The translations under genes were made by a program, and so were the position numbers. From a virus: a stretch of 40,739 bases of DNA. The notes under the pieces are model-generated. The model saw nothing but the letters and a program-made list of their open reading frames with translations. It did not search any database and was not told where the DNA came from. Positions 1 to 40,739 of the stretch are shown piece after piece. Positions within the stretch are counted from its first letter, which is position 1, and every line of letters begins with the position of its first letter. The stretch is from the IMG/VR virus record IMGVR_UViG_3300005295_000038, positions 1 through 40,739 of that record; one strand, 5' to 3'.

Positions 1-70
1 GCCGGGTGCCACGGCACCATGACCCTGCACCCGCCGACGTACACGGCAACCGGTTCGCGGCTGAACGGGG
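1..70. repeat. Terminal direct repeat, left copy
   Basis: Bases 1-70 are identical to 40670-40739. The copy lies inside a protein-coding gene whose reading frame continues intact through the join. A short exact terminal overlap of this size is most easily explained as an assembler overlap on a circular or circularly permuted molecule, giving a unit length of about 40,669 bp. It is too short to look like a typical packaged long terminal repeat. Confidence 0.95.
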
Positions 71-89
71 AGAGGTCAGACCTCAACAT
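1..89 (-). CDS. 5' part of second tail assembly chaperone (continues from 40739)
   Basis: This is the start of the gene whose main part is at 40234-40739. Read on the minus strand, an ATG at 89-87 opens a frame that runs off position 1 and, after the 70-bp overlap is collapsed, continues to the stop at 40234. The first residues read MLRSDLSPFSREPVAVYVGG, then pass smoothly into the conserved-looking PWHPAAVWMQ segment. The frame is +1 (equivalently -2) relative to the upstream chaperone gene, which it overlaps by 14 nt (76-89). An in-frame stop lies a little upstream of the ATG, so fusion by frameshifting could only occur in a short window. ATG initiation with translational coupling looks simpler. 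Confidence 0.6.
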   Translation of the reverse strand, partial: MLRSDLSPFSREPVAVYVGGCRVMVPWHP

Positions 90-375
90 CGCCGGTATCG
101 GCGTCCTTGCGGGCCCGGTCCATCAGCTTCTTCAAGAGCTTGACGGCCACGTCCTGGAGGTCGATCTCACCCTCCACGTAGCGGTCCGTAATCTCGTCCC
201 ACTGGTCCGGCCCGGCCGCCTTCGCGAGCACCCGGAACATGGACTTGATCGTTTTCAGGTGGCCGGCACCCATGGTGCTCACGATGCTCATCCGCTCAAC
301 CTCCTCCGGGTCCAGCGGAGAGAACCGATAAGCCTTGCCCTTGATCTGCACGATGTACGTCTTGTCGTCGCCCAT
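76..375 (-). CDS. Tail assembly chaperone, first gene (G-like)
   Basis: This encodes a 99-aa acidic protein starting MGDDKTYIVQIKGKAYRF. By position, between an HK97 gp10-like gene and the tape measure gene, and by size, it is the first of the usual pair of tail assembly chaperones. These bind the tape measure protein and help polymerise the tail tube around it. It was assigned by context; the sequence carries no diagnostic motif I can name. The ATG at 375 was chosen because the residues upstream are poor; a GTG sits two codons upstream. The SD is weak. It is followed in another frame, with a 14-nt overlap, by the second chaperone gene that crosses the contig join, matching the G/GT arrangement of tailed phages. 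Confidence 0.6.
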   Translation of the reverse strand: MGDDKTYIVQIKGKAYRFSPLDPEEVERMSIVSTMGAGHLKTIKSMFRVLAKAAGPDQWDEITDRYVEGEIDLQDVAVKLLKKLMDRARKDADTGDVEV

Positions 376-385
376 GGTCACGAGT

Positions 386-793
386 CTACCGCTGACGGAA
401 CGAGTAGCCCCGGGCCGCCGCAACCTCGCGCAGCGCCCGATCCAGGAACGGCTTCGCGCGGGTGCCCGGGTGGTTGACCAGGCGCGCGTACACGACGCGC
501 CCGCCCACGCGGAAGCGAAGCGCCCGCGCGCGCCGGGGGCGGATTACGTGCGGGCGCGTGCCGTCGTTGACGTACCCGGCGTATTCCAGGTCCGAGCCGA
601 CCGTGACGCTTCCGCGCAAGGAAAAGATCCGCGGAGGCTCCGCGCGGATGGACGCGCGGAGGCGGCCGGTGTCCACTGGGGCCAGTACACGGGCCCGGTT
701 GACCACCTGCCGTGAGGCCTCCCGCAGTTCAGCCCTCGACGCGTTCGTCAGTGTCCGGCTCAGTGCTGCCCGGTCCAGCCGTACTCTCGCCAC
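386..793 (-). CDS. HK97 gp10-like tail-completion/minor tail protein
   Basis: This 135-aa basic protein contains RARVLAPVDTGRLRASI near residues 34-50 and ends in KPFLDRALREV. These are the hallmarks of the HK97-gp10/neck protein family, which acts at head-tail joining or tail completion. It sits between the small connector-associated protein and the first tail chaperone, the usual place. It starts with GTG at 793 preceded by a strong GGAGGT SD five bases away. This start means an unusually long overlap (65 nt) with the end of the upstream 66-aa gene. Confidence 0.75.
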   Translation of the reverse strand: MARVRLDRAALSRTLTNASRAELREASRQVVNRARVLAPVDTGRLRASIRAEPPRIFSLRGSVTVGSDLEYAGYVNDGTRPHVIRPRRARALRFRVGGRVVYARLVNHPGTRAKPFLDRALREVAAARGYSFRQR

Positions 794-929
794 TGACTAC
801 CTCCATGAGCCCGGCGTTCAGCCACCCCTGTACGCGCGCGTTCAGCTCGACGTCCGCTTCGTCACCGGCGACCATGCCGTTGAACGAGGTACGCACGCGC
901 ACGCGCACGGGGGTCTTCTTTGCAGCCAT
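729..929 (-). CDS. Small conserved neck-region protein
   Basis: A 66-aa protein: a basic VRVRVRTSFNGM start, a central AGDEADVELNARVQGWLNAG segment and an acidic disordered tail. Similar small proteins (short beta strands, then a helix ending 'GLMEVV') are common in actinophages between head-tail connector genes and the gp10-like gene. The function is unknown; a neck or tail-terminator accessory role is inferred only from position. The ATG at 929 was chosen because TTAGGAG lies 6-7 nt upstream; an ATG seven codons earlier lacks an SD. Its C-terminus overlaps the next gene by 65 nt. Confidence 0.65.
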   Translation of the reverse strand: MAAKKTPVRVRVRTSFNGMVAGDEADVELNARVQGWLNAGLMEVVSGESTAGPGSTEPDTDERVEG

Positions 930-937
930 GATCACTC

Positions 938-1447
938 CTAAGGACAGCATGCGTACATGCGGAGGGTAACGGTCATCGTGCCGCCGATGCAGTTGCCGTC
1001 GACCCCGAACGGTCGGTAGTCCCCTACCGCCACCTCCTCGGCCGGTGTGCCCTCAAGGCTGCCGAACGCGCAGCAGACCGCCGCCTCCATGGCGCCCTGA
1101 TCGGCGTCGAGCTGGAACGCAACGGCCTCCCACTGCTCCGCAGTCGGGACCGTCGAGGCAGACTGGGCCACCGGGGCGCAGCGCGCCACTCCGATCTCCA
1201 GCGTCAGCGTGCGCTCCTGGGAAAAGCACAACTGCCCGTCCCGCTCCCCGAGCTGCCGGACGCCGGAGATGCTGTCGATACGGACCCACCCGAGCCCGCC
1301 ACAGCACTCGTCTGACACCGTCGATAGGAGCGGGGTCACCTCGGAGCCCGCGCGCAGCATCACCTGCGCGGGCGGGTTCGGGCCCGCGGCAAGCTGCGCT
1401 GTCAGGCAGGACAAGAGGCTGTCCGCAAGGACGATGGCGGCCGTCAT
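938..1447 (-). CDS. Cysteine-rich neck protein (stopper or tail terminator candidate)
   Basis: A 169-aa protein beginning MTAAIVLADSLLSCLTAQL, an amphipathic helix typical of tail-terminator or head-closure proteins that begin by lining a ring. A beta-rich body with 10 cysteines, including three CC pairs, follows. The ATG at 1447 overlaps the stop of the adaptor gene (ATGA), so the two are translationally coupled. Order (adaptor, this gene, small protein, gp10-like) supports a head-to-tail stopper or tail terminator, but the sequence alone does not separate the two. The many cysteines are unusual for a cytoplasmically assembled particle. Confidence 0.6.
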   Translation of the reverse strand: MTAAIVLADSLLSCLTAQLAAGPNPPAQVMLRAGSEVTPLLSTVSDECCGGLGWVRIDSISGVRQLGERDGQLCFSQERTLTLEIGVARCAPVAQSASTVPTAEQWEAVAFQLDADQGAMEAAVCCAFGSLEGTPAEEVAVGDYRPFGVDGNCIGGTMTVTLRMYACCP

Positions 1448-2283
1448 CGTGCGAACCTCGGTCCTGCGATGTCGGGGCTGTAGACGCGCGAACGCTGACC
1501 CTTTCTGGCCGGGTTCACCGTGCGGATCCACAGGTCGACGTTGGCGATACCCGTGAGCCCGCTCTCCAGCAGAGTGGACGGGTCCATCACCTGTACCTCA
1601 ACCCCGTTGCGGGTCAGTGACGTCAACTGCTGCGGCAGCGTGCAGTCCTGTCCCGCGCACGCACGCGCGAACTCGACGGCGAGTTCGCCGGCCGCAAGCT
1701 GCCCCGCGCGCGGGACCGCGACGCCCCGCTGATAGGTGATGCCGAATGATCCCGGCTCATCCAGGTTGGCGTCCATGTCCTGGCAGTCCGGCCAACAGAG
1801 GCCGTCCGTACGGACCAGGACCGTGATACCGCGGTAGTTGTCGAGCCGGTATGAGGAAGAGGGGACCACGACTCCGTCAACGGTCACCTCGTCGACGACA
1901 AAGACCGGGCCAGGTAGTGCAATCTCACACGACGCGCGGCAGGAACAACCCCCTGCGCAGCTACAGTTCCGCCAGAGTCCGTTGTCGATCCACGGAATCA
2001 TCCAGGGCGCACCGGACGTCGCACCGTAGCTGACGGGGAACGTCATGTACCCGGTCGGCCCCTGGCATTTGGGCCCGCACGGCCGCAGCGTGAGGGAGCA
2101 CGGCCCGTACTGGCGGCCCGTGAGCCCCCACAGGATGTACGTCGCCCACGAAATGGCGGCGGTCTGTACGGCCGGTGCGAACGTCGCCCACACGTCATCA
2201 CAGACGACGTCCACGGGCCAGTTGCAAGGCCCCTCCTCCGCCGGAAACGTCGGCGGCGGAACCACCTGGTTGATCACGGGCAT
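1444..2283 (-). CDS. Head-to-tail adaptor, cysteine-rich
   Basis: A 279-aa protein. The first ~60 residues contain a helical adaptor-like stretch (DVWATFAPAVQTAAISWATY), consistent with gp6-type connectors that dock under the portal. The middle (about residues 60-125) is Cys-dense with CGPKC and a CSC..CSC..C cluster, and the C-terminal half is beta/helical. I count 14 cysteines. It is the first gene of the neck cluster, with SD TAGGAG 7-8 nt before ATG 2283. Known actinophage adaptors of this type are placed between capsid and stopper genes. Here a tail tube and fibre cassette intervene between it and the capsid genes. The function is inferred from order and general composition. Confidence 0.6.
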   Translation of the reverse strand: MPVINQVVPPPTFPAEEGPCNWPVDVVCDDVWATFAPAVQTAAISWATYILWGLTGRQYGPCSLTLRPCGPKCQGPTGYMTFPVSYGATSGAPWMIPWIDNGLWRNCSCAGGCSCRASCEIALPGPVFVVDEVTVDGVVVPSSSYRLDNYRGITVLVRTDGLCWPDCQDMDANLDEPGSFGITYQRGVAVPRAGQLAAGELAVEFARACAGQDCTLPQQLTSLTRNGVEVQVMDPSTLLESGLTGIANVDLWIRTVNPARKGQRSRVYSPDIAGPRFAR

Positions 2284-2291
2284 GGCGTCTC

Positions 2292-3470
2292 CTACGGGGT
2301 TGCGAACTTACCGGCCTGGATGAACACCGCCTGGGCAGGGTCGGAGAGGTTCGTTGCTGTGCGTGCCACCACAATGTAGCCCGCGAGTGCCGCGAACGAG
2401 GTGATGGGCGCCCGCACGAACGTCGCCTTGCCCACGGCCGCCACAGCCGCAGTCAGGCTGCTGTACGTGGACTGCCCGTACTGCACCGCGATCTGCGCCG
2501 ATGACACTCCGGTCGGGAACACCCACACGCGCTGAATCGTGGATGTGTTCGTACCGCCGCCGACCGGAGTCAGCACTCCGCCGACGTCATAGTTGGCGGG
2601 GTCGATGGTGGTCACGGCCGGCGGGGTCGTGATCGAAGCGGTGCGCAGGATCCGGCGCAGCGTGGCCGGGGCCTGGGCAGGGCTAGTCGTCTCGTGAGGG
2701 TTGTCCGTGAGGACGCCGGACACGAAATGCCCGGACCCGCGTACGAACAGGATCCCCGAGTCCTTGTTGAACGAGAGGTTCACCCCGTTCGGGGAGATCA
2801 GATTCCCGGACAGCTTGAGCGGGCCCACGGCGTCCATGAAGTCCGCCATCTGGTTCCCGGGCTGCCCCAGGATGACGGGCTGTGTCTGAACCTCTACTAG
2901 CGTGGCCAGGTTCGTGTCGTAGAACGAGATGCCGAGGGCCAGGTGCGTGCGCCGCTGAACGGGCGTGGCCGGCACGGCTTGCTGGGTAACGACGCCTGCA
3001 CTGTCCATCACCCAGTACGTGACCGACCGGGCCAGTGCTCCGGCGTCCAGCGGGACCACCTGGGTGGGCCGGTCGACCTTGATCGGGGTCGGCTCGACGG
3101 ACGTCAGTTCGTTGACGTCGGCGACGTACCCGACAAGGGCCTTGATCTCCACCGACTGGGGCCCCGCGATGTTCATCTCCCCGCCGGCCGCGATGCCGGT
3201 CGTGAGGTCGGCCTGTTCCTCCGTGAGTCCGACGTTGATGTCGAACGCCTCGGTGTCCAGGTGCACCCAGTACGGCCCCTCCTCCGCGTAGAACGTGAGG
3301 TACCCCGTGGGACTCGTGTTCAGCGGGTTGGGGAGCGGGATCGTACCGGCCTGGTCGGCGAACAGCGGGGCGAACGCGTTCACCTCGTGCAGGAACACGG
3401 CCGCCGGAACGTTGGCGGCAATGGCCCCGTTCGGGTACCAGTAGAGCTTGTTGTACTGGACGAGAGCCAC
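2292..3470 (-). CDS. Tail fibre / receptor-binding-like protein
   Basis: A 392-aa protein. Residues ~1-85 form a module (YPNGAIAANVPAAVFL, then PLFADQAGTIPLPNP, then GYLTFYAEEGPYWVHL) that is clearly paralogous to residues 8-75 of the gene at 4500-4961. The middle holds trimeric-fibre-like stretches (SVEIKALVGYVADVN; SGNLISPNGVNLSFNKDSGI), and the C-terminus is beta-rich. Start GTG 3470 (VALVQYNKLYW) was chosen because GGGAGGAAGG lies just upstream and reading frames further upstream are low-complexity Arg-rich shadow. It is the last gene of a four-gene fibre cassette. A host surface-binding role is inferred. Confidence 0.65.
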   Translation of the reverse strand: MALVQYNKLYWYPNGAIAANVPAAVFLHEVNAFAPLFADQAGTIPLPNPLNTSPTGYLTFYAEEGPYWVHLDTEAFDINVGLTEEQADLTTGIAAGGEMNIAGPQSVEIKALVGYVADVNELTSVEPTPIKVDRPTQVVPLDAGALARSVTYWVMDSAGVVTQQAVPATPVQRRTHLALGISFYDTNLATLVEVQTQPVILGQPGNQMADFMDAVGPLKLSGNLISPNGVNLSFNKDSGILFVRGSGHFVSGVLTDNPHETTSPAQAPATLRRILRTASITTPPAVTTIDPANYDVGGVLTPVGGGTNTSTIQRVWVFPTGVSSAQIAVQYGQSTYSSLTAAVAAVGKATFVRAPITSFAALAGYIVVARTATNLSDPAQAVFIQAGKFATP

Positions 3471-3481
3471 GGCCTTCCTCC

Positions 3482-4153
3482 CTAGGTGAGCTGTACGGAG
3501 ACGGCCGGGCCCTGAATGGTCCCCGCCGGAGTGCCAAACGATGCGGGGAGCGCACCGGCCACGCCGTCGATGTAGTAGGCGTTCAGGTTGGCGGTCATGG
3601 TGACCGCCGACTCGGTCACGTACGGGTCCCCGGTGTCCCGGGCGACAAGCCCCAGGTTGACGAGCCCGCCCTGACGGCCGAGGACCAGGTAGTGGAGCAC
3701 GGGCCGCACCACGGTGGACAGCCCGCTGATCTGCCGGATTCCGGTCACGCCCACCGTTACCGTGCCGTAATCGGCGACCAGTGTGGTCGGCAGGACACCA
3801 TCCGAGGCGTACAGGCCCATGCGCAGGCTGCCTCCTGCCACGGCCACCGTGACGCTCGCAGCCATGGCCGTGAGCGTGCACGTGCGCCCGGGCGCGAACG
3901 GAAGGGCGAACATGCGCGAGGCCGGAACGCTGGCCGAGCCGGCGGGCCCGAACGGCGGGATGACGTGCCACCCAGCCGGCCGGGGCGCCGGTACGTTGCC
4001 GATCGGGCCGACTGTGACCGGGATTCCGGCAGCCCCGTCTGAGGCGTGGACCTGGTCCAGATCGGACCGGTACCACATGTCCCCGGACGCTGTGGACGCG
4101 GGGGTAGTGGTCGTGTTGAAGAGCCGGGCCGCGACCTTGAGCAGTACGGACAT
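3482..4153 (-). CDS. Tail fibre-associated jelly-roll protein
   Basis: A 223-aa protein. After an N-terminal LFNTTTTPASTASGDMWYR segment comes a beta-sandwich-like pattern, about residues 85-160, around SLRMGLYASDGVLPTTLVAD. This resembles the 'R(M/L)G(I/L)Y..DG.PGTL..D.GTV' pattern of carbohydrate-binding jelly rolls found in many phage tail proteins. The gene at 36093-36701 has the same 'VGLYDSAGTRVA' signature. The start ATG at 4153 overlaps the stop of the upstream gene (TGATG). Probably part of the adsorption apparatus; no enzyme motif seen. Confidence 0.55.
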   Translation of the reverse strand: MSVLLKVAARLFNTTTTPASTASGDMWYRSDLDQVHASDGAAGIPVTVGPIGNVPAPRPAGWHVIPPFGPAGSASVPASRMFALPFAPGRTCTLTAMAASVTVAVAGGSLRMGLYASDGVLPTTLVADYGTVTVGVTGIRQISGLSTVVRPVLHYLVLGRQGGLVNLGLVARDTGDPYVTESAVTMTANLNAYYIDGVAGALPASFGTPAGTIQGPAVSVQLT

Positions 4154-4494
4154 CAGGCGGGCACCGGGATCACCAGCAGCCGGTACTGCGCAGCAGTCGG
4201 GGCCACGCCGAACGTGAGGCGCACGTCGTCCTCGGCCGCGCGCTCGATGGTCGGGTGCACAGTGGCGCCGGTGGCGATTTCGTACACCTGTACCAGTACG
4301 TCGAACGTCGAGAAATTGTGGCTGATCAGAAAGGTGGTCGCCACGCCGTCGCCGACGTTGGCCGCGAAGCCCTGGGGGGCAGACGCGGTGAGCTGATTGA
4401 CGTTCACCGCGTCCGTTCCGGCCACACCCGGAGCGAGTTCAGTGATCTTCAGGTTATTCATGTCGATCTGCTGGACGAACTGGACACCAGACAT
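4153..4494 (-). CDS. Short tail fibre module protein
   Basis: A 113-aa protein. It starts with a fibre-like repeat segment (MNNLKITELAPGVAGTDAVN VNQL, typical of trimeric phage fibre shafts). It ends in a beta domain with TTFLISHNFSTFDVLVQVYE, then VHPTIERAAEDDVRLTFG. The same C-terminal module, diverged, ends the neighbouring 153-aa protein (WTVAHHFGIQ, then DDETTVITFSAPTSGTAHL). Stand-alone genes of one shaft plus one tip domain suggest a modular, exchangeable fibre. SD GAGGCGG lies about 8 nt before ATG 4494. Confidence 0.55.
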   Translation of the reverse strand: MSGVQFVQQIDMNNLKITELAPGVAGTDAVNVNQLTASAPQGFAANVGDGVATTFLISHNFSTFDVLVQVYEIATGATVHPTIERAAEDDVRLTFGVAPTAAQYRLLVIPVPA

Positions 4495-4499
4495 GACGA

Positions 4500-4961
4500 C
4501 TACCGCCTCAGGTGAGCTGTACCGGATGTGGGCGCGCTGAACGTGATGACGGTCGTCTCATCATCAGGGTGTGATATCTCGGCGTTGACGGGTTCGGAGG
4601 AGACCAGGTTGGTTACGGCCGGCTGGATCCCGAAGTGGTGCGCGACGGTCCACACGGACGCGGCTACGGACTGCGTGTGGACGAACGTGTTCGGCCACGC
4701 CACATCCGGTTCGTCGGGGTGAACCAGGAGCGGAAAGATCTCCCCCGCAAGCTCGACGGTGAGCGGGCCAGGCGCCGCGTACACGTCGAGCAGTCCGTCC
4801 CCGGCCGTCGTGGTCGGGTTGGGCGCCGGGGTCAGGCCCGACTTGTCCGCGAACAAGGGGACCGGCTGGTTCCCGCCGAGCAGCCACACGGGCAGCGTGA
4901 CGTCCCCCGCCGGATTGCCATCCGGGTAGGTGATGTACTGGAAGTAGCGGATGAGCGGCAT
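4500..4961 (-). CDS. Tail fibre-like protein sharing modules with both neighbours
   Basis: A 153-aa protein with two modules. The N-terminal ~80 residues (YPDGNPAGDVTLPVWLL; PLFADKSGLTPAPNP; GLLDVYAAPGPLTVEL) match the N-terminus of the 392-aa protein at 2292-3470. The C-terminal ~60 residues match the tip domain of the 113-aa protein at 4153-4494. It therefore looks like a natural recombinant of its neighbours or their common ancestor. SD GGGGGT is weak. It is first in the cassette after the hairpin at 4975-5007, suggesting read-through control from the tail tube gene upstream. Confidence 0.55.
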   Translation of the reverse strand: MPLIRYFQYITYPDGNPAGDVTLPVWLLGGNQPVPLFADKSGLTPAPNPTTTAGDGLLDVYAAPGPLTVELAGEIFPLLVHPDEPDVAWPNTFVHTQSVAASVWTVAHHFGIQPAVTNLVSSEPVNAEISHPDDETTVITFSAPTSGTAHLRR

Positions 4962-4974
4962 GGTGACCCCCGTG

Positions 4975-5007
4975 GGCGCCTCCGCCGCGCGACGTGGCGG
5001 AGGCGCC
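4975..5007 (-). terminator. Hairpin between tail tube gene and fibre cassette
   Basis: A perfect 12-bp inverted repeat (GGCGCCTCCGCC / GGCGGAGGCGCC) with a 9-nt loop fills the gap between the stop at 5019 and the start at 4961. There is no T-tract, as is common for terminators or attenuators in high-GC genomes. It could lower fibre-gene expression relative to the tube protein. Confidence 0.65.
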
Positions 5008-5018
5008 TGGACTCGATG

Positions 5019-5702
5019 TTACGGGGCCGGCGTCAGCGTGGTGGTACCGCACGCCGGGGTCGGAAGCGGAGCACTGGTGACCTCGAAGTGCAGAACCTCG
5101 TTCGCGCCGATCGGGGTCAGGAGCTTTTCGATCGTGGCCGGGATCGCGGCGTCACGCCGGACCAGGTACGGGCCCGTACCCCACTTCGAGCCCTCGATGG
5201 CCCGCGCGGTGAACGTGAGCGTGAGTACGCCGTTCTCGATGACCCACTCCCCCCACTGCGCGTCCTTGACCCACGGGGTGAGCCAGTACCCATACTCGGT
5301 GAACCCGCCCACTGTGCAGGCCTGCCCCGGGATCCCGGACCAGATCTCCAGCGCGAAGTTCGCCGACCCGGACAGCACGGTGTCGATGCGGAAACCGACC
5401 GTGTTCGGCGTCGGAGTGGCATCGTCGGCAACGAGCGGGTCCCCGGTGACGAGGTTGATCAGGCCCGGGTCCGTCGTGCAGATGTTCAGCGCGATGTCGA
5501 TCCAGCGCAGCGCGACCGGAGACCGGTCATCGATGCACAGGTCACCGTTCGCGTCGACCTGCGAGATGTCCTCGGGGTCCTGGTAGTTCGGCGTGTAGGT
5601 ACCCGAGACGAACGCCTTCGCGGTGAGCGTCCCTCCGGCACCCGAGACGATCGCACCACAGGAGTCGAGCTTCGTGAGCCGGAGCATCTTGCCCCGGGCC
5701 AT
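5019..5702 (-). CDS. Probable major tail (tube) protein
   Basis: A 227-aa protein beginning MARGKMLRLTKLDSCGAIV. It has a beta-rich body (FVSGTYTPNYQDPEDI, then VDANGDLCI) with a 'VALRWIDIALNICTTDPGLINLVTG' block and a C-terminal Ig-like stretch ending in APLPTPACGTTTL. This overall pattern is what I know from actinophage tube proteins, where a DANGD-type motif and a 'tDP.l..lltG' block recur. There is no other tube candidate between the gp10-like gene and the tape measure, which supports the call. Start at 5702 follows the family-like MARGK; an ATG seven codons upstream overlaps the previous gene. Position among head genes is atypical. Confidence 0.6.
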   Translation of the reverse strand: MARGKMLRLTKLDSCGAIVSGAGGTLTAKAFVSGTYTPNYQDPEDISQVDANGDLCIDDRSPVALRWIDIALNICTTDPGLINLVTGDPLVADDATPTPNTVGFRIDTVLSGSANFALEIWSGIPGQACTVGGFTEYGYWLTPWVKDAQWGEWVIENGVLTLTFTARAIEGSKWGTGPYLVRRDAAIPATIEKLLTPIGANEVLHFEVTSAPLPTPACGTTTLTPAP

Positions 5703-5712
5703 GCTCACACAC

Positions 5713-5952
5713 CTAGTCGCCATCTTCGGTCACCTCTTCCTTCTTCGTACGGCGCCTTTTCGGGGCGGCCGGCGGGGTGGTGTACAGCTCGGCCAGGTAC
5801 GGCGGGACCCGGAACTCGTCCCCGTTGCTGTCCGTGCGCACGTGCGCGGGCGAGGCTGCGAGCGCGAGGAGCTCCCGCGCAGTCTCGGGGATGCGGCCCG
5901 GGGCGGGGGTCACGGTCACCCAGTCGTCGCCCATCACCAAGTCGTCGCCCAT
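5713..5952 (-). CDS. Small hypothetical protein between head and tail tube genes
   Basis: A 79-aa protein: MGDDLVMGDDWVTVTPAPGR, then a short LARELLALAASPAH-like helical region, RVPPYLAELYT, and a basic then acidic tail (PKRRRTKKEEVTEDGD). The first six residues are tandemly duplicated at DNA level around 5925-5952, giving two possible ATG starts (5952 and 5934). The first overlaps the upstream stop as TGATG. Position suggests a small head-completion or decoration partner. I recognise no family. Confidence 0.5.
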   Translation of the reverse strand: MGDDLVMGDDWVTVTPAPGRIPETARELLALAASPAHVRTDSNGDEFRVPPYLAELYTTPPAAPKRRRTKKEEVTEDGD

Positions 5953-6818
5953 CACACGGGCGCCGGGGCTGTGGCGACCGCGGGCGCGGCCAGCGGGACC
6001 TGGACGGCGAACACGTCGGGGCAGTCCCACGTCAGGCCGAACACTTCCTCGGCAACGACGTCCCACTGGTTCAGCGTCCGGTCCAGGGTCTGGGTCGGGG
6101 CTGCCTGCGGGAGGATGCCGGAGCGCCACATGTTCACGGCACCGGTCATGAACGCCCACACGAACCCGGCCGCCGGGGCGACGCCGGCGGGGCCAGTGAT
6201 GCCGTACCCGGCGCCGAAAGACCACGCCGAGTTCATCGGCGTGCGCAGCACCCCCGCACCGCCCTGGCGCACGATGAGCTGTGAGTACGCTGCGGCCCCA
6301 TACGCGGACATGTTGACGTGGATGGTGCCCGTGTAGCCGTAGACGCTGTAGAACGCCTCCTCGAGGGCCGCGATGGCGGCCCCGAACCCGGCGGCGGCCG
6401 GTACGACAACCGTGGTGCCGGCGTTCCCTGTCAGGTTCGGGTCGACCGGCACCACGGTGCCGCCCCACAGCCCGGACTCGACGAGGGTCTGCTGCGAGGT
6501 GAGGAGCTGCTGTCGTACCGCGGCCTGCATCTCGGCGCCGGTGCGCCCGACTGCACCGCAGCGCTTGCGCGCGACGGTCCAGAACGGGTTGAACGGCATC
6601 AGGTCCGAGCCCTCGACGAACGTCTTGGCCGGGTTCGAGATGCAGGTCTGGTCGTAGAGCTGTCCGTCACCGCAGTGGTCGGCGAAGTGCTGCCCGCCCG
6701 CGGCGATGAGGTGCGCATCCATCGGCTGCACGCTGCTGACGGCCGTGAACAGCCCGTAGTGGATCGGGGTCGTCGGCGGAGCCGCGACGAGCTCACGGTT
6801 CGTGATGATCTTTCCCAT
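5952..6818 (-). CDS. Second head protein (function uncertain)
   Basis: A 288-aa protein directly after the major capsid gene and its downstream hairpin, with the best SD in the block (AAAGGAGG, 5-6 nt before ATG 6818); strong expression is likely. Segments such as IAALEEAFYSVYGYTGTIHVN and VLRTPMNSAWSFGAGYGITG resemble the body of capsid-like or pentamer/decoration proteins that follow the major capsid gene in some actinophages. The C-terminus is an Ala/Pro-rich tail. Four cysteines. An additional capsid subunit (vertex or cement) is my best guess. I cannot exclude that it is a minor virion protein of other kind. Confidence 0.45.
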   Translation of the reverse strand: MGKIITNRELVAAPPTTPIHYGLFTAVSSVQPMDAHLIAAGGQHFADHCGDGQLYDQTCISNPAKTFVEGSDLMPFNPFWTVARKRCGAVGRTGAEMQAAVRQQLLTSQQTLVESGLWGGTVVPVDPNLTGNAGTTVVVPAAAGFGAAIAALEEAFYSVYGYTGTIHVNMSAYGAAAYSQLIVRQGGAGVLRTPMNSAWSFGAGYGITGPAGVAPAAGFVWAFMTGAVNMWRSGILPQAAPTQTLDRTLNQWDVVAEEVFGLTWDCPDVFAVQVPLAAPAVATAPAPV

Positions 6819-6840
6819 GGTCCCTCCTTTCAATCTGAGG

Positions 6841-6878
6841 GGCCCCGCCCGCCACAGGGACGACGAGCGGGCGGGGCC
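6841..6878 (-). terminator. Hairpin after the major capsid gene
   Basis: A perfect 12-bp GC inverted repeat (GGCCCCGCCCGC / GCGGGCGGGGCC, 14-nt loop) lies in the 77-nt gap between the capsid stop (6896) and the next start (6818). There is no T-tract. It probably acts as a partial terminator or 3' mRNA stabiliser for the capsid message. Confidence 0.7.
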
Positions 6879-6895
6879 GGTTCAGGGGGGTGGGA

Positions 6896-8635
6896 CTACG
6901 GGGCGTCGATGCAGTCGATGTTGTGCGCACCGGTGGTACCGGCGACACAGCCCGTCACCGTGTACAGACGCTGACCCGGGCACGGGTAGATGGGCGCGAA
7001 GCCCTCCTCCGCGAACAGGCTCGTGAACTGGTTCGTAGCGAGAGACGCGGCGTCGTACACGTTCGTGAGGGTGACGACGTCCTGGCGGGCGATCTGCACC
7101 GAGCCGGCCGGGTAGGCCAGGAAAGACACCGTGTTCGGGAGCGCCAGCATGAACGGGGCTGCCGCGTCGCCGCCGGGGAACGCCGGGTTCAGCGCGCCGC
7201 CGGTGATGAGACCGTCCTGCCACCCGCGCACGAACTGCACGCGGACGTTGAGGACCGAGAACAGGGACGCGATGTAGCTGTCGGAGACGGAGAGGAGGTT
7301 GCCGGTGTCGCCCGTACGGCGGCGCAGATCGGAGCGGACCTGCTCGAGCACCCAGTGCGGGAGGACGACCTCCACCGTGGCGTCCCACGCCATGTGGAAC
7401 CGGTAGCGGATGTCCTCGGCGGCCAGGCCCACGCCGGAGAGGAGTGCCGCGGTGAACGAGTCGGTGCCGTCCGGGTCGACCGGGGTGACGACGGTGGCCG
7501 CACCCGCGCGGGCGATGATGTCCGCGATGATGATGCGGTTCATCTCCGCTTCGTGGGCGGCGCGCAGGCCGTTCTCCCACGCGTCGACGACCTCCGGGTA
7601 GCCCGCGGCCTGGAGGAAGCTGACACGGATGCAGAGCGCCATCACGTCCAGGCGCCGGTTCTCGAACGTGGGGCACGGGATGACGGAGCACGTCTTGGCC
7701 GTGTCCGCGAGGACCTGAGCCTCGCTGAGGAAGTTCGATCCGCCACCGGCCGCCACCGCGTTCGCGTAGATGGTGGGGAAGTCCGGGTCGTCCGTGTAGT
7801 TGATGCCGCCGCGCGTGACCGTGACGGTGGGCGCGTCGAGGAAACCGACGTTCCCGGACCAGTTGTTGCAGAGGTCGTAATCGTTCTGCGACGGGGCACA
7901 CCAGCCGGCGGCCGCGGTGAGGGACGCACCCTGGTCGATGGAGTGCTGCCACGACTTGGCCAGGTTGCCGCCGTGGAGGTGCCGCTCCCGGCGCAGGTCC
8001 CGGAGGATGCGCTGCGTTTCCTGGCCGTCGAGGGTGTCGACGATCTGGTCATCGCGGCGGGTGCGCTTGAACTGCGCCATCGTCTGGCGCTGACCCGGGG
8101 CCCCGCGGAGGCCGAAGCTCTGCGCGTTCTTGATGAGCGCCAGGCCGACCGTGTTGTTGCCGTTGAAGGTGTCGCCCGCGCGCATGCCGAGGAGCCCGGC
8201 CGCGGTGGTCGACAGCTCGGCGCGCACGACGTCGGTGGTCTCGGCCGCCGTCATCGGGGGCGCCTGTACGGCCATCTGAGCCACGCTGGGGACCGCGACG
8301 GGCGCGGGGGCCGCCGGGGTCTCCGCAGAGGCCTCAGGGGCCGCCACGGGGACGGGAGCCGGGATCTCCGGGAGGTCGGCGAGGGAGCCGAACACGTCGC
8401 GGTGCGCCTGCGCCTGTGTGGCGCGCTCGGCACGTGCGGCCGCTTCCGCCTGGATGCCGGTCGCGCGGGCGGCAAGCTCACTGAGCTCCTCGGCCTCGCC
8501 GGCGGCGAACTCGGCCTTGCCAGCGAGTTCGGCGCCCCGCTCCTTGACGCGGGTGAACTCGGCCGCGAGGGCCGCGTCGTCGAGCGTGGCCGGGTCGAAT
8601 GTGACCGGGACCTCGGGGGTGATGTCGTCTGCCAT
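6896..8635 (-). CDS. Major capsid protein (HK97-like) with N-terminal scaffold-like region
   Basis: A 579-aa protein. The first ~110 residues are charged helix (AALAAEFTRVKERGAELAGKAEFAAGEAEEL), then an Ala/Pro linker. This is consistent with a scaffolding delta domain removed by the capsid protease. The body (from ~120) has the expected capsid layout, including ENRRLDVMALCIRVSFLQAAGYPEVVDAWENGL and a C-terminal segment around VSFLAYPAGSVQIARQDVV. It contains 8 Cys. It follows the protease gene but is separated from it by a T-tract terminator and a 280-nt leader. SD AGAGGAA lies 8 nt before ATG 8635. Assigned from gene order, size and architecture. Confidence 0.8.
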   Translation of the reverse strand: MADDITPEVPVTFDPATLDDAALAAEFTRVKERGAELAGKAEFAAGEAEELSELAARATGIQAEAAARAERATQAQAHRDVFGSLADLPEIPAPVPVAAPEASAETPAAPAPVAVPSVAQMAVQAPPMTAAETTDVVRAELSTTAAGLLGMRAGDTFNGNNTVGLALIKNAQSFGLRGAPGQRQTMAQFKRTRRDDQIVDTLDGQETQRILRDLRRERHLHGGNLAKSWQHSIDQGASLTAAAGWCAPSQNDYDLCNNWSGNVGFLDAPTVTVTRGGINYTDDPDFPTIYANAVAAGGGSNFLSEAQVLADTAKTCSVIPCPTFENRRLDVMALCIRVSFLQAAGYPEVVDAWENGLRAAHEAEMNRIIIADIIARAGAATVVTPVDPDGTDSFTAALLSGVGLAAEDIRYRFHMAWDATVEVVLPHWVLEQVRSDLRRRTGDTGNLLSVSDSYIASLFSVLNVRVQFVRGWQDGLITGGALNPAFPGGDAAAPFMLALPNTVSFLAYPAGSVQIARQDVVTLTNVYDAASLATNQFTSLFAEEGFAPIYPCPGQRLYTVTGCVAGTTGAHNIDCIDAP

Positions 8636-8754
8636 GGCTGGTTCCTCTCATGCGGCAGGGACGGGTAAGGGACACCATCGCTGCGGCACGGCTCTCAGCT
8701 CAGCTACCACGGCTCGAGGCCAGGGTACGGCACCGGGGGCCCGGGACCGAGGCT

Positions 8755-8894
8755 TGGAGGTAAGGAGGTGACTGGAGGTATAGCTACCACCCTGCGTCTC
8801 TACGCGCGCGTGTCTCGCATGCGCGTAACCAAGAGAGGTTCCCCCACACAGGGGGGGTAGTAGCGTTACCTCCACTTACCTCCATACCTCCGTT
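8755..8894 (-). repeat. GGAGGTA-bounded dispersed repeat, copy A (intergenic)
   Basis: Read on the minus strand, this 140-nt element aligns end to end with 26574-26712 on the plus strand. The first 47 positions differ at one base. The middle ~45 are diverged, and about three quarters of the last 48 match. The ends carry inverted copies of TGGAGGTAAG, with several extra GGAGGT / ACCTCC units. Both copies lie in the sense direction of the surrounding genes. Confidence 0.85.
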
Positions 8895-8915
8895 TTCGAG
8901 GGCGTTACGCCACGG

Positions 8916-8942
8916 AAAAGCCCCGCACACGGCGTACGGGGC
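8916..8942 (-). terminator. Rho-independent terminator after the protease operon
   Basis: On the minus strand GCCCCG...CGGGGC (11-nt loop, 8920-8942) is followed by TTTT (8919-8916). It lies 18 nt beyond the stop of the 57-aa gene and would end the terminase-portal-protease transcript before the capsid gene. Confidence 0.7.
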
Positions 8943-8959
8943 CTATGTCCGAAGCGCGT

Positions 8960-9133
8960 CTACTTGGTGAGCTTCGGCACCACCTGACGGGTACCACCCA
9001 TAGGCGCCCTCTGTATCTTGATGCGCGCTTCACCCAGGGTTGCCACCCTCTCGGTCGATCCGTCGTGCTTGTACGTGATCAGGTACTCCGAGTTGGCAGG
9101 CTTCGCACCCCCGCCACACGACCCACACGCCAT
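8960..9133 (-). CDS. Small Cys/Gly-start head-region protein
   Basis: A 57-aa basic protein, MACGSCGGGAKPANSEYLITY, then an HDGSTERVATLGEARIKIQ segment. ATG 9133 overlaps the protease stop as TGATG, so it is translationally coupled. Small proteins with a CGxCGGG start and a 'Y.v...dG....f.t..eA' pattern occur in actinophage head operons between protease and capsid genes. The role is unknown. The two N-terminal cysteines could bind metal or cross-link. Confidence 0.65.
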   Translation of the reverse strand: MACGSCGGGAKPANSEYLITYKHDGSTERVATLGEARIKIQRAPMGGTRQVVPKLTK

Positions 9134-10620
9134 CACTCTGCTCCCTTCTGCGCCCACGCCCATCGCGCACGCGCGGTCTCACCGGCCGCCGGAGGTGTCT
9201 CCGCGGCTACCTCCGTTGCCTCCACAGGGGTCATACCCGCAGACGCGATCAGCGTGCGCTGCTGCTCCATGGAGAACGCCACCCTCGCCCGCGGCACCGG
9301 GAACCCCGGCGTGTTCACGCTGCACACCGCGATCAGCTCCAGGCTCCCGCCGATCCGGCGCCAGTCCCCGGACACCGGCGACGACATGAACGTCTGCCGC
9401 GCCTGCGCGCTTGCGCCCGGGAGGACCCAGCCGGCCACCCAGATGCCGTGCTCGTCCTCGCCCGCTACGACCCTGGCCACAGCCGCACCCGGATCGTCGT
9501 AGTGGCTCTGAGCCGCCTGGAAAGCGAGTTGCGGGTCAGCGTGCCGCGGCCCCGCCACGAGCGTCCCCACCGGGAGTACGGTCCCGTCCTGGGTCTGCTG
9601 CTCCGCCACGTGGAAGTACGCATACCCCGAGGCGCTGAACGGGGCGGTCACACAGCCCGGGAGCCCGACGTGGCACGTCTCCCACCCAGCAATGTGCCCG
9701 AACACGCGGCCCGTGTCCGACACCGTGATCGGTGTGAGCCGGTCCAGGTCCGGGCGCAGGAACCAGTCCTGCGGGGGCAGCGCTTCGGGGCGCGCCGAAG
9801 CGGCCAGGGCGAACGGTGCCTCCCGGTCCATGCGCTCGTACAGGCCACGCAGCACGCTTTTCATGCCGTCCGCATCGGCCGGCGCCTTGCCCGTCCGCGC
9901 ACCCTGCACAGCCGCCGCCGCCGCGAACACGCCCCTCGGGATGATGGTCAGCGTCCCGTCGACCACATCAGCGATCCCGAACCCGTACGCGCCCCGTGTC
10001 TCCGGATTGGCCTCGTCGTCCTTGCGCAGGAACGCGCGCGCGTACTTCGACCACGAGACGTTGTCGGGGCCGCCGGCCCACGCGAACACCCGGTCCGCCG
10101 CCCCGCTCCCGTCCCAGGCGTGCCCGGGATCGGCGATGGGCATGTCGGACCAGCCTGACGAGCGTACGGACGCCATCAGCATGGGCATGTCGTCCATGGG
10201 GTGGGCGGGCATCGGATCCAGCGTCAGGGATACATCGGCGAACGCAGGGATCGCTACCAGCGTCGCCCCCGCCACGCGCCATCGGGTGATGACGATGCGG
10301 TCCTGATCGTCCACCGTGTATTCGATGTCGTCCAGGTCCACGGAGGGGCCGACCACACCGGCCTCGATCTGCTCCACAGCCGCGGCGGGCGCTGAATCCA
10401 GCATCGACCCCATCGCTGTGACCATGCCGTCCCCGATGGACAGGGATTCGATGCGTGCCACGATCATGGCGCCCCCGTGCCCGTCGTCCGTCGCGGGCTG
10501 CCACATCATCGGCAGGGGCAGGCCACGCGACGAACCCCCGCCCGGGGCGATGATGCGCCCGTCCCCCGTCGGTACGCCGAGACGGGCCAGTACGGCGCTC
10601 CAGGTGCGGGTCTCAGCCAT
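9133..10620 (-). CDS. Capsid maturation protease (S78-like, three-part)
   Basis: A 495-aa protein. Residues ~1-140 look like the prohead-protease core, ending in the typical WRVAGATLVAIPAFADVSL. Residues ~165-270 (YARAFLRKDDEANPETRGAY; GTLTIIPRGVFAAAAAVQ) match the accessory segment often joined to this protease in actinophages. The C-terminal ~200 (HIAGWETCHVG; SGDWRRIGGSLELIAVCSVN; PGFPVPR) is a third module that also occurs in these proteins. It would cut scaffold domains from capsid subunits. I did not identify the catalytic triad with certainty. The start overlaps the 55-aa gene by 8 nt. A GGAGGTA-rich patch lies near 9200-9225. Confidence 0.75.
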   Translation of the reverse strand: MAETRTWSAVLARLGVPTGDGRIIAPGGGSSRGLPLPMMWQPATDDGHGGAMIVARIESLSIGDGMVTAMGSMLDSAPAAAVEQIEAGVVGPSVDLDDIEYTVDDQDRIVITRWRVAGATLVAIPAFADVSLTLDPMPAHPMDDMPMLMASVRSSGWSDMPIADPGHAWDGSGAADRVFAWAGGPDNVSWSKYARAFLRKDDEANPETRGAYGFGIADVVDGTLTIIPRGVFAAAAAVQGARTGKAPADADGMKSVLRGLYERMDREAPFALAASARPEALPPQDWFLRPDLDRLTPITVSDTGRVFGHIAGWETCHVGLPGCVTAPFSASGYAYFHVAEQQTQDGTVLPVGTLVAGPRHADPQLAFQAAQSHYDDPGAAVARVVAGEDEHGIWVAGWVLPGASAQARQTFMSSPVSGDWRRIGGSLELIAVCSVNTPGFPVPRARVAFSMEQQRTLIASAGMTPVEATEVAAETPPAAGETARARWAWAQKGAE

Positions 10621-10780
10621 CGAGCTCGTCCCCCTTCAAGACGCTGTACCAGAGCGCCCCGTCCGCCCCGCTGACGACGCCGGTGACGTACAGGTCCAGG
10701 AGCTCGGAGGCTGTGGCCGGTTCGGGCATGGGGGCCATGTAGAGCGCCCACCACTCGCTGAACTTTTCTCGGTCGCTCAT
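10613..10780 (-). CDS. Small head-operon protein, 55 aa
   Basis: This short gene fills the only gap between the MuF-like and protease genes. It encodes MSDREKFSEWWALYMAPMPE, then ATASELLDLYVTG and a C-terminal YSVLKGDELDG. ATG 10780 overlaps the MuF stop (TGATG), and its end overlaps the protease start by 8 nt. Both overlaps match the style of this operon. Acidic and probably helical, it has no family I recognise. The fit between two coupled genes is the main evidence. Confidence 0.65.
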   Translation of the reverse strand: MSDREKFSEWWALYMAPMPEPATASELLDLYVTGVVSGADGALWYSVLKGDELDG

Positions 10781-11577
10781 CAGGGGTTCTGCCTTTCTGT
10801 CCAGTCGATCGTCTCACCCAGTACGACGGGGAGCATGGTGCACCGGCAGTTGATGACTTCGCCGGCGGGGCCGCGCGGGTCTCCGGGGAAGAGGAGGGTG
10901 CTGCTGCCGACTCGGAAGGGCTCGGACAGCAGTGTGCGCTGCTTGTCGGCGGCCGTGTGGGTGGGCCGTGTGCGTGCGTCCTCGGTGGCGATCCACTGCT
11001 TGAACGGGGCGGGGTCTCCGCGTTGTTCTGCCTCGAGTTGTGCCCCGCGGTAGACACCTGCGTTGACGGCGCCGAGGGTTTCGGTTCGGGCTACGGTGCG
11101 GGCACGGTTGCGCCAGTACGGCGTTGCTGACGCTGTGAGTACCTCTTGGACACTGCGTGTGACGTCGTCGAGGCTGATTCCGTCCGTTATGCCGCGTTCG
11201 ATCTCACGGACGATGAGCGCGTACACCTCGTCGGGGGTGTTGCTCATCCGGTTGCCAGCCGCGTTCAGGTAGGTGGACGTCCACGGGTCGGTGGGCGGGT
11301 CCCCGGCCCGGGTGACGCGCCGCCACGCGCCCGCGAGCACGCCCCCGACCTCGGGGAGGACTTCGGTGTCGACCTGCTCGGTCCAAAACGGGGTGTGGTC
11401 GGAGACGCGTGCGGGGTCGACGCCTCCGCCCTGGGTGACGGCGGGGCGGACACGATCGAGGAACCGGGTGAGGGAGCGGTACCAGGTGTTGCCGATGCGC
11501 TGCTCGCCCTCACGGATGAACGTCTGCGCGCGCAGCCGCTGGGGCAGGTGCGGGTCCTCGCCGATGGGCGTGGTCAC
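10780..11577 (-). CDS. MuF-like head morphogenesis protein
   Basis: A 265-aa protein. The C-terminal ~110 residues show the MuF pattern: ARTVARTETLGAVNAG, then KQWIATEDARTRPTHTAADKQ, then GEVINCRCTMLPVV. MuF-type proteins are minor head proteins that enter the procapsid with the portal. The N-terminal half is helical, with a SLTRFLDRVRPAV segment. GTG 11577 overlaps the portal stop as GTGA. Position directly after portal is canonical. Confidence 0.85.
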   Translation of the reverse strand: MTTPIGEDPHLPQRLRAQTFIREGEQRIGNTWYRSLTRFLDRVRPAVTQGGGVDPARVSDHTPFWTEQVDTEVLPEVGGVLAGAWRRVTRAGDPPTDPWTSTYLNAAGNRMSNTPDEVYALIVREIERGITDGISLDDVTRSVQEVLTASATPYWRNRARTVARTETLGAVNAGVYRGAQLEAEQRGDPAPFKQWIATEDARTRPTHTAADKQRTLLSEPFRVGSSTLLFPGDPRGPAGEVINCRCTMLPVVLGETIDWTERQNP

Positions 11578-13406
11578 ATCAGCTCCCGCAGCGCCCAGGT
11601 CAGCTCACGGCGGTTGTACGCGGCGCGGGCCCGCAGCACGCCGTAGACGTAGCTGGACACGGCACTGTGGAGCCGCTCGCCGTCCACGCCCAGGGCCTCG
11701 CCCGCCTTGTCCGTGAACTGGAATGACCCCTCCATCAGGGCGTGCACGCGGTCGGGGGTGCGTTCGTACGGGATCTGACGGTACAACTCCTCCTTGGACG
11801 TGCTCTTGAACTGCCCCCGGTTCTGGTTCGTGAGCAGCCGCCCGCCCGCCCGCGACAGTGCGTCGTAGACGATGAGCTCGGCGGCCGCAATGAGCCCGTC
11901 GGGTACGGAGTCGTCGGGCCGGTCCGTCTGTGTGCCCGGGAGTGCGTTGGGCGCCGGGGCGGGCTCGGGTGCCTCGAGTTCGCCTGCGGGTGTGACGGTG
12001 GCGTCGACTCCGGCGGCGACGGGTGCGGGGGTGATGCCGAGTCCCATGGCTTCGGCCACGGCGGGGTCGGCGAGGAGTGTGGGGGCGACGGAGACGAGCT
12101 TTTCCAGGAGCCGGCGGGTGCGCTCCTCCGGGGCGGGCATGGCGTCGATGCTGACGCCGTTCTCGGTGAGGAAGTACTCGTCGGAGATGAGGATCTTGTC
12201 GTAGAGGGATTCGAGGGTTTCGGAGTCGTCGGGGCGGGCGACGATGGCGGTCGTGTCCCACGCGAGTTCGTACGTGGCCGCCTGGTCCGCGCTCATGCCC
12301 ATGGTGATGAGTGCGGGGCGGTACCAATACTCGGTGAGGACGTCGCCGATGGCCTTGAGGAGCGGCTCAATGAAGATCTTGTAGGTGGATTCCTCGACCT
12401 GCCAGGCGGTCCAGTGGTTCGCCTCGCCCTGCGTGCCTTCGGCGACGTCGCGGGGCATGTCGAGGGCGGCCGCAAGACGCTTCAGCGCATCCTGGCGCAG
12501 TTCGATGACCTGTCCGTCGAGCGTGGTGGAGAGATCATAGTGGGCGAACGCGCCACCGTTGGCGATGATCTCCGCGGGCGCGGTGAACAGGACGGGAACC
12601 TGTGCGGCGGCCTGGCCGGGGTCCCGGATGCCGGTCTCGGCGGCGAGGAGGAGCGTGTCGGCGAGGGATGCGGCGGATGTGTCGTGGTCGCCGTGCGGGA
12701 AGTCGACCTCCTCGGCGAGGGCGGCGAGCCCGTTCATGGCGATGCGGGAGTCGAGGCGCGCGGCGAGGTTCTGTGTCGCCTTTTCGACCTCGCGGCATTC
12801 GACGAGTGCGGGGCGCATGGCGGAGTCGGGCTTGGCCTGGTCGAACGGGTGGGGGGACCAGGAGCGGACGAGGAGGCTGTTCGCATCAAGGGCGGTCTCT
12901 GCGCCGGTCATCGGATCGCAGTAGACCCAGGCGGCGCCCTTGGCCCTCACCTTCTGGCCGGACAGCACGAACCAGTCGTCGGGTTTGCCCTGGCCACGGG
13001 GGCGGACGATGACCCAGTACTCGCCGACGCACTGCCAGCATAGGGCTGCGCTGCGCAGGAGTCCGGAGCGCTTGGAGGGGCCGCCGAGGACCTGCATGGC
13101 GGCCGCGTTCGCGGTGGCGTTGTCGGTGGGCCCGGTGGGCTTGCCCGTGTCGGGGTCCAGCTCGGAGGCGTAGAGGTCGGCCTGCGAGACGGCGTTGGCG
13201 ATCCACACCATGGGGGCCCGAACCTCGCCGATGACGTCGAAGTAGTAGGCGGCGTCGTTTTGCCACTGCTCCGTTGTGGACTGCTTCTGGGTGCGGCTGA
13301 TCTGCCGGACCTGCGGCCCGTTCAGCGGCATGGCGGCCGCGAGTACGGTCTTGGCCGGCTGGGGTGTGTCCGGGCCGGTACCGCGCAGCCTGTCAAGGAT
13401 GCCCAC
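11574..13406 (-). CDS. Portal protein
   Basis: A 610-aa protein located between TerL/DUF1360-like and MuF genes. Portal-like landmarks are the WQNDAAYYFDVIGEVRAPMVW N-terminal region, VLGGPSKRSGLLRSA, and a central MPRDVAEGTQGEANHWTAWQVEESTYKIFIEPLLK. The last corresponds to the helix and crown region of the SPP1/HK97-type portals of actinophages. It forms the dodecameric DNA entry ring. The C-terminal ~150 residues add a Pro/Ala linker and a helical tail (LYRQIPYERTPDRVHALM). It starts with GTG 13406, sharing a base with the TAG of the upstream gene. Confidence 0.85.
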   Translation of the reverse strand: MGILDRLRGTGPDTPQPAKTVLAAAMPLNGPQVRQISRTQKQSTTEQWQNDAAYYFDVIGEVRAPMVWIANAVSQADLYASELDPDTGKPTGPTDNATANAAAMQVLGGPSKRSGLLRSAALCWQCVGEYWVIVRPRGQGKPDDWFVLSGQKVRAKGAAWVYCDPMTGAETALDANSLLVRSWSPHPFDQAKPDSAMRPALVECREVEKATQNLAARLDSRIAMNGLAALAEEVDFPHGDHDTSAASLADTLLLAAETGIRDPGQAAAQVPVLFTAPAEIIANGGAFAHYDLSTTLDGQVIELRQDALKRLAAALDMPRDVAEGTQGEANHWTAWQVEESTYKIFIEPLLKAIGDVLTEYWYRPALITMGMSADQAATYELAWDTTAIVARPDDSETLESLYDKILISDEYFLTENGVSIDAMPAPEERTRRLLEKLVSVAPTLLADPAVAEAMGLGITPAPVAAGVDATVTPAGELEAPEPAPAPNALPGTQTDRPDDSVPDGLIAAAELIVYDALSRAGGRLLTNQNRGQFKSTSKEELYRQIPYERTPDRVHALMEGSFQFTDKAGEALGVDGERLHSAVSSYVYGVLRARAAYNRRELTWALRELM

Positions 13407-13699
13407 TACTCCTCACCTTCCCTGGAGGCCAGGTGTCCGGCCGCCGAGCTGTATGCGAATGCGAGCGGGGCCGCCCACGTCCAGGACCATGCACCGATGC
13501 TTGCGCCGGTGAGCGCAGCGCCTGCGCCGACGTACACGGAGACACACCAATCGCAGGTGATGAGGTAGGCGAGGAGCCCGTGTTCGTCGAGCCTGTTGAG
13601 CGTCCACCGGCGGGGCGCGGCCGTGATGCGGTCCCGGGTGATGAGCCGGGTGACCCGGTGGGTGGCGAGTGCGCCGACGGCGAGGGTGATCAGGTCCAT
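13406..13699 (-). CDS. DUF1360-like small membrane protein
   Basis: A 97-aa protein with MDLITLAVGALATHRVTRLITRD at the N-terminus and a CDWCVSVYVG motif, followed by a hydrophobic stretch (residues ~57-85). The 'LAt.R.trLi..D' start and 'C.wCvsvwv' core are typical of DUF1360, a family often present near packaging genes of actinophages and in Bacillus. Two hydrophobic segments suggest membrane association. The function is unknown. SD GGAGG lies 4 nt before ATG 13699. Confidence 0.75.
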   Translation of the reverse strand: MDLITLAVGALATHRVTRLITRDRITAAPRRWTLNRLDEHGLLAYLITCDWCVSVYVGAGAALTGASIGAWSWTWAAPLAFAYSSAAGHLASREGEE

Positions 13700-13707
13700 G
13701 GTGCCTC

Positions 13708-15147
13708 CTATGATGCCGTGCGGCGTGCGGCCCGGTCACGTGCGGTCATGAGCGGGTGTACGACTCCGGCGCCCCGGCGCGCGGCCCCGTACGGGTTGTG
13801 GATGACGGACTCGGCCCGGTCGTGCTTCTTCATGAGGTGGGTGACGGCGTGGACCATGGCGTCAACCCGGTCGGGGCTGTTGTTGTCCTCCTCGGGGATC
13901 CACGTCGTGAGTTGGTCCTCGAGCTCGGGGAACGAGCCGACGTGGCAGACGCGTGCCTGTTCGTAGCGCATGGCGACGGGCTGCGCGCGCAGGCGCTTGC
14001 CCTGGGAGGCGTTGACGCGGCGCAGGGGCGGGTTGGAGCCGTCTGTGCGCAGCTCCTTCCATACGGCCTTGAGGACGTGCTCGATCCAGTCCTTGCCGCC
14101 GTTGTCCTCGACGACGAGGAGGGAGGCGCCCCACGTCTCCAGGAGCCCCCATGCGCGGCGGGCGGCCCGGTCCGGGGACAGTTTCTCGGACGCGTCGGCG
14201 AGGATGTAGTTCTTGCCGTCGGTCCCGCGGCCGGCGACGACGAGCCCGGTTTCATCTCCGGCGCCGGTGCCGGCGGGGTCCATGCCGACGACGATGTTGA
14301 CGAGCTCGGGTGCCTCTTGGACACGGCTTCCGTCGATGTGTCGGCGGGCGACGAGTGCACCGGGGAGGTCCTCGAGGACTTCGGCGTCGAGTTCCTGGCG
14401 GCCGAGCGTGGTGCCCTCGTATTTGGCGATGACCGCGCGCCGGAAGGTGGGGGCGAGGTTGTCGAGGTTGTCGTACGTGGACCCGCGGACGACGGCGGTC
14501 ATCGGGTCCTTGAGGAGCGCCTTGATGAGGGGGAGCGGCCGGGGTGTGGTGGTGACACAGATCTGGGGGTGCTCGCCGAGACGCATGCCGAGCTGGGCCA
14601 TGTCCCATGCGTGCTGGAGGTAGCGCCAGGCGGCAAGCTCGTCGAACCAACCGTAGTGGTGCTGTGGGCCTCGCAGACGGTCGGGCTCGTCTGCGGAGTA
14701 GCACATCTGGATGGCGCCGTTGGGGTAGGTGAGGCGCCTTTTCGAGGGCTCGTATACGGGCCGGAAGAGGGCGGGGGCGCACGCGAGGATGCCGGACTCG
14801 CCCTGGACGATGATGTCCCGGGTGTCGGCAGCGGTCGCACCGATGAGGGCCCCGCGTTCCTGGGTGCGCGCCTTTTCGAGGGCCCACTCGGCGCCGAGGC
14901 GGGTCTTGCCGAATCCGCGGCCGGCGAGGGCCAGCCAGACGTCGAACTCCCAGTCGGGGGCAAGCTGGGAGGCGCGCGCGTGGGCGCCCATGCGACCGGG
15001 GTGCGGCCGCCCGTCGCAATCCGGGCGGCCACAGCGCCACGGTACCTTACCGGCCTCGCGCTCCTGGACGGTCTGCTCGAGGGCGATTTCGAGCCGGGCC
15101 AGGTCCGCCGGCGACAGCCCCGCGAGTTCGGCCCGGCTGATCTTCAC
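13708..15147 (-). CDS. terL: Terminase large subunit (ATPase-nuclease)
   Basis: A 479-aa protein that drives DNA packaging. ATPase: Walker A LAGRGFGKT at ~74-82, Walker B WFDE at ~167-170, and a TTTPRPL coupling-type motif at ~199. Nuclease: GMDPAGTG with D290, VVEDNGGKDW, and DRVDAMVHA near the C-terminus, the three acidic positions of the RNase H-like fold. A CGRPDC segment at ~39-44 may bind metal. Start GTG 15147 overlaps the TerS stop (GTGA); sequence upstream of it in the same frame is shadow. Length is normal for HK97-type large terminases. Confidence 0.92.
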   Translation of the reverse strand: MKISRAELAGLSPADLARLEIALEQTVQEREAGKVPWRCGRPDCDGRPHPGRMGAHARASQLAPDWEFDVWLALAGRGFGKTRLGAEWALEKARTQERGALIGATAADTRDIIVQGESGILACAPALFRPVYEPSKRRLTYPNGAIQMCYSADEPDRLRGPQHHYGWFDELAAWRYLQHAWDMAQLGMRLGEHPQICVTTTPRPLPLIKALLKDPMTAVVRGSTYDNLDNLAPTFRRAVIAKYEGTTLGRQELDAEVLEDLPGALVARRHIDGSRVQEAPELVNIVVGMDPAGTGAGDETGLVVAGRGTDGKNYILADASEKLSPDRAARRAWGLLETWGASLLVVEDNGGKDWIEHVLKAVWKELRTDGSNPPLRRVNASQGKRLRAQPVAMRYEQARVCHVGSFPELEDQLTTWIPEEDNNSPDRVDAMVHAVTHLMKKHDRAESVIHNPYGAARRGAGVVHPLMTARDRAARRTAS

Positions 15148-15632
15148 CCGGTGGACTCCTTGTCCAGTCGCTCGAGGAGCTGTTCGATGCGGGTGACGCC
15201 TTCGGACTGCCTTGTCATCGCCTTGTCGCCGGCCAGGATGCTGTTCTGCTCGACGCGGGCCATGACCTCTACTGCGCGGGACCACATGGCCGTCGGGTCC
15301 ATGCCCTTGGCGATGAACACGTCGAGGCGGGTGTCGAGGAGCCCGCGCAGTTTGTCCATGAGTGCCAGGTTCTTGTCCCGGATCCGGGCAAGCTCGTGGA
15401 CGGCGCCATCGAGGTGCGCGGTGACCGTGTAGGAGTCGTAGGCGGCGGACCGCTCAACCCAGTTGTACTCGATCGACCACCGTTTCAGCATGGAGGCCGA
15501 CCTGCCGCACTCGGCGGCCGCGCGCGCGATGGTGCGGTCCTTGCCGAGATGGAGGTAGGCCTTGAATGCGTCGTAGGCGCCGGAGCGCTCTCCCTCGCCG
15601 TCTTGCCGCACCCAGGGCTGTTCGTTCGCCAT
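15144..15632 (-). CDS. terS: Terminase small subunit
   Basis: A 162-aa protein. An N-terminal helix-turn-helix (AYDAFKAYLHLGKDRTIARA, then CGRSASMLKRWSIEYNW, about residues 20-60) is the DNA-recognition domain. A long helical oligomerisation region and a short C-terminus (RIEQLLERLDKE) that would contact TerL follow. SD GAGAGGAG lies 5 nt before ATG 15632. Recognition site (cos or pac) is not identifiable from the sequence but should lie nearby. Confidence 0.85.
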   Translation of the reverse strand: MANEQPWVRQDGEGERSGAYDAFKAYLHLGKDRTIARAAAECGRSASMLKRWSIEYNWVERSAAYDSYTVTAHLDGAVHELARIRDKNLALMDKLRGLLDTRLDVFIAKGMDPTAMWSRAVEVMARVEQNSILAGDKAMTRQSEGVTRIEQLLERLDKESTG

Positions 15633-15643
15633 GGTTGCTCCTC

Positions 15644-16141
15644 TCAGGTGTCCTTCCTACAGAGGAAGTAGTCCACATCCTTGATGTCCACTATGACGCC
15701 GCTGTACCCCGCGGGGCACGCTTCGGCGACGTCGCCTTGCGGACCCTGGGGCCCTTGCGGGCCACTCGGGCCGACTGGGCCCTGGTCACCTTGCGGTCCC
15801 GCGGGTCCGGGAATGCCCTGCGCCCCGGTTTCACCCGCTTGGCCCCTGGCACCAGGTTCGCCAGCAGGACCGACAGCTCCCGTCGGTCCTGTGGCCCCAA
15901 CTGCGCCAGACGGGCCCGTAGCTCCGTCCTTGCCGTCACGGCCATCCTTTCCGGCGACGCCGGTGTCGCCCTTGGGTCCTGCGACGGGGGTGCCGCCGAG
16001 GGACCGCACCTGTTGCGCGAGGGCGGTGCGGTCCCGTTCGGCGGTGTCGAGTCTGTCGGCGAGGCCGCGCCCGTAGACGATCGCGTAGGCGACGGCCACC
16101 CACAGGGCGATGACCGTAGTCCACCAACGGAGCGTCTTCAT
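15644..16141 (-). CDS. Membrane-anchored collagen-like protein
   Basis: A 165-aa protein. Residues ~4-24 ([21 protein letters not shown]) form a signal-anchor membrane helix. A short coiled-coil follows ([19 protein letters not shown]), then about 27 uninterrupted Gly-X-Y triplets (residues ~56-137). The C-terminal knob ([20 protein letters not shown]) has two cysteines. ATG 16141 overlaps the stop of the holin-like gene (ATGA). Collagen-like repeats usually occur in tail fibres; the membrane anchor and placement in the lysis cassette argue for a cell-envelope role instead. A frame 24 codons longer upstream is shadow inside the holin gene. Confidence 0.75.
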
Positions 16142-16380
16142 GGTGTCTTCCCCAGTACGAGGTACAGGACGATCCCCACGATGACAGGGCCGACGACTGC
16201 TGACCACACCCAACGGCTCATCGCGTCGAGCCGCGCCCGGTCCTCGGCCTGGTCTTTCGCAAGCCCCTCGAGCCGCAGGTCCAGGATCTCCTTGGTCACG
16301 TACTGCTCCTGACGTTGCAGGATGGTGCGTACGTCGGCCTGGAGGTCCCGGAGGAGCTCGGGAATGGTCGGCTCGTCCAT
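16138..16380 (-). CDS. Holin-like membrane protein
   Basis: An 80-aa protein: a charged N-terminal helix with [21 protein letters not shown] and [19 protein letters not shown], then a single C-terminal membrane helix (about residues 51-75, [21 protein letters not shown]). Proteins with a coiled-coil first and one C-terminal TM segment are frequent next to actinophage endolysins and are usually called holins or holin-associated. It lies six bases after the amidase stop. It could instead be a modulator of the r1t-like holin at 32292-32504. Confidence 0.65.
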
Positions 16381-16386
16381 CCGGGG

Positions 16387-17484
16387 TTAGGCGGCCGGCC
16401 AGGACAGCATGACGAGCTGCGCATCGGTGACCGTGATGCCGGAGGCGGAGGACCCGGTCTTGAGGCGGAAGCTGAGCCGGTTGTAGACGCGGCCGGTGAT
16501 GGTGACGTTCACCTGGACGGGGAGCGCCGGGTTACCGCGGCCCTCGATTTCGTGCATGAACCCGGCGCCCGCGAAGGTACCGGTCTGGTCCTCCTCGGCG
16601 GGGTAGATCCACACGGTCTCGTTCTCGCCGAGCCCGACGATGCGGAAGCTGAGGGTGGCGACGTACTTGCCGCCGTCGAGGACGGTCTTGCCGCCGGCAC
16701 CGTGCTCGTTGCCTTCGTCGGTGTTCTCGCCGGTCCAGTAGATCGTCGTCTCGACGTCCTTGACGAGGGTGATGTCCTCGGTGCGGGAGAGGACGGAGAG
16801 GTTCGGGTCGGTCATGGGTGTCCCTGCCGGTACGGGCGCCGGGGTGGCGCCGGGGTTCCAGCCCGCCGGGTGGACGAGCCGCTCTGCGATCTTCGCACGT
16901 ACGGCCGGCATGGAGGGCATGCCGGGCCCGGCGGGGTCGGGCTTGTCGGAGGACCATTCGCGGTGCGCGATGCAGGACTTTTCGGTCCATCCGTAGTGGC
17001 GGGAGACGGCGGCGCAGAAACGCACCATGGCGTCGACCTGGACGGCGGGCCAAGGGTCCTTGCCGTCTCCGAGGTTGACGCACTCGGCGCCGTAGAAGTG
17101 GGCGTTGCCGTCGACGCCGTTGGAGTTGCCGTAGCGGGGCCGCGGGGGCGCGTCGTTGTAGCGCTCGTCGGTGACTGCCTGGAGGACGTCGGGGTCTCCG
17201 CCGCCGGCGTGGTTGGAGCGGCCTGCGCTGATCAGGTCGACGGTACCGTCCTTGTGGATGACGACGTGGCAGAGCGGCCCGGGGAGGTCGCTCATACCCG
17301 TACGGCAGAACTCGGTGGATCCCGATTCGCGGCCGGCGGTGTGGTGGAGCATGCTGCCGTTGATGCCGCCCCAGGCGCCCTTGTGGTTGCGGTTCCAGGT
17401 CCGCCAGGTGCCGACCTCGCGCACGTTCAGGCCCTCGGCGCGAAGTGCGTTGAGGAACTCGTCCGGGGTCATGGGTACAGCCAT
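16387..17484 (-). CDS. Endolysin: N-acetylmuramoyl-L-alanine amidase (PGRP type)
   Basis: A 365-aa protein cleaving the amide bond between muramic acid and L-alanine. Amidase_2/PGRP features: LHHTAG (H47-H48), NHAGGG (~91), YGAECVNLG (~131-139), and [13 protein letters not shown] with H174, K181 and D183 as likely zinc/catalytic residues. The first 210 residues form the catalytic domain. After a Pro/Ala linker, ~150 residues form an all-beta domain ([38 protein letters not shown]), not a known peptidoglycan-binding repeat, probably a wall-binding or jelly-roll module. It is the first gene of the late block. The SD is weak (AGGGACG). Confidence 0.88.
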
Positions 17485-17590
17485 GCGATCACGTCCCTGT
17501 GTCGTAGTTCGACCCAGGATACGCAGGAACCCCCGCCACGGTGTGTGACGGGGGTTCCTGCTTGGCTCAACCCTCGGGAGCGGGGCCAGT
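17485..17590 (-). terminator. Early-operon terminator and late-operon start region
   Basis: A perfect 13-bp hairpin (GCAGGAACCCCCG, 17523-17535, with CGGGGGTTCCTGC, 17549-17561, 13-nt loop) lies between the last early minus gene and the endolysin. It is well placed to end the early transcript. Just after it on the minus strand is TATCCT (17521-17516), the same -10-like hexamer seen before the plus-strand HTH gene. It might mark the late promoter, but no -35 is clear, as expected if late transcription needs a phage activator. Confidence 0.65.
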
Positions 17591-17662
17591 CTAGTGGCTG
17601 TGGGGCTTCATCCACCATCCGCACTTGGCGCAGTACTCGTAAGTCTCGTCGACGGCGGTCAT
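17591..17662 (-). CDS. Tiny Cys/His protein, 23 aa
   Basis: This possible micro-gene encodes MTAVDETYEYCAKCGWWMKP, then HSH and a stop. ATG 17662 overlaps the stop of the 34-aa gene as TGATG, the same coupling used throughout the operon. The CxxC and HxH at the end would suit a single zinc knuckle. It is the last reading frame before the terminator. Its size makes the call tentative. Confidence 0.4.
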   Translation of the reverse strand: MTAVDETYEYCAKCGWWMKPHSH

Positions 17663-17766
17663 CACTTGCCTCCGATGATCCGGATGAGCGCTACCACCAT
17701 GGTGAGGACGACGATGCTCGCGGCGGCGACTCCTACCCAGAGGAGTGCGGTGAGTGCGGTCTCCAT
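17662..17766 (-). CDS. Tiny membrane protein, 34 aa
   Basis: It encodes METALTALLWVGVAAASIVV, then LTMVVALIRIIGGK: one hydrophobic helix of about 25 residues with a short positively charged end. ATG 17766 overlaps the upstream stop (TGATG). It is probably a single-pass inner-membrane peptide of unknown role. It belongs to a run of five membrane or small proteins at the end of this early operon. Confidence 0.55.
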   Translation of the reverse strand: METALTALLWVGVAAASIVVLTMVVALIRIIGGK

Positions 17767-18059
17767 CAGGTCCCTGTCTTTCGGTTGGGGTTGACGATCC
17801 ACCGGTTCGGGTGTCTCGGGTCTTTCACGATGCTGACCTGCGGTTCCTCCTCCGTAGCCCCTTCCGGGGCCGGTGGGGGAGCGGGGTTGGGTGCACGAGC
17901 CACCCACCATATGAGGGCCCAGGAGACGACCCAGATGACGATCACGAACACGTCCCGGGAGACGGCGTAGACGGCCGCTCCGGCGCCGGCGGCGCACATC
18001 GCCAGGACGCATCCGCCGCCGGCGCCGGAGGGCTCTTCGGGTTCTTCGGGGTCGCTCAC
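17766..18059 (-). CDS. Small two-pass membrane protein
   Basis: A 97-aa protein: an acidic Pro/Glu N-terminus (SDPEEPEEPSG), a hydrophobic region GCVLAMCAAGAGAAVYAVS, a second one VFVIVIWVVSWALIWWVA, then a Pro-rich linker and a basic tail (RWIVNPNRKTGT). GTG 18059 overlaps the upstream stop as GTGA. The family is unknown; the topology suggests a cell-membrane protein made early, such as a superinfection-exclusion candidate, but that is only inference. Confidence 0.55.
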   Translation of the reverse strand: MSDPEEPEEPSGAGGGCVLAMCAAGAGAAVYAVSRDVFVIVIWVVSWALIWWVARAPNPAPPPAPEGATEEEPQVSIVKDPRHPNRWIVNPNRKTGT

Positions 18060-18295
18060 GAGAACCTGCACTCTCCATCGTGGCCCAGCAGTAGACCGCA
18101 CGGGTCGTCGTCCCGTGTGTAGCCCTCGCAGTACAGAACGGGGATTTCGAACCCGATTCCGCGAAGCGCGGCCCTCAGGGTGTCGGTATCGGGACCGGGG
18201 TTCACGGCCGCGTGAGTGGCCATGGTGTGACGGACCGCCTCCAGCAACCTCTTGTTGAGTTGATGCTCCTGAGCGTCGTAGAACTCACTGCTCAC
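18056..18295 (-). CDS. Hypothetical small soluble protein
   Basis: A 79-aa protein: SSEFYDAQEHQLNKRLLEAV helix, then an LRAALRGIGFEI segment and a C-terminal CEGYTRDDDPCGLLLGHDGECRF with three cysteines and a His in a zinc-ribbon-like spacing. GTG 18295 overlaps the upstream stop (GTGA). C..GHDGEC patterns recur in actinophage and Streptomyces small proteins. Function unknown. Confidence 0.55.
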   Translation of the reverse strand: MSSEFYDAQEHQLNKRLLEAVRHTMATHAAVNPGPDTDTLRAALRGIGFEIPVLYCEGYTRDDDPCGLLLGHDGECRFS

Positions 18296-18798
18296 GCCAT
18301 GGCTCCGATCGTCATCTCGCCCACCCAGTTGAGGCCGAGCGCCAGGGGCCCGGCCAGGGCCCCGCCGACCGTGGCGGAGGTTCCGAGGCAGAGCCCGCAC
18401 CATACGCCCCGCTTGACGGCCGGGCCGCTGGGCCTGAACTTGACGATCGCGACTACCACGAAGGTGAGCAGGACCATGGCCCAGTTGGCGAACCGGCTGA
18501 GCTGGAGCGGGGCGCCTGCGGCAGTCTGGCCGGGGGCGTCACCGACTCCGACCCAGATGGCAGCGTCGCCGAGCCAGTTGGACGCCCACAGCGCGGTGTC
18601 GAACGCCCAACCGATCAGGCCCATGGTGGTGAGGATGCCCAGGATGCCGTAGGCGGCTCCGAGGAGGAACGGGAGCCAGTCCCCGGCGAATGCCGCCGGG
18701 TGCTTTTTCAGCTTGTCGAGCCCGGGGAACCACTCGATTCCGTGCCAAAGCAGGACACCGAGTCCGATGAGCACACCGCCGGCAGTGACGTTGATCAT
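18292..18798 (-). CDS. Multi-pass membrane protein
   Basis: A 168-aa protein with about four hydrophobic segments (VTAGGVLIGLGVLLWHG; WLPFLLGAAYGILGILTTMG; WAMVLLTFVVVAIVKF; VWCGLCLGTSATVGGALAGP). ATG 18798 overlaps the upstream stop (ATGA). The topology and small-protein neighbours recall the spd-type membrane proteins of Streptomyces plasmids and phages encoded next to DUF2637 proteins. A direct role is unknown. Confidence 0.6.
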   Translation of the reverse strand: MINVTAGGVLIGLGVLLWHGIEWFPGLDKLKKHPAAFAGDWLPFLLGAAYGILGILTTMGLIGWAFDTALWASNWLGDAAIWVGVGDAPGQTAAGAPLQLSRFANWAMVLLTFVVVAIVKFRPSGPAVKRGVWCGLCLGTSATVGGALAGPLALGLNWVGEMTIGAMA

Positions 18799-19028
18799 GG
18801 TCGCCTCCCGAGGATGAGGGCCCGGTTGTGGATGGCGCGCCAGTCGGGGCGGTCGCGCCATCCGACGAGGAACAGGAACCGGACGTCGGAGCGGAGCGGA
18901 GCCAGGGTCTCGACGCCGCGCACGTAGCGGACGGGCCCGTCGTGCGGAGCGATGCCCTTGGCCGTACACCAGATGAGGAACGCGTTGTAGTTCTGGGCCA
19001 CGACGTAGAGGGGGTCAGAGGTGCTCAC
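18795..19028 (-). CDS. Small conserved-looking early protein
   Basis: A 77-aa protein: STSDPLYVVAQNYNAFLIWC, then PVRYVRGVETLAPLRSDVRFLFLVGWRDRPD and a basic C-terminus RALILGRRP. GTG 19028 overlaps the stop of the DUF2637-like gene (GTGA), and its own stop overlaps the next ATG (ATGA). The alternating 'vryv.....l......v..l.lvGW' pattern looks like a small alpha/beta fold. No function can be named. Confidence 0.55.
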   Translation of the reverse strand: MSTSDPLYVVAQNYNAFLIWCTAKGIAPHDGPVRYVRGVETLAPLRSDVRFLFLVGWRDRPDWRAIHNRALILGRRP

Positions 19029-19798
19029 GACTTGACCGTCCTCTCGTGCTCGACGTACTTCAAGAGCCGGGACGCGCGGGCCTGGCCAACGCTGGCGTAC
19101 TCCTTGAGGCCCCGCACCGTACCCGTACCCGCGTCCGCCAGGTACTCGCGGGCGAGTTCGAGGTACGCGAGGTCTCCCGCTTCGAGTACGGGTGCACTCG
19201 CGGGTCCGGGTTCGTACCCGTCCGGGAGGTCGGGTACGGGTGCGAGGTGGGGTACGGGGTACTCGTCGCTCATCCAGGCGGGTACGTGCGCGGGTACGGA
19301 GGCGAGTACGTGCACCCGGTCGGCGCAGTTCACCGGCCCCTCGTACTCGTGTACTCCGTCGCACCCGTCCAGGTGGTACCCGGGGGTCCAGGCCGGTACC
19401 TCGGGTGCACTCACCGCACCCGGGGCCTGTACCTCCTGTATCTGCGGCGTACTCGGGGCCGCACCCGCGTGTACCCGTAGGACATGACCGCGCCACACGA
19501 GGAGGGGTGCGAGTGCCCCCACGGCCGCGAGTACGGCCCAGTTCACGGGGAGTACGTCCTGCGCGACCAGGATGGACGCGACGTTGGCCGCGACCATGAC
19601 GAGTACGGCGGGGAGTACGTCCTTGTGTTTCTGGAGTGCGCGGATCACGTACAGATCCAGTGCACCGGGTACGGAGCACGCGACGGACCAGTGCAGGCCG
19701 GTGGCGGCCGCAAGGCTGTACTCCGCGTGTGCCGTGGCCACGAGTGCGCACCCGAGCTGCGCCCACAGGATCCAGTCCTGGCGAGTACGCGTACTCAT
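19025..19798 (-). CDS. DUF2637/SpdB-like membrane protein with C-terminal winged-helix, GTAC-rich gene
   Basis: A 257-aa protein. Four hydrophobic segments in the first ~105 residues (WAQLGCALVATAHAEYSLA; SVACSVPGALDLYVI; LPAVLVMVAANVASILV; AVLAAVGALAPLLVW) match the DUF2637 type found in Streptomyces plasmid-spread proteins and phages. A long Pro/Ala/His linker follows, then a winged-helix-like end (~205-257: TVRGLKEYASVGQARASRLLKYV). The DNA is exceptional: about 30 GTAC tetramers in 774 bp, many created by rare choices such as GTA-C and GGT-ACG across codons. Start 19798 overlaps the upstream stop (ATGA). Confidence 0.65.
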   Translation of the reverse strand: MSTRTRQDWILWAQLGCALVATAHAEYSLAAATGLHWSVACSVPGALDLYVIRALQKHKDVLPAVLVMVAANVASILVAQDVLPVNWAVLAAVGALAPLLVWRGHVLRVHAGAAPSTPQIQEVQAPGAVSAPEVPAWTPGYHLDGCDGVHEYEGPVNCADRVHVLASVPAHVPAWMSDEYPVPHLAPVPDLPDGYEPGPASAPVLEAGDLAYLELAREYLADAGTGTVRGLKEYASVGQARASRLLKYVEHERTVKS

Positions 19799-20409
19799 GG
19801 CGTACTCGTGGGACGGGTACGGGCGCACCCGCACCTGCTCTTCCCGAGAATGGCCCTGCACCCGTCGTGCTCGTCGTGAAACAGGATGCCGTGCCCGCAG
19901 CCGGTGCAGAACGCATTGCGGTGATCCCGCCAGTTACCTCCGCAGCCCCCGCACCTGGCGTCCGAGTGCGCATGAAGGGGTTGCACGAGCGGGCACGGGT
20001 CCGGCTCGGGGTGCCCGACGTCGCGGGGCTCGGGGTCCGGTTCGCCGTGCTCGAAGTGCTGCGCGGCGCCGGGGAACGCCGGGCACCCGGGGACGGTGCA
20101 CAGCCGGGCCGCGACGGCGTCCTCATAGCGGGCCTGCGGGCTCAGGTGGAGCGCCATGACCTCGGTGGCGGCCTGGGTGGCGATGGCGCGGACGTCGGCG
20201 GGGGTGAGGGGCATCGCGCGCACCGGGAACCCCTGGCTCAGCCACTGGTCGATTTCGTCACGCAGGGACCTGGCTTCCCGCCTACTCAGCTGCACCGGCA
20301 CGCGGTCCGAGTTGCTGGCGTGCCCGATGCGAACGCGGATGTAGTCGTTGGTCGCCGCGACGGACAACTCGTATCCGTCATCGTCGGTGTGTGCGAACAG
20401 GTAGCCCAT
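19795..20409 (-). CDS. Early protein with C-terminal zinc-ribbon-like cysteines
   Basis: A 204-aa protein. Residues ~1-60 form a beta-rich domain (YLFAHTDDDGYELSVAATND; VPVQLSRREARSLRDEIDQW). The C-terminal ~90 are Cys/His-rich: CTVPGCPAF, then CGGCGGNW.DH, FCTGCGHGILFHDEHDGC and SRCGCA. It may bind two or more zinc ions. It could be a nucleic-acid-binding adaptor in the replication operon. ATG 20409 overlaps the nuclease stop (TGATG). No named family is recognised. Confidence 0.6.
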   Translation of the reverse strand: MGYLFAHTDDDGYELSVAATNDYIRVRIGHASNSDRVPVQLSRREARSLRDEIDQWLSQGFPVRAMPLTPADVRAIATQAATEVMALHLSPQARYEDAVAARLCTVPGCPAFPGAAQHFEHGEPDPEPRDVGHPEPDPCPLVQPLHAHSDARCGGCGGNWRDHRNAFCTGCGHGILFHDEHDGCRAILGKSRCGCARTRPTSTP

Positions 20410-20795
20410 CACTTCTCCTCTCCGGGCGCCCACGGCACCCAATCTTTGGGCCCGGGGCCCGTCAGTTCGCGGTACAGGATCGTCTTGCGGCGTGCGTTGT
20501 TCGGGTCCTGGGCTCGGTAGGCGACAACCGGCAGGGCCCCTGCCCGGAGGGCGAGGTCCTGCACAGCGAGTCGCTCGGCCGGCGGGATGACCGGGTTGGT
20601 GATCTTGCACTGGATGAAGAGCAGGTCAGCGTCCGGCTGTGCTCCGCACTCGTAGGTGCGGAGCGGACCCACCGCCACGACGTCCACGGCGCCGCGCGAG
20701 CCGGAGGATCGCAGGCACGTGTACCCGTGCTCCTCCAGCGCATGCATGACATCCAGCTCGAACTGGGCACCCTGGCGTGTGGTGTTACGCGCCAC
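20409..20795 (-). CDS. Holliday-junction-resolvase-like nuclease (PD-(D/E)XK)
   Basis: A 128-aa protein. RQGAQFELDVMHALEEHG near the start, then SGSRGAVDVVAVG with D at ~41, then LLFIQCKITN form the E...D...Q-C-K arrangement of archaeal Hjc-type and phage PD-(D/E)XK resolvases. The usual (D/E)xK is represented by QCK. It would resolve branched DNA before packaging or act in recombination with the helicase. Start GTG 20795 (VARNTTRQG) was preferred because an upstream ATG frame overlaps a separate 38-aa membrane gene. The SD is weak. Confidence 0.65.
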   Translation of the reverse strand: MARNTTRQGAQFELDVMHALEEHGYTCLRSSGSRGAVDVVAVGPLRTYECGAQPDADLLFIQCKITNPVIPPAERLAVQDLALRAGALPVVAYRAQDPNNARRKTILYRELTGPGPKDWVPWAPGEEK

Positions 20796-20901
20796 GGTTG
20801 CGCCGCCTGTCTTCCCGGCGCTGCGAGAAACGGCCCATGTGGAACAAAAAGGCCCCCGATACGACATTGGCCACGATGCGCACCCAGTCCCAGTCAGCCA
20901 C
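20785..20901 (-). CDS. Tiny membrane protein, 38 aa
   Basis: It encodes VADWDWVRIVANVVSGAFLF, then a highly basic tail (RFSQRREDRRRNRGA). GTG 20901 overlaps the stop of the 66-aa gene (within 8 nt), and its end overlaps the nuclease start by 11 nt. A short hydrophobic helix plus positive C-terminus is typical of small phage membrane peptides. It fills a gap otherwise lacking a gene. Confidence 0.5.
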   Translation of the reverse strand: MADWDWVRIVANVVSGAFLFHMGRFSQRREDRRRNRGA

Positions 20902-21094
20902 GGTCGTCGCCCCGGTCGACGATGTCGATGGGCGCGTCCTCGGCGTTGAGCTGCTCCAGGTGACGGCGCTCGGAGCGGGCCAGGAGGCCGTCCCAGAGCA
21001 CCTCCATGAACGTCCAGACGCCGGAGAAAATGATGCCGGCGGCCACCATCCAGAGGACGACGTAGTACCAGGGGATTCCGAACACGATGATCAC
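20894..21094 (-). CDS. Small single-pass membrane protein
   Basis: A 66-aa protein with a long hydrophobic stretch (IPWYYVVLWMVAAGIIFSGVW, residues ~6-28) and a charged cytoplasmic tail (RSERRHLEQLNAED). GTG 21094 follows an AAGGAGA SD with 4-nt spacing, and is the first gene after the promoter at 21171-21208. The frame continuing upstream reads through the promoter and is shadow. It is an early-expressed membrane protein of unknown role. Confidence 0.6.
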   Translation of the reverse strand: MIIVFGIPWYYVVLWMVAAGIIFSGVWTFMEVLWDGLLARSERRHLEQLNAEDAPIDIVDRGDDRG

Positions 21095-21130
21095 TTGTCT
21101 CCTTGTTGGGGTTGGTGCGGAGCGCCCCGG

Positions 21131-21147
21131 GCCCGATTCGATCGGGC
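21131..21147. promoter_or_regulatory. Palindrome in early leader
   Basis: A perfect 7-3-7 inverted repeat (GCCCGAT-TCG-ATCGGGC) lies between the early promoter and the 66-aa gene. It could be an operator or a weak RNA hairpin. Confidence 0.4.
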
Positions 21148-21170
21148 GCCGTCGCGGTGTGACCGGGGCC

Positions 21171-21208
21171 GATGACTTAAGTAAAGCGGTTCTCGGTAGG
21201 GGTGTCAA
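21171..21208 (-). promoter_or_regulatory. Early promoter, copy 3
   Basis: On the minus strand TTGACA (21208-21203), 17 nt, then TTTACTTAAGTCATC. It matches the two other copies (23984-24022 and 28708-28745) over the -10 block and following bases. It would transcribe 21094 downward and lies just beyond the helicase stop. Confidence 0.75.
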
Positions 21209-21214
21209 CCCCTG

Positions 21215-22909
21215 TCAGACGTAGTGGTCGACGATCTGCCCGAACTTCACCAGGTCAATCGCGTCCGCCACCTGGCCGCGGTCCATCCCCGCGACGTCGA
21301 TCCCGAGGCTGTATGCGTAGTCGAGCTGCGCCTGAGTCGGCTCGCTCTTCCGCCACCGGGCCGAGCGCTGCACCGAGAACTCCGAGTAGTCCTCCGCCAC
21401 AGCCTCACCCCACGCCATCGCCTCCCCGATGCTCAGGCCCAGGTACTGGGTCCGCTCCATTCGCTTGCCCTCGGTGAGGGTGCCGACGTCCCACAGACCG
21501 GACTGACCCAGGGTGGGCCACAGGAACACGCGGGTCTTGCCGCAGGCGATGAACAGGACGCCCTTGGGAGTCCTGTTCCACACCTTGTCCGAGGCGGCGA
21601 ACGCGTCCACGTCGCGCACCTTCAACTCGAAGGCGAGAGAGCCGGCCGGAACCAGCTTGTTCTGGGCCTCCGCCTCCCGTACGACGGCCTCTGCAAGAGA
21701 CTCACCCTCTTGCAGGGACCCGACCGCGCCGGGCTCCAGGTCGATCAGGGTCCGCAGCTTGTTCGAAGAGGCCCCGACGAGGTCCAGGACGAGTGCCTCC
21801 CGCTTGCCGGGCCAGGGCCGCAGCACGCGGCCTACCATCTGCGTGTACAGCGGCGCGGACTGGGTGGGCCGGGCAATGACGGCAACCTCCGCCCACGGGG
21901 CATCGAAGCCCTCGGTGAGGACCATGCAGCTGACGAGCACCTGGCAGCGGCCCTGACGGTAGCGTTCGTAAATCTCCCGCCGGTCGTCCCGGGGCGTGTT
22001 CCCGTCAACGGGGATCGCCACGATGCCCGCGTCCAGGAGCGCCTTGGAGGCCGCTACGGCCGTCTCCACGGTCGGCGTGAACACGATGCCCTGCCGGTCC
22101 CCAGCGTGCTCTTTGTAGGCGTTGGCGATGACGGTGTCGAACTTGGACTCCATCAGGGCGTCGCCGAGGGCTGCGGCCTGCCAGTCGCCCATGCCGACCT
22201 TGACGCCGGCAAGGGACAGGCTCTCCAGGTCGATTCGCTTCGTACGGACGTCGGTGAGGTGCCCTTTGGAGATCAGGTTCAGGATGGATCGCTGGTAAAC
22301 GACGTCGTCCCAGACCTTGCCGAGTCCCCGCTTGTCGCCGCGGGCCATGGTGGCCGTGACGCCGAGCTGGAGCGCGTTCGGGAACGCGTCGTAGATCTTG
22401 CCGTACGAGACGGCGGCAGCGTGGTGGCACTCGTCCGTGATGATCAGCCCGACGTCGCCGAGCCGGCCGCCGGGGCGGGTGCCGTTGGGTGCAACGGTGC
22501 CCTGGCGCTCCTTGAGGAGCTTGAGGCGCCGGGAGGAGGCCAGGGTCTGCACCGAGCAGACCATGACGTCCGCGTCGATGTCGTTGTCCCCGGCCTTGAC
22601 CTTGCCGACGTTGACGTCCGGCATGACGGAACGCAGTTTGGCGATCGCCTGATCGACGAGCTCGTCACGGTGGGCGAGGATGATGACGCGCTTGCCCACG
22701 TCCCACGCTCCAGGTATGACCTGTGTCGTACCGATCGGAATCACAGGGGTCTGAACCGCCATGAACTCCTTGACCAGGGCCGAGAACACCACGGTCTTCC
22801 CCGCGCCGGTCGGCAGCACGATCGCCGGCCGGCGCATGCCGTCGGCCCACGCCTTGAACACGGCGTCAATGGCCTCGCGCTGATAGTCGCGCAGCTTGAT
22901 CGCGGTCAC
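21215..22909 (-). CDS. Superfamily 2 DECH-box helicase
   Basis: A 564-aa protein. RDYQREAIDAVF (Q-like motif), Walker A LPTGAGKT (~32-39), DECH box ITDECHHAAA (~157-165), TATMARGDKRGLGK, and motif VI QMVGRVLRPWPGK identify an SF2 helicase of the RecG/RAD25-like DEAD/DECH group. A C-terminal extension (from ~455) with ARWRKSEPTQAQLDYAYSLG may bind DNA. It is likely to remodel forks or recombination intermediates. GTG 22909 overlaps the upstream stop (GTGA). It is cotranscribed with the regulator at 23617-23967. Confidence 0.85.
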   Translation of the reverse strand: MTAIKLRDYQREAIDAVFKAWADGMRRPAIVLPTGAGKTVVFSALVKEFMAVQTPVIPIGTTQVIPGAWDVGKRVIILAHRDELVDQAIAKLRSVMPDVNVGKVKAGDNDIDADVMVCSVQTLASSRRLKLLKERQGTVAPNGTRPGGRLGDVGLIITDECHHAAAVSYGKIYDAFPNALQLGVTATMARGDKRGLGKVWDDVVYQRSILNLISKGHLTDVRTKRIDLESLSLAGVKVGMGDWQAAALGDALMESKFDTVIANAYKEHAGDRQGIVFTPTVETAVAASKALLDAGIVAIPVDGNTPRDDRREIYERYRQGRCQVLVSCMVLTEGFDAPWAEVAVIARPTQSAPLYTQMVGRVLRPWPGKREALVLDLVGASSNKLRTLIDLEPGAVGSLQEGESLAEAVVREAEAQNKLVPAGSLAFELKVRDVDAFAASDKVWNRTPKGVLFIACGKTRVFLWPTLGQSGLWDVGTLTEGKRMERTQYLGLSIGEAMAWGEAVAEDYSEFSVQRSARWRKSEPTQAQLDYAYSLGIDVAGMDRGQVADAIDLVKFGQIVDHYV

Positions 22910-23082
22910 GGCAGCACCACCTCCCACGGTTCGTCCTCGCACGGCGGCTCCATGATGTAGATGTCGGCACCGACGGCCAGGTGGAAGCCGCCCTTGAAGG
23001 GCTGGATGGACACCTCGACTCCCGCCTGTTCGATTTCGTTCAGCAGCGCGCCGAGCTTGTCGGCCGCCTCCTGTTCGGTCAC
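22906..23082 (-). CDS. Small acidic early protein
   Basis: A 58-aa protein: TEQEAADKLGALLNEIEQAG (helix), then VEVSIQPFKGGFHLAVGADI (beta hairpin), then EPPCEDEPWEVVLP. GTG 23082 overlaps the upstream stop, and the end overlaps the helicase GTG. Acidic, with a possible helicase-partner role by coupling alone; family not recognised. Confidence 0.55.
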   Translation of the reverse strand: MTEQEAADKLGALLNEIEQAGVEVSIQPFKGGFHLAVGADIYIMEPPCEDEPWEVVLP

Positions 23083-23300
23083 TGGTCCCTCTCCTCGACG
23101 GTCTCGGACGCCCACCACATCGAGCTGATGTGGCATCCGGGGTGCTCCTGACAGAACCGGTGCGTGCACTGGTCCTCAAAGGCGCCCCGGACGATGTCGC
23201 TGTCGTGGGTCATCTCGTCCACCCGGGCCCGCATACACGGCGTACCGCCGGTCTCCGGCTCCCCGATGATGGTCAGCGTCCACAACTGTCTCGTGGTCAC
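23079..23300 (-). CDS. Small Cys/His-containing early protein
   Basis: A 73-aa protein: TTRQLWTLTIIGEPETGGTP, then CMRARVDEMTH and CTHRFCQEHPGCHISSMWW. The CTHRFCQEHPGCH cluster has the look of a zinc-binding loop. GTG 23300 overlaps the upstream stop (GTGA), and the end overlaps the next GTG. Function unknown. Confidence 0.55.
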   Translation of the reverse strand: MTTRQLWTLTIIGEPETGGTPCMRARVDEMTHDSDIVRGAFEDQCTHRFCQEHPGCHISSMWWASETVEERDQ

Positions 23301-23620
23301 AACGCCTCCTTATTGCGCTGCTTGCGGATGAGCCAACGTTCCTGGTCGTACCGGCCCCGGTCCTCGACGCATACGTCGCACCGGCACCGGTAGTAGTTGT
23401 AGGCCTGGCGGCCGTGGGTCACACCCTCGGGGACGGGGGTGGCGTTCCTGATCTGACGGGCCCGCCGCCGCCGGTTGTAGGTGCGGTCGTAGGCGCGCTT
23501 GTGCTCCTGGCAGTCGCGGCACCGGCACTTGTAGGCCTGGTAGGCACGCAGAGAGCGGTGCTGGACGCCGTCCGGGAGCTGTACCGGGGGCTGCGGCGGG
23601 TGCGGGGCGGCCCCGGTCAC
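23297..23620 (-). CDS. Duplicated CxC..C zinc-finger-like protein
   Basis: A 107-aa basic protein with two copies of one motif: HRSLRAYQAYKCRCRDCQEH (about 21-40) and HGRQAYNYYRCRCDVCVEDR (about 71-90). Each is H....AY..Y(K/R)CRC..C. The motif is a recurrent actinobacterial and actinophage small-domain pattern, presumably zinc-binding with DNA or RNA contact through the intervening RTYNRRRRARQIRN stretch. GTG 23620 overlaps the upstream stop (GTGA). It may be a regulator of the early operon. Confidence 0.6.
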   Translation of the reverse strand: MTGAAPHPPQPPVQLPDGVQHRSLRAYQAYKCRCRDCQEHKRAYDRTYNRRRRARQIRNATPVPEGVTHGRQAYNYYRCRCDVCVEDRGRYDQERWLIRKQRNKEAL

Positions 23621-23967
23621 GGCAGCAGCCTCGCGGCCCGGCCGCGGAGAATCTCGGCAATGCCGTCCATGATGTGGTGAACGTGTGCGTTCGCCAAGTT
23701 GTCCTCCGGGCTTGCCGGCAGGTTCCTCTCCAGGAGTTCGGCGGCCGCGATGTACGCCTCCGCCGTGGCGCGCCGACATGCGGCCTCCACGGTGGTACGA
23801 CCGCCCATCTTGGCAGTGGCGAGGCCGAGTTCGCCGGAGACGTAGCCCTCGCGGACGTTCAGCTCCTTGGCGAGTTCGCGCTGACGCTTGCCGTCCATAA
23901 CGCCCTTGAGTACGGCGTCCTGGATGGGGGTGAGGGGCCCGTTGCGGGGTCTGTGCTCGTTGCCCAT
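23617..23967 (-). CDS. LuxR-type HTH DNA-binding protein
   Basis: A 116-aa protein. LTPIQDAVLKGVMDGKRQRE, then LAKELNVREGYVSGELGLATAKMGG has the helix-turn-helix layout of LuxR/sigma-region-4-type domains, followed by a helical C-terminus. It is the first gene behind early promoter copy 2 and has a clear AAAGGAA SD before ATG 23967. It is therefore probably made immediately after infection and could control early or late transcription. Confidence 0.65.
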   Translation of the reverse strand: MGNEHRPRNGPLTPIQDAVLKGVMDGKRQRELAKELNVREGYVSGELGLATAKMGGRTTVEAACRRATAEAYIAAAELLERNLPASPEDNLANAHVHHIMDGIAEILRGRAARLLP

Positions 23968-23983
23968 CGGGTTTCCTTTCGCT

Positions 23984-24022
23984 CGATGACCTAAGTAAAA
24001 CGGGGGCCGCGCTAGCTGTCAA
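23984..24022 (-). promoter_or_regulatory. Early promoter, copy 2
   Basis: On the minus strand TTGACA (24022-24017), 17 nt, then TTTACTTAGGTCATC. The 3' block is identical to the copy before the methyltransferase gene. It reads toward the HTH gene at 23967 and is divergent from the plus-strand unit starting at 24051. Confidence 0.78.
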
Positions 24023-24038
24023 CCCTTGTCGCTCCGCG

Positions 24039-24050
24039 TATCCTGGACGC
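24039..24050 (+). promoter_or_regulatory. Candidate leaderless promoter of plus-strand early unit
   Basis: TATCCT (24039-24044) sits six bases before the ATG at 24051, with no SD in between. This fits a leaderless mRNA starting at or next to the A of ATG, common in Streptomyces. The only -35-like sequence at normal spacing is TGTCAA (24017-24022), the reverse complement of the divergent promoter's -35, so the two promoters would compete. Confidence 0.45.
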
Positions 24051-24263
24051 ATGGACACCGAAACCACTCGCGTCACGCGCGTACAGGCCGCGCTCCTCGT
24101 CAACGTCTCCGAGCGCACCATCAGCCGATGGAGCTCTAAGGGGTGGATCACCGTTCACCGGCCCTACGGGGCGTACGGGCCGGCGGAGTACGACCTCAAG
24201 GAGGTACAGGCTGCGGCCGCCCGGAGCGGACGCATTGTCGACCTGGACTTGCCGTCCGGCTGA
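24051..24263 (+). CDS. MerR-like helix-turn-helix protein
   Basis: A 70-aa protein: TRVTRVQAALLVNVSERTIS, then RWSSKGWITVHR, with a C-terminal AEYDLKEVQAAAARSG. It has the single wHTH of MerR or excisionase-type proteins. No integrase exists for it to partner, so a transcriptional regulator of the divergent early region is more likely. It appears leaderless and is divergent from the LuxR-type gene. The two regulators may form a switch. Confidence 0.65.
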   Translation: MDTETTRVTRVQAALLVNVSERTISRWSSKGWITVHRPYGAYGPAEYDLKEVQAAAARSGRIVDLDLPSG

Positions 24264-24285
24264 ACACTGTCTTACAGTCCTCGGC

Positions 24286-24456
24286 ATGCAGTCACTCGCC
24301 GAGGGTGAAAGCCCCTCCATCACCGTGCGCATGCCGCGCACCACCATCGAACGCCTTGACCGGGAGTGCCGTACCTACGGCCTCTCCCGGTCGGACGTCG
24401 TCCGCCAGATCCTCGACGCCGCACTGGCCCGGTCCGAAGCGGGGGACTCCGAATGA
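24286..24456 (+). CDS. Ribbon-helix-helix (Arc/CopG-like) protein
   Basis: A 56-aa protein: SPSITVRMPRTTIERLDREC, then YGLSRSDVVRQILDAALAR. It has one beta strand and two helices, the standard RHH DNA-binding dimer. ATG 24286 was chosen over an upstream frame because the strand begins just after it; no strong SD is visible. Its stop overlaps the polymerase fusion start (ATGA), suggesting autoregulation coupled to replication. Confidence 0.7.
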   Translation: MQSLAEGESPSITVRMPRTTIERLDRECRTYGLSRSDVVRQILDAALARSEAGDSE

Positions 24457-27400
24457 CCCTCAGCTCAACCCACCGGCAGTACCTGAACGAGCACGCCGTC
24501 ACCGACGACGTCATCGAACGGCACGGCGTCCGCTCCGAGGGCGATGAGATCGTCTTCCCCTGGACCGACGGCGACCGCCACACCGAGCAGCGCCGGCCGT
24601 GGCCGGGCGGATCCGGGGTCTACTTCTGGGAGCCGGAAAAGGATCTCCACTTCTGGATGCTCCGCGACGCCGGGCCCGGTACCCCCGTGCTGCTAATCGA
24701 GGGCACGAAGCAGTCCCTGGCCGGCTCCGCGTACGCCCCCGAGGGCTTCACCGTGATGGGCATGGCCGGGTGCTGGGGTTGGTCCAAGGAGAGGCTGGGC
24801 CGGTTCAAGGACCGTGACGTGTACCTCTGCCTCGACGCTGACGCCGCGTCCAACCTGGACGTGTACGAAGCGGGCGACAAGCTCGGGGAAAAGGCACGGA
24901 GGTATGGGGTCAACCTCCGTTACCTCCGGATCCCCGGCTCCGGGTCCCAGGGCCTCGACGACTACCTCGCCTCCCTCGAGGAGGACGAGCGCGCGGAGAT
25001 CCTGGCGTACGAAATCCAGCACGCGCACTCCAAGCCCGCCGAGCGGCGGCCGACGAACCGCAAGCGCAAGATGGAATCGGACATGCCCGACCTCGGTGAC
25101 CGTGTCGGGGTGGCCATCAACCTGGACCGCAAGCAGGTTATCGACAAGATCACCGGTGCGCTCAAGGAGCGGCACGACGCTGTCGACCTGTTCAACTACG
25201 GTGACGTCCTGACCCGCGTACAGGGTCACGAGACCCAGCCGCTGGACCGGGACCGCTTCTACGCCATGCTCGCCGACGCCGTCGCGTGCTTCCGGTACAC
25301 GGAGGCAACGGACAAGCGACCGGCACTCTTCGAGCCCGCGTGGCCCGACCCGCCGTCGATCGGCGCGGTAATGAGCAAGTCCGAGGAGTTCTCGACGCTG
25401 ACGCGTGTCGTCCGGGTGCCGTTCCTGCGGCCGGACGGCTCCGTGTGCACGGCGCCCGGGTATGACCGAGAGACGACCACAGTCCTGGTCCCGTCCGGGC
25501 TCGGTGAGCTGCACGTGCCGGAGGAGCCGACCAAGGAGCAGGTCCGTCTGGCGGCCAAGTACCTCCTCTCGGAGTGGCTCGGGGACCTGCCGTTCAAGAC
25601 CGAAGCGGACCGCGCCAACGCCCTGGCGTGGGCTCTGACGCCGTTCATGCGCGGCCTGGTCCCCCTGGCGCCTCTGACAGTGGTCAGCGGCCTCCAGATG
25701 GGCGTCGGCAAGAACCTCCTCGCGGACTGCATCCACATCCTGGCGACCGGGGAGGCGGCCATGCCTCTGCCGTACGTCGCCTCGGAGGAGGAGATGCGCA
25801 AGCAGTTGACCGCCGCGTTCGCCGGCGGGGCCGAGATGTTCATCTTCGACGAGGCGCACGTCGTCGAGGGCGCACAGCTTGCCCGCGCAGTGACGTCGCT
25901 GACCTACGGGGACCGCGTACTCGGTGTCTCGCGGATCGCGAAGTTCCCGAATCAGGTGACGTGGGCCAGTCTCGGGAATCAGGTTCAGGTGAACGGGGAC
26001 ATGGCCCGGAGGGTCTACTTCGTCTACCTCCATCCCACCTCCGACAACGTCATCGACCGGGAGGCCAAGGAGTTCCGGCACCCGGACCTCAAGGCGTGGA
26101 CGAAGGAGAACCGCACGGACCTCGTGAGTGCCGCCCTGACGGTGCTGCGCGGGTGGGTTGTGGCCGGACGCCCGGCGTACTCCCGCGGGGCCTGCATGGG
26201 CTCGTTCGAGCCCTGGGACCGGATGCTGTCGGGTGTCCTGGCCTACGCGGGTCACCCGGCATTCCTGACGGACATGCGGGAGCGCCGGTCGGAGTCGGAC
26301 TACACGAACTCGTACTGGGAGTCGCACATCCACTGGCTTCACAGCCTGTTCGGGGACGAGGAGTTCACGACTCGGCAGGTTCAGGAGGCGGCCCTGCGGG
26401 ACCCGGCAGGGTACGAAGCACCTCCCGGGATGGAGGACGCGTCTGGGAAGGCGTTCACGCGGCAGCTCGGCCAGGGGTACGCAAAGCACCGCGACCGCAA
26501 CTACAACGGGGTGCGTCTGGTCAAGGCGGGCATGGGGCACAAAAGCACCATCAAGTGGCGAACCGTCTCGCAGAACGGAGGTATGGAGGTGAGTGGAGGT
26601 AACGCTACTACCCCCCCTGTTACGGGAGAACGTCTCTCAGACGTGCGTGACGCACACACGCGTGTAGAGGCGCAGGGTGGTGCGGTTCCCTCCACCTCCC
26701 TCCTTACCTCCAGTGCTCCGCTGGAGCCGCAGGGTTCGCTGACCTATGACGACTGGGGCAGCGTGGTGGGGCCTGCGGAGTACCCGGACCAGGAGCCGAC
26801 CGTCCTCGGGTTCGACCTGGAGACCGCATCGGTAGAGCAACTCTTCACCGGCGGCCACGAGGGACCGTACGTCCGGCTCCCCGGCGTCATCACGGAGGCG
26901 ACTGAGCGGATCATCCCCACAGTCCCGACGCTCCTGGCCACGCTCAACCGTGCCGACGTCATCCACGATCACAACGGGTTCGGGTTCGACCTGCTCGCGT
27001 TGGCGCGCCACTGCGGGGCCGACTACGCCGGGCTCGCGGCCAAGAACTGGGACACGCAGGTGGCCGAGTACGTCATCGACCCGCCCCTGTCCAAGGGCAT
27101 GCCGAGCGGGTACTACAGCCTGAACGGCCTCGCCGAGCGGTACGGGGTGCCGGCCAAGACCGACGACATCAAGCGGCTTGCGGCCAAGCACGGCGGGTTT
27201 GACCGCATCCCGCTCGACTCCCGCGAGTATCAGGACTACCTCCTCGGCGACCTCGCCACCCAGCACGGCGTGTACAAGGCGCAGCGCGCCCGTGCGACCG
27301 AACTGGGCCTGGACGAGTACCTGGCCCGGGAAATGCGTGTGGCGGCTCTTCAGAACACCTGCACGCTGAACGGCTGGAAGGTCGACACCGAACTCCTCGC

Positions 27401-28694
27401 CGAGCGTGTGAAGCACGAGGACGATCAGCGTCTCGCGGCCATTCAGGTTCTGCACACGGAGTACGGGGTGCCGTTGGCCCGACCGGACCGGTACAAGGTG
27501 AAGCCCCGAGCTGAGTGGCCTGAGGACTACCGCAACGAGCTGTCGGTGGCCCTGGTCCGCGAGGGGCTCCAGGAGGACCCGGAACGCTCCGTCGAGGCGG
27601 GGCTCGCCGTCCGCATCCCGGGGGAGCCGTACATCAAGCCGTGGGGGTCTCCGGCCGGCCGGGCCGCCATCGTTGCCGCCGGCAAGCGCGCGGGTGCGGA
27701 GCACTGGCCTCTTTCCGAGTCCGGTACCCCGCTCACGTCTGCCGACGCGCTCGGTGACAAGGAGTGGTACGACGCGGACCGCAAGGACAACGTCCCCGGC
27801 TTGCTGGAGGTGTACGGCCACCTGGACGGCGTTCGGGCGCTCGTGGACACAATCAGCCTGGCAACGGGGGCCCGCGCGAAGTATGCCGAGTTCGACAAGT
27901 GGCTGACTCCGGAGGGCCGCGTGCATCCGCTCGTGGGTGCCACACAGGGGTCGGGTCGGTGGGCGTACGTCAAGCCGTCCACGTCGACCACAGGGAAGCG
28001 TGGGCCCGCAAAGGCGGAGCGGGACGTTTTGGTTGCCGACGACGGGCACATGATGCTCACCTCGGACCACTCGCAGCTCGACGTTCGTACGGTTGCGGCT
28101 CTGTCGCAGGATCCCGAGCTGATCGGGATGCTCCAGCCGGACTCGGAGGACTATCACGAAGCGATGGCGGAGGTGTACTTCCGGGACCGGTCGCGCCGTT
28201 CGGACGCGAAGCCCATCAACCACGGCGTGAACTACGGGCAGGGGTTCCTGGCCATCGCCAAGCGCAACGGGCTCGATCCGGAGATGGTGCGCCGGGCCCT
28301 TATCGCCCGCGGTGACCGGTTCATCAAGCTGATGCAGTGGACCGAGGCTGTGCGTGCGCAGGCGGAAGCCGGCATGCTGCTCGACAACGGGTTCGGCCGG
28401 CCGATGCGGCCCTCGCCCGGGCGCGCGTACACGCAGGCGCCTGCGCTCATGGGCCAGGGTGCGTCCCGTGACGTGATGGCGGAGTCGATGCTGCGCCTGG
28501 ACCGCATCTCCGAGGGCCGCGTGCGCCCGTTCCTGCGGGGTGTCATCCACGATGAGATCGTGCTGTCGGTGCCGGAGGCGGACGTCGTCGAGTGGCAGGA
28601 GATGCTGCGGGAGGCGATGACCTGGGAGTGGCGCGGGGTCCCGATCCTGTGCGATGTCAGTGCTCCTGCCTACCGTTGGTCGGAGTGCGCCTAA
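24453..28694 (+). CDS. TOPRIM-helicase-exonuclease-family A DNA polymerase fusion
   Basis: A 1413-aa replication polyprotein. Residues ~1-170: TOPRIM domain (LLIEGTKQ with E83; YLCLDADAA with D128/D130), as in DUF3854-type primase-helicases. Residues ~400-530: D5-like/AAA+ ATPase (Walker A SGLQMGVGKN 412-421; Walker B MFIFDEAH; NGDMARR as arginine finger). Residues 709-755 are encoded by a dispersed repeat. Residues ~785-950: 3'-5' exonuclease (GFDLET; HDHNGFGFDLL). Residues ~1000-1413: PolA with motif A TSDHSQLDVR (D1205), motif B AKPINHGVNYG (K1253) and motif C VIHDEI (D1367). I saw no separate primase catalytic domain. ATG 24453 overlaps the RHH stop. Confidence 0.9.
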   Translation: MTLSSTHRQYLNEHAVTDDVIERHGVRSEGDEIVFPWTDGDRHTEQRRPWPGGSGVYFWEPEKDLHFWMLRDAGPGTPVLLIEGTKQSLAGSAYAPEGFTVMGMAGCWGWSKERLGRFKDRDVYLCLDADAASNLDVYEAGDKLGEKARRYGVNLRYLRIPGSGSQGLDDYLASLEEDERAEILAYEIQHAHSKPAERRPTNRKRKMESDMPDLGDRVGVAINLDRKQVIDKITGALKERHDAVDLFNYGDVLTRVQGHETQPLDRDRFYAMLADAVACFRYTEATDKRPALFEPAWPDPPSIGAVMSKSEEFSTLTRVVRVPFLRPDGSVCTAPGYDRETTTVLVPSGLGELHVPEEPTKEQVRLAAKYLLSEWLGDLPFKTEADRANALAWALTPFMRGLVPLAPLTVVSGLQMGVGKNLLADCIHILATGEAAMPLPYVASEEEMRKQLTAAFAGGAEMFIFDEAHVVEGAQLARAVTSLTYGDRVLGVSRIAKFPNQVTWASLGNQVQVNGDMARRVYFVYLHPTSDNVIDREAKEFRHPDLKAWTKENRTDLVSAALTVLRGWVVAGRPAYSRGACMGSFEPWDRMLSGVLAYAGHPAFLTDMRERRSESDYTNSYWESHIHWLHSLFGDEEFTTRQVQEAALRDPAGYEAPPGMEDASGKAFTRQLGQGYAKHRDRNYNGVRLVKAGMGHKSTIKWRTVSQNGGMEVSGGNATTPPVTGERLSDVRDAHTRVEAQGGAVPSTSLLTSSAPLEPQGSLTYDDWGSVVGPAEYPDQEPTVLGFDLETASVEQLFTGGHEGPYVRLPGVITEATERIIPTVPTLLATLNRADVIHDHNGFGFDLLALARHCGADYAGLAAKNWDTQVAEYVIDPPLSKGMPSGYYSLNGLAERYGVPAKTDDIKRLAAKHGGFDRIPLDSREYQDYLLGDLATQHGVYKAQRARATELGLDEYLAREMRVAALQNTCTLNGWKVDTELLAERVKHEDDQRLAAIQVLHTEYGVPLARPDRYKVKPRAEWPEDYRNELSVALVREGLQEDPERSVEAGLAVRIPGEPYIKPWGSPAGRAAIVAAGKRAGAEHWPLSESGTPLTSADALGDKEWYDADRKDNVPGLLEVYGHLDGVRALVDTISLATGARAKYAEFDKWLTPEGRVHPLVGATQGSGRWAYVKPSTSTTGKRGPAKAERDVLVADDGHMMLTSDHSQLDVRTVAALSQDPELIGMLQPDSEDYHEAMAEVYFRDRSRRSDAKPINHGVNYGQGFLAIAKRNGLDPEMVRRALIARGDRFIKLMQWTEAVRAQAEAGMLLDNGFGRPMRPSPGRAYTQAPALMGQGASRDVMAESMLRLDRISEGRVRPFLRGVIHDEIVLSVPEADVVEWQEMLREAMTWEWRGVPILCDVSAPAYRWSECA
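24896..24930 (+). repeat. Short GGAGGTA/TACCTCC relic
   Basis: ACGGAGGTATGG followed by AACCTCC and TTACCTCC within 35 nt reproduces both ends of the ~140-nt dispersed repeat with almost no interior. It is in frame inside the TOPRIM-domain end of the fusion gene. Confidence 0.4.
26574..26712 (+). repeat. GGAGGTA-bounded dispersed repeat, copy B (in coding sequence)
   Basis: This 139-nt element aligns with the minus strand of 8755-8894. It is translated in frame as part of the fusion protein (about residues 708-754: MEVSGGNATTPPV, then HTRVEAQGGAVPSTSLLTS) and sits exactly between the ATPase and exonuclease/polymerase halves. Copy A is one base longer, so the same peptide frame is broken there. 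Confidence 0.85.
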
Positions 28695-28707
28695 CTCGAG
28701 TCAGGGG

Positions 28708-28745
28708 TTGACACCCCCTGGCAGGAACCGGTTTACTTAGGTCAT
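28708..28745 (+). promoter_or_regulatory. Early promoter, copy 1
   Basis: TTGACA (28708-28713), 18 nt, then TTTACTTAGGTCATC. It starts the methyltransferase-exonuclease unit and shares its -10 region and downstream block with the promoters at 21171-21208 and 23984-24022. Confidence 0.8.
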
Positions 28746-28764
28746 CGGAACGAGAGGAGAACCG

Positions 28765-29407
28765 ATGAAGGTACTGGATCTGTTCTGCGGGGTCGGCGGG
28801 GCGAGCAAGGGCTACGCAGACGCGGGGTTCGAGGTGGTCGGGGTGGACATCAACCCCCAACCCGACTACCCGTACAAGTTCGTTCAGGCGAACGCACTCG
28901 ACATGCTCGACATGCTCGGGGAGTTCGACCTGGTTCACGCGTCGGCCCCCTGCCAGTACGACGCGGCCATCACTCGGGGTACGAACAAGCACCTGCGGCA
29001 CACGTACCCGGACCTGATCGGCCTGACGCGGGCCATGCTCGAAGCGAGCGGCAAGCCGTACGTCATCGAGAACCCGGCCGCTCGGCCCGACCTGGTCCTG
29101 TGCGGTGAGATGTTCGGCCTCCGGGTCATCCGGCACCGCAACTTCGAGTTGGGTGGCGGGGACTGGGGTGCCGAGCAGCCCGAGCACATCAAGCACAGGG
29201 GCCGCGTGGCGGGTATGCGTCACGGGGAATGGTTCGAGGGCCCCTACTTCGCCGTGTACGGCAATGGCGGCGGCAAGGGCACCGTGCCCCAGTGGCAGGA
29301 AGCCATGGGCATCCACTGGACTTCGGTCCGCAAATCGATCGCCGAAGCGATTCCCCCCGGCGTACACCCGGTACGTCGGCGAACAGTTCCCGAGGAGGAG
29401 CACGTGA
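28765..29407 (+). CDS. C5-cytosine DNA methyltransferase, frameshifted near its end
   Basis: The intact product would be 213 aa. VLDLFCGVGGASKGYADAG is motif I (SAM binding), APCQYDAA with C63 is motif IV (catalytic), and VIENPAA is the ENP motif; the target recognition region is very short. A run of six C (29353-29358) breaks the end: the open frame reads IPPGVHPV and fuses into the next gene. Removing one C gives IPPAYTRYVGEQF and a TGA at 29405-29407, the ending this family normally has, overlapping a GTG start. Likely phage DNA protection from host restriction. SD AGAGGAG precedes ATG 28765. Confidence 0.8.
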
Positions 29408-29559
29408 GCAGTCTCGAAGAGCAGCTTGCCGCGGAGGCGGCGCAGCGCGAGGCCGAACGCCAGGCCCAGGCCGCCGCGGCGGCGCAGGCCCTGGCGGACG
29501 CACAGAAGGTGCTGGACCAGAGCGGGGTTTCCATCCCGCCCGGCGCGTGGGGGCACTGA
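29404..29559 (+). CDS. Small alanine/glutamate-rich helical protein
   Basis: A 51-aa protein: SSLEEQLAAEAAQREAERQA, an alanine-rich coiled coil, and SGVSIPPGAWGH at the C-terminus. A strong GAGGAGGA SD lies right before GTG 29404, which overlaps the methyltransferase TGA (GTGA) if the C-run frameshift is corrected. As the sequence stands it is fused to the methyltransferase frame. Its stop overlaps the next ATG (TGATG). Role unknown. Confidence 0.6.
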   Translation: MSSLEEQLAAEAAQREAERQAQAAAAAQALADAQKVLDQSGVSIPPGAWGH

Positions 29560-29723
29560 TGGCAGACAACGGAGCACCCCGCTACCCCGTGATCCACGTC
29601 ATCCACCCGGACAGCGACGTCTCGCCGAACGAGACCGGCATGGTCTGGGTGCACGACGAGCTCACCGGGCAGACCTCGGTGCAGGACGCCGAAAAGTACG
29701 AGTACCCGCCCCGCCAGAAGTAG
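29559..29723 (+). CDS. Small hypothetical protein, 54 aa
   Basis: It encodes MADNGAPRYPVIHVIHPDSD, then GMVWVHDELTGQTSVQDAEK and YEYPPRQK. ATG 29559 overlaps the upstream TGA. Small beta-rich proteins are common in actinophage early operons; no function is recognisable. It is the last gene before the terminator at 29730-29766. Confidence 0.6.
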   Translation: MADNGAPRYPVIHVIHPDSDVSPNETGMVWVHDELTGQTSVQDAEKYEYPPRQK

Positions 29724-29729
29724 CAGACG

Positions 29730-29766
29730 AGAGGGCCGCCCCCAGATGAGTTGGGGGCGGCCCTCT
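29730..29766 (+). terminator. Strong intrinsic-type hairpin
   Basis: A perfect 15-bp stem (AGAGGGCCGCCCCCA / TGGGGGCGGCCCTCT) with a 7-nt loop follows the 54-aa gene by a few bases. It ends the methyltransferase transcript or attenuates entry into the exonuclease gene. Confidence 0.85.
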
Positions 29767-29786
29767 TCGATCAGGATAGAGGAGAG

Positions 29787-31328
29787 ATGAGCACACACAC
29801 CATCATCTGCAACCCCTGTGGCCAGGAGATCCGGGTTCGCAAGGACGGGGCGCTCTACAAGCACAGCGTCGGCGAGCAGCCGTGCGACGGCGTGCCGGCC
29901 CAGATTCTCTCGGACCCCCTTCCGTCCGTCGGACCCTGGATCGGGGCTCTTGACGCCGGGCGGTGCAGCGACTGTGAGGGGCGGTACGCCGAAGGCGACC
30001 GGGTCCGCAGTGTCGGCGAGCACGGCATGCAGTGCGAGGCCTGTGGGGACGACCCGGACGCGGGCGAACTCGCCTCCAAACTGCACGCCGAGTACCCCGA
30101 CTCCGAGGTGACGGTCCTCCCCGGCGGCGGGGCCATGGTTCTCCCGAAGGGGTTGGCACTCCCGGAGGCCGACGTCATCGTTGTCACCCCCGACATGTTC
30201 GTCGACCCGACCCCGCCGTCCGCCGCGGTCGCCGTGTTCGAGGACCCGACTCCGCCGGTCGTCGTCGAACCCGAGCTGAACGTCTCCGGCCAGCCGAAGG
30301 CGCGGTACGAGTGGCGCGGCAACGTCAACATGGGCTACCAGGTCACCGACCCGGCCACCGGGGACTTCCGCCGGTACAAGAACGGCAACGCGCGGGGGTG
30401 GACGCGCGCGACGACGTTCAACAAGGCGGCGACCGACTCGAAGGCGATTTACGACTGGGGCAAGCGCAACGTCGTCATCGGCGCGGCCAAGCTGCCGGCC
30501 CTGCTTGCAGGCGCCGTGGGCATGACCCACGAAAGCGACCGTGATGCGCTCATGGGGCTCGTGGCCGAGTTCGAGGACGCGGCAGGGGCCAACGAAGCAT
30601 CCGACCTGGGGACCAAGCTGCATGTGTTCACCGAGTTGATGGACGCCGGGCTCAGGACGTGGCAGGACGCGCCGGAGCAGTACCAGGCACAGTTGCGGCT
30701 GTACTCCGAGACCCTCGCGGCGGCAGGCCTGGAACCGGTCCCGGGCCTGATCGAGCGGACGACCTGCATTCAGGAGTTCGGCGGGGTCGTCGGCACGTTC
30801 GACCGCGTGTTCTACCACCGGCCCTCGGGTCAGTACATCCCCGGGGACTTGAAGACCGGCAAGACGATGCAGTACGCCATGAACGAGACCGAGACCCAGT
30901 TGTGGATCTACGCCCACGGGGTGAACCAGAACGGCATCTACGACTGGAACACGGACACGTGGCACGCCCTGGACGCTCCGGTCTCGGAGACGAACGGCGT
31001 CATCATCCACATGCCGGTCAAGGGCAAGCTTGCCGGCGGCGTGTACCTGGACCACGCAGACCTCGAGGCAGGCCGGGAGCACGCCGAGCTGTGCCACCGA
31101 AACCGGACTCAGCCGAAGTCCAAGGTGCGCCCGTGGTCACCCCCGCCCACGCGCCTGGGTGCCCCTGAGACGCTCCCGGAGACGGATTGGCAGACCCAGT
31201 TCGAGAACGTGGCCAGCGTGGACGCTGCGGGCGCCCTGTGGGAGGCCGCGCGCCGGTGCGGGGTGCCGCCCATGGAGCTCCAGCGGCTGGTCCAGATCGC
31301 ACAGACAGCACTTCGTGTCAGGGGTTGA
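29787..31328 (+). CDS. PD-(D/E)XK exonuclease with N-terminal zinc fingers
   Basis: A 513-aa protein. N-terminal ~100 residues: CNPCGQ, then CSDCEGRY and CEACGDD, i.e. zinc-ribbon-like pairs. C-terminal half: RecB/Cas4-type nuclease with GGVVGTFDRVF (D339), GDLKTGK (D354-x-K356) and TETQLWIYAHGV (Q motif). It would resect DNA ends for recombination or replication. This type of exonuclease commonly neighbours SSB-like genes in actinophages, as here. ATG 29787 has AGAGGAG just upstream; a start 12 codons earlier falls in the terminator arm and is rejected. Its stop overlaps the -35 of the next promoter. Confidence 0.85.
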   Translation: MSTHTIICNPCGQEIRVRKDGALYKHSVGEQPCDGVPAQILSDPLPSVGPWIGALDAGRCSDCEGRYAEGDRVRSVGEHGMQCEACGDDPDAGELASKLHAEYPDSEVTVLPGGGAMVLPKGLALPEADVIVVTPDMFVDPTPPSAAVAVFEDPTPPVVVEPELNVSGQPKARYEWRGNVNMGYQVTDPATGDFRRYKNGNARGWTRATTFNKAATDSKAIYDWGKRNVVIGAAKLPALLAGAVGMTHESDRDALMGLVAEFEDAAGANEASDLGTKLHVFTELMDAGLRTWQDAPEQYQAQLRLYSETLAAAGLEPVPGLIERTTCIQEFGGVVGTFDRVFYHRPSGQYIPGDLKTGKTMQYAMNETETQLWIYAHGVNQNGIYDWNTDTWHALDAPVSETNGVIIHMPVKGKLAGGVYLDHADLEAGREHAELCHRNRTQPKSKVRPWSPPPTRLGAPETLPETDWQTQFENVASVDAAGALWEAARRCGVPPMELQRLVQIAQTALRVRG

Positions 31329-31353
31329 CGCTGTCCTAACCCCCGACTAGAGT
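31325..31353 (+). promoter_or_regulatory. Consensus-like promoter for structured leader and SSB-like gene
   Basis: TTGACG (31325-31330), a 17-nt spacer and TAGAGT (31348-31353) closely match the primary-sigma (HrdB-type) promoters of Streptomyces. The -35 overlaps the exonuclease stop codon. Transcription would start near 31360, giving a leader of about 300 nt. Confidence 0.75.
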
Positions 31354-31665
31354 GGGAAGCGCAACAAGGGATGAGGGTCGGCGGACCTTAAGCGTGGCGG
31401 GCGCCACTGGAGGATCTCTACGAGACCGGCCAGGGCAGGGGTTCGAACCCCCTGGCGCTCACAGATCTACGCACCGGTCTCCGAATGCGACGTGAGGTGG
31501 ATTCGGAGACCAGAGAGATCTGGTTAAGCGTCGGGCCAACTGTGCGGGAGGCCCTGTCGGGGAAGTCCATCCCAACCGAAGCGAACGGACACCCGGGCCG
31601 GCCGACCTCTATCCGGCCGGTCCGGGACTTCGAATCGGAATCAGAAATCGAATCAGGAGCAGACC
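31354..31665 (+). ncRNA. Structured leader or small RNA region
   Basis: This ~310-nt gene-free stretch has at least four strong hairpins. They are: GTGGC/GCCAC near 31395-31408; GCCAGGG/CCCTGGC at 31429-31456, enclosing GGTTCGAACC; a two-part stem CAGATCT...AGATCTG (31462-31522) with inner GGTCTCCGAAT / ATTCGGAGACC; and a 12-bp stem at 31592-31626 (CCCGGGCCGGCC / GGCCGGTCCGGG, one G-T pair). It follows a strong promoter and ends at the SD of the SSB-like gene. It could be a regulatory 5' UTR, a separate small RNA, or both. Confidence 0.55.
31399..31461 (+). other. tRNA-like element (T-arm and acceptor only)
   Basis: AGGGG-TTCGAAC-CCCCT (31437-31453) is a perfect T-arm. The next seven bases GGCGCTC could pair with GGGCGCC at 31399-31405 (one G-T), followed by A. 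Only 31 nt separate acceptor and T-arm, about 10 too few for a normal D-arm plus anticodon arm, and no anticodon stem forms. It is therefore not a standard tRNA gene. It may be a tRNA mimic, a decayed tRNA, or a chance palindrome. Confidence 0.3.
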
Positions 31666-32190
31666 ATGACGTTCGACCCCTTCGAGGACCCGACCCCCCG
31701 CCAGTCCAAGCACGCCTCCGCCGACAGCTTCCGGGGCCGGCTCATCTACGTCCAGCCGACCAAGGTTGAGCGCGACGTCCCGAAGCAGAAGTCGCGGCCG
31801 GACGGCGCGCGCGGCGACAAGGTCACCGCCAACGTGACCATCCTCGATGGCCAGGGCCCGGTCCAGGTCTACTCGCAGCGCGTTCCCACCGGGGTGTTCC
31901 TCGACGGGCCCGTGTTCCGGGGTGTCTGGTTCAACCAGGACCAGATCGCGGAAGGCCTCCAGTCCCCGGACGGCAAGACCCTCCGCTCCGGTGTGCTGTG
32001 CCGCATCGAGACCTTGAAGCCCGGTACGCCGGCGGGTGAGGGAAACCCGTGGACCATCGAGGCCGTCTCTCCGGAGGAAAAGGCGGCCGCGGCCGTGGAA
32101 CTCGCCAGGATCCAGCTCGGTGGCAGCGCTCCGACCGTCCCGGCTCAGCCGGTCAACCCGTTCAACAAGACGGCCGACGCTCCGTTCTAG
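31666..32190 (+). CDS. SSB-like DNA-binding protein
   Basis: A 174-aa protein. FRGRLIYVQPTKVERDVPK, VTANVTILDGQGPVQVY, FLDGPVFRGVWFNQDQI and LRSGVLCRIETLKPGTP form the beta-barrel-like pattern of phage single-strand binding proteins of actinophages. The C-terminal tail is Pro-rich, with acidic character only at the end (NKTADAPF). It sits after the exonuclease, consistent with a recombination and replication role. SD AGGAG lies 6-7 nt before ATG 31666. High expression is expected from its own promoter. Confidence 0.6.
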   Translation: MTFDPFEDPTPRQSKHASADSFRGRLIYVQPTKVERDVPKQKSRPDGARGDKVTANVTILDGQGPVQVYSQRVPTGVFLDGPVFRGVWFNQDQIAEGLQSPDGKTLRSGVLCRIETLKPGTPAGEGNPWTIEAVSPEEKAAAAVELARIQLGGSAPTVPAQPVNPFNKTADAPF

Positions 32191-32245
32191 AGCTCCCCCG
32201 GCCACCGCGGTCCACAGCTACAGACGCGGCCCCGGGGTGACGAAG

Positions 32246-32285
32246 CGAAGCCCCCTACCGGACCTCTCCCCGGTAGGGGGCTTCG
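32246..32285. terminator. Bidirectional terminator between convergent units
   Basis: A perfect 16-bp inverted repeat (CGAAGCCCCCTACCGG / CCGGTAGGGGGCTTCG) with an 8-nt loop lies between the plus-strand SSB-like gene (stop 32190) and the minus-strand holin (stop 32292). It can end transcription from both sides. Confidence 0.9.
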
Positions 32286-32291
32286 CGGTGT

Positions 32292-32504
32292 TCAGCGCGT
32301 GACGGTCGGCTGTTCCGGGTCCCCGGTGAACCGGCCGGCGAGGCCCTCGACGAGCGCCAGGACCGCGGCAGACCCGGCGACGACCAGGGACGCGGCCCAA
32401 TTGAACGTGAGGACGTCGAACGGCCGGGCCGCCGCCATCATGGCAAGCAGACCGGCGAGGAACACGCCGATCACCTTGAACGCGAGTCTCTTGGCGAACT
32501 CCAT
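32292..32504 (-). CDS. r1t-like holin candidate
   Basis: A 70-aa protein with two hydrophobic helices (FKVIGVFLAGLLAMMAA, residues ~10-27; WAASLVVAGSAAVLALVEGL, ~37-56), an N-terminal EFAKRLAFK and a charged C-terminus (GRFTGDPEQPTVTR). This is the layout of the r1t-type holins common in actinophages, which permeabilise the membrane for the amidase. ATG 32504 has AGGAG 5 nt upstream; a GTG at 32510 overlaps the SD and is rejected. It is the last gene of the late block, far from the endolysin. Confidence 0.65.
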   Translation of the reverse strand: MEFAKRLAFKVIGVFLAGLLAMMAAARPFDVLTFNWAASLVVAGSAAVLALVEGLAGRFTGDPEQPTVTR

Positions 32505-32512
32505 AACCACTC

Positions 32513-33139
32513 CTAGGACTGGGTCATGCGGAGCATGGTCAGCGACCGCTCCGCGACTGTGTACGACGCCACGTCCGGCGTCGTATCGGCGAAGAACTCC
32601 AGACTGAATGCGTCCGTCGTCCCGTTCATGAATGCGGCTGTGCCCACCGTCATGTTGCGGACGTTCTCATCGAACGAGTTCACCGGAAATGCGAACGTCG
32701 AGCCTGCCAGGAGTGTCCCCGTATTCGTGGGCAGTGACGCGTCGCAGCGCCGGATCTCCAGGTTCATGATGTTCACGGTGGTCGACAGGGTCATGACTGG
32801 TACGTTCAGCGTCCCCACGACGGCGTAGAGGCCCGGGACGTCCGGGCGGATGAGCCGGTTGCCAGCCTCCTGGGACTGGAGTGTGGCCGGCACGGTGTTG
32901 AAGTCGGTCGTGTCGAACGGCACCCGCACCGTAGCCGCGGTCGAACCGAGCGACGTCGTGAACGAGTCGAACGTCCCGGTCCCCCGGAACCTGGACGTGG
33001 GACGCCCGGTCACGCTCGCGATGAGCGCGCAGACGTCGTCGTCGATCGCTTCGGCCAGTGCCTCCAGCGCACCCGGGACGTCGGCCGGGTCCGTCGGCAG
33101 GCTGTACGGGTACGCGCGGTTGGGAGTGAACGCGGGCAT
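32513..33139 (-). CDS. Tail fibre protein, paralogue group member 1
   Basis: A 208-aa protein. The N-terminus, TPNRAYPYSLPTDPADVPGA, then LEALAEAIDDDVCALIAS, is nearly the same layout as the upstream 181-aa gene. The C-terminal ~140 residues form a TNF/C1q-like jelly-roll pattern (FTTSLGSTAATVRVPFDTTD; IRPDVPGLYAVVGTLNVPV; SLTMLRMTQS). This fold is common in trimeric phage receptor-binding tips. ATG 33139 overlaps the upstream stop (TGATG); sequence further upstream in frame is shadow. Confidence 0.6.
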   Translation of the reverse strand: MPAFTPNRAYPYSLPTDPADVPGALEALAEAIDDDVCALIASVTGRPTSRFRGTGTFDSFTTSLGSTAATVRVPFDTTDFNTVPATLQSQEAGNRLIRPDVPGLYAVVGTLNVPVMTLSTTVNIMNLEIRRCDASLPTNTGTLLAGSTFAFPVNSFDENVRNMTVGTAAFMNGTTDAFSLEFFADTTPDVASYTVAERSLTMLRMTQS

Positions 33140-33684
33140 CAGGTCGCCACCTTGGTAGCAGTCAGGGCGCGGTTGTTGATGTTCAGGGCACCGCCGGAGT
33201 CCTGGACAACGCGCAGACGCGCGATCGTCGACACCACGGAGACCTGATGCAGGTAGCTGATCGTGAGCTCGATCTGATCGGACCCGGAGGCCCGGTTCTC
33301 GCGGGCGACCGCGGTTCCGGCAAGCTCCAGCTCGAGGTACCGGCCGTTGGCGTTCAGAGATGCGAACCGCACCCATCCCTGAACCAGGTAGATCCCTGTC
33401 GAGGTGAACGTGATCCGGTCGTTGTTGACCCCGAGGTTCCCCATCGCTGCGTTGTCGTAGTCCTCCGTCGCGAACGTCACCGCGGTGAGCGTCGCGTTCG
33501 GGATGGACTGGTTCGCGGTCGCCGAGACACGCACCGATGGCGCTGCGAAAGCCGTGTTGATGCGGGCTACCTGCGCCTGCACGTCGGTGTCCACGTCGGT
33601 CGCGAAGTCCTGGATCTGAGCCGGGAAGTTCGCCGGGTCCGTGTACAGCGGGTAGGTGTACCCGCGCGGGGTGTTCTGCGGCAT
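33139..33684 (-). CDS. Tail fibre protein, paralogue group member 2
   Basis: A 181-aa protein: TPRGYTYPLYTDPANFPAQI, then a short coiled-coil QDFATDVDTDVQAQVARINT and a jelly-roll-like C-terminus (VSATANQSIPNATLTAVTFA; YDNAAMGNLGVNNDRITFTS; GIYLVQGWVRFASLNANGRY). This 'qsip..t.t.v.f....yd......' series is the C1q/TNF-like tip of many phage fibres. ATG 33684 overlaps the upstream stop. Probably forms homo- or heterotrimers with its neighbours. Confidence 0.65.
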   Translation of the reverse strand: MPQNTPRGYTYPLYTDPANFPAQIQDFATDVDTDVQAQVARINTAFAAPSVRVSATANQSIPNATLTAVTFATEDYDNAAMGNLGVNNDRITFTSTGIYLVQGWVRFASLNANGRYLELELAGTAVARENRASGSDQIELTISYLHQVSVVSTIARLRVVQDSGGALNINNRALTATKVAT

Positions 33685-34421
33685 CAGGCCTTCCTCGCAA
33701 TCGCTTGGTCCCAGACGAGCGCCTGGCCGGCCCCGAGAGTAGAGCGCAGGGCCACGCGCATGAACCCGGTCACCGGCGCCGTCACCGTGCCGGAGACAGA
33801 CCGAAACGGCGGGTACTGGGGGACGTCCACCGACGTCGCCACGACGATGTCCGCGGATGACGTCGTCGGGTACAGGTTCGTGGTGTTCGCGAACCACAGG
33901 GCGACGATCGCAGCGTCCGCGGTCGCGGCCCCGCCGGCGTAGTCTCCGCCGACGAACGCAGACAGGGACCAGATGTCCCCGGAGGTCACCGCGATGGGGT
34001 TGGAGTAGAGCAGGTGGACGGAGGCCTGCCCGGAGTAGATGCGCACCGCCAGGTCCCCGTCCGGGGCCGCGGCCACGTCGGTGACGATGGCGGAGGACAC
34101 ACCCGAGACGTCGTAGCCCGTCCACGGCGCCGGGAACGTGCCCGCGATCGTGTCCTCAAAGGAGGGGTTCAGGATCGAGTTGGACCCGGCGCCCACCACA
34201 CGGCCTACCGCGATCCAGGACGCATCCTGGCGGACGAGGTGGACCACGGTGCCCGGGTTGGGCGGGACGATCGCGGCCCCGGTGAACGGGACGTCGAACG
34301 CTACCTCCATGGTCGTACCGCCGACGTTGACGAACATGGAGTTCGGGGTGGCCACGACCACGGTCCCGATCCGGGACTCGGTGAATCTGCCGTCGGTGGG
34401 CAGCGGTGTGGGGCTAGACAT
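33684..34421 (-). CDS. Minor tail protein with CBM-like domain
   Basis: A 245-aa protein. Residues ~1-80 form an OB-fold-like beta domain (IGTVVVATPNSMFVNVGGTT; GTVVHLVRQDASWIAVGRVV), as in phage hub or baseplate proteins. Residues ~85-245 begin ILNPSFEDTIAGTFPAPWTG, the classic start of carbohydrate-binding modules, then a beta-sandwich. It probably binds cell-wall polysaccharide. ATG 34421 overlaps the end of the upstream gene by 8 nt. Confidence 0.65.
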   Translation of the reverse strand: MSSPTPLPTDGRFTESRIGTVVVATPNSMFVNVGGTTMEVAFDVPFTGAAIVPPNPGTVVHLVRQDASWIAVGRVVGAGSNSILNPSFEDTIAGTFPAPWTGYDVSGVSSAIVTDVAAAPDGDLAVRIYSGQASVHLLYSNPIAVTSGDIWSLSAFVGGDYAGGAATADAAIVALWFANTTNLYPTTSSADIVVATSVDVPQYPPFRSVSGTVTAPVTGFMRVALRSTLGAGQALVWDQAIARKA

Positions 34422-34989
34422 TCGTCAGAATCCTCAGGGCCCATCCACGGATGTTGTAGGTGATGCTGGTCGCGGCAGAGACGGTGTGCTGGGTGCGGAG
34501 CGTGAGGGCGTCGCCGGCTTGGAGGAACTGGACGTCGACCCAGGAGACGTAGTCGGCGGCCACAGCGCCGTTGACGGAGAACCCGTTGCCCTGGCGGGCG
34601 CCGAGCGGGTCCCCGTTTTTCAGGCACTGCACGCGCAGCGCGAGGATCGTGGGCGCCGGGGGCTGTGCGGTGACGGTGCCCCCGATCAGGTACCAGCCGT
34701 CACGCTGGATGCGGATCACGTCGGCGACGTTGTCCGCCATGTTCGAGTTGTCGAACAGTGCACCGCCCCCGTACAGGTGGTCGATGACCTGCCCTGCCGT
34801 GGTGATGCCGCCGAGCATGTTCACCGCGTCCGGGTCGGTGATGAACTCGGTGATGTTGTTCGCCAGGGTCTGCACCGCGGTGTCCGTGGCGATCGCCAGG
34901 TCGCGGAACTGTGCGATGTCCGATGCATCCTTGGTAACGGGCGGGTCACATTCGGGGAACGGCAACCCGAGGCAGTCCGTCGTATCCAT
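34414..34989 (-). CDS. Tail fibre protein, paralogue group member 3
   Basis: A 191-aa protein: GLPFPECDPPVTKDASDIAQ, then FRDLAIATDTAVQTLANNIT, and a jelly-roll-like C-terminal ~110 residues (IRIQRDGWYLIGGTVTAQPP; SWVDVQFLQAGDALTLRTQH; YNIRGWALRILTNV). The same general plan (short collar segment, helix, C1q-like tip) is seen at 32513-33684, but sequence similarity is lower. SD GAGGAGGG precedes ATG 34989. Confidence 0.6.
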   Translation of the reverse strand: MDTTDCLGLPFPECDPPVTKDASDIAQFRDLAIATDTAVQTLANNITEFITDPDAVNMLGGITTAGQVIDHLYGGGALFDNSNMADNVADVIRIQRDGWYLIGGTVTAQPPAPTILALRVQCLKNGDPLGARQGNGFSVNGAVAADYVSWVDVQFLQAGDALTLRTQHTVSAATSITYNIRGWALRILTNV

Positions 34990-34998
34990 CGTCCCTCC

Positions 34999-36093
34999 TC
35001 AGGTCAGAGTCGCCTGCGCACGCATGTACGCGCGCGTGCCCAGTGCCATCGTGCCAGGCTCCAGCGGGTACGTGATCGTGTCGATGAGCTGAGTCCCCAG
35101 CACACCCCGGGACTCGAGCTGGACGGTGTCGCCCGGCTCGAGGGTGTAGTCGGGAGTCATGGCCACCTGCCAGCGTGACGACAGAGCCGTGGCCGCGTTC
35201 AGCAGCCCGCGCGCGTACGTCGTGGCCTGCCCCTGTGTCAGCGGGGTCTGCACCTTGACGATCTCAGACACCCGGCCGAACGGACCGCCGAAGCGGGTCG
35301 GCGACGTCGGTGCGTTGTCGGTGGCCGTGACCCGGAACGGAGTCCCGCCGTCGAACCGCTCGACGACCACGGTCACCGAGTTCGCGGCACCGTCGCGGGT
35401 GATCGACGGCGCTCCGTTGACGAGGAGCCCCTGCGGCCCGTCCGTGATCGTCTGGACCACGGTGCCGACGTCGTACGGGTACTGGCGGAACACGAACGTG
35501 CCGTCGCCGAGTGCGTACCAGCGGGCCCCGAGCGCGTCCATCAGATCGTCCAGGGCCTTCCCCCGGTCCTCGTCCCACGTCAGCTTCGGGGTGGCCGCGT
35601 CGACGACGTCGTGCGGACCGAACGCGGCGCCCGGGAGGACATCCGTGATGAGCCGCTGGGCCTGGTTCACCACGGTTACGTTGTCCGAGTTCCGCGGCTC
35701 CTGGAACCGCAGCCCGATCACATCGGCCGCCAGATCGTCTACGCGCGCGGCCACGTCTCCGTTGTCGGTGCGCGTGAGTGACCCTACGCGGCCCGTAATG
35801 ACCGGGAACAGCTCCTGGGAGCCGTCTCCGTACGTGATCCCGGCGAACACCTTGGCTACCGTCTGGTAGGGCGTCAGGGCGGAGGTCGCCGACGACGGCC
35901 AGAATTCGGGCCCGACGCTGAACGAACCGGAGCGGGTGACCCGCTGGGCCAGGTTTGCCGAGACGGATCCGCCGAAGATGGGGACATCGTTCTCCAGCAC
36001 CGCTCCGTCGGGGCCGGCGTACAGGTCCACCTTGAACGCCAGCCGGTGAGGCGCATGGATCGCCTGTTTGTAGAGGGTGCTGGAGGAGAGCAT
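34999..36093 (-). CDS. DUF5047-like minor tail protein
   Basis: A 364-aa protein: LSSSTLYKQAIHAPHRLAFK, then VPIFGGSVSANLAQRVTRSG, then LEPGDTVQLESRGVLGTQ near the C-terminus. This corresponds to the DUF5047 type of hub protein in actinophages, a tail-tip component related to phage Tal proteins (GKALDDLMDALGARWYALGD in the middle). ATG 36093 overlaps the upstream stop (TGATG). The long frame upstream is shadow and was cut. Confidence 0.65.
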   Translation of the reverse strand: MLSSSTLYKQAIHAPHRLAFKVDLYAGPDGAVLENDVPIFGGSVSANLAQRVTRSGSFSVGPEFWPSSATSALTPYQTVAKVFAGITYGDGSQELFPVITGRVGSLTRTDNGDVAARVDDLAADVIGLRFQEPRNSDNVTVVNQAQRLITDVLPGAAFGPHDVVDAATPKLTWDEDRGKALDDLMDALGARWYALGDGTFVFRQYPYDVGTVVQTITDGPQGLLVNGAPSITRDGAANSVTVVVERFDGGTPFRVTATDNAPTSPTRFGGPFGRVSEIVKVQTPLTQGQATTYARGLLNAATALSSRWQVAMTPDYTLEPGDTVQLESRGVLGTQLIDTITYPLEPGTMALGTRAYMRAQATLT

Positions 36094-36701
36094 CAGGACA
36101 CCGCGTTCCAGACGACGCCGGAGGAGTTCGTCCGGGCTCCCATGGTGACGGATGCCGGGAGTGACGTCTGCGCGGCCGGCCCCAGCGTGTACCGGGCGAC
36201 GGCCGCCGCCAGGTTGGCGTTCACGAGGTCCGCCTGCACACCGACGTTCGAAGAGACCGCGAACGAGAGAGACGTGCCGTTGTACAGCGTCGCCATCCAC
36301 ACTGCGGTGTTCGCGGCGACGACGTACGGTGCGACGAGGGGGATGATCTTGAGCCCGGTCGTTGTCCAGTTCGCAGACTGGTCCAGCGACACGGCCACCC
36401 GCGTGCCGGCCGAGTCGTACAGACCGACGAAGCACTGGTTCGCGGTGAGGGCGACGCCGGCGGCCGATACGTACGTCGCCACGTTCGTGATGGTGTACGT
36501 CTCGGGGAGCGGCGGGAGCTTCACCATGCGCACGGTTCCCGAGGTCGGGTTGGCCGAAGCAGCGCACAGCGCCGGATCCTGACTCCAGTTGATGAACCCG
36601 TGGTCGTTGGGCACCATCGACGCACTCATCAGGTGCCGCAGCGCCAGGTTCAGCGGGTTGTCCCACAGCGTCTGTCCATGGGTGGGGAGTGTGATTCCCA
36701 T
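36093..36701 (-). CDS. Minor tail protein, jelly-roll
   Basis: A 202-aa protein. PTHGQTLWDNPLNLALRHLM at the N-terminus, then a beta-sandwich about 70-150 with TANQCFVGLYDSAGTRVAVS and LVAPYVVAANTAVWMATLYN. The 'VGLYDSAG' strand pair matches the RMGLYASDG segment of the fibre-cassette protein at 3482-4153, suggesting a shared carbohydrate-binding fold used at two sites of the tail. SD TAGGAGA lies upstream of ATG 36701. Confidence 0.6.
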   Translation of the reverse strand: MGITLPTHGQTLWDNPLNLALRHLMSASMVPNDHGFINWSQDPALCAASANPTSGTVRMVKLPPLPETYTITNVATYVSAAGVALTANQCFVGLYDSAGTRVAVSLDQSANWTTTGLKIIPLVAPYVVAANTAVWMATLYNGTSLSFAVSSNVGVQADLVNANLAAAVARYTLGPAAQTSLPASVTMGARTNSSGVVWNAVS

Positions 36702-36709
36702 CGTGTCTC

Positions 36710-37588
36710 CTAGTCTCCGTACGGGCCCTCGCCGTAGCCACCTTCACCGTAACCGTCGAGCACCGGCTCGCCACCCACAGCTTCACCCGAGGCGATCTGC
36801 GCCCACGTCGCGCCGGACGCGGTGAGGTCGGCGAACGTGTCGAACGCCTCCGCGACTGCACACCAATTCCCGAACTCGGTGCCCTGTTGCGGGCCCAGCG
36901 GCCGGTCCACCGTGGTGAACGGCGCGGACCACAGCCGGATCGGCCGCCGCTGATCGTCCCAGATGTACGCCTCGGTGAGATCACCGGGCTGCACGATCAT
37001 GTCCGGGAGACCGTACTCGTCCGGCAACTGGAGCTGGAGCGGCCCCCCGCCGGCGAACAGCGCCTCGACGGCGTCCTTGGCCGCCAGGGTCCGCGTGAGG
37101 ACCCGCATGCCGGAGTCGAGCCGCTTGCGGGTCCCGTACACGTCCGCGGGCACGCGCGCGTTGTACACGTCGAACAGGTTCGCGTCCGCCTGGTACACCT
37201 TGTTGTCGAGACCGGCCCAGATGATCTCAGGTCCCGTGGTGCCGCAGGACGCTTCGAGCACCTGTTGCTGCGAGGAGCAGAACATGGCCTCGACGTTGGC
37301 CCACGGGCGCAACGGGTCCTTGAGGAGCACGGTGCCGACACTCACCTCGGTGAACGGGCCCTGGATCTGGACGGGGCTGTTCGGGGAGCCGGTCCAGCGG
37401 TACCAGAGCGGCGTATCCAGCGGGGCCGTGGTGTCGTTGTAGACCCCGACCTGGCCGAGCAGCTCGACGGTATCCAGAAGTGTCCACGGTCCAGCCGCGG
37501 ACGTGCCGCGCTCGATCGTGGCCGTGGTCTGCGTGCCGGCCGCCGCGGTGAAGTCGACCGTCAGGTAAACGATGCCGTCGTCGCTCAT
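36710..37588 (-). CDS. Distal tail-like protein
   Basis: A 292-aa protein directly after the tape measure gene, with a 4-nt overlap (ATGA). It opens with an Ig/FN3-like domain (VDFTAAAGTQTTATIERGTS; WYRWTGSPN). The second half is of the distal-tail type (VYGTRKRLDSGMRVLTRTLA; LQLQLPDEYGLPDMIVQPGD). It ends in a Gly/Tyr repeat (DGYGEGGYGEGPYGD) that is probably disordered. It would sit at the tail tip between tube and hub. Confidence 0.65.
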   Translation of the reverse strand: MSDDGIVYLTVDFTAAAGTQTTATIERGTSAAGPWTLLDTVELLGQVGVYNDTTAPLDTPLWYRWTGSPNSPVQIQGPFTEVSVGTVLLKDPLRPWANVEAMFCSSQQQVLEASCGTTGPEIIWAGLDNKVYQADANLFDVYNARVPADVYGTRKRLDSGMRVLTRTLAAKDAVEALFAGGGPLQLQLPDEYGLPDMIVQPGDLTEAYIWDDQRRPIRLWSAPFTTVDRPLGPQQGTEFGNWCAVAEAFDTFADLTASGATWAQIASGEAVGGEPVLDGYGEGGYGEGPYGD

Positions 37589-40230
37589 CGGCGAACCCCC
37601 TGCATGGCTACCCGGTCCCGGGCGAGGTTGGACACGGTGATCCTCGTGTCGATGTGGTTGTCGATCAACTGGTTACCGAGGTAGACCTGAACGGTCGGTG
37701 CCTGTGCACTGTACTGCGGGAGCCGCAGCGACTGGCCGTTCGGGAGTGCGAACGAGGGGGCCATGCCCGCGATGTCCTGCATGGTTGAGGCGAGTTCGGG
37801 GACCTTGTCGGCGAGGCCGTTGATGAACCCCTGCATCGTGTCCTCGCCGACCCCGGCCATGACCTTGGACGGGGACCCGATGTCCAGGACTCCCTTGACC
37901 ACACTCACGACGTCCTCGGCGATGCTGCGCGCCTGCGCGATGACCGAGCCGGCCATGTCCCGGATGCCGTTGATGAACCCCTGGACGAAGTCCCGTCCAG
38001 CGTTGTAGAGCGACTGGCCGAGACCCGCGAAGTAGCGGATGACGGACTCGCCCATCTCACGCGCGGCCTCGACGACGTTGTCCTTCATGTCCCTGACGTA
38101 CTGGGCCACGGACTCGCCGACGTCGCGCGCCACCTCCTTGACGATTTTCAAGGCGCCTGCGGTGTCGCCCCGCAGGAACGTGACGAGCGCGTTCAGGAGC
38201 GGGATCACGATCCGGGTGATGAACCCCGTCAGGAACTGGATGCCGTCCGTGACCAGGGCGATGAACCCCTTGGTCAGCGGGCCAAGGAGCGGCTTCAACT
38301 CCTGCCCGATCTTGATGATGAGCTCGAGGAGCCCGGCGATGAGCGGGACCAGGGCAACGAGGAGCTGTCCGAATGCGATCGCAAGTTCGCCGAGCTGCGG
38401 CCCGATCGCGGCCATCACCTCCGTCAGGACCGGGAAGATCTCCTGCGCCAGTTTCACCAGCGGGGCGAGGAGCTGCGGCAGGACCTCGGTGGCCAGGACA
38501 GTGAAGATCGGCAGGAGCTGCGCCGCGATGTTGTCGGCGAGTTGTTTGATGAACGGGGTCATCGCCACGAAGATGTCCGACAGGGCCTTGAACAGCGGGT
38601 TCAGCACGGGCAGGATCGCGGAGATGAGCGTCCCTGCGAGCGTGATGAGCGGGTTGATCGCCTCGATGAACGTCCCGATCGCCTGTGCGGCGACAACCAG
38701 GACTGGGCCCAGGGCCTCGATCACCTTCGTGAGTACCGGGCCGAGGGTCTTGACCAGGGACTGGATCGGCGGGGCCAGGGCCTGGAAAATCGGGCCGAGT
38801 GCCTGGAGTGCCGTCGACAGGATCGGCAGGGCCGTCGAGACGATGACGCTCACGGTCTGTGACAGGGCCCTCAGGGCGTCCTGGAATCCCTTGGTCGCGG
38901 TGACATCCGCGAACGCCTTCGTGATCTTTTCCAGCGTGCCGAACAGGCCCTCGCCCTGGACTGTGAAGCCCTTGATGATGTTGCCGACGCCCTTGAAGAC
39001 GTTTCCGAAGATCCGGCCGAGCTGCGCGATCGCATCGACTGCCCGATCGATGGCACCCTCCAGCCGGCCATCCTCGAACGCTTGCGTCAACTGCTCCGAG
39101 ACACGCGAGGCCAGCGTCTCAACCGATGCCGTGACGCGGTCGAACGCGGGCGCTGCTGCTGCACCCAGTTGCGTGAACGCGGTGAGAGCCTGACCAGGGA
39201 TCTTTTTCAGGTTGTCCAGACCGATGTTGGCGCCTGAGATAGCCCTGCCCAGGACTCCGTCCTTGGCAAGCTTGTCGGCCGCGTTGGCGGCCCCGAGCGC
39301 CATCTCGTTCAGCGTCCTCGCGGTCGTCTTCAAGCCGTTGCCCAGGACCGGGATCGCGCTCTTGGAGAGGTTCTGGAGGGCCTTGTCAAAGCCCTGGAAG
39401 AAATTCTCCTGGACGGTCTGCTGGATCTCCTTGAACTGGCCGCGCATGTCCCGCAGCTCCAGTACGAACGCGCGCGCGGACGGGGACAGTTTCTCCAGGG
39501 CCTCCTGGAGCTCTTTGCCCTTGGCCCCGGGGTCGAACGCCACCTTGACCGCGTCCTCGACACCGATCATGGCTAGCTTGAACGTGTTCGCGGCAAGCTG
39601 GAGAGAGATGATCGCCGACGTGCCGAGTGCGGCCGCCGGGGCGATCTGCTGGAGCGCGGCCACAACCCCCGCGAGGAGCGGGGCCGCCGACCCGGCTGCC
39701 AGGCCGATCTTCCCGATATTCGCGGCCGCGCCCCCGAGCGGGCCCGCGAGGCCGGACAGCCCCCGGCCGATGGCCGCAATGCTGCGCCCTGCCCGGCCGT
39801 CGCGGTCGACGTCCACCTCGATGTCCACCTCGGGAGCGGACGCCTCGAGCTCGTTCACCAGGGCTGCAAGCTCGGCGTCGAGCTGCGCGATGTTCGCGTC
39901 GAGGGCCGCGTCGATCTGAATCTGCTCGGCGCGCTGCTCGGCGATCGTGATGACCAGATCGAGTTCGTCATTGAGGTTGCGCAGCGTCTCGGCCACGTCG
40001 AGCTCGGCCTGCACGTCAACCCCGGGATGCTGGGCCTCAACCGCGGCGATCGCGGCCTCCAGGTCCCGGATGAGGTCATCGGTCGCGTCACGGCGGTCGA
40101 TCGCAGCCTGAATCTCGACGGGGTCCGCCGTGTTCTCGGCCGCGGTGATGATCTCCTGGAGATCCCGCTCCAACTGTGGCAGCGCACCGGCGGCCGAAAT
40201 GACCAGATCGACTTCAGCCTCGGATGCCAC
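37585..40230 (-). CDS. Tape measure protein
   Basis: An 881-aa protein, the longest late protein. The N-terminal third is coiled-coil (AIDRRDATDDLIRDLEAAIA; LDANIAQLDAELAALVNELE). The middle has several hydrophobic stretches (PLLAGVVAALQQIAPAAALG; VISTALPILSTALQALGPIF-type). The C-terminal region has twin FVQGFINGIRDM / MQGFINGLADKV repeats around LDIGSPSKVMAGVG. From the usual ~0.15 nm per residue, a tail near 130 nm is expected. Start GTG 40230 follows the chaperone stop by three bases. Confidence 0.9.
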   Translation of the reverse strand: MASEAEVDLVISAAGALPQLERDLQEIITAAENTADPVEIQAAIDRRDATDDLIRDLEAAIAAVEAQHPGVDVQAELDVAETLRNLNDELDLVITIAEQRAEQIQIDAALDANIAQLDAELAALVNELEASAPEVDIEVDVDRDGRAGRSIAAIGRGLSGLAGPLGGAAANIGKIGLAAGSAAPLLAGVVAALQQIAPAAALGTSAIISLQLAANTFKLAMIGVEDAVKVAFDPGAKGKELQEALEKLSPSARAFVLELRDMRGQFKEIQQTVQENFFQGFDKALQNLSKSAIPVLGNGLKTTARTLNEMALGAANAADKLAKDGVLGRAISGANIGLDNLKKIPGQALTAFTQLGAAAAPAFDRVTASVETLASRVSEQLTQAFEDGRLEGAIDRAVDAIAQLGRIFGNVFKGVGNIIKGFTVQGEGLFGTLEKITKAFADVTATKGFQDALRALSQTVSVIVSTALPILSTALQALGPIFQALAPPIQSLVKTLGPVLTKVIEALGPVLVVAAQAIGTFIEAINPLITLAGTLISAILPVLNPLFKALSDIFVAMTPFIKQLADNIAAQLLPIFTVLATEVLPQLLAPLVKLAQEIFPVLTEVMAAIGPQLGELAIAFGQLLVALVPLIAGLLELIIKIGQELKPLLGPLTKGFIALVTDGIQFLTGFITRIVIPLLNALVTFLRGDTAGALKIVKEVARDVGESVAQYVRDMKDNVVEAAREMGESVIRYFAGLGQSLYNAGRDFVQGFINGIRDMAGSVIAQARSIAEDVVSVVKGVLDIGSPSKVMAGVGEDTMQGFINGLADKVPELASTMQDIAGMAPSFALPNGQSLRLPQYSAQAPTVQVYLGNQLIDNHIDTRITVSNLARDRVAMQGVRR

Positions 40231-40233
40231 GGC

Positions 40234-40739
40234 TCACCCCATCATCTTCGCGATGGCGTCCTGAATGGCCGCCGGGTCGTCACCCTCATCATCCCACTCG
40301 TCCTCGTACCCGGCAGGGGGCACCGACAGTTGGAAGTCGAACTTCAAGCGCCCTTTCTCGTCCTGGCCCTTGACGCACAAGGCGTACGTGGCCGCGCACC
40401 ACTCTCCGATCGAACGGGTCCACGGATCGACACCGGCCAGCGTGAGCCGGCCCAGGACATCCGGTGAGGCCGACGTAGACATCAGACGGCCGGCGGCCCA
40501 CCATCGCCGGTCTGTGGCGTGCTCCAGCAGCCGCAGCGACTCAGCGCGCAGGGCCGCCGCGGCCCCATGCATCCGCATCACCTCGTCGACGAGCCGTTCC
40601 CGGTCCGCTTCGGCTGCCAGGCGGGAGGCCACGCTGTGGATGTAAGGGAGGTTCTGCATCCAGACGGCGGCCGGGTGCCACGGCACCATGACCCTGCACC
40701 CGCCGACGTACACGGCAACCGGTTCGCGGCTGAACGGGG
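40234..40739 (-). CDS. Tail assembly chaperone, second gene (T-like), main part
   Basis: In this window the frame is open to the right edge. On the circle it continues to the ATG at 89, giving about 177 residues in all. Features: RVMVPWHPAAVWMQNLPYIH, RLAAEADRERLVDEVMRMHG, WWAAGRLMSTSASPDVLGRL and an acidic end (YEDEWDDEGDDPAAIQDAIA). It lies immediately before the tape measure gene and out of frame with the first chaperone, as expected for the second (GT) product, although the frame relation is +1/-2 rather than the usual -1. It is called by context. Confidence 0.65.
   Translation of the reverse strand, partial: PFSREPVAVYVGGCRVMVPWHPAAVWMQNLPYIHSVASRLAAEADRERLVDEVMRMHGAAAALRAESLRLLEHATDRRWWAAGRLMSTSASPDVLGRLTLAGVDPWTRSIGEWCAATYALCVKGQDEKGRLKFDFQLSVPPAGYEDEWDDEGDDPAAIQDAIAKMMG
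40670..40739. repeat. Terminal direct repeat, right copy
   Basis: Identical to bases 1-70. See the left copy for interpretation as contig closure. Confidence 0.95.

What the first reader, a model, noticed from the sequence alone, without database searches (positions are those of the whole stretch)
8755..26712. A ~140-bp dispersed repeat sits both in the capsid leader and in frame inside the replication polyprotein
Minus-strand 8755-8894 and plus-strand 26574-26712 align over their whole length (140 and 139 nt). They show 46/47 identity at one end, a diverged middle and good identity at the other end. Both ends consist of GGAGGTA / TACCTCC units, with inverted TGGAGGTAAG at the termini, and both are in the sense of the surrounding genes. 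One copy is noncoding; the other encodes the linker exactly where a helicase half meets a polymerase half. The one-base length difference breaks the shared peptide frame. A shorter relic is at 24896-24930, and a TACCTCC-rich patch lies near 9200-9225. Candidate explanations are a MITE-like mobile unit that created or marks the fusion seam, an iteron-type replication or control site, or a multi-SD RNA element.
Basis: partly seen in the sequence, partly recalled or inferred. Interest (0 to 1): 0.85.

Follow-up and report, generated by a model that had tools for sequence, protein, structure and literature searches.

The report
Replication origin hidden inside replication gene
A virus of soil bacteria appears to carry its DNA-copying start site inside the very gene that makes its copying machine, written so that it also codes for protein, plus a second copy of the site almost half a genome away; the same arrangement, with different site sequences, recurs in other actinobacterial viruses.

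Summary
The repeat is real: two ~136-bp copies, 82% identical (BLAST E 5e-30), one in the major-capsid leader (8755-8894, minus) and one in frame at the helicase|polymerase seam (26574-26712, plus). Each copy is two inverted arms of three GGAGGTA units, spaced 8 and 10 nt, around a variable middle. A sibling phage (70% identical polyprotein) has both copies at the same two sites. The helicase half is homologous to RepA of Streptomyces plasmid pWTY27, which is published to footprint on a 105-bp inverted repeat directly 3' of repA. In 74 of 80 actinobacterial relatives of that helicase, the 400 bp after the helicase hold an iteron array richer than every control window in the locus; 8- and 10-nt spacings dominate. 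Plasmid RepA proteins end about where copy B begins. Two further phage groups, with different iterons, also have a pair: one copy in frame at the helicase end, one intergenic elsewhere. Best explanation: copy B is the initiator-binding origin, read through into polymerase; copy A is a second initiator site. It is not a MITE and not a Shine-Dalgarno element. Origin function is inferred, not shown.

The parts
26574..26712 (+). Copy B: in-frame element at the helicase|polymerase seam; peptide GGMEVSGGNATTPPVTGERLSDVRDAHTRVEAQGGAVPSTSLLTS
26577..26601 (+). Copy B left arm, three iterons (GGAGGTATGGAGGTGAGTGGAGGTA)
26687..26711 (-). Copy B right arm, three iterons inverted (GGAGGTAAGGAGGGAGGTGGAGGGA)
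8755..8894 (-). Copy A: non-coding element in the leader of the major head protein gene
8867..8891 (-). Copy A left arm, three iterons
8756..8780 (+). Copy A right arm, three iterons inverted
24453..28694 (+). Primase-helicase-polymerase fusion gene (ATG start chosen by alignment to the sibling; frame open back to GTG 24366)
25098..26573 (+). SF3/D5-type initiator helicase domain; predicted helices followed by two strands at the C-terminus (read here as a winged helix) end where copy B starts
27915..28664 (+). DNA polymerase family A domain (PF00476)
6896..8635 (-). Major head protein gene downstream of copy A
8915..8942 (-). Terminator-like GC hairpin plus T run just upstream of copy A (by eye; the consensus scan did not flag it)

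Best explanation
Copy B is a replication-initiator binding site, most likely the origin. The C-terminal domain of the phage's own SF3/D5-type helicase would bind the two inverted trios of GGAGGTA, load helicase on the intervening ~85 bp, and start primer and DNA synthesis with the primase and polymerase domains of the same polypeptide. In relatives this site lies just after the helicase stop codon. Here the stop is gone and the site is translated as the linker into a fused polymerase, so the DNA is constrained both as a binding site and as an open frame. Copy A is a second site for the same initiator in the major head protein leader, about 17.8 kb away, and would act with copy B as paired sites (DNA looping, a second origin, or copy control). 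Shown here: sequence architecture, position, homology, nucleotide-level constraint, recurrence of the pair. Inferred: protein binding, origin function, and the role of copy A.
For: Helicase homologous to pWTY27 RepA (tblastn 2e-37), whose protein footprints on a ~105-bp discontinuous inverted repeat of iterons next to repA (PMC3583192). Plasmid RepA C-termini align to and end about where copy B begins. 74 of 80 actinobacterial loci have, in the 400 bp from the helicase end, a 7-mer count above every control window of the same locus. Same-strand iteron spacing is mostly 8 nt (65 of 86 loci) then 10 nt (31 of 86), as in the phage. Synonymous codons in copy B are frozen: 26/29 identical between window and sibling versus 333/565 in the helicase part (Fisher p 7e-4). 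The pair recurs in phage G006 (GGGGGGACC units, copies 86% identical) and phage G008 (GGGGTATTAG units, 68%), with under 57% identity between groups. Helicase model (pLDDT 90) matches SF3/D5 replication helicases, among them SaPI5 primase-helicase PriRep1. pRN1 and PICI origins also lie directly 3' of such helicase genes (PMC4234260, PMC6092414).
Against: No binding or replication data for this phage. Fused relatives of the phiAsp2 type lack the element, so it is not required for this enzyme class. GC skew shows no clear origin signal at either site. The middle is only slightly less GC-rich than the genome (about 0.65 vs 0.68). The position of the second copy is not conserved between phage groups.
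Confidence: 0.8

Rival explanations
1. MITE-like mobile unit that inserted twice, once creating the in-frame linker.
For: Inverted terminal arms, variable middle, two dispersed copies.
Against: No target-site duplication in the flanks. Both copies sit at the same two sites in a sibling with 70% identical polyprotein. The arm pattern has 0 hits in 84,980 genomes. In other phage groups the arms are a different sequence but both copies of a genome agree.
Confidence: 0.04
2. Regulatory operator: an early repressor or the helicase binds both copies to control transcription of the capsid operon and the replication gene; replication is not involved.
For: Copy A lies between a terminator-like hairpin and the major head gene. 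Dispersed palindromes that look like operators occur in the related phage phiAsp2.
Against: Copy B lies 2.1 kb inside a gene, not at a promoter; no sigma-70-like promoter near copy A. Position after the helicase matches plasmid origins, and second copies in G006 and G008 precede unrelated genes.
Confidence: 0.08
3. RNA element: multi-Shine-Dalgarno or hairpin acting on translation or mRNA stability.
For: GGAGGTA resembles a Shine-Dalgarno sequence and the strand folds very stably (about -80 kcal/mol).
Against: Equivalent elements in G006, L119 and G008 have units that are not SD-like. Inverted DNA repeats fold well in any case. No Rfam match in the window.
Confidence: 0.04
4. Partition or incompatibility site (centromere-like), with replication initiated elsewhere.
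For: Iteron arrays can serve partition; two copies per genome.
Against: The array follows the initiator helicase, and in pWTY27 the array is part of the minimal replication locus (PMC3583192). No partition gene was seen among the 20 window ORFs scanned (not every ORF was scanned).
Confidence: 0.04

Closest known systems
Rep-adjacent iteron origin of Streptomyces theta plasmid pWTY27 (RepA, IR2; PMC3583192)
   Same: Homologous helicase; array directly 3' of it; 7-8-nt units in inverted groups forming a ~105-bp inverted repeat with a C-rich inner stem
   Different: pWTY27 array is non-coding after the stop codon and single; here it is translated in frame into a fused polymerase and a second copy exists. 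Unit sequence differs (GTGGGAAC vs GGAGGTA)
pRN1 stem-loop origin (PMC4234260)
   Same: ~100-bp stem-loop just 3' of an SF3-helicase replication protein; essential for replication and works when moved
   Different: Archaeal plasmid, prim-pol rather than a TOPRIM-like N-terminus, non-coding
SaPI/PICI origins (PMC6092414)
   Same: Origin immediately 3' of the Rep helicase; two iteron sets flanking a melting region; SaPI5 PriRep1 is among the structural matches of the phage helicase
   Different: Non-coding, AT-rich middle, one site
Bacteriophage lambda origin inside gene O (PMC7466680)
   Same: Iterons translated in frame inside the initiator gene
   Different: Direct 18-bp iterons in the middle of a non-enzymatic initiator (iteron length from my own knowledge); not at an enzyme fusion seam; one site
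Phage P4 ori1 and crr (own knowledge, not tested; PMC6092414 mentions the alpha protein and its ori site, written 'ccr' there)
   Same: Primase-helicase initiator with two separated iteron-bearing sites in one genome
   Different: P4 sites are non-coding and the protein is not fused to a polymerase; iteron design differs

Membership tests
pWTY27-type RepA/iteron origin | Homologous initiator helicase encoded next to the site | tested here: met
   tblastn 2e-37 to pWTY27; alignment across the domain
pWTY27-type RepA/iteron origin | Site directly 3' of the helicase domain | tested here: met
   Copy B starts at the helicase end; 74 of 80 relatives have an array there. Copy A is the exception
pWTY27-type RepA/iteron origin | Short iterons in inverted groups with 8/10-nt spacing | tested here: met
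pWTY27-type RepA/iteron origin | Non-coding position after the stop codon | tested here: not met
   Copy B is in frame, no stop before the polymerase. In 12 of 86 relatives the first iteron also lies before the stop
pWTY27-type RepA/iteron origin | Initiator binds the site; site supports replication | not testable with these tools
   Needs EMSA/footprint and origin assay
P4-type two-site origin (ori1/crr) | Two separated iteron sites per genome | tested here: met
   Window, sibling, G006, G008
P4-type two-site origin (ori1/crr) | Both sites required for replication | not testable with these tools
   Genetics needed
Lambda-type in-gene origin | Iterons translated in the initiator gene | tested here: met
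   Frame open; synonymous sites frozen
MITE | Target-site duplication and copies at unrelated sites | tested here: not met
SD-type RNA element | SD-like unit conserved across homologous elements | tested here: not met
   Units differ and are not SD-like in G006, L119, G008

The most novel reading that the evidence does not exclude
In several actinophage lineages one polypeptide holds primase, initiator helicase and (in the fused forms) polymerase, and its gene carries its own origin as the translated inter-domain linker; a second copy elsewhere forms an obligate partner site, and both copies change together whenever the initiator's DNA preference changes.
Probability: 0.35. Interest if true: 0.8.

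Novelty: new variant of a known kind. Interest (0 to 1): 0.62.

Why it matters
It would explain what sits at the seam of a phage replisome polyprotein, show how an origin can be kept intact through a gene fusion by being translated, and give a simple rule (look directly after SF3/D5 helicases, then look for the second copy) for finding origins in actinophages and related elements. The two-copy rule across groups with unrelated iterons makes initiator-origin co-evolution and two-site initiation directly testable.

Tried and rejected
Relic at 24896-24930: protein-coding coincidence, absent in the sibling. Patch at 9200-9225: one unit only. MITE: no target duplication, fixed sites, no genome hits. 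Multi-SD RNA: units not SD-like in other groups. Element as cause of the fusion: phiAsp2 fused without it, Woodruffviruses unfused without it. BLAST of either copy against 50,697 phage records found nothing. Rfam and tRNA scans empty. GC skew uninformative. L026 from the two-arm scan is an ACGGAGG-type simple repeat with no helicase, taken as a chance match. Literature search for a helicase-polymerase fusion with an internal origin found nothing relevant in the held library.

Full report
OBSERVATION. The window is a complete-looking phage genome: the first and last 70 bases are identical. Copy A (8755-8894, minus) and copy B (26574-26712, plus) are 82% identical from end to end, E 4.8e-30. Each copy is an inverted repeat. 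A left arm GGAGGTAtGGAGGTrAgTGGAGGTA faces a right arm whose reverse complement is GGAGGTAaGGAGGkrAsTGGAGGkA, with units 8 and 10 nt apart, then a C-rich inner stem and a variable middle. There are exactly four such arms in the window.

CONTEXT. Copy A lies between a 67-aa ORF with a terminator-like hairpin and the major head protein gene. Copy B lies in the 24453-28694 gene, between the helicase domain and a family A polymerase. There is a weak DUF3854 match at the N-terminus; I read it as TOPRIM-like from general knowledge.

SIBLING AND RELATIVES. IMG/VR contig 3300049210_000044 (G001, polyprotein 70% identical) has both copies at the same two places, in frame at the seam and in the head-protein leader. 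Contigs G002 and G005 have the head-leader copy with different middles; they do not cover, or do not show, the helicase gene. Actinoplanes phage phiAsp2 has the same fusion with an acidic linker and no element; Woodruffviruses have separate genes and no element. So the element neither causes the fusion nor is needed for it.

NUCLEOTIDE-LEVEL CONSTRAINT. Between window and sibling, degenerate codons at conserved residues are identical in 26 of 29 cases in copy B, 333 of 565 in the helicase part and 177 of 334 in the polymerase part. No 15-codon window among 693 in the helicase part equals the left arm (12 of 12). Copy B is kept for its DNA as well as its peptide.

WHAT IT IS. The helicase half matches RepA of pWTY27 (2e-37) and other actinobacterial plasmid proteins. 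In pWTY27, RepA binds a ~105-bp inverted repeat of 7-8-nt iterons next to repA, in the minimal replication locus (PMC3583192). Plasmid RepA proteins end shortly after the conserved W-R/S-V motif, which is where copy B begins in the phage. In 80 genome loci of this helicase family, 74 have a 7-mer in the 400 bp from the helicase end that is commoner than in any control window of the same locus. Spacing between like-oriented units is 8 nt in 65 of 86 loci and 10 nt in 31, the two spacings seen in the phage. The unit itself differs between lineages (ATCTCCG, CCCCGCA, GCAGGGA, AAACCCG and so on). The predicted helicase (pLDDT 90) ends in helices plus a beta hairpin consistent with a winged helix, and matches SF3/D5 replication helicases including SaPI5 PriRep1, NrS-1 and D5/E5. 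Origins directly 3' of such genes are known in pRN1 (a 100-bp stem-loop) and PICIs (two iteron sets).

THE PAIR RECURS. Phage G006 (59.7 kb) has a GGGGGGACC version in frame at its helicase|polymerase seam and a second copy 20 kb away, after a terminator-like hairpin. Phage G008 (60.9 kb) has a GGGGTATTAG version in frame at the end of a helicase ORF that stops before any polymerase, and a second copy in the tail-gene region. L119 shows the in-frame form too, on a partial contig. Identity of the two copies is 82% (window), 73% (sibling), 86% (G006) and 68% (G008), but under 57% between groups. Both sites therefore follow the same recognition sequence. An unrelated P4-family primase-helicase (D5_N, DUF5906, Pox_D5) in G004 also carries inverted GGGAGG arrays in frame at its C-terminus.

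HISTORY. In the head-leader copies of the window and G002, the ~24 nt upstream of the left arm resemble the last helicase codons upstream of copy B (14-16 of 24 identical, p about 1e-3 to below 1e-4; not in the sibling's own pair, 9 of 24). This hints that copy A was copied from copy B together with the end of the helicase gene, or that the site is longer than the arms. The tree puts in-frame elements on several branches of one phage clade, with the phiAsp2 subclade lacking them; long branches make gain versus loss uncertain.

LIMITS. Binding and origin activity are not shown for this phage. The role of copy A is inferred from its shared recognition sequence and from my own knowledge of P4 ori1/crr, which I could not check in the held literature.

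Noticed in passing
Locus L163/L008 (phiAsp2 AY576796: 638, 3485, 5474, 8293, 16276, 20252, 30528, 33754, 45706, 49370): A dispersed 16-bp palindrome TGACA-N6-TGTCA occurs about ten times in phiAsp2, one inside the helicase|polymerase linker; similar motifs lie in the linkers of its relatives. Looks like a stoperator or operator set.
   Followed up: partly
Locus L165 1806-4067 and L166 1-332 (IMG/VR 3300049893_000722): P4-family primase-helicase with in-frame inverted GGGAGGAAGGGAGGGAGG arrays at its C-terminus (peptide GGREGG...PPSLPPS); the contig appears circular and is broken inside the array.
   Followed up: partly
window 24453-28694: Against the sibling the helicase part is 84% identical (597/708) but the polymerase part only 55% (350/637), with the step at copy B: a possible recombination seam.
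   Followed up: no
Loci L048, L052, L056, L060, L072 and others: In 12 of 86 plasmid or integrated relatives the first iteron lies before the RepA stop codon, so reading into the origin may be common.
   Followed up: no
Locus L024 7700-8080: In the head-leader element of this contig the motif GACATAGTT recurs in the terminator loop, the element middle and (as GATATAGTT) the downstream leader.
   Followed up: no
window 1-70 and 40670-40739: 70-bp direct terminal repeat: the record is a complete, circularly closed assembly of 40,669 bp.
   Followed up: no

Follow-up and report, generated by a model that had tools for sequence, protein, structure and literature searches.

The closest precedents for the locus described here are two plasmid systems: SpdA2/sps, in which binding sites lie inside the binder's gene, and TraB/clt. 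SpdA2 of pIJ101 is described as binding sps palindromes within its own gene and as affecting segregational stability (PMC4170104). According to three accounts (PMC4170104, PMC3583192, PMC12857230), TraB binds 8-bp repeats (TRS) at clt of Streptomyces conjugative plasmids; in pWTY27, TraA is the protein that binds the clt repeats, and this clt shares 16 bp with the end of traA. SpdB2 of pSVH1, the product of a plasmid spreading gene, is characterized as an integral membrane protein with non-specific DNA binding, and as of 2014 Spd proteins had no similarity to any functionally characterised protein (both PMC4170104).

Here we report a viral gene that resembles both systems and, by the features tested, is a member of neither. 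Its coding sequence is crowded with copies of a short word, and we refer to it and its homologues as array genes. As in SpdA2/sps, short palindromes (GTAC, CCGTACGG and CGGTACCG) occur inside the gene of the putative binder, in the same host group, and the sps sites likewise match a repeated amino-acid motif (PMC4170104). The sps word CGTCACGTGACG, however, is found in only two to three 12-bp copies and is conserved across plasmids. Array genes carry about 10-40 copies of words that differ with the C-terminal helix-turn-helix (HTH) type, and they encode a membrane-type protein, whereas SpdA2 is small and the consulted part of PMC4170104 describes no membrane binding for it. TraB/clt is alike in having clustered short repeats that differ between plasmids, bound in that system by a membrane-associated transfer protein. 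The clt locus is short, lies beside a tra gene and has few repeats, whereas an array gene holds its sites within itself. TraB is also an FtsK-type ATPase; no ATPase domain was found in the viral array protein, which has no match in Pfam, PHROGs or NCBIfam. SpdB2 of pSVH1, compared by description, has the membrane association and DNA binding predicted for the array protein and differs in that its binding is non-specific (PMC4170104). The open PMC literature, with subscription journals mostly outside the scope of the search, yielded no description of such intragenic arrays among the papers listed.

The window, by which we mean the whole 40,739-bp stretch analysed, is a record classed as a virus. 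It encodes terminase, portal, tape measure, head-tail adaptor, endolysin, helicase, exonuclease and methyltransferase, as well as a family A DNA polymerase joined to a primase. The latter is a 1442-aa protein (24366-28694) with a primase-like N-terminus and a middle region matching families of unknown function. A small gene at 20409-20867 is similar to Hjc, the Holliday junction resolvase of archaea (22.8 bits in Pfam against a cut-off of 21.1), and adjoins a RadD-like helicase. None of the window proteins that were tested was recognised as an integrase. Given the 68% G+C content and the plasmid homologues described below, the host is probably a streptomycete-like actinobacterium. Features of the array gene are listed in Table 1.

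Table 1. Features of the array gene and its surroundings in the window
Feature	Coordinates	Strand	Basis
Gene for 257-aa protein (predicted membrane domain, linker, C-terminal HTH; 30 GTAC)	19025..19798	(-)	
GTAC array: 32 GTAC with GTGCAC, GRGTRC and GYACYC words in between	19055..19820	(.)	
Upstream gene, 615 bp, overlapping the array-gene start	19795..20409	(-)	
Hydrophobic, probably membrane-spanning domain, residues 1-112	19463..19798	(-)	Low-confidence helices; homology to plasmid proteins
Variable linker, residues 113-203	19190..19462	(-)	Low pLDDT; poor conservation among orthologues
Predicted C-terminal helix-turn-helix domain, residues 204-257	19028..19189	(-)	Three modelled helices

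A sequence-only reading had noticed about 30 GTAC tetramers in this 774-bp gene, roughly tenfold more than base composition predicts, and only about two in the adjacent 615-bp gene. Both counts proved exact. The 30 copies compare with 2.26 expected from base composition (13-fold excess) and 4.3 expected from the rest of the window (7-fold). The two copies in the upstream gene fall within its last 26 bp; its stop codon overlaps the ATG of the array gene at 19795-19798, and these two copies complete the array of 32. The enrichment is limited to this gene, as had been claimed. Among the 253 GTAC of the window, the densest 774-bp stretch sits at the array gene (32 copies), and in 300 first-order Markov simulations of the window no such stretch held more than 10. 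Across 42 predicted ORFs, the longest form of the array gene (837 bp, 32 GTAC) reaches 38 per kb; the second-densest, a 213-bp ORF, has 18.8 per kb, and the window mean is about 6 per kb. Chance and base composition are thus ruled out as the cause by the window counts and simulations. The related words GRGTRC/GYACYC and GTGCAC are also enriched, so GTAC is the core of a motif and not the whole motif. The commonest site spacings, pooled over four phages, are 6, 12 and 20-23 bp.

The array is maintained by codon choice. We ran synonymous-codon controls for the window gene and 16 homologues. Permuting synonymous codons within the window gene left 15.5 +/- 2.2 GTAC (p<=0.001), and applying the codon usage of other array-bearing genes gave 9.1 +/- 2.0, with a maximum of 15. 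These controls exclude codons forced by the protein as the cause of the density and bear out the earlier statement to that effect. GTAC copies occupy all three codon frames (15, 5 and 10). The unusual choice of GTA for valine before C was also correctly recognized: GTA is used for 15 of 18 valines preceding C in the array gene versus 50 of 315 in other window genes (p=3e-9), and all 15 GTA codons of the gene stand before C.

Orthologues at 49-52% identity were identified on three IMG/VR contigs (L002, L003 and L004). They contain 24, 18 and 15 GTAC, versus 4.0, 2.9 and 3.7 expected. Only 13, 9 and 7 of the 30 window positions are shared with them, respectively, yet at pairs of identical amino acids the window GTAC is retained in 8/8, 5/7 and 5/6 cases, indicating that the density is kept while individual sites turn over. 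The bias at conserved amino acids that had been proposed as a check is therefore present in orthologues. Codons touched by GTAC are more conserved than others in comparison with L002 (20/24 versus 62/107, p 0.02), and show no significant extra conservation in comparison with L003 or L004. In L002 and L003 the array starts about 450 bp upstream, inside the counterpart of the 615-bp gene. The phage arrays also cover membrane-coding DNA, with 25 sites per kb versus 1.9. Neither DNA nor protein resembling the array gene was found among 50,697 phage records, and a scan of genome contigs with the phage alignment gave no match.

A more distant phage contig (L005) has the same gene with 3 GTAC (2.8 expected) and 17 copies of CTCCCG instead, in an array that runs on downstream of the gene. 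Two suggestions of the sequence-only reading fall with these comparisons. One was recent acquisition from a GTAC-rich source, which does not fit since the three orthologues, at about 50% identity, share the enrichment and most of their neighbouring DNA does not. The other was that GTAC is a methylation signal. The phage does encode a probable DNA methyltransferase (28765-29559; PHROG 363), but homologues carry quite different words in the same gene, which contradicts GTAC-specific modification or restriction as a general explanation. We regard either account as scarcely credible. The wider idea that the tetramer is a signal survives as a binding or transfer-type site, kept in orthologues and, as described next, changing with the HTH.

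Homologues detected by protein similarity on actinobacterial plasmids (12 of 17 plasmid records from the search were read, L006-L017) carry arrays of TGAGAC, TGAGAG, TGAGCG, CGGTACCG, CCGTACGG or GGAAA. Across plasmids and other contigs, the array words of distant homologues include TGAGAC, CCGTACGG, TACCGGTA, TGAGCGC, CGGAAG and GCTCCCG. On three whole plasmids, 12 of 15, 19 of 26 and 16 of 24 copies of CCGTACGG lie inside the array gene. Scanning genomes and viral contigs with the plasmid membrane domain added 24 genome loci and 8 virus-labelled contigs, with word enrichment of varying strength in the array gene; a viral-contig scan with the CCGTACGG-type HTH found no relative. We then scored the top 6-mer of each ORF, leaving the word free and giving control ORFs the same free choice. 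Over 49 loci the array gene has a median -log10 P of 17.9, versus 3.0 for 273 other ORFs (99th percentile 13.7). It shows the strongest enrichment among ORFs in 43 of the 49. The exceptions are L003, L009, L027, L044, L045 and L047; in L003 it is narrowly outscored by an ORF that overlaps it and has a top word of similar type, GGTGCA. Enrichment is weak in the CGCCAAGA group, and in L010 and L022 the array word differs from the top-scoring word. Separately, a gene of about 2 kb located two to three genes downstream of the array gene (L012, L014, L030, L040 and others), annotated on plasmids as ATP/GTP-binding or hypothetical, has a second, lysine-codon-like enrichment (AAGAAC, GAAGGA, GAAGAA, AAGAAG).

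The C-terminal sequences sort into types, each paired with its own word; nine such classes have been distinguished so far. In 41 of the 49 genes, after removal of eight near-duplicates (over 90% in both domains), we related the 5-mer profile of linker DNA alone to protein identity in the membrane domain and over the final 60 residues. Median word cosine is 0.84 where both domains are alike (124 pairs), 0.04 where the membrane domain is alike (>=65%) and the HTH different (34 pairs), and 0.79 where the HTH is alike (>=50%) and the membrane domain 40-65% identical (6 pairs). By partial Mantel test, word correlates with HTH given membrane domain (r 0.73, p 0.0005), and a small residual correlation links word to membrane domain given HTH (r 0.24, p 0.0005). 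Natural swaps illustrate the pattern. L034 and L035 have membrane domains 92% and HTHs 15% identical, with words CCGGTA versus CCGTACGG; L011 and L013 (76% and 25%) have CGGTACCG versus TGAGAG; L046 and L047 (91% and 20%) have CGCTCA versus CGCCAAGA.

We also fixed a prediction before fetching further sequences: genes retrieved through the HTH alone should carry the word of that HTH type. The prediction held in 10 of 11 newly fetched genes, which were drawn from HTH-only matches as 8 of 48 records (some of the 48 already sampled), 1 of 7 and 2 of 2. CCGTAC occurs 13-20 times versus 1.1-2.2 expected in eight genes, whose favoured flanks are looser than CCGTACGG (e.g., CCTGTACG), and CCGGTA occurs 13 times versus 1.4 and 21 times versus 0 in two. 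SAP1 (S. avermitilis) and pSHJG1 each carry one of the confirmed genes. The prediction failed for L093, with 3 TGAGA versus 1.9 expected and a top word, GAGACC, close to expectation. The HTH of this locus (1571-4171, on an S. scopuliridis plasmid) resembles the TGAGAC type at 48% and differs in its recognition helix, and the top words GAGACC and CGAGAC are one base off the expected word.

We therefore consider it likely, from sequence comparison, that the product of the array gene is a DNA-binding protein anchored in the membrane, and that an array of its cognate sites lies in its own gene. The homologues' words change when the HTH changes, so the gene is probably also the place where its product lands. 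The linker is adjacent to the HTH, and a swap may move the two as a single module, so the association of word and HTH alone is no proof of binding. A related, quite improbable account is that the words have no DNA function: they would merely reflect a low-complexity linker that spread through slippage and is passed on as one module with the HTH. The plasmid linkers are indeed repetitive in protein (GET, RTDAGRTP, RTEQ), most forward copies in plasmid arrays share one reading frame, and plasmid sites lie mostly in linker and HTH-coding DNA, with few in membrane-coding DNA. However, copies are found on both strands and in several frames, the phage array covers conserved membrane-domain codons, and the GTA valine codons of the window gene are placed before C without exception. 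Words also persist at 38-48% HTH identity despite different membrane domains (L013 versus the TGAGAC class). The worry about a single module is reduced further by arrays that extend beyond the gene (L002, L003, L005) and by cognate words that in the TGAGA class are also raised in the DNA coding for the membrane domain (3.1 per kb versus 0.6; 15 copies over 14 genes); a similar rise is less clear in other classes.

Structural prediction is consistent with an HTH at the C-terminus. In the AlphaFold2 model, three helices make up the last 50 residues with pLDDT near 90, residues 113-198 score about 30-45, and the membrane part is modelled poorly. Against the PDB, the C-terminal model scores best with the FtsK gamma domain (46 residues aligned at rmsd 1.2 A, Z 5.9), with which Lrp-type HTHs tie. 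The TGAGAC-type C-terminus is modelled as a three-helix, HTH-like domain with generic matches below Z 5, the FtsK gamma domain not among them. Given this tie and the generic matches, our prediction goes as far as an HTH, and the FtsK gamma resemblance is a lead only. By sequence, a search of the PDB with the C-terminal domains returned no HTH relative, only repeat proteins and chance matches, and profile comparison of phage and plasmid HTHs is weak (P 0.0022 for the CCGTACGG type, 0.21 for the TGAGAC type). In contrast to the HTHs, the membrane domain is clearly homologous between the phage protein and those of plasmids (hhalign, 108 columns, E 4.9e-20). Thus, the window gene shares membrane domain, variable linker, predicted C-terminal HTH and intragenic array with a set of plasmid proteins that are probably membrane-anchored.

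The gene had been labelled DUF2637/SpdB-like. What stands of this label is a remote likeness of the membrane domain: PF10935 (DUF2637) matches array genes below cut-off in 5 of 13 records searched (best 20.2 bits, in L011; curated cut-off 22.8 bits). The window gene itself has no PF10935 match. We compared 30 true DUF2637 loci (26 genomes and one plasmid, by a comparable test); this control is rough, as frames were picked automatically and some are wrong. Their median word score is 4.3, versus 23.8 for array genes L018-L041, and the absence of comparable arrays from these loci shows that an array is not a trait of every DUF2637 gene. At least one true member (L051) likewise ends in an HTH-like stretch. 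Two true DUF2637 loci from Streptomyces, L083 and L084, have 17 and 19 GCAGCC versus 2.0 and 1.5 expected, which may represent similar arrays or alanine/glutamine codon bias; L084 ends in an HTH-like stretch. The classical pIJ101 genes spdB, spdA, kilB and traB carry no array at a comparable level.

The plasmid context suggests a role in plasmid spreading or transfer, since the array gene lies at the head of a transfer block. In six of the eight loci taken from the set of 48 HTH-matched records (L085, L086, L088, L090, L091, L092), two small genes come after it, then one for an ATP/GTP-binding protein, one annotated TraB and, where the stretch ends, ParM or TraA. The layout on SAP1 is similar, with genes that lack names, and L089 has a different order and a type IV coupling-type gene. 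The words could be a real protein-binding cluster that the gene merely houses and that another protein reads, such as a partition or host nucleoid protein or a translocase like TraB/FtsK. The binding of 8-bp clt repeats by TraB is a precedent (PMC4170104 and PMC3583192), TraB-annotated genes are near the plasmid array gene, and another plasmid has an FtsK/HerA-like ATPase (weak match) nearby. However, the word tracks the HTH within one gene, including in swaps between otherwise similar elements, and the window proteins tested, which cover part of the ORFs, include no recognisable TraB or FtsK-like protein. We judge a separate reader unlikely. On the L015 plasmid, ParA and ParB genes exist apart from the array gene, which is therefore not the sole partition system there.

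An equally unlikely explanation is that the array serves as a replication origin or autoregulatory element, in the form of iterons in the binder's gene, with the membrane part mattering less. Sites within a binder's gene have precedent in lambda O, where the origin iterons lie inside the initiator gene; they are far fewer, function in replication, and belong to a protein with no membrane domain. The phage array gene is also near the helicase, the resolvase-like gene and the DNA polymerase/primase. Weighing against this explanation, cumulative GC skew does not change direction at the array, the L015 plasmid encodes its replicative helicase elsewhere, and a few sites are enough for an autoregulator, versus the 15 to 40 seen here.

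If the encoded HTH does read the array in its own gene, the hydrophobic N-terminal domain would anchor the protein at the membrane and the C-terminal HTH, at the end of a flexible linker, would read DNA. The GTAC array in and beside the gene would be the cluster of cognate sites, onto which many copies of the protein could load, tethering the phage genome to the membrane. With cognate sites within the gene, the coding sequence would also be a cis-acting locus. The ancestral role was probably DNA spreading or transfer between mycelial compartments, as suggested by the TraB and ParM or TraA annotations in the plasmid block, or else membrane retention of the element. In the phage, replicating genomes may be held or moved at the membrane. 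More speculatively, array genes may form a family of self-addressing membrane proteins in actinobacterial plasmids and phages, in which each gene serves its product as a loading site, much like a centromere or clt, and the word is rewritten at 15-40 intragenic positions per exchange of C-terminal domain; the phage could have taken over a device for plasmid spreading and use it to keep its genome at the septa of mycelial hosts or to carry it across them.

Dozens of sites for a gene's own product, kept in its coding sequence, would be an extreme case of overlapping information, and the natural HTH swaps may provide a ready-made code for protein-DNA recognition. Should binding be confirmed, the arrays would point to a locus that acts in cis when plasmids spread in mycelial bacteria, and would suggest that phages of mycelial bacteria share that device.

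Follow-up and report, generated by a model that had tools for sequence, protein, structure and literature searches.

The question raised by this locus is whether a single phage gene encodes most of a replisome and, if so, what occupies the joint between its two halves. The window, meaning the whole stretch of 40,739 nucleotides analyzed here (IMG/VR record IMGVR_UViG_3300005295_000038), is probably a complete genome, since its ends are identical over 70 nt. The minus strand carries most of the structural genes (head, portal, terminase and tail), and the plus strand carries the replication region. The PHROG matches of the open reading frame at 9133–10620 (−) were of mixed kinds (portal, head maturation protease and unknown), and it perhaps encodes a fused head protein. 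The earlier note saw no replicative helicase or primase gene apart from the fused gene and an SF2 helicase, and the SF2 gene was indeed the only separate helicase recognized. The features that frame the locus are:

1–70: terminal direct repeat, identical to 40670–40739
21215–23179 (−): SF2 helicase, RadD/YejH-like
24453–28694 (+): fused primase–helicase–exonuclease–polymerase gene, 1413 aa, no internal stop
29751–31328 (+): exonuclease (phrog_466), in the replication region

The fused gene begins with an ATG at 24453 and its stop codon ends at 28694; translation showed the frame to be open throughout, confirming the claim of one uninterrupted frame of 1413 codons. Its start aligns with the MTLS start of the closest relative, L009. 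A scan of viral contigs with the 1413-aa protein as a single sequence gave no match, and a search of genome contigs gave one weak, partial match. A two-sequence profile search of IMG/VR yielded 41 relatives, several of them on partial contigs and one of them (L020) apparently the Actinoplanes phage phiAsp2. The fusion is present in a single frame in 34 of the 41, L009 included. In five (L033, L037, L038, L041 and L047) the halves are separated, always at the same point: in L037 a stop precedes a polymerase-like start, and in the other four the polymerase is encoded by its own gene downstream. In L032 and L036, the gene runs off the end of the contig.

We considered whether misassembly or a recent oddity could account for the fusion, as would be expected if relatives were always split at this point. 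The five split relatives could be read in this way, but the 34 fused relatives were assembled independently, and Pas55 of phiAsp2 is likewise annotated as one gene. This explanation is thus refuted, and its probability is negligible. The fusion is real and conserved. In a tree of the relatives, in which the deep branches are long and their order uncertain, fused and split forms occur as sisters (L045/L038 and L029/L047), implying that joining or separation has been recurrent in the family. In the sister phages L045 and L038, the polymerase of L038 is separate, with a TGATG overlap, and L045 reads through in frame. The exonuclease region of L045 has diverged, and the pair is close to a snapshot of a fusion or fission event.

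The protein was divided into the following parts:

24453–25064 (+): TOPRIM primase catalytic core, DUF3854-like (aa 1–204; DnaG 5guj, Z 15.4; T7 gp4, Z 14.9)
25092–26315 (+): predicted D5/SF3-type AAA+ helicase (aa 214–621; SaPI5 Rep 7ola, Z 12.2; MPXV E5, Z 11.8)
26370–26567 (+): helix–helix–strand segment in the AF2 secondary structure (aa 640–705; SaPI5 Rep 7om0 aligns through residue 698)
26775–28694 (+): 3′–5′ exonuclease and family A polymerase (aa 775–1413; Klenow, Z 32.8)

AlphaFold models of the two halves (pLDDT 78 and 85) were compared with solved structures, and the DnaG/T7 gp4, D5/SaPI5 Rep and Klenow folds were matched. A PDB sequence search with the N-terminal half gave no credible match. 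Pfam matched DUF3854 over the TOPRIM region, and the catalytic Glu and DxD proposed in the earlier note (E83, D128 and D130) do not vary across 14 N-terminal halves and are set in a DnaG-like core. Residue 1 aligns with residue ≈129 of DnaG and ≈76 of gp4, and comparison of the model with these structures showed that the zinc-binding domain of DnaG and T7 gp4 is absent from the ORF. The TOPRIM core thus stands at the very start of the protein, whose ability to make primers cannot be taken for granted.

Residues 214–621 matched helicases of the D5/SF3 type (SaPI5 Rep, monkeypox E5, PriRep1 and NrS-1) with Z-scores of 9–12. The alignment and model showed an AAA+ fold with both of the Walker motifs that had been predicted from the sequence. 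The P-loop (aa 413–421, 25689–25715) reads GLQMGVGKN, in which Asn, invariant in the 14 sequences compared, replaces the usual Ser/Thr; Walker B is FIFDE (aa 463–467). The predicted fold makes the assignment to the D5/SF3-type AAA+ class firm, but not the details, because of poorly predicted stretches in the model. In the same model, residues 640–705 may form a winged-helix DNA-binding domain.

The C-terminal half matched Klenow over 534 residues, and Pfam matched DNA_pol_A at 1.1e-23. The exonuclease and three polymerase motifs listed in the earlier note are in place: D788, E790, D846, Y929 and D933 in the exonuclease, and D1205, R1249/K1253 and H1366-D1367-E1368 in the polymerase, are all invariant or nearly so. 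The exonuclease carboxylates, motifs A, B and C and the Klenow fold together identify a proofreading family A polymerase. In characterized enzymes, sugar discrimination and the handling of nucleotides depend on the positions of Klenow E710 (the steric gate) and F762, and Phe, Tyr or Leu is the usual residue described at the latter in phage PolA. Here, the two positions are occupied by Asp1210 and His1257, both invariant in 15 sequences. An internal translation start that would release a free polymerase was considered, and the window linker does have an in-frame GTG at 26589 with a spaced GGAGG, but such starts occur in only six of 34 linkers, and this was rejected as a family feature.

The domain reading of the earlier note is thus upheld by conserved residues and fold matches. 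The peculiarity that it attached to the fusion, on the grounds that most phages encode helicase–primase and polymerase separately, is weakened by precedents. The PHROG 17 profile already covers both halves of the protein. Pas55 of phiAsp2 (AY576796) has the same fused order, with ≈39% identity over 92%, and a putative helicase gene lies near it, as in the window; it differs in that its linker is acidic, Pro-rich and without the DNA element described below, and it is annotated only as a putative DNA polymerase. The Streptomyces phages phiSAJS1, YDN12 and Mischief19 (Woodruffvirus and relatives) encode a TOPRIM primase–helicase and, immediately downstream, a related PolA, but as two genes, and their helicase part is matched by other PHROG families. 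The helicase of the apicomplexan PfPREX is of the T7/Twinkle type, not D5/SF3. PfPREX carries primase, helicase, exonuclease and family A polymerase in one polypeptide (PMC8113025), but is an organelle enzyme that is reported to be processed. The TOSV/Pyrovirus PolA polyprotein joins a helicase/primase-like region to an exonuclease and PolA, fused in some members and split in others (PMC7689252). Its N-terminal part is DUF927, unlike that of the window protein; DUF927 had no match at E ≤ 1 in the 1413-aa protein or the 14 N-terminal halves. Fusion of a primase/helicase with PolA is therefore already known and not new.

The most unusual feature of the locus, which was missed in the earlier note, is a duplicated dyad of short iterons in the DNA of the linker:

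26577–26712 (+): linker DNA dyad within coding sequence, ≈137 bp, with inverted GGAGGTA iterons; candidate origin
8755–8892 (−): second copy of the dyad, noncoding and flanked by a small ORF and the gene for the major head protein

In the linker, GGAGGT occurs at 26577, 26585 and 26595, and ACCTCC at 26694 and 26706. When the window was searched against its own genome, the linker region was matched again at 8790–8918 on the minus strand, and a repeat finder reported inverted copies at 26555–26712 and 8755–8913. In both copies, iterons face inverted iterons across roughly 90 bp. The copy at 8755–8892 is noncoding, and a TAG interrupts the linker reading frame within it, so that what the two have in common is a nucleic acid feature and not a peptide. 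Folded with DNA parameters, the hairpins had z-scores of −4.5 (linker copy) and −7.1 (second copy) relative to shuffles. In a ranking by a simple ungapped dyad score, the noncoding copy was first and the linker copy fifth in the window genome. The two copies are only the fifth and seventh lowest-GC windows, and the center of the window dyad is not AT-rich. The GC-skew profile of the window had no clear switch at either copy.

The L009 genome (G001) has the same arrangement, with a linker copy at 13984–14142 (+) and a second copy, a nearly perfect palindrome, at 36511–36680 (−). These are the top two dyads of that genome and its two lowest-GC 150-bp windows. The copies are ≈22.5 kb apart in L009 and ≈22.9 kb apart around the circle of the window, and the second copy precedes the head gene in both. 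At residues identical between the window and L009, the same codon is used in 86% of cases in aa 701–755, compared to 59% in aa 1–700 and 53% in aa 756–1413. Because codon identity is also high in aa ≈516–545, shared codons do not settle the matter by themselves; the argument for a DNA element is carried by the dyad, its duplicate and a recoding test, in which random synonymous recoding reached the dyad in none of 500 trials for the window and none of 500 for L009.

Terminal inverted repeats and two dispersed copies would also suit a small, MITE-like mobile repeat that had inserted in the linker and in the intergenic region. However, when 2.9 million viral contigs were scanned for the pattern, the window phage and L009 alone carried the element itself (a looser iteron pattern matched two other contigs, which lacked the element), and blastn against phage and plasmid records found no relative. 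The copies also occupy equivalent positions in the two genomes, and the same architecture is built from different repeats in other lineages, making insertion of a mobile repeat very improbable.

These other lineages comprise seven further relatives, on several deep branches, in which inverted iterons with other sequences occupy the linker site. The first dyads were spotted by eye, and all fused relatives were scanned afterwards. The iterons at the linker site are GGGGGGAAC in L029, GGGGGGACC in L014 and L048, GGGGGTAAC in L047, GGGGGGATAG in L033 and, by eye, GAGGGTCTT in L037; those of L041 are of the GGAGGGACC type, three facing three with 9-nt spacing. Recoding reached the dyad in none of 300 trials each for L029, L041, L047 and L033, a clear result, and A-tracts lie between the iterons in these same four. 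The test was weak for L014 (10/300) and L048 (6/300), where repetitive Gly/Pro peptides favor dyads. Second copies were found in the genomes of L048 (G005; 86% over 153 bp, 20 kb away) and L041 (79% over 164 bp, at a distance of 14.7 kb and shortly before an ATG); none was found in L029, L014 and L047, some of which are partial contigs. A third iteron dyad in the L048 genome, at 17490–17740 (≈22.0–22.3 kb of the contig), is partial, and its center is very AT-rich. In the split members, the dyad lies in the C-terminal coding tail of the primase–helicase gene, indicating that it goes with the primase–helicase module rather than with the fusion itself.

Iterated short sites at two places, one of them upstream of the head genes, would suit a regulator, and the dyad could be an operator or another protein-binding site (for a repressor, a regulator, partition or packaging) unrelated to the initiation of replication. 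The place at the end of the primase–helicase coding sequence is, however, constant across several deep lineages with differing repeat sequences, which points to the replication protein as the partner and renders such a role rather improbable.

Because the four second copies all seem to lie in the transcribed sense, the strongest competing reading is an RNA element. On this view, the replisome mRNA and the leader of a late-gene mRNA would each contain a long hairpin with control over processing, stability or translation. Both window copies fold far better than shuffles, the second copies lie upstream of structural genes, and GGAGG resembles a ribosome-binding site. Short direct repeats are not needed for a hairpin alone, however, and Rfam gave no match to the element. 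The 8–10-nt spacing of short iterons in both arms, the A-tract centers of several lineages and the association with the primase–helicase gene are all origin-like, and we consider an RNA role unlikely.

The clade of phiAsp2 differs. About 27 of its members had no dyad in the linker, which is mostly acidic; either the origin has moved in this clade or the element has another role. An acidic motif, PAPENEHAEARGPAPEDTDGEGHDEVRG, recurs amid the otherwise different linkers of this clade (loci among L010–L049), and possibly binds a protein. The top dyad of phiAsp2 (33.8 kb) was considered as an iteron dyad and rejected, being a promoter-like divergent element common to G005. This palindrome, TTGACACTT...TGTAATGTT, is found at ≈33.74–33.85 kb in phiAsp2 and ≈43.5–43.6 kb in the L048 contig, and is the strongest dyad in both genomes.

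The reading that we favor is that the dyad is a replication origin inside the replisome gene, accompanied by a second origin-like site; as judged from the facing iterons, the D5/SF3-type helicase gene and the duplicate in late noncoding DNA, all of which resemble phage and satellite origins, this is fairly probable. For the dyad itself, origin function seems rather likely on the same analysis. In cultured phiSAJS1 (L004), iteron-like TTCCCGCGAA repeats form inverted groups at 10794–11106, directly upstream of the primase–helicase gene, and this cluster is a possible origin of that relative. The SaPI ori/Rep and P4 alpha/ori/crr systems pair a D5/SF3-type helicase initiator with iterons, and their origins lie outside coding sequence. 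To our knowledge, neither SaPI Rep nor P4 alpha carries a fused polymerase. SaPI5 Rep, a structural match of the AAA+ half, comes from a phage satellite, and SaPI replication initiators have helicase activity (PMC7145576).

The closest described arrangement is that of SPP1, in which gene 38 contains oriL and the late region contains oriR (PMC6316719). The likeness lies in a repeat-bearing origin within the initiator gene and a second in late noncoding DNA. A repeat site in the gene with a second, noncoding copy is found in both the window and the L009 genome, and a linker or tail copy with a distant copy also occurs in G005 and G009. SPP1 differs in having a separate initiator (gp38), a loader, a DnaB-type helicase and the host polymerase. 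We infer that the window gene is the initiator in an SPP1-like arrangement.

In the mechanism that we propose, one polypeptide would supply most of an actinophage-type replisome (a TOPRIM core, a D5/SF3-type helicase and a proofreading family A polymerase), and the DNA of its interdomain linker would double as the origin, with short iterons arrayed in opposite orientations on either side of a central region. Perhaps via the segment that immediately precedes the linker, the helicase half would bind the iterons, melt the center of the dyad and load as a ring, after which the tethered polymerase would synthesize from primers. The fusion would thereby couple unwinding, proofreading and synthesis physically, as the earlier note suggested. 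The noncoding late-gene copy would act as a second origin or as a fork-arrest site, in the manner of oriL and oriR in SPP1. More tentatively, with the origin in the joint of a one-polypeptide replisome, the same protein might both recognize the DNA and run the fork, iteron sequence and binding domain might co-evolve, and the late copy might allow a two-origin switch of replication mode.

If the dyad is an origin, this gene would constitute a minimal system that provides both an enzyme and its target site, and a compact model for the handover from an SF3-type helicase to a tethered polymerase. It would offer a directly testable origin of about 160 bp with a single protein, and would account for a linker that evolves under DNA rather than protein constraint. 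The same dyads would then serve as a signature by which origins could be recognized in the sequences of uncultured phages.
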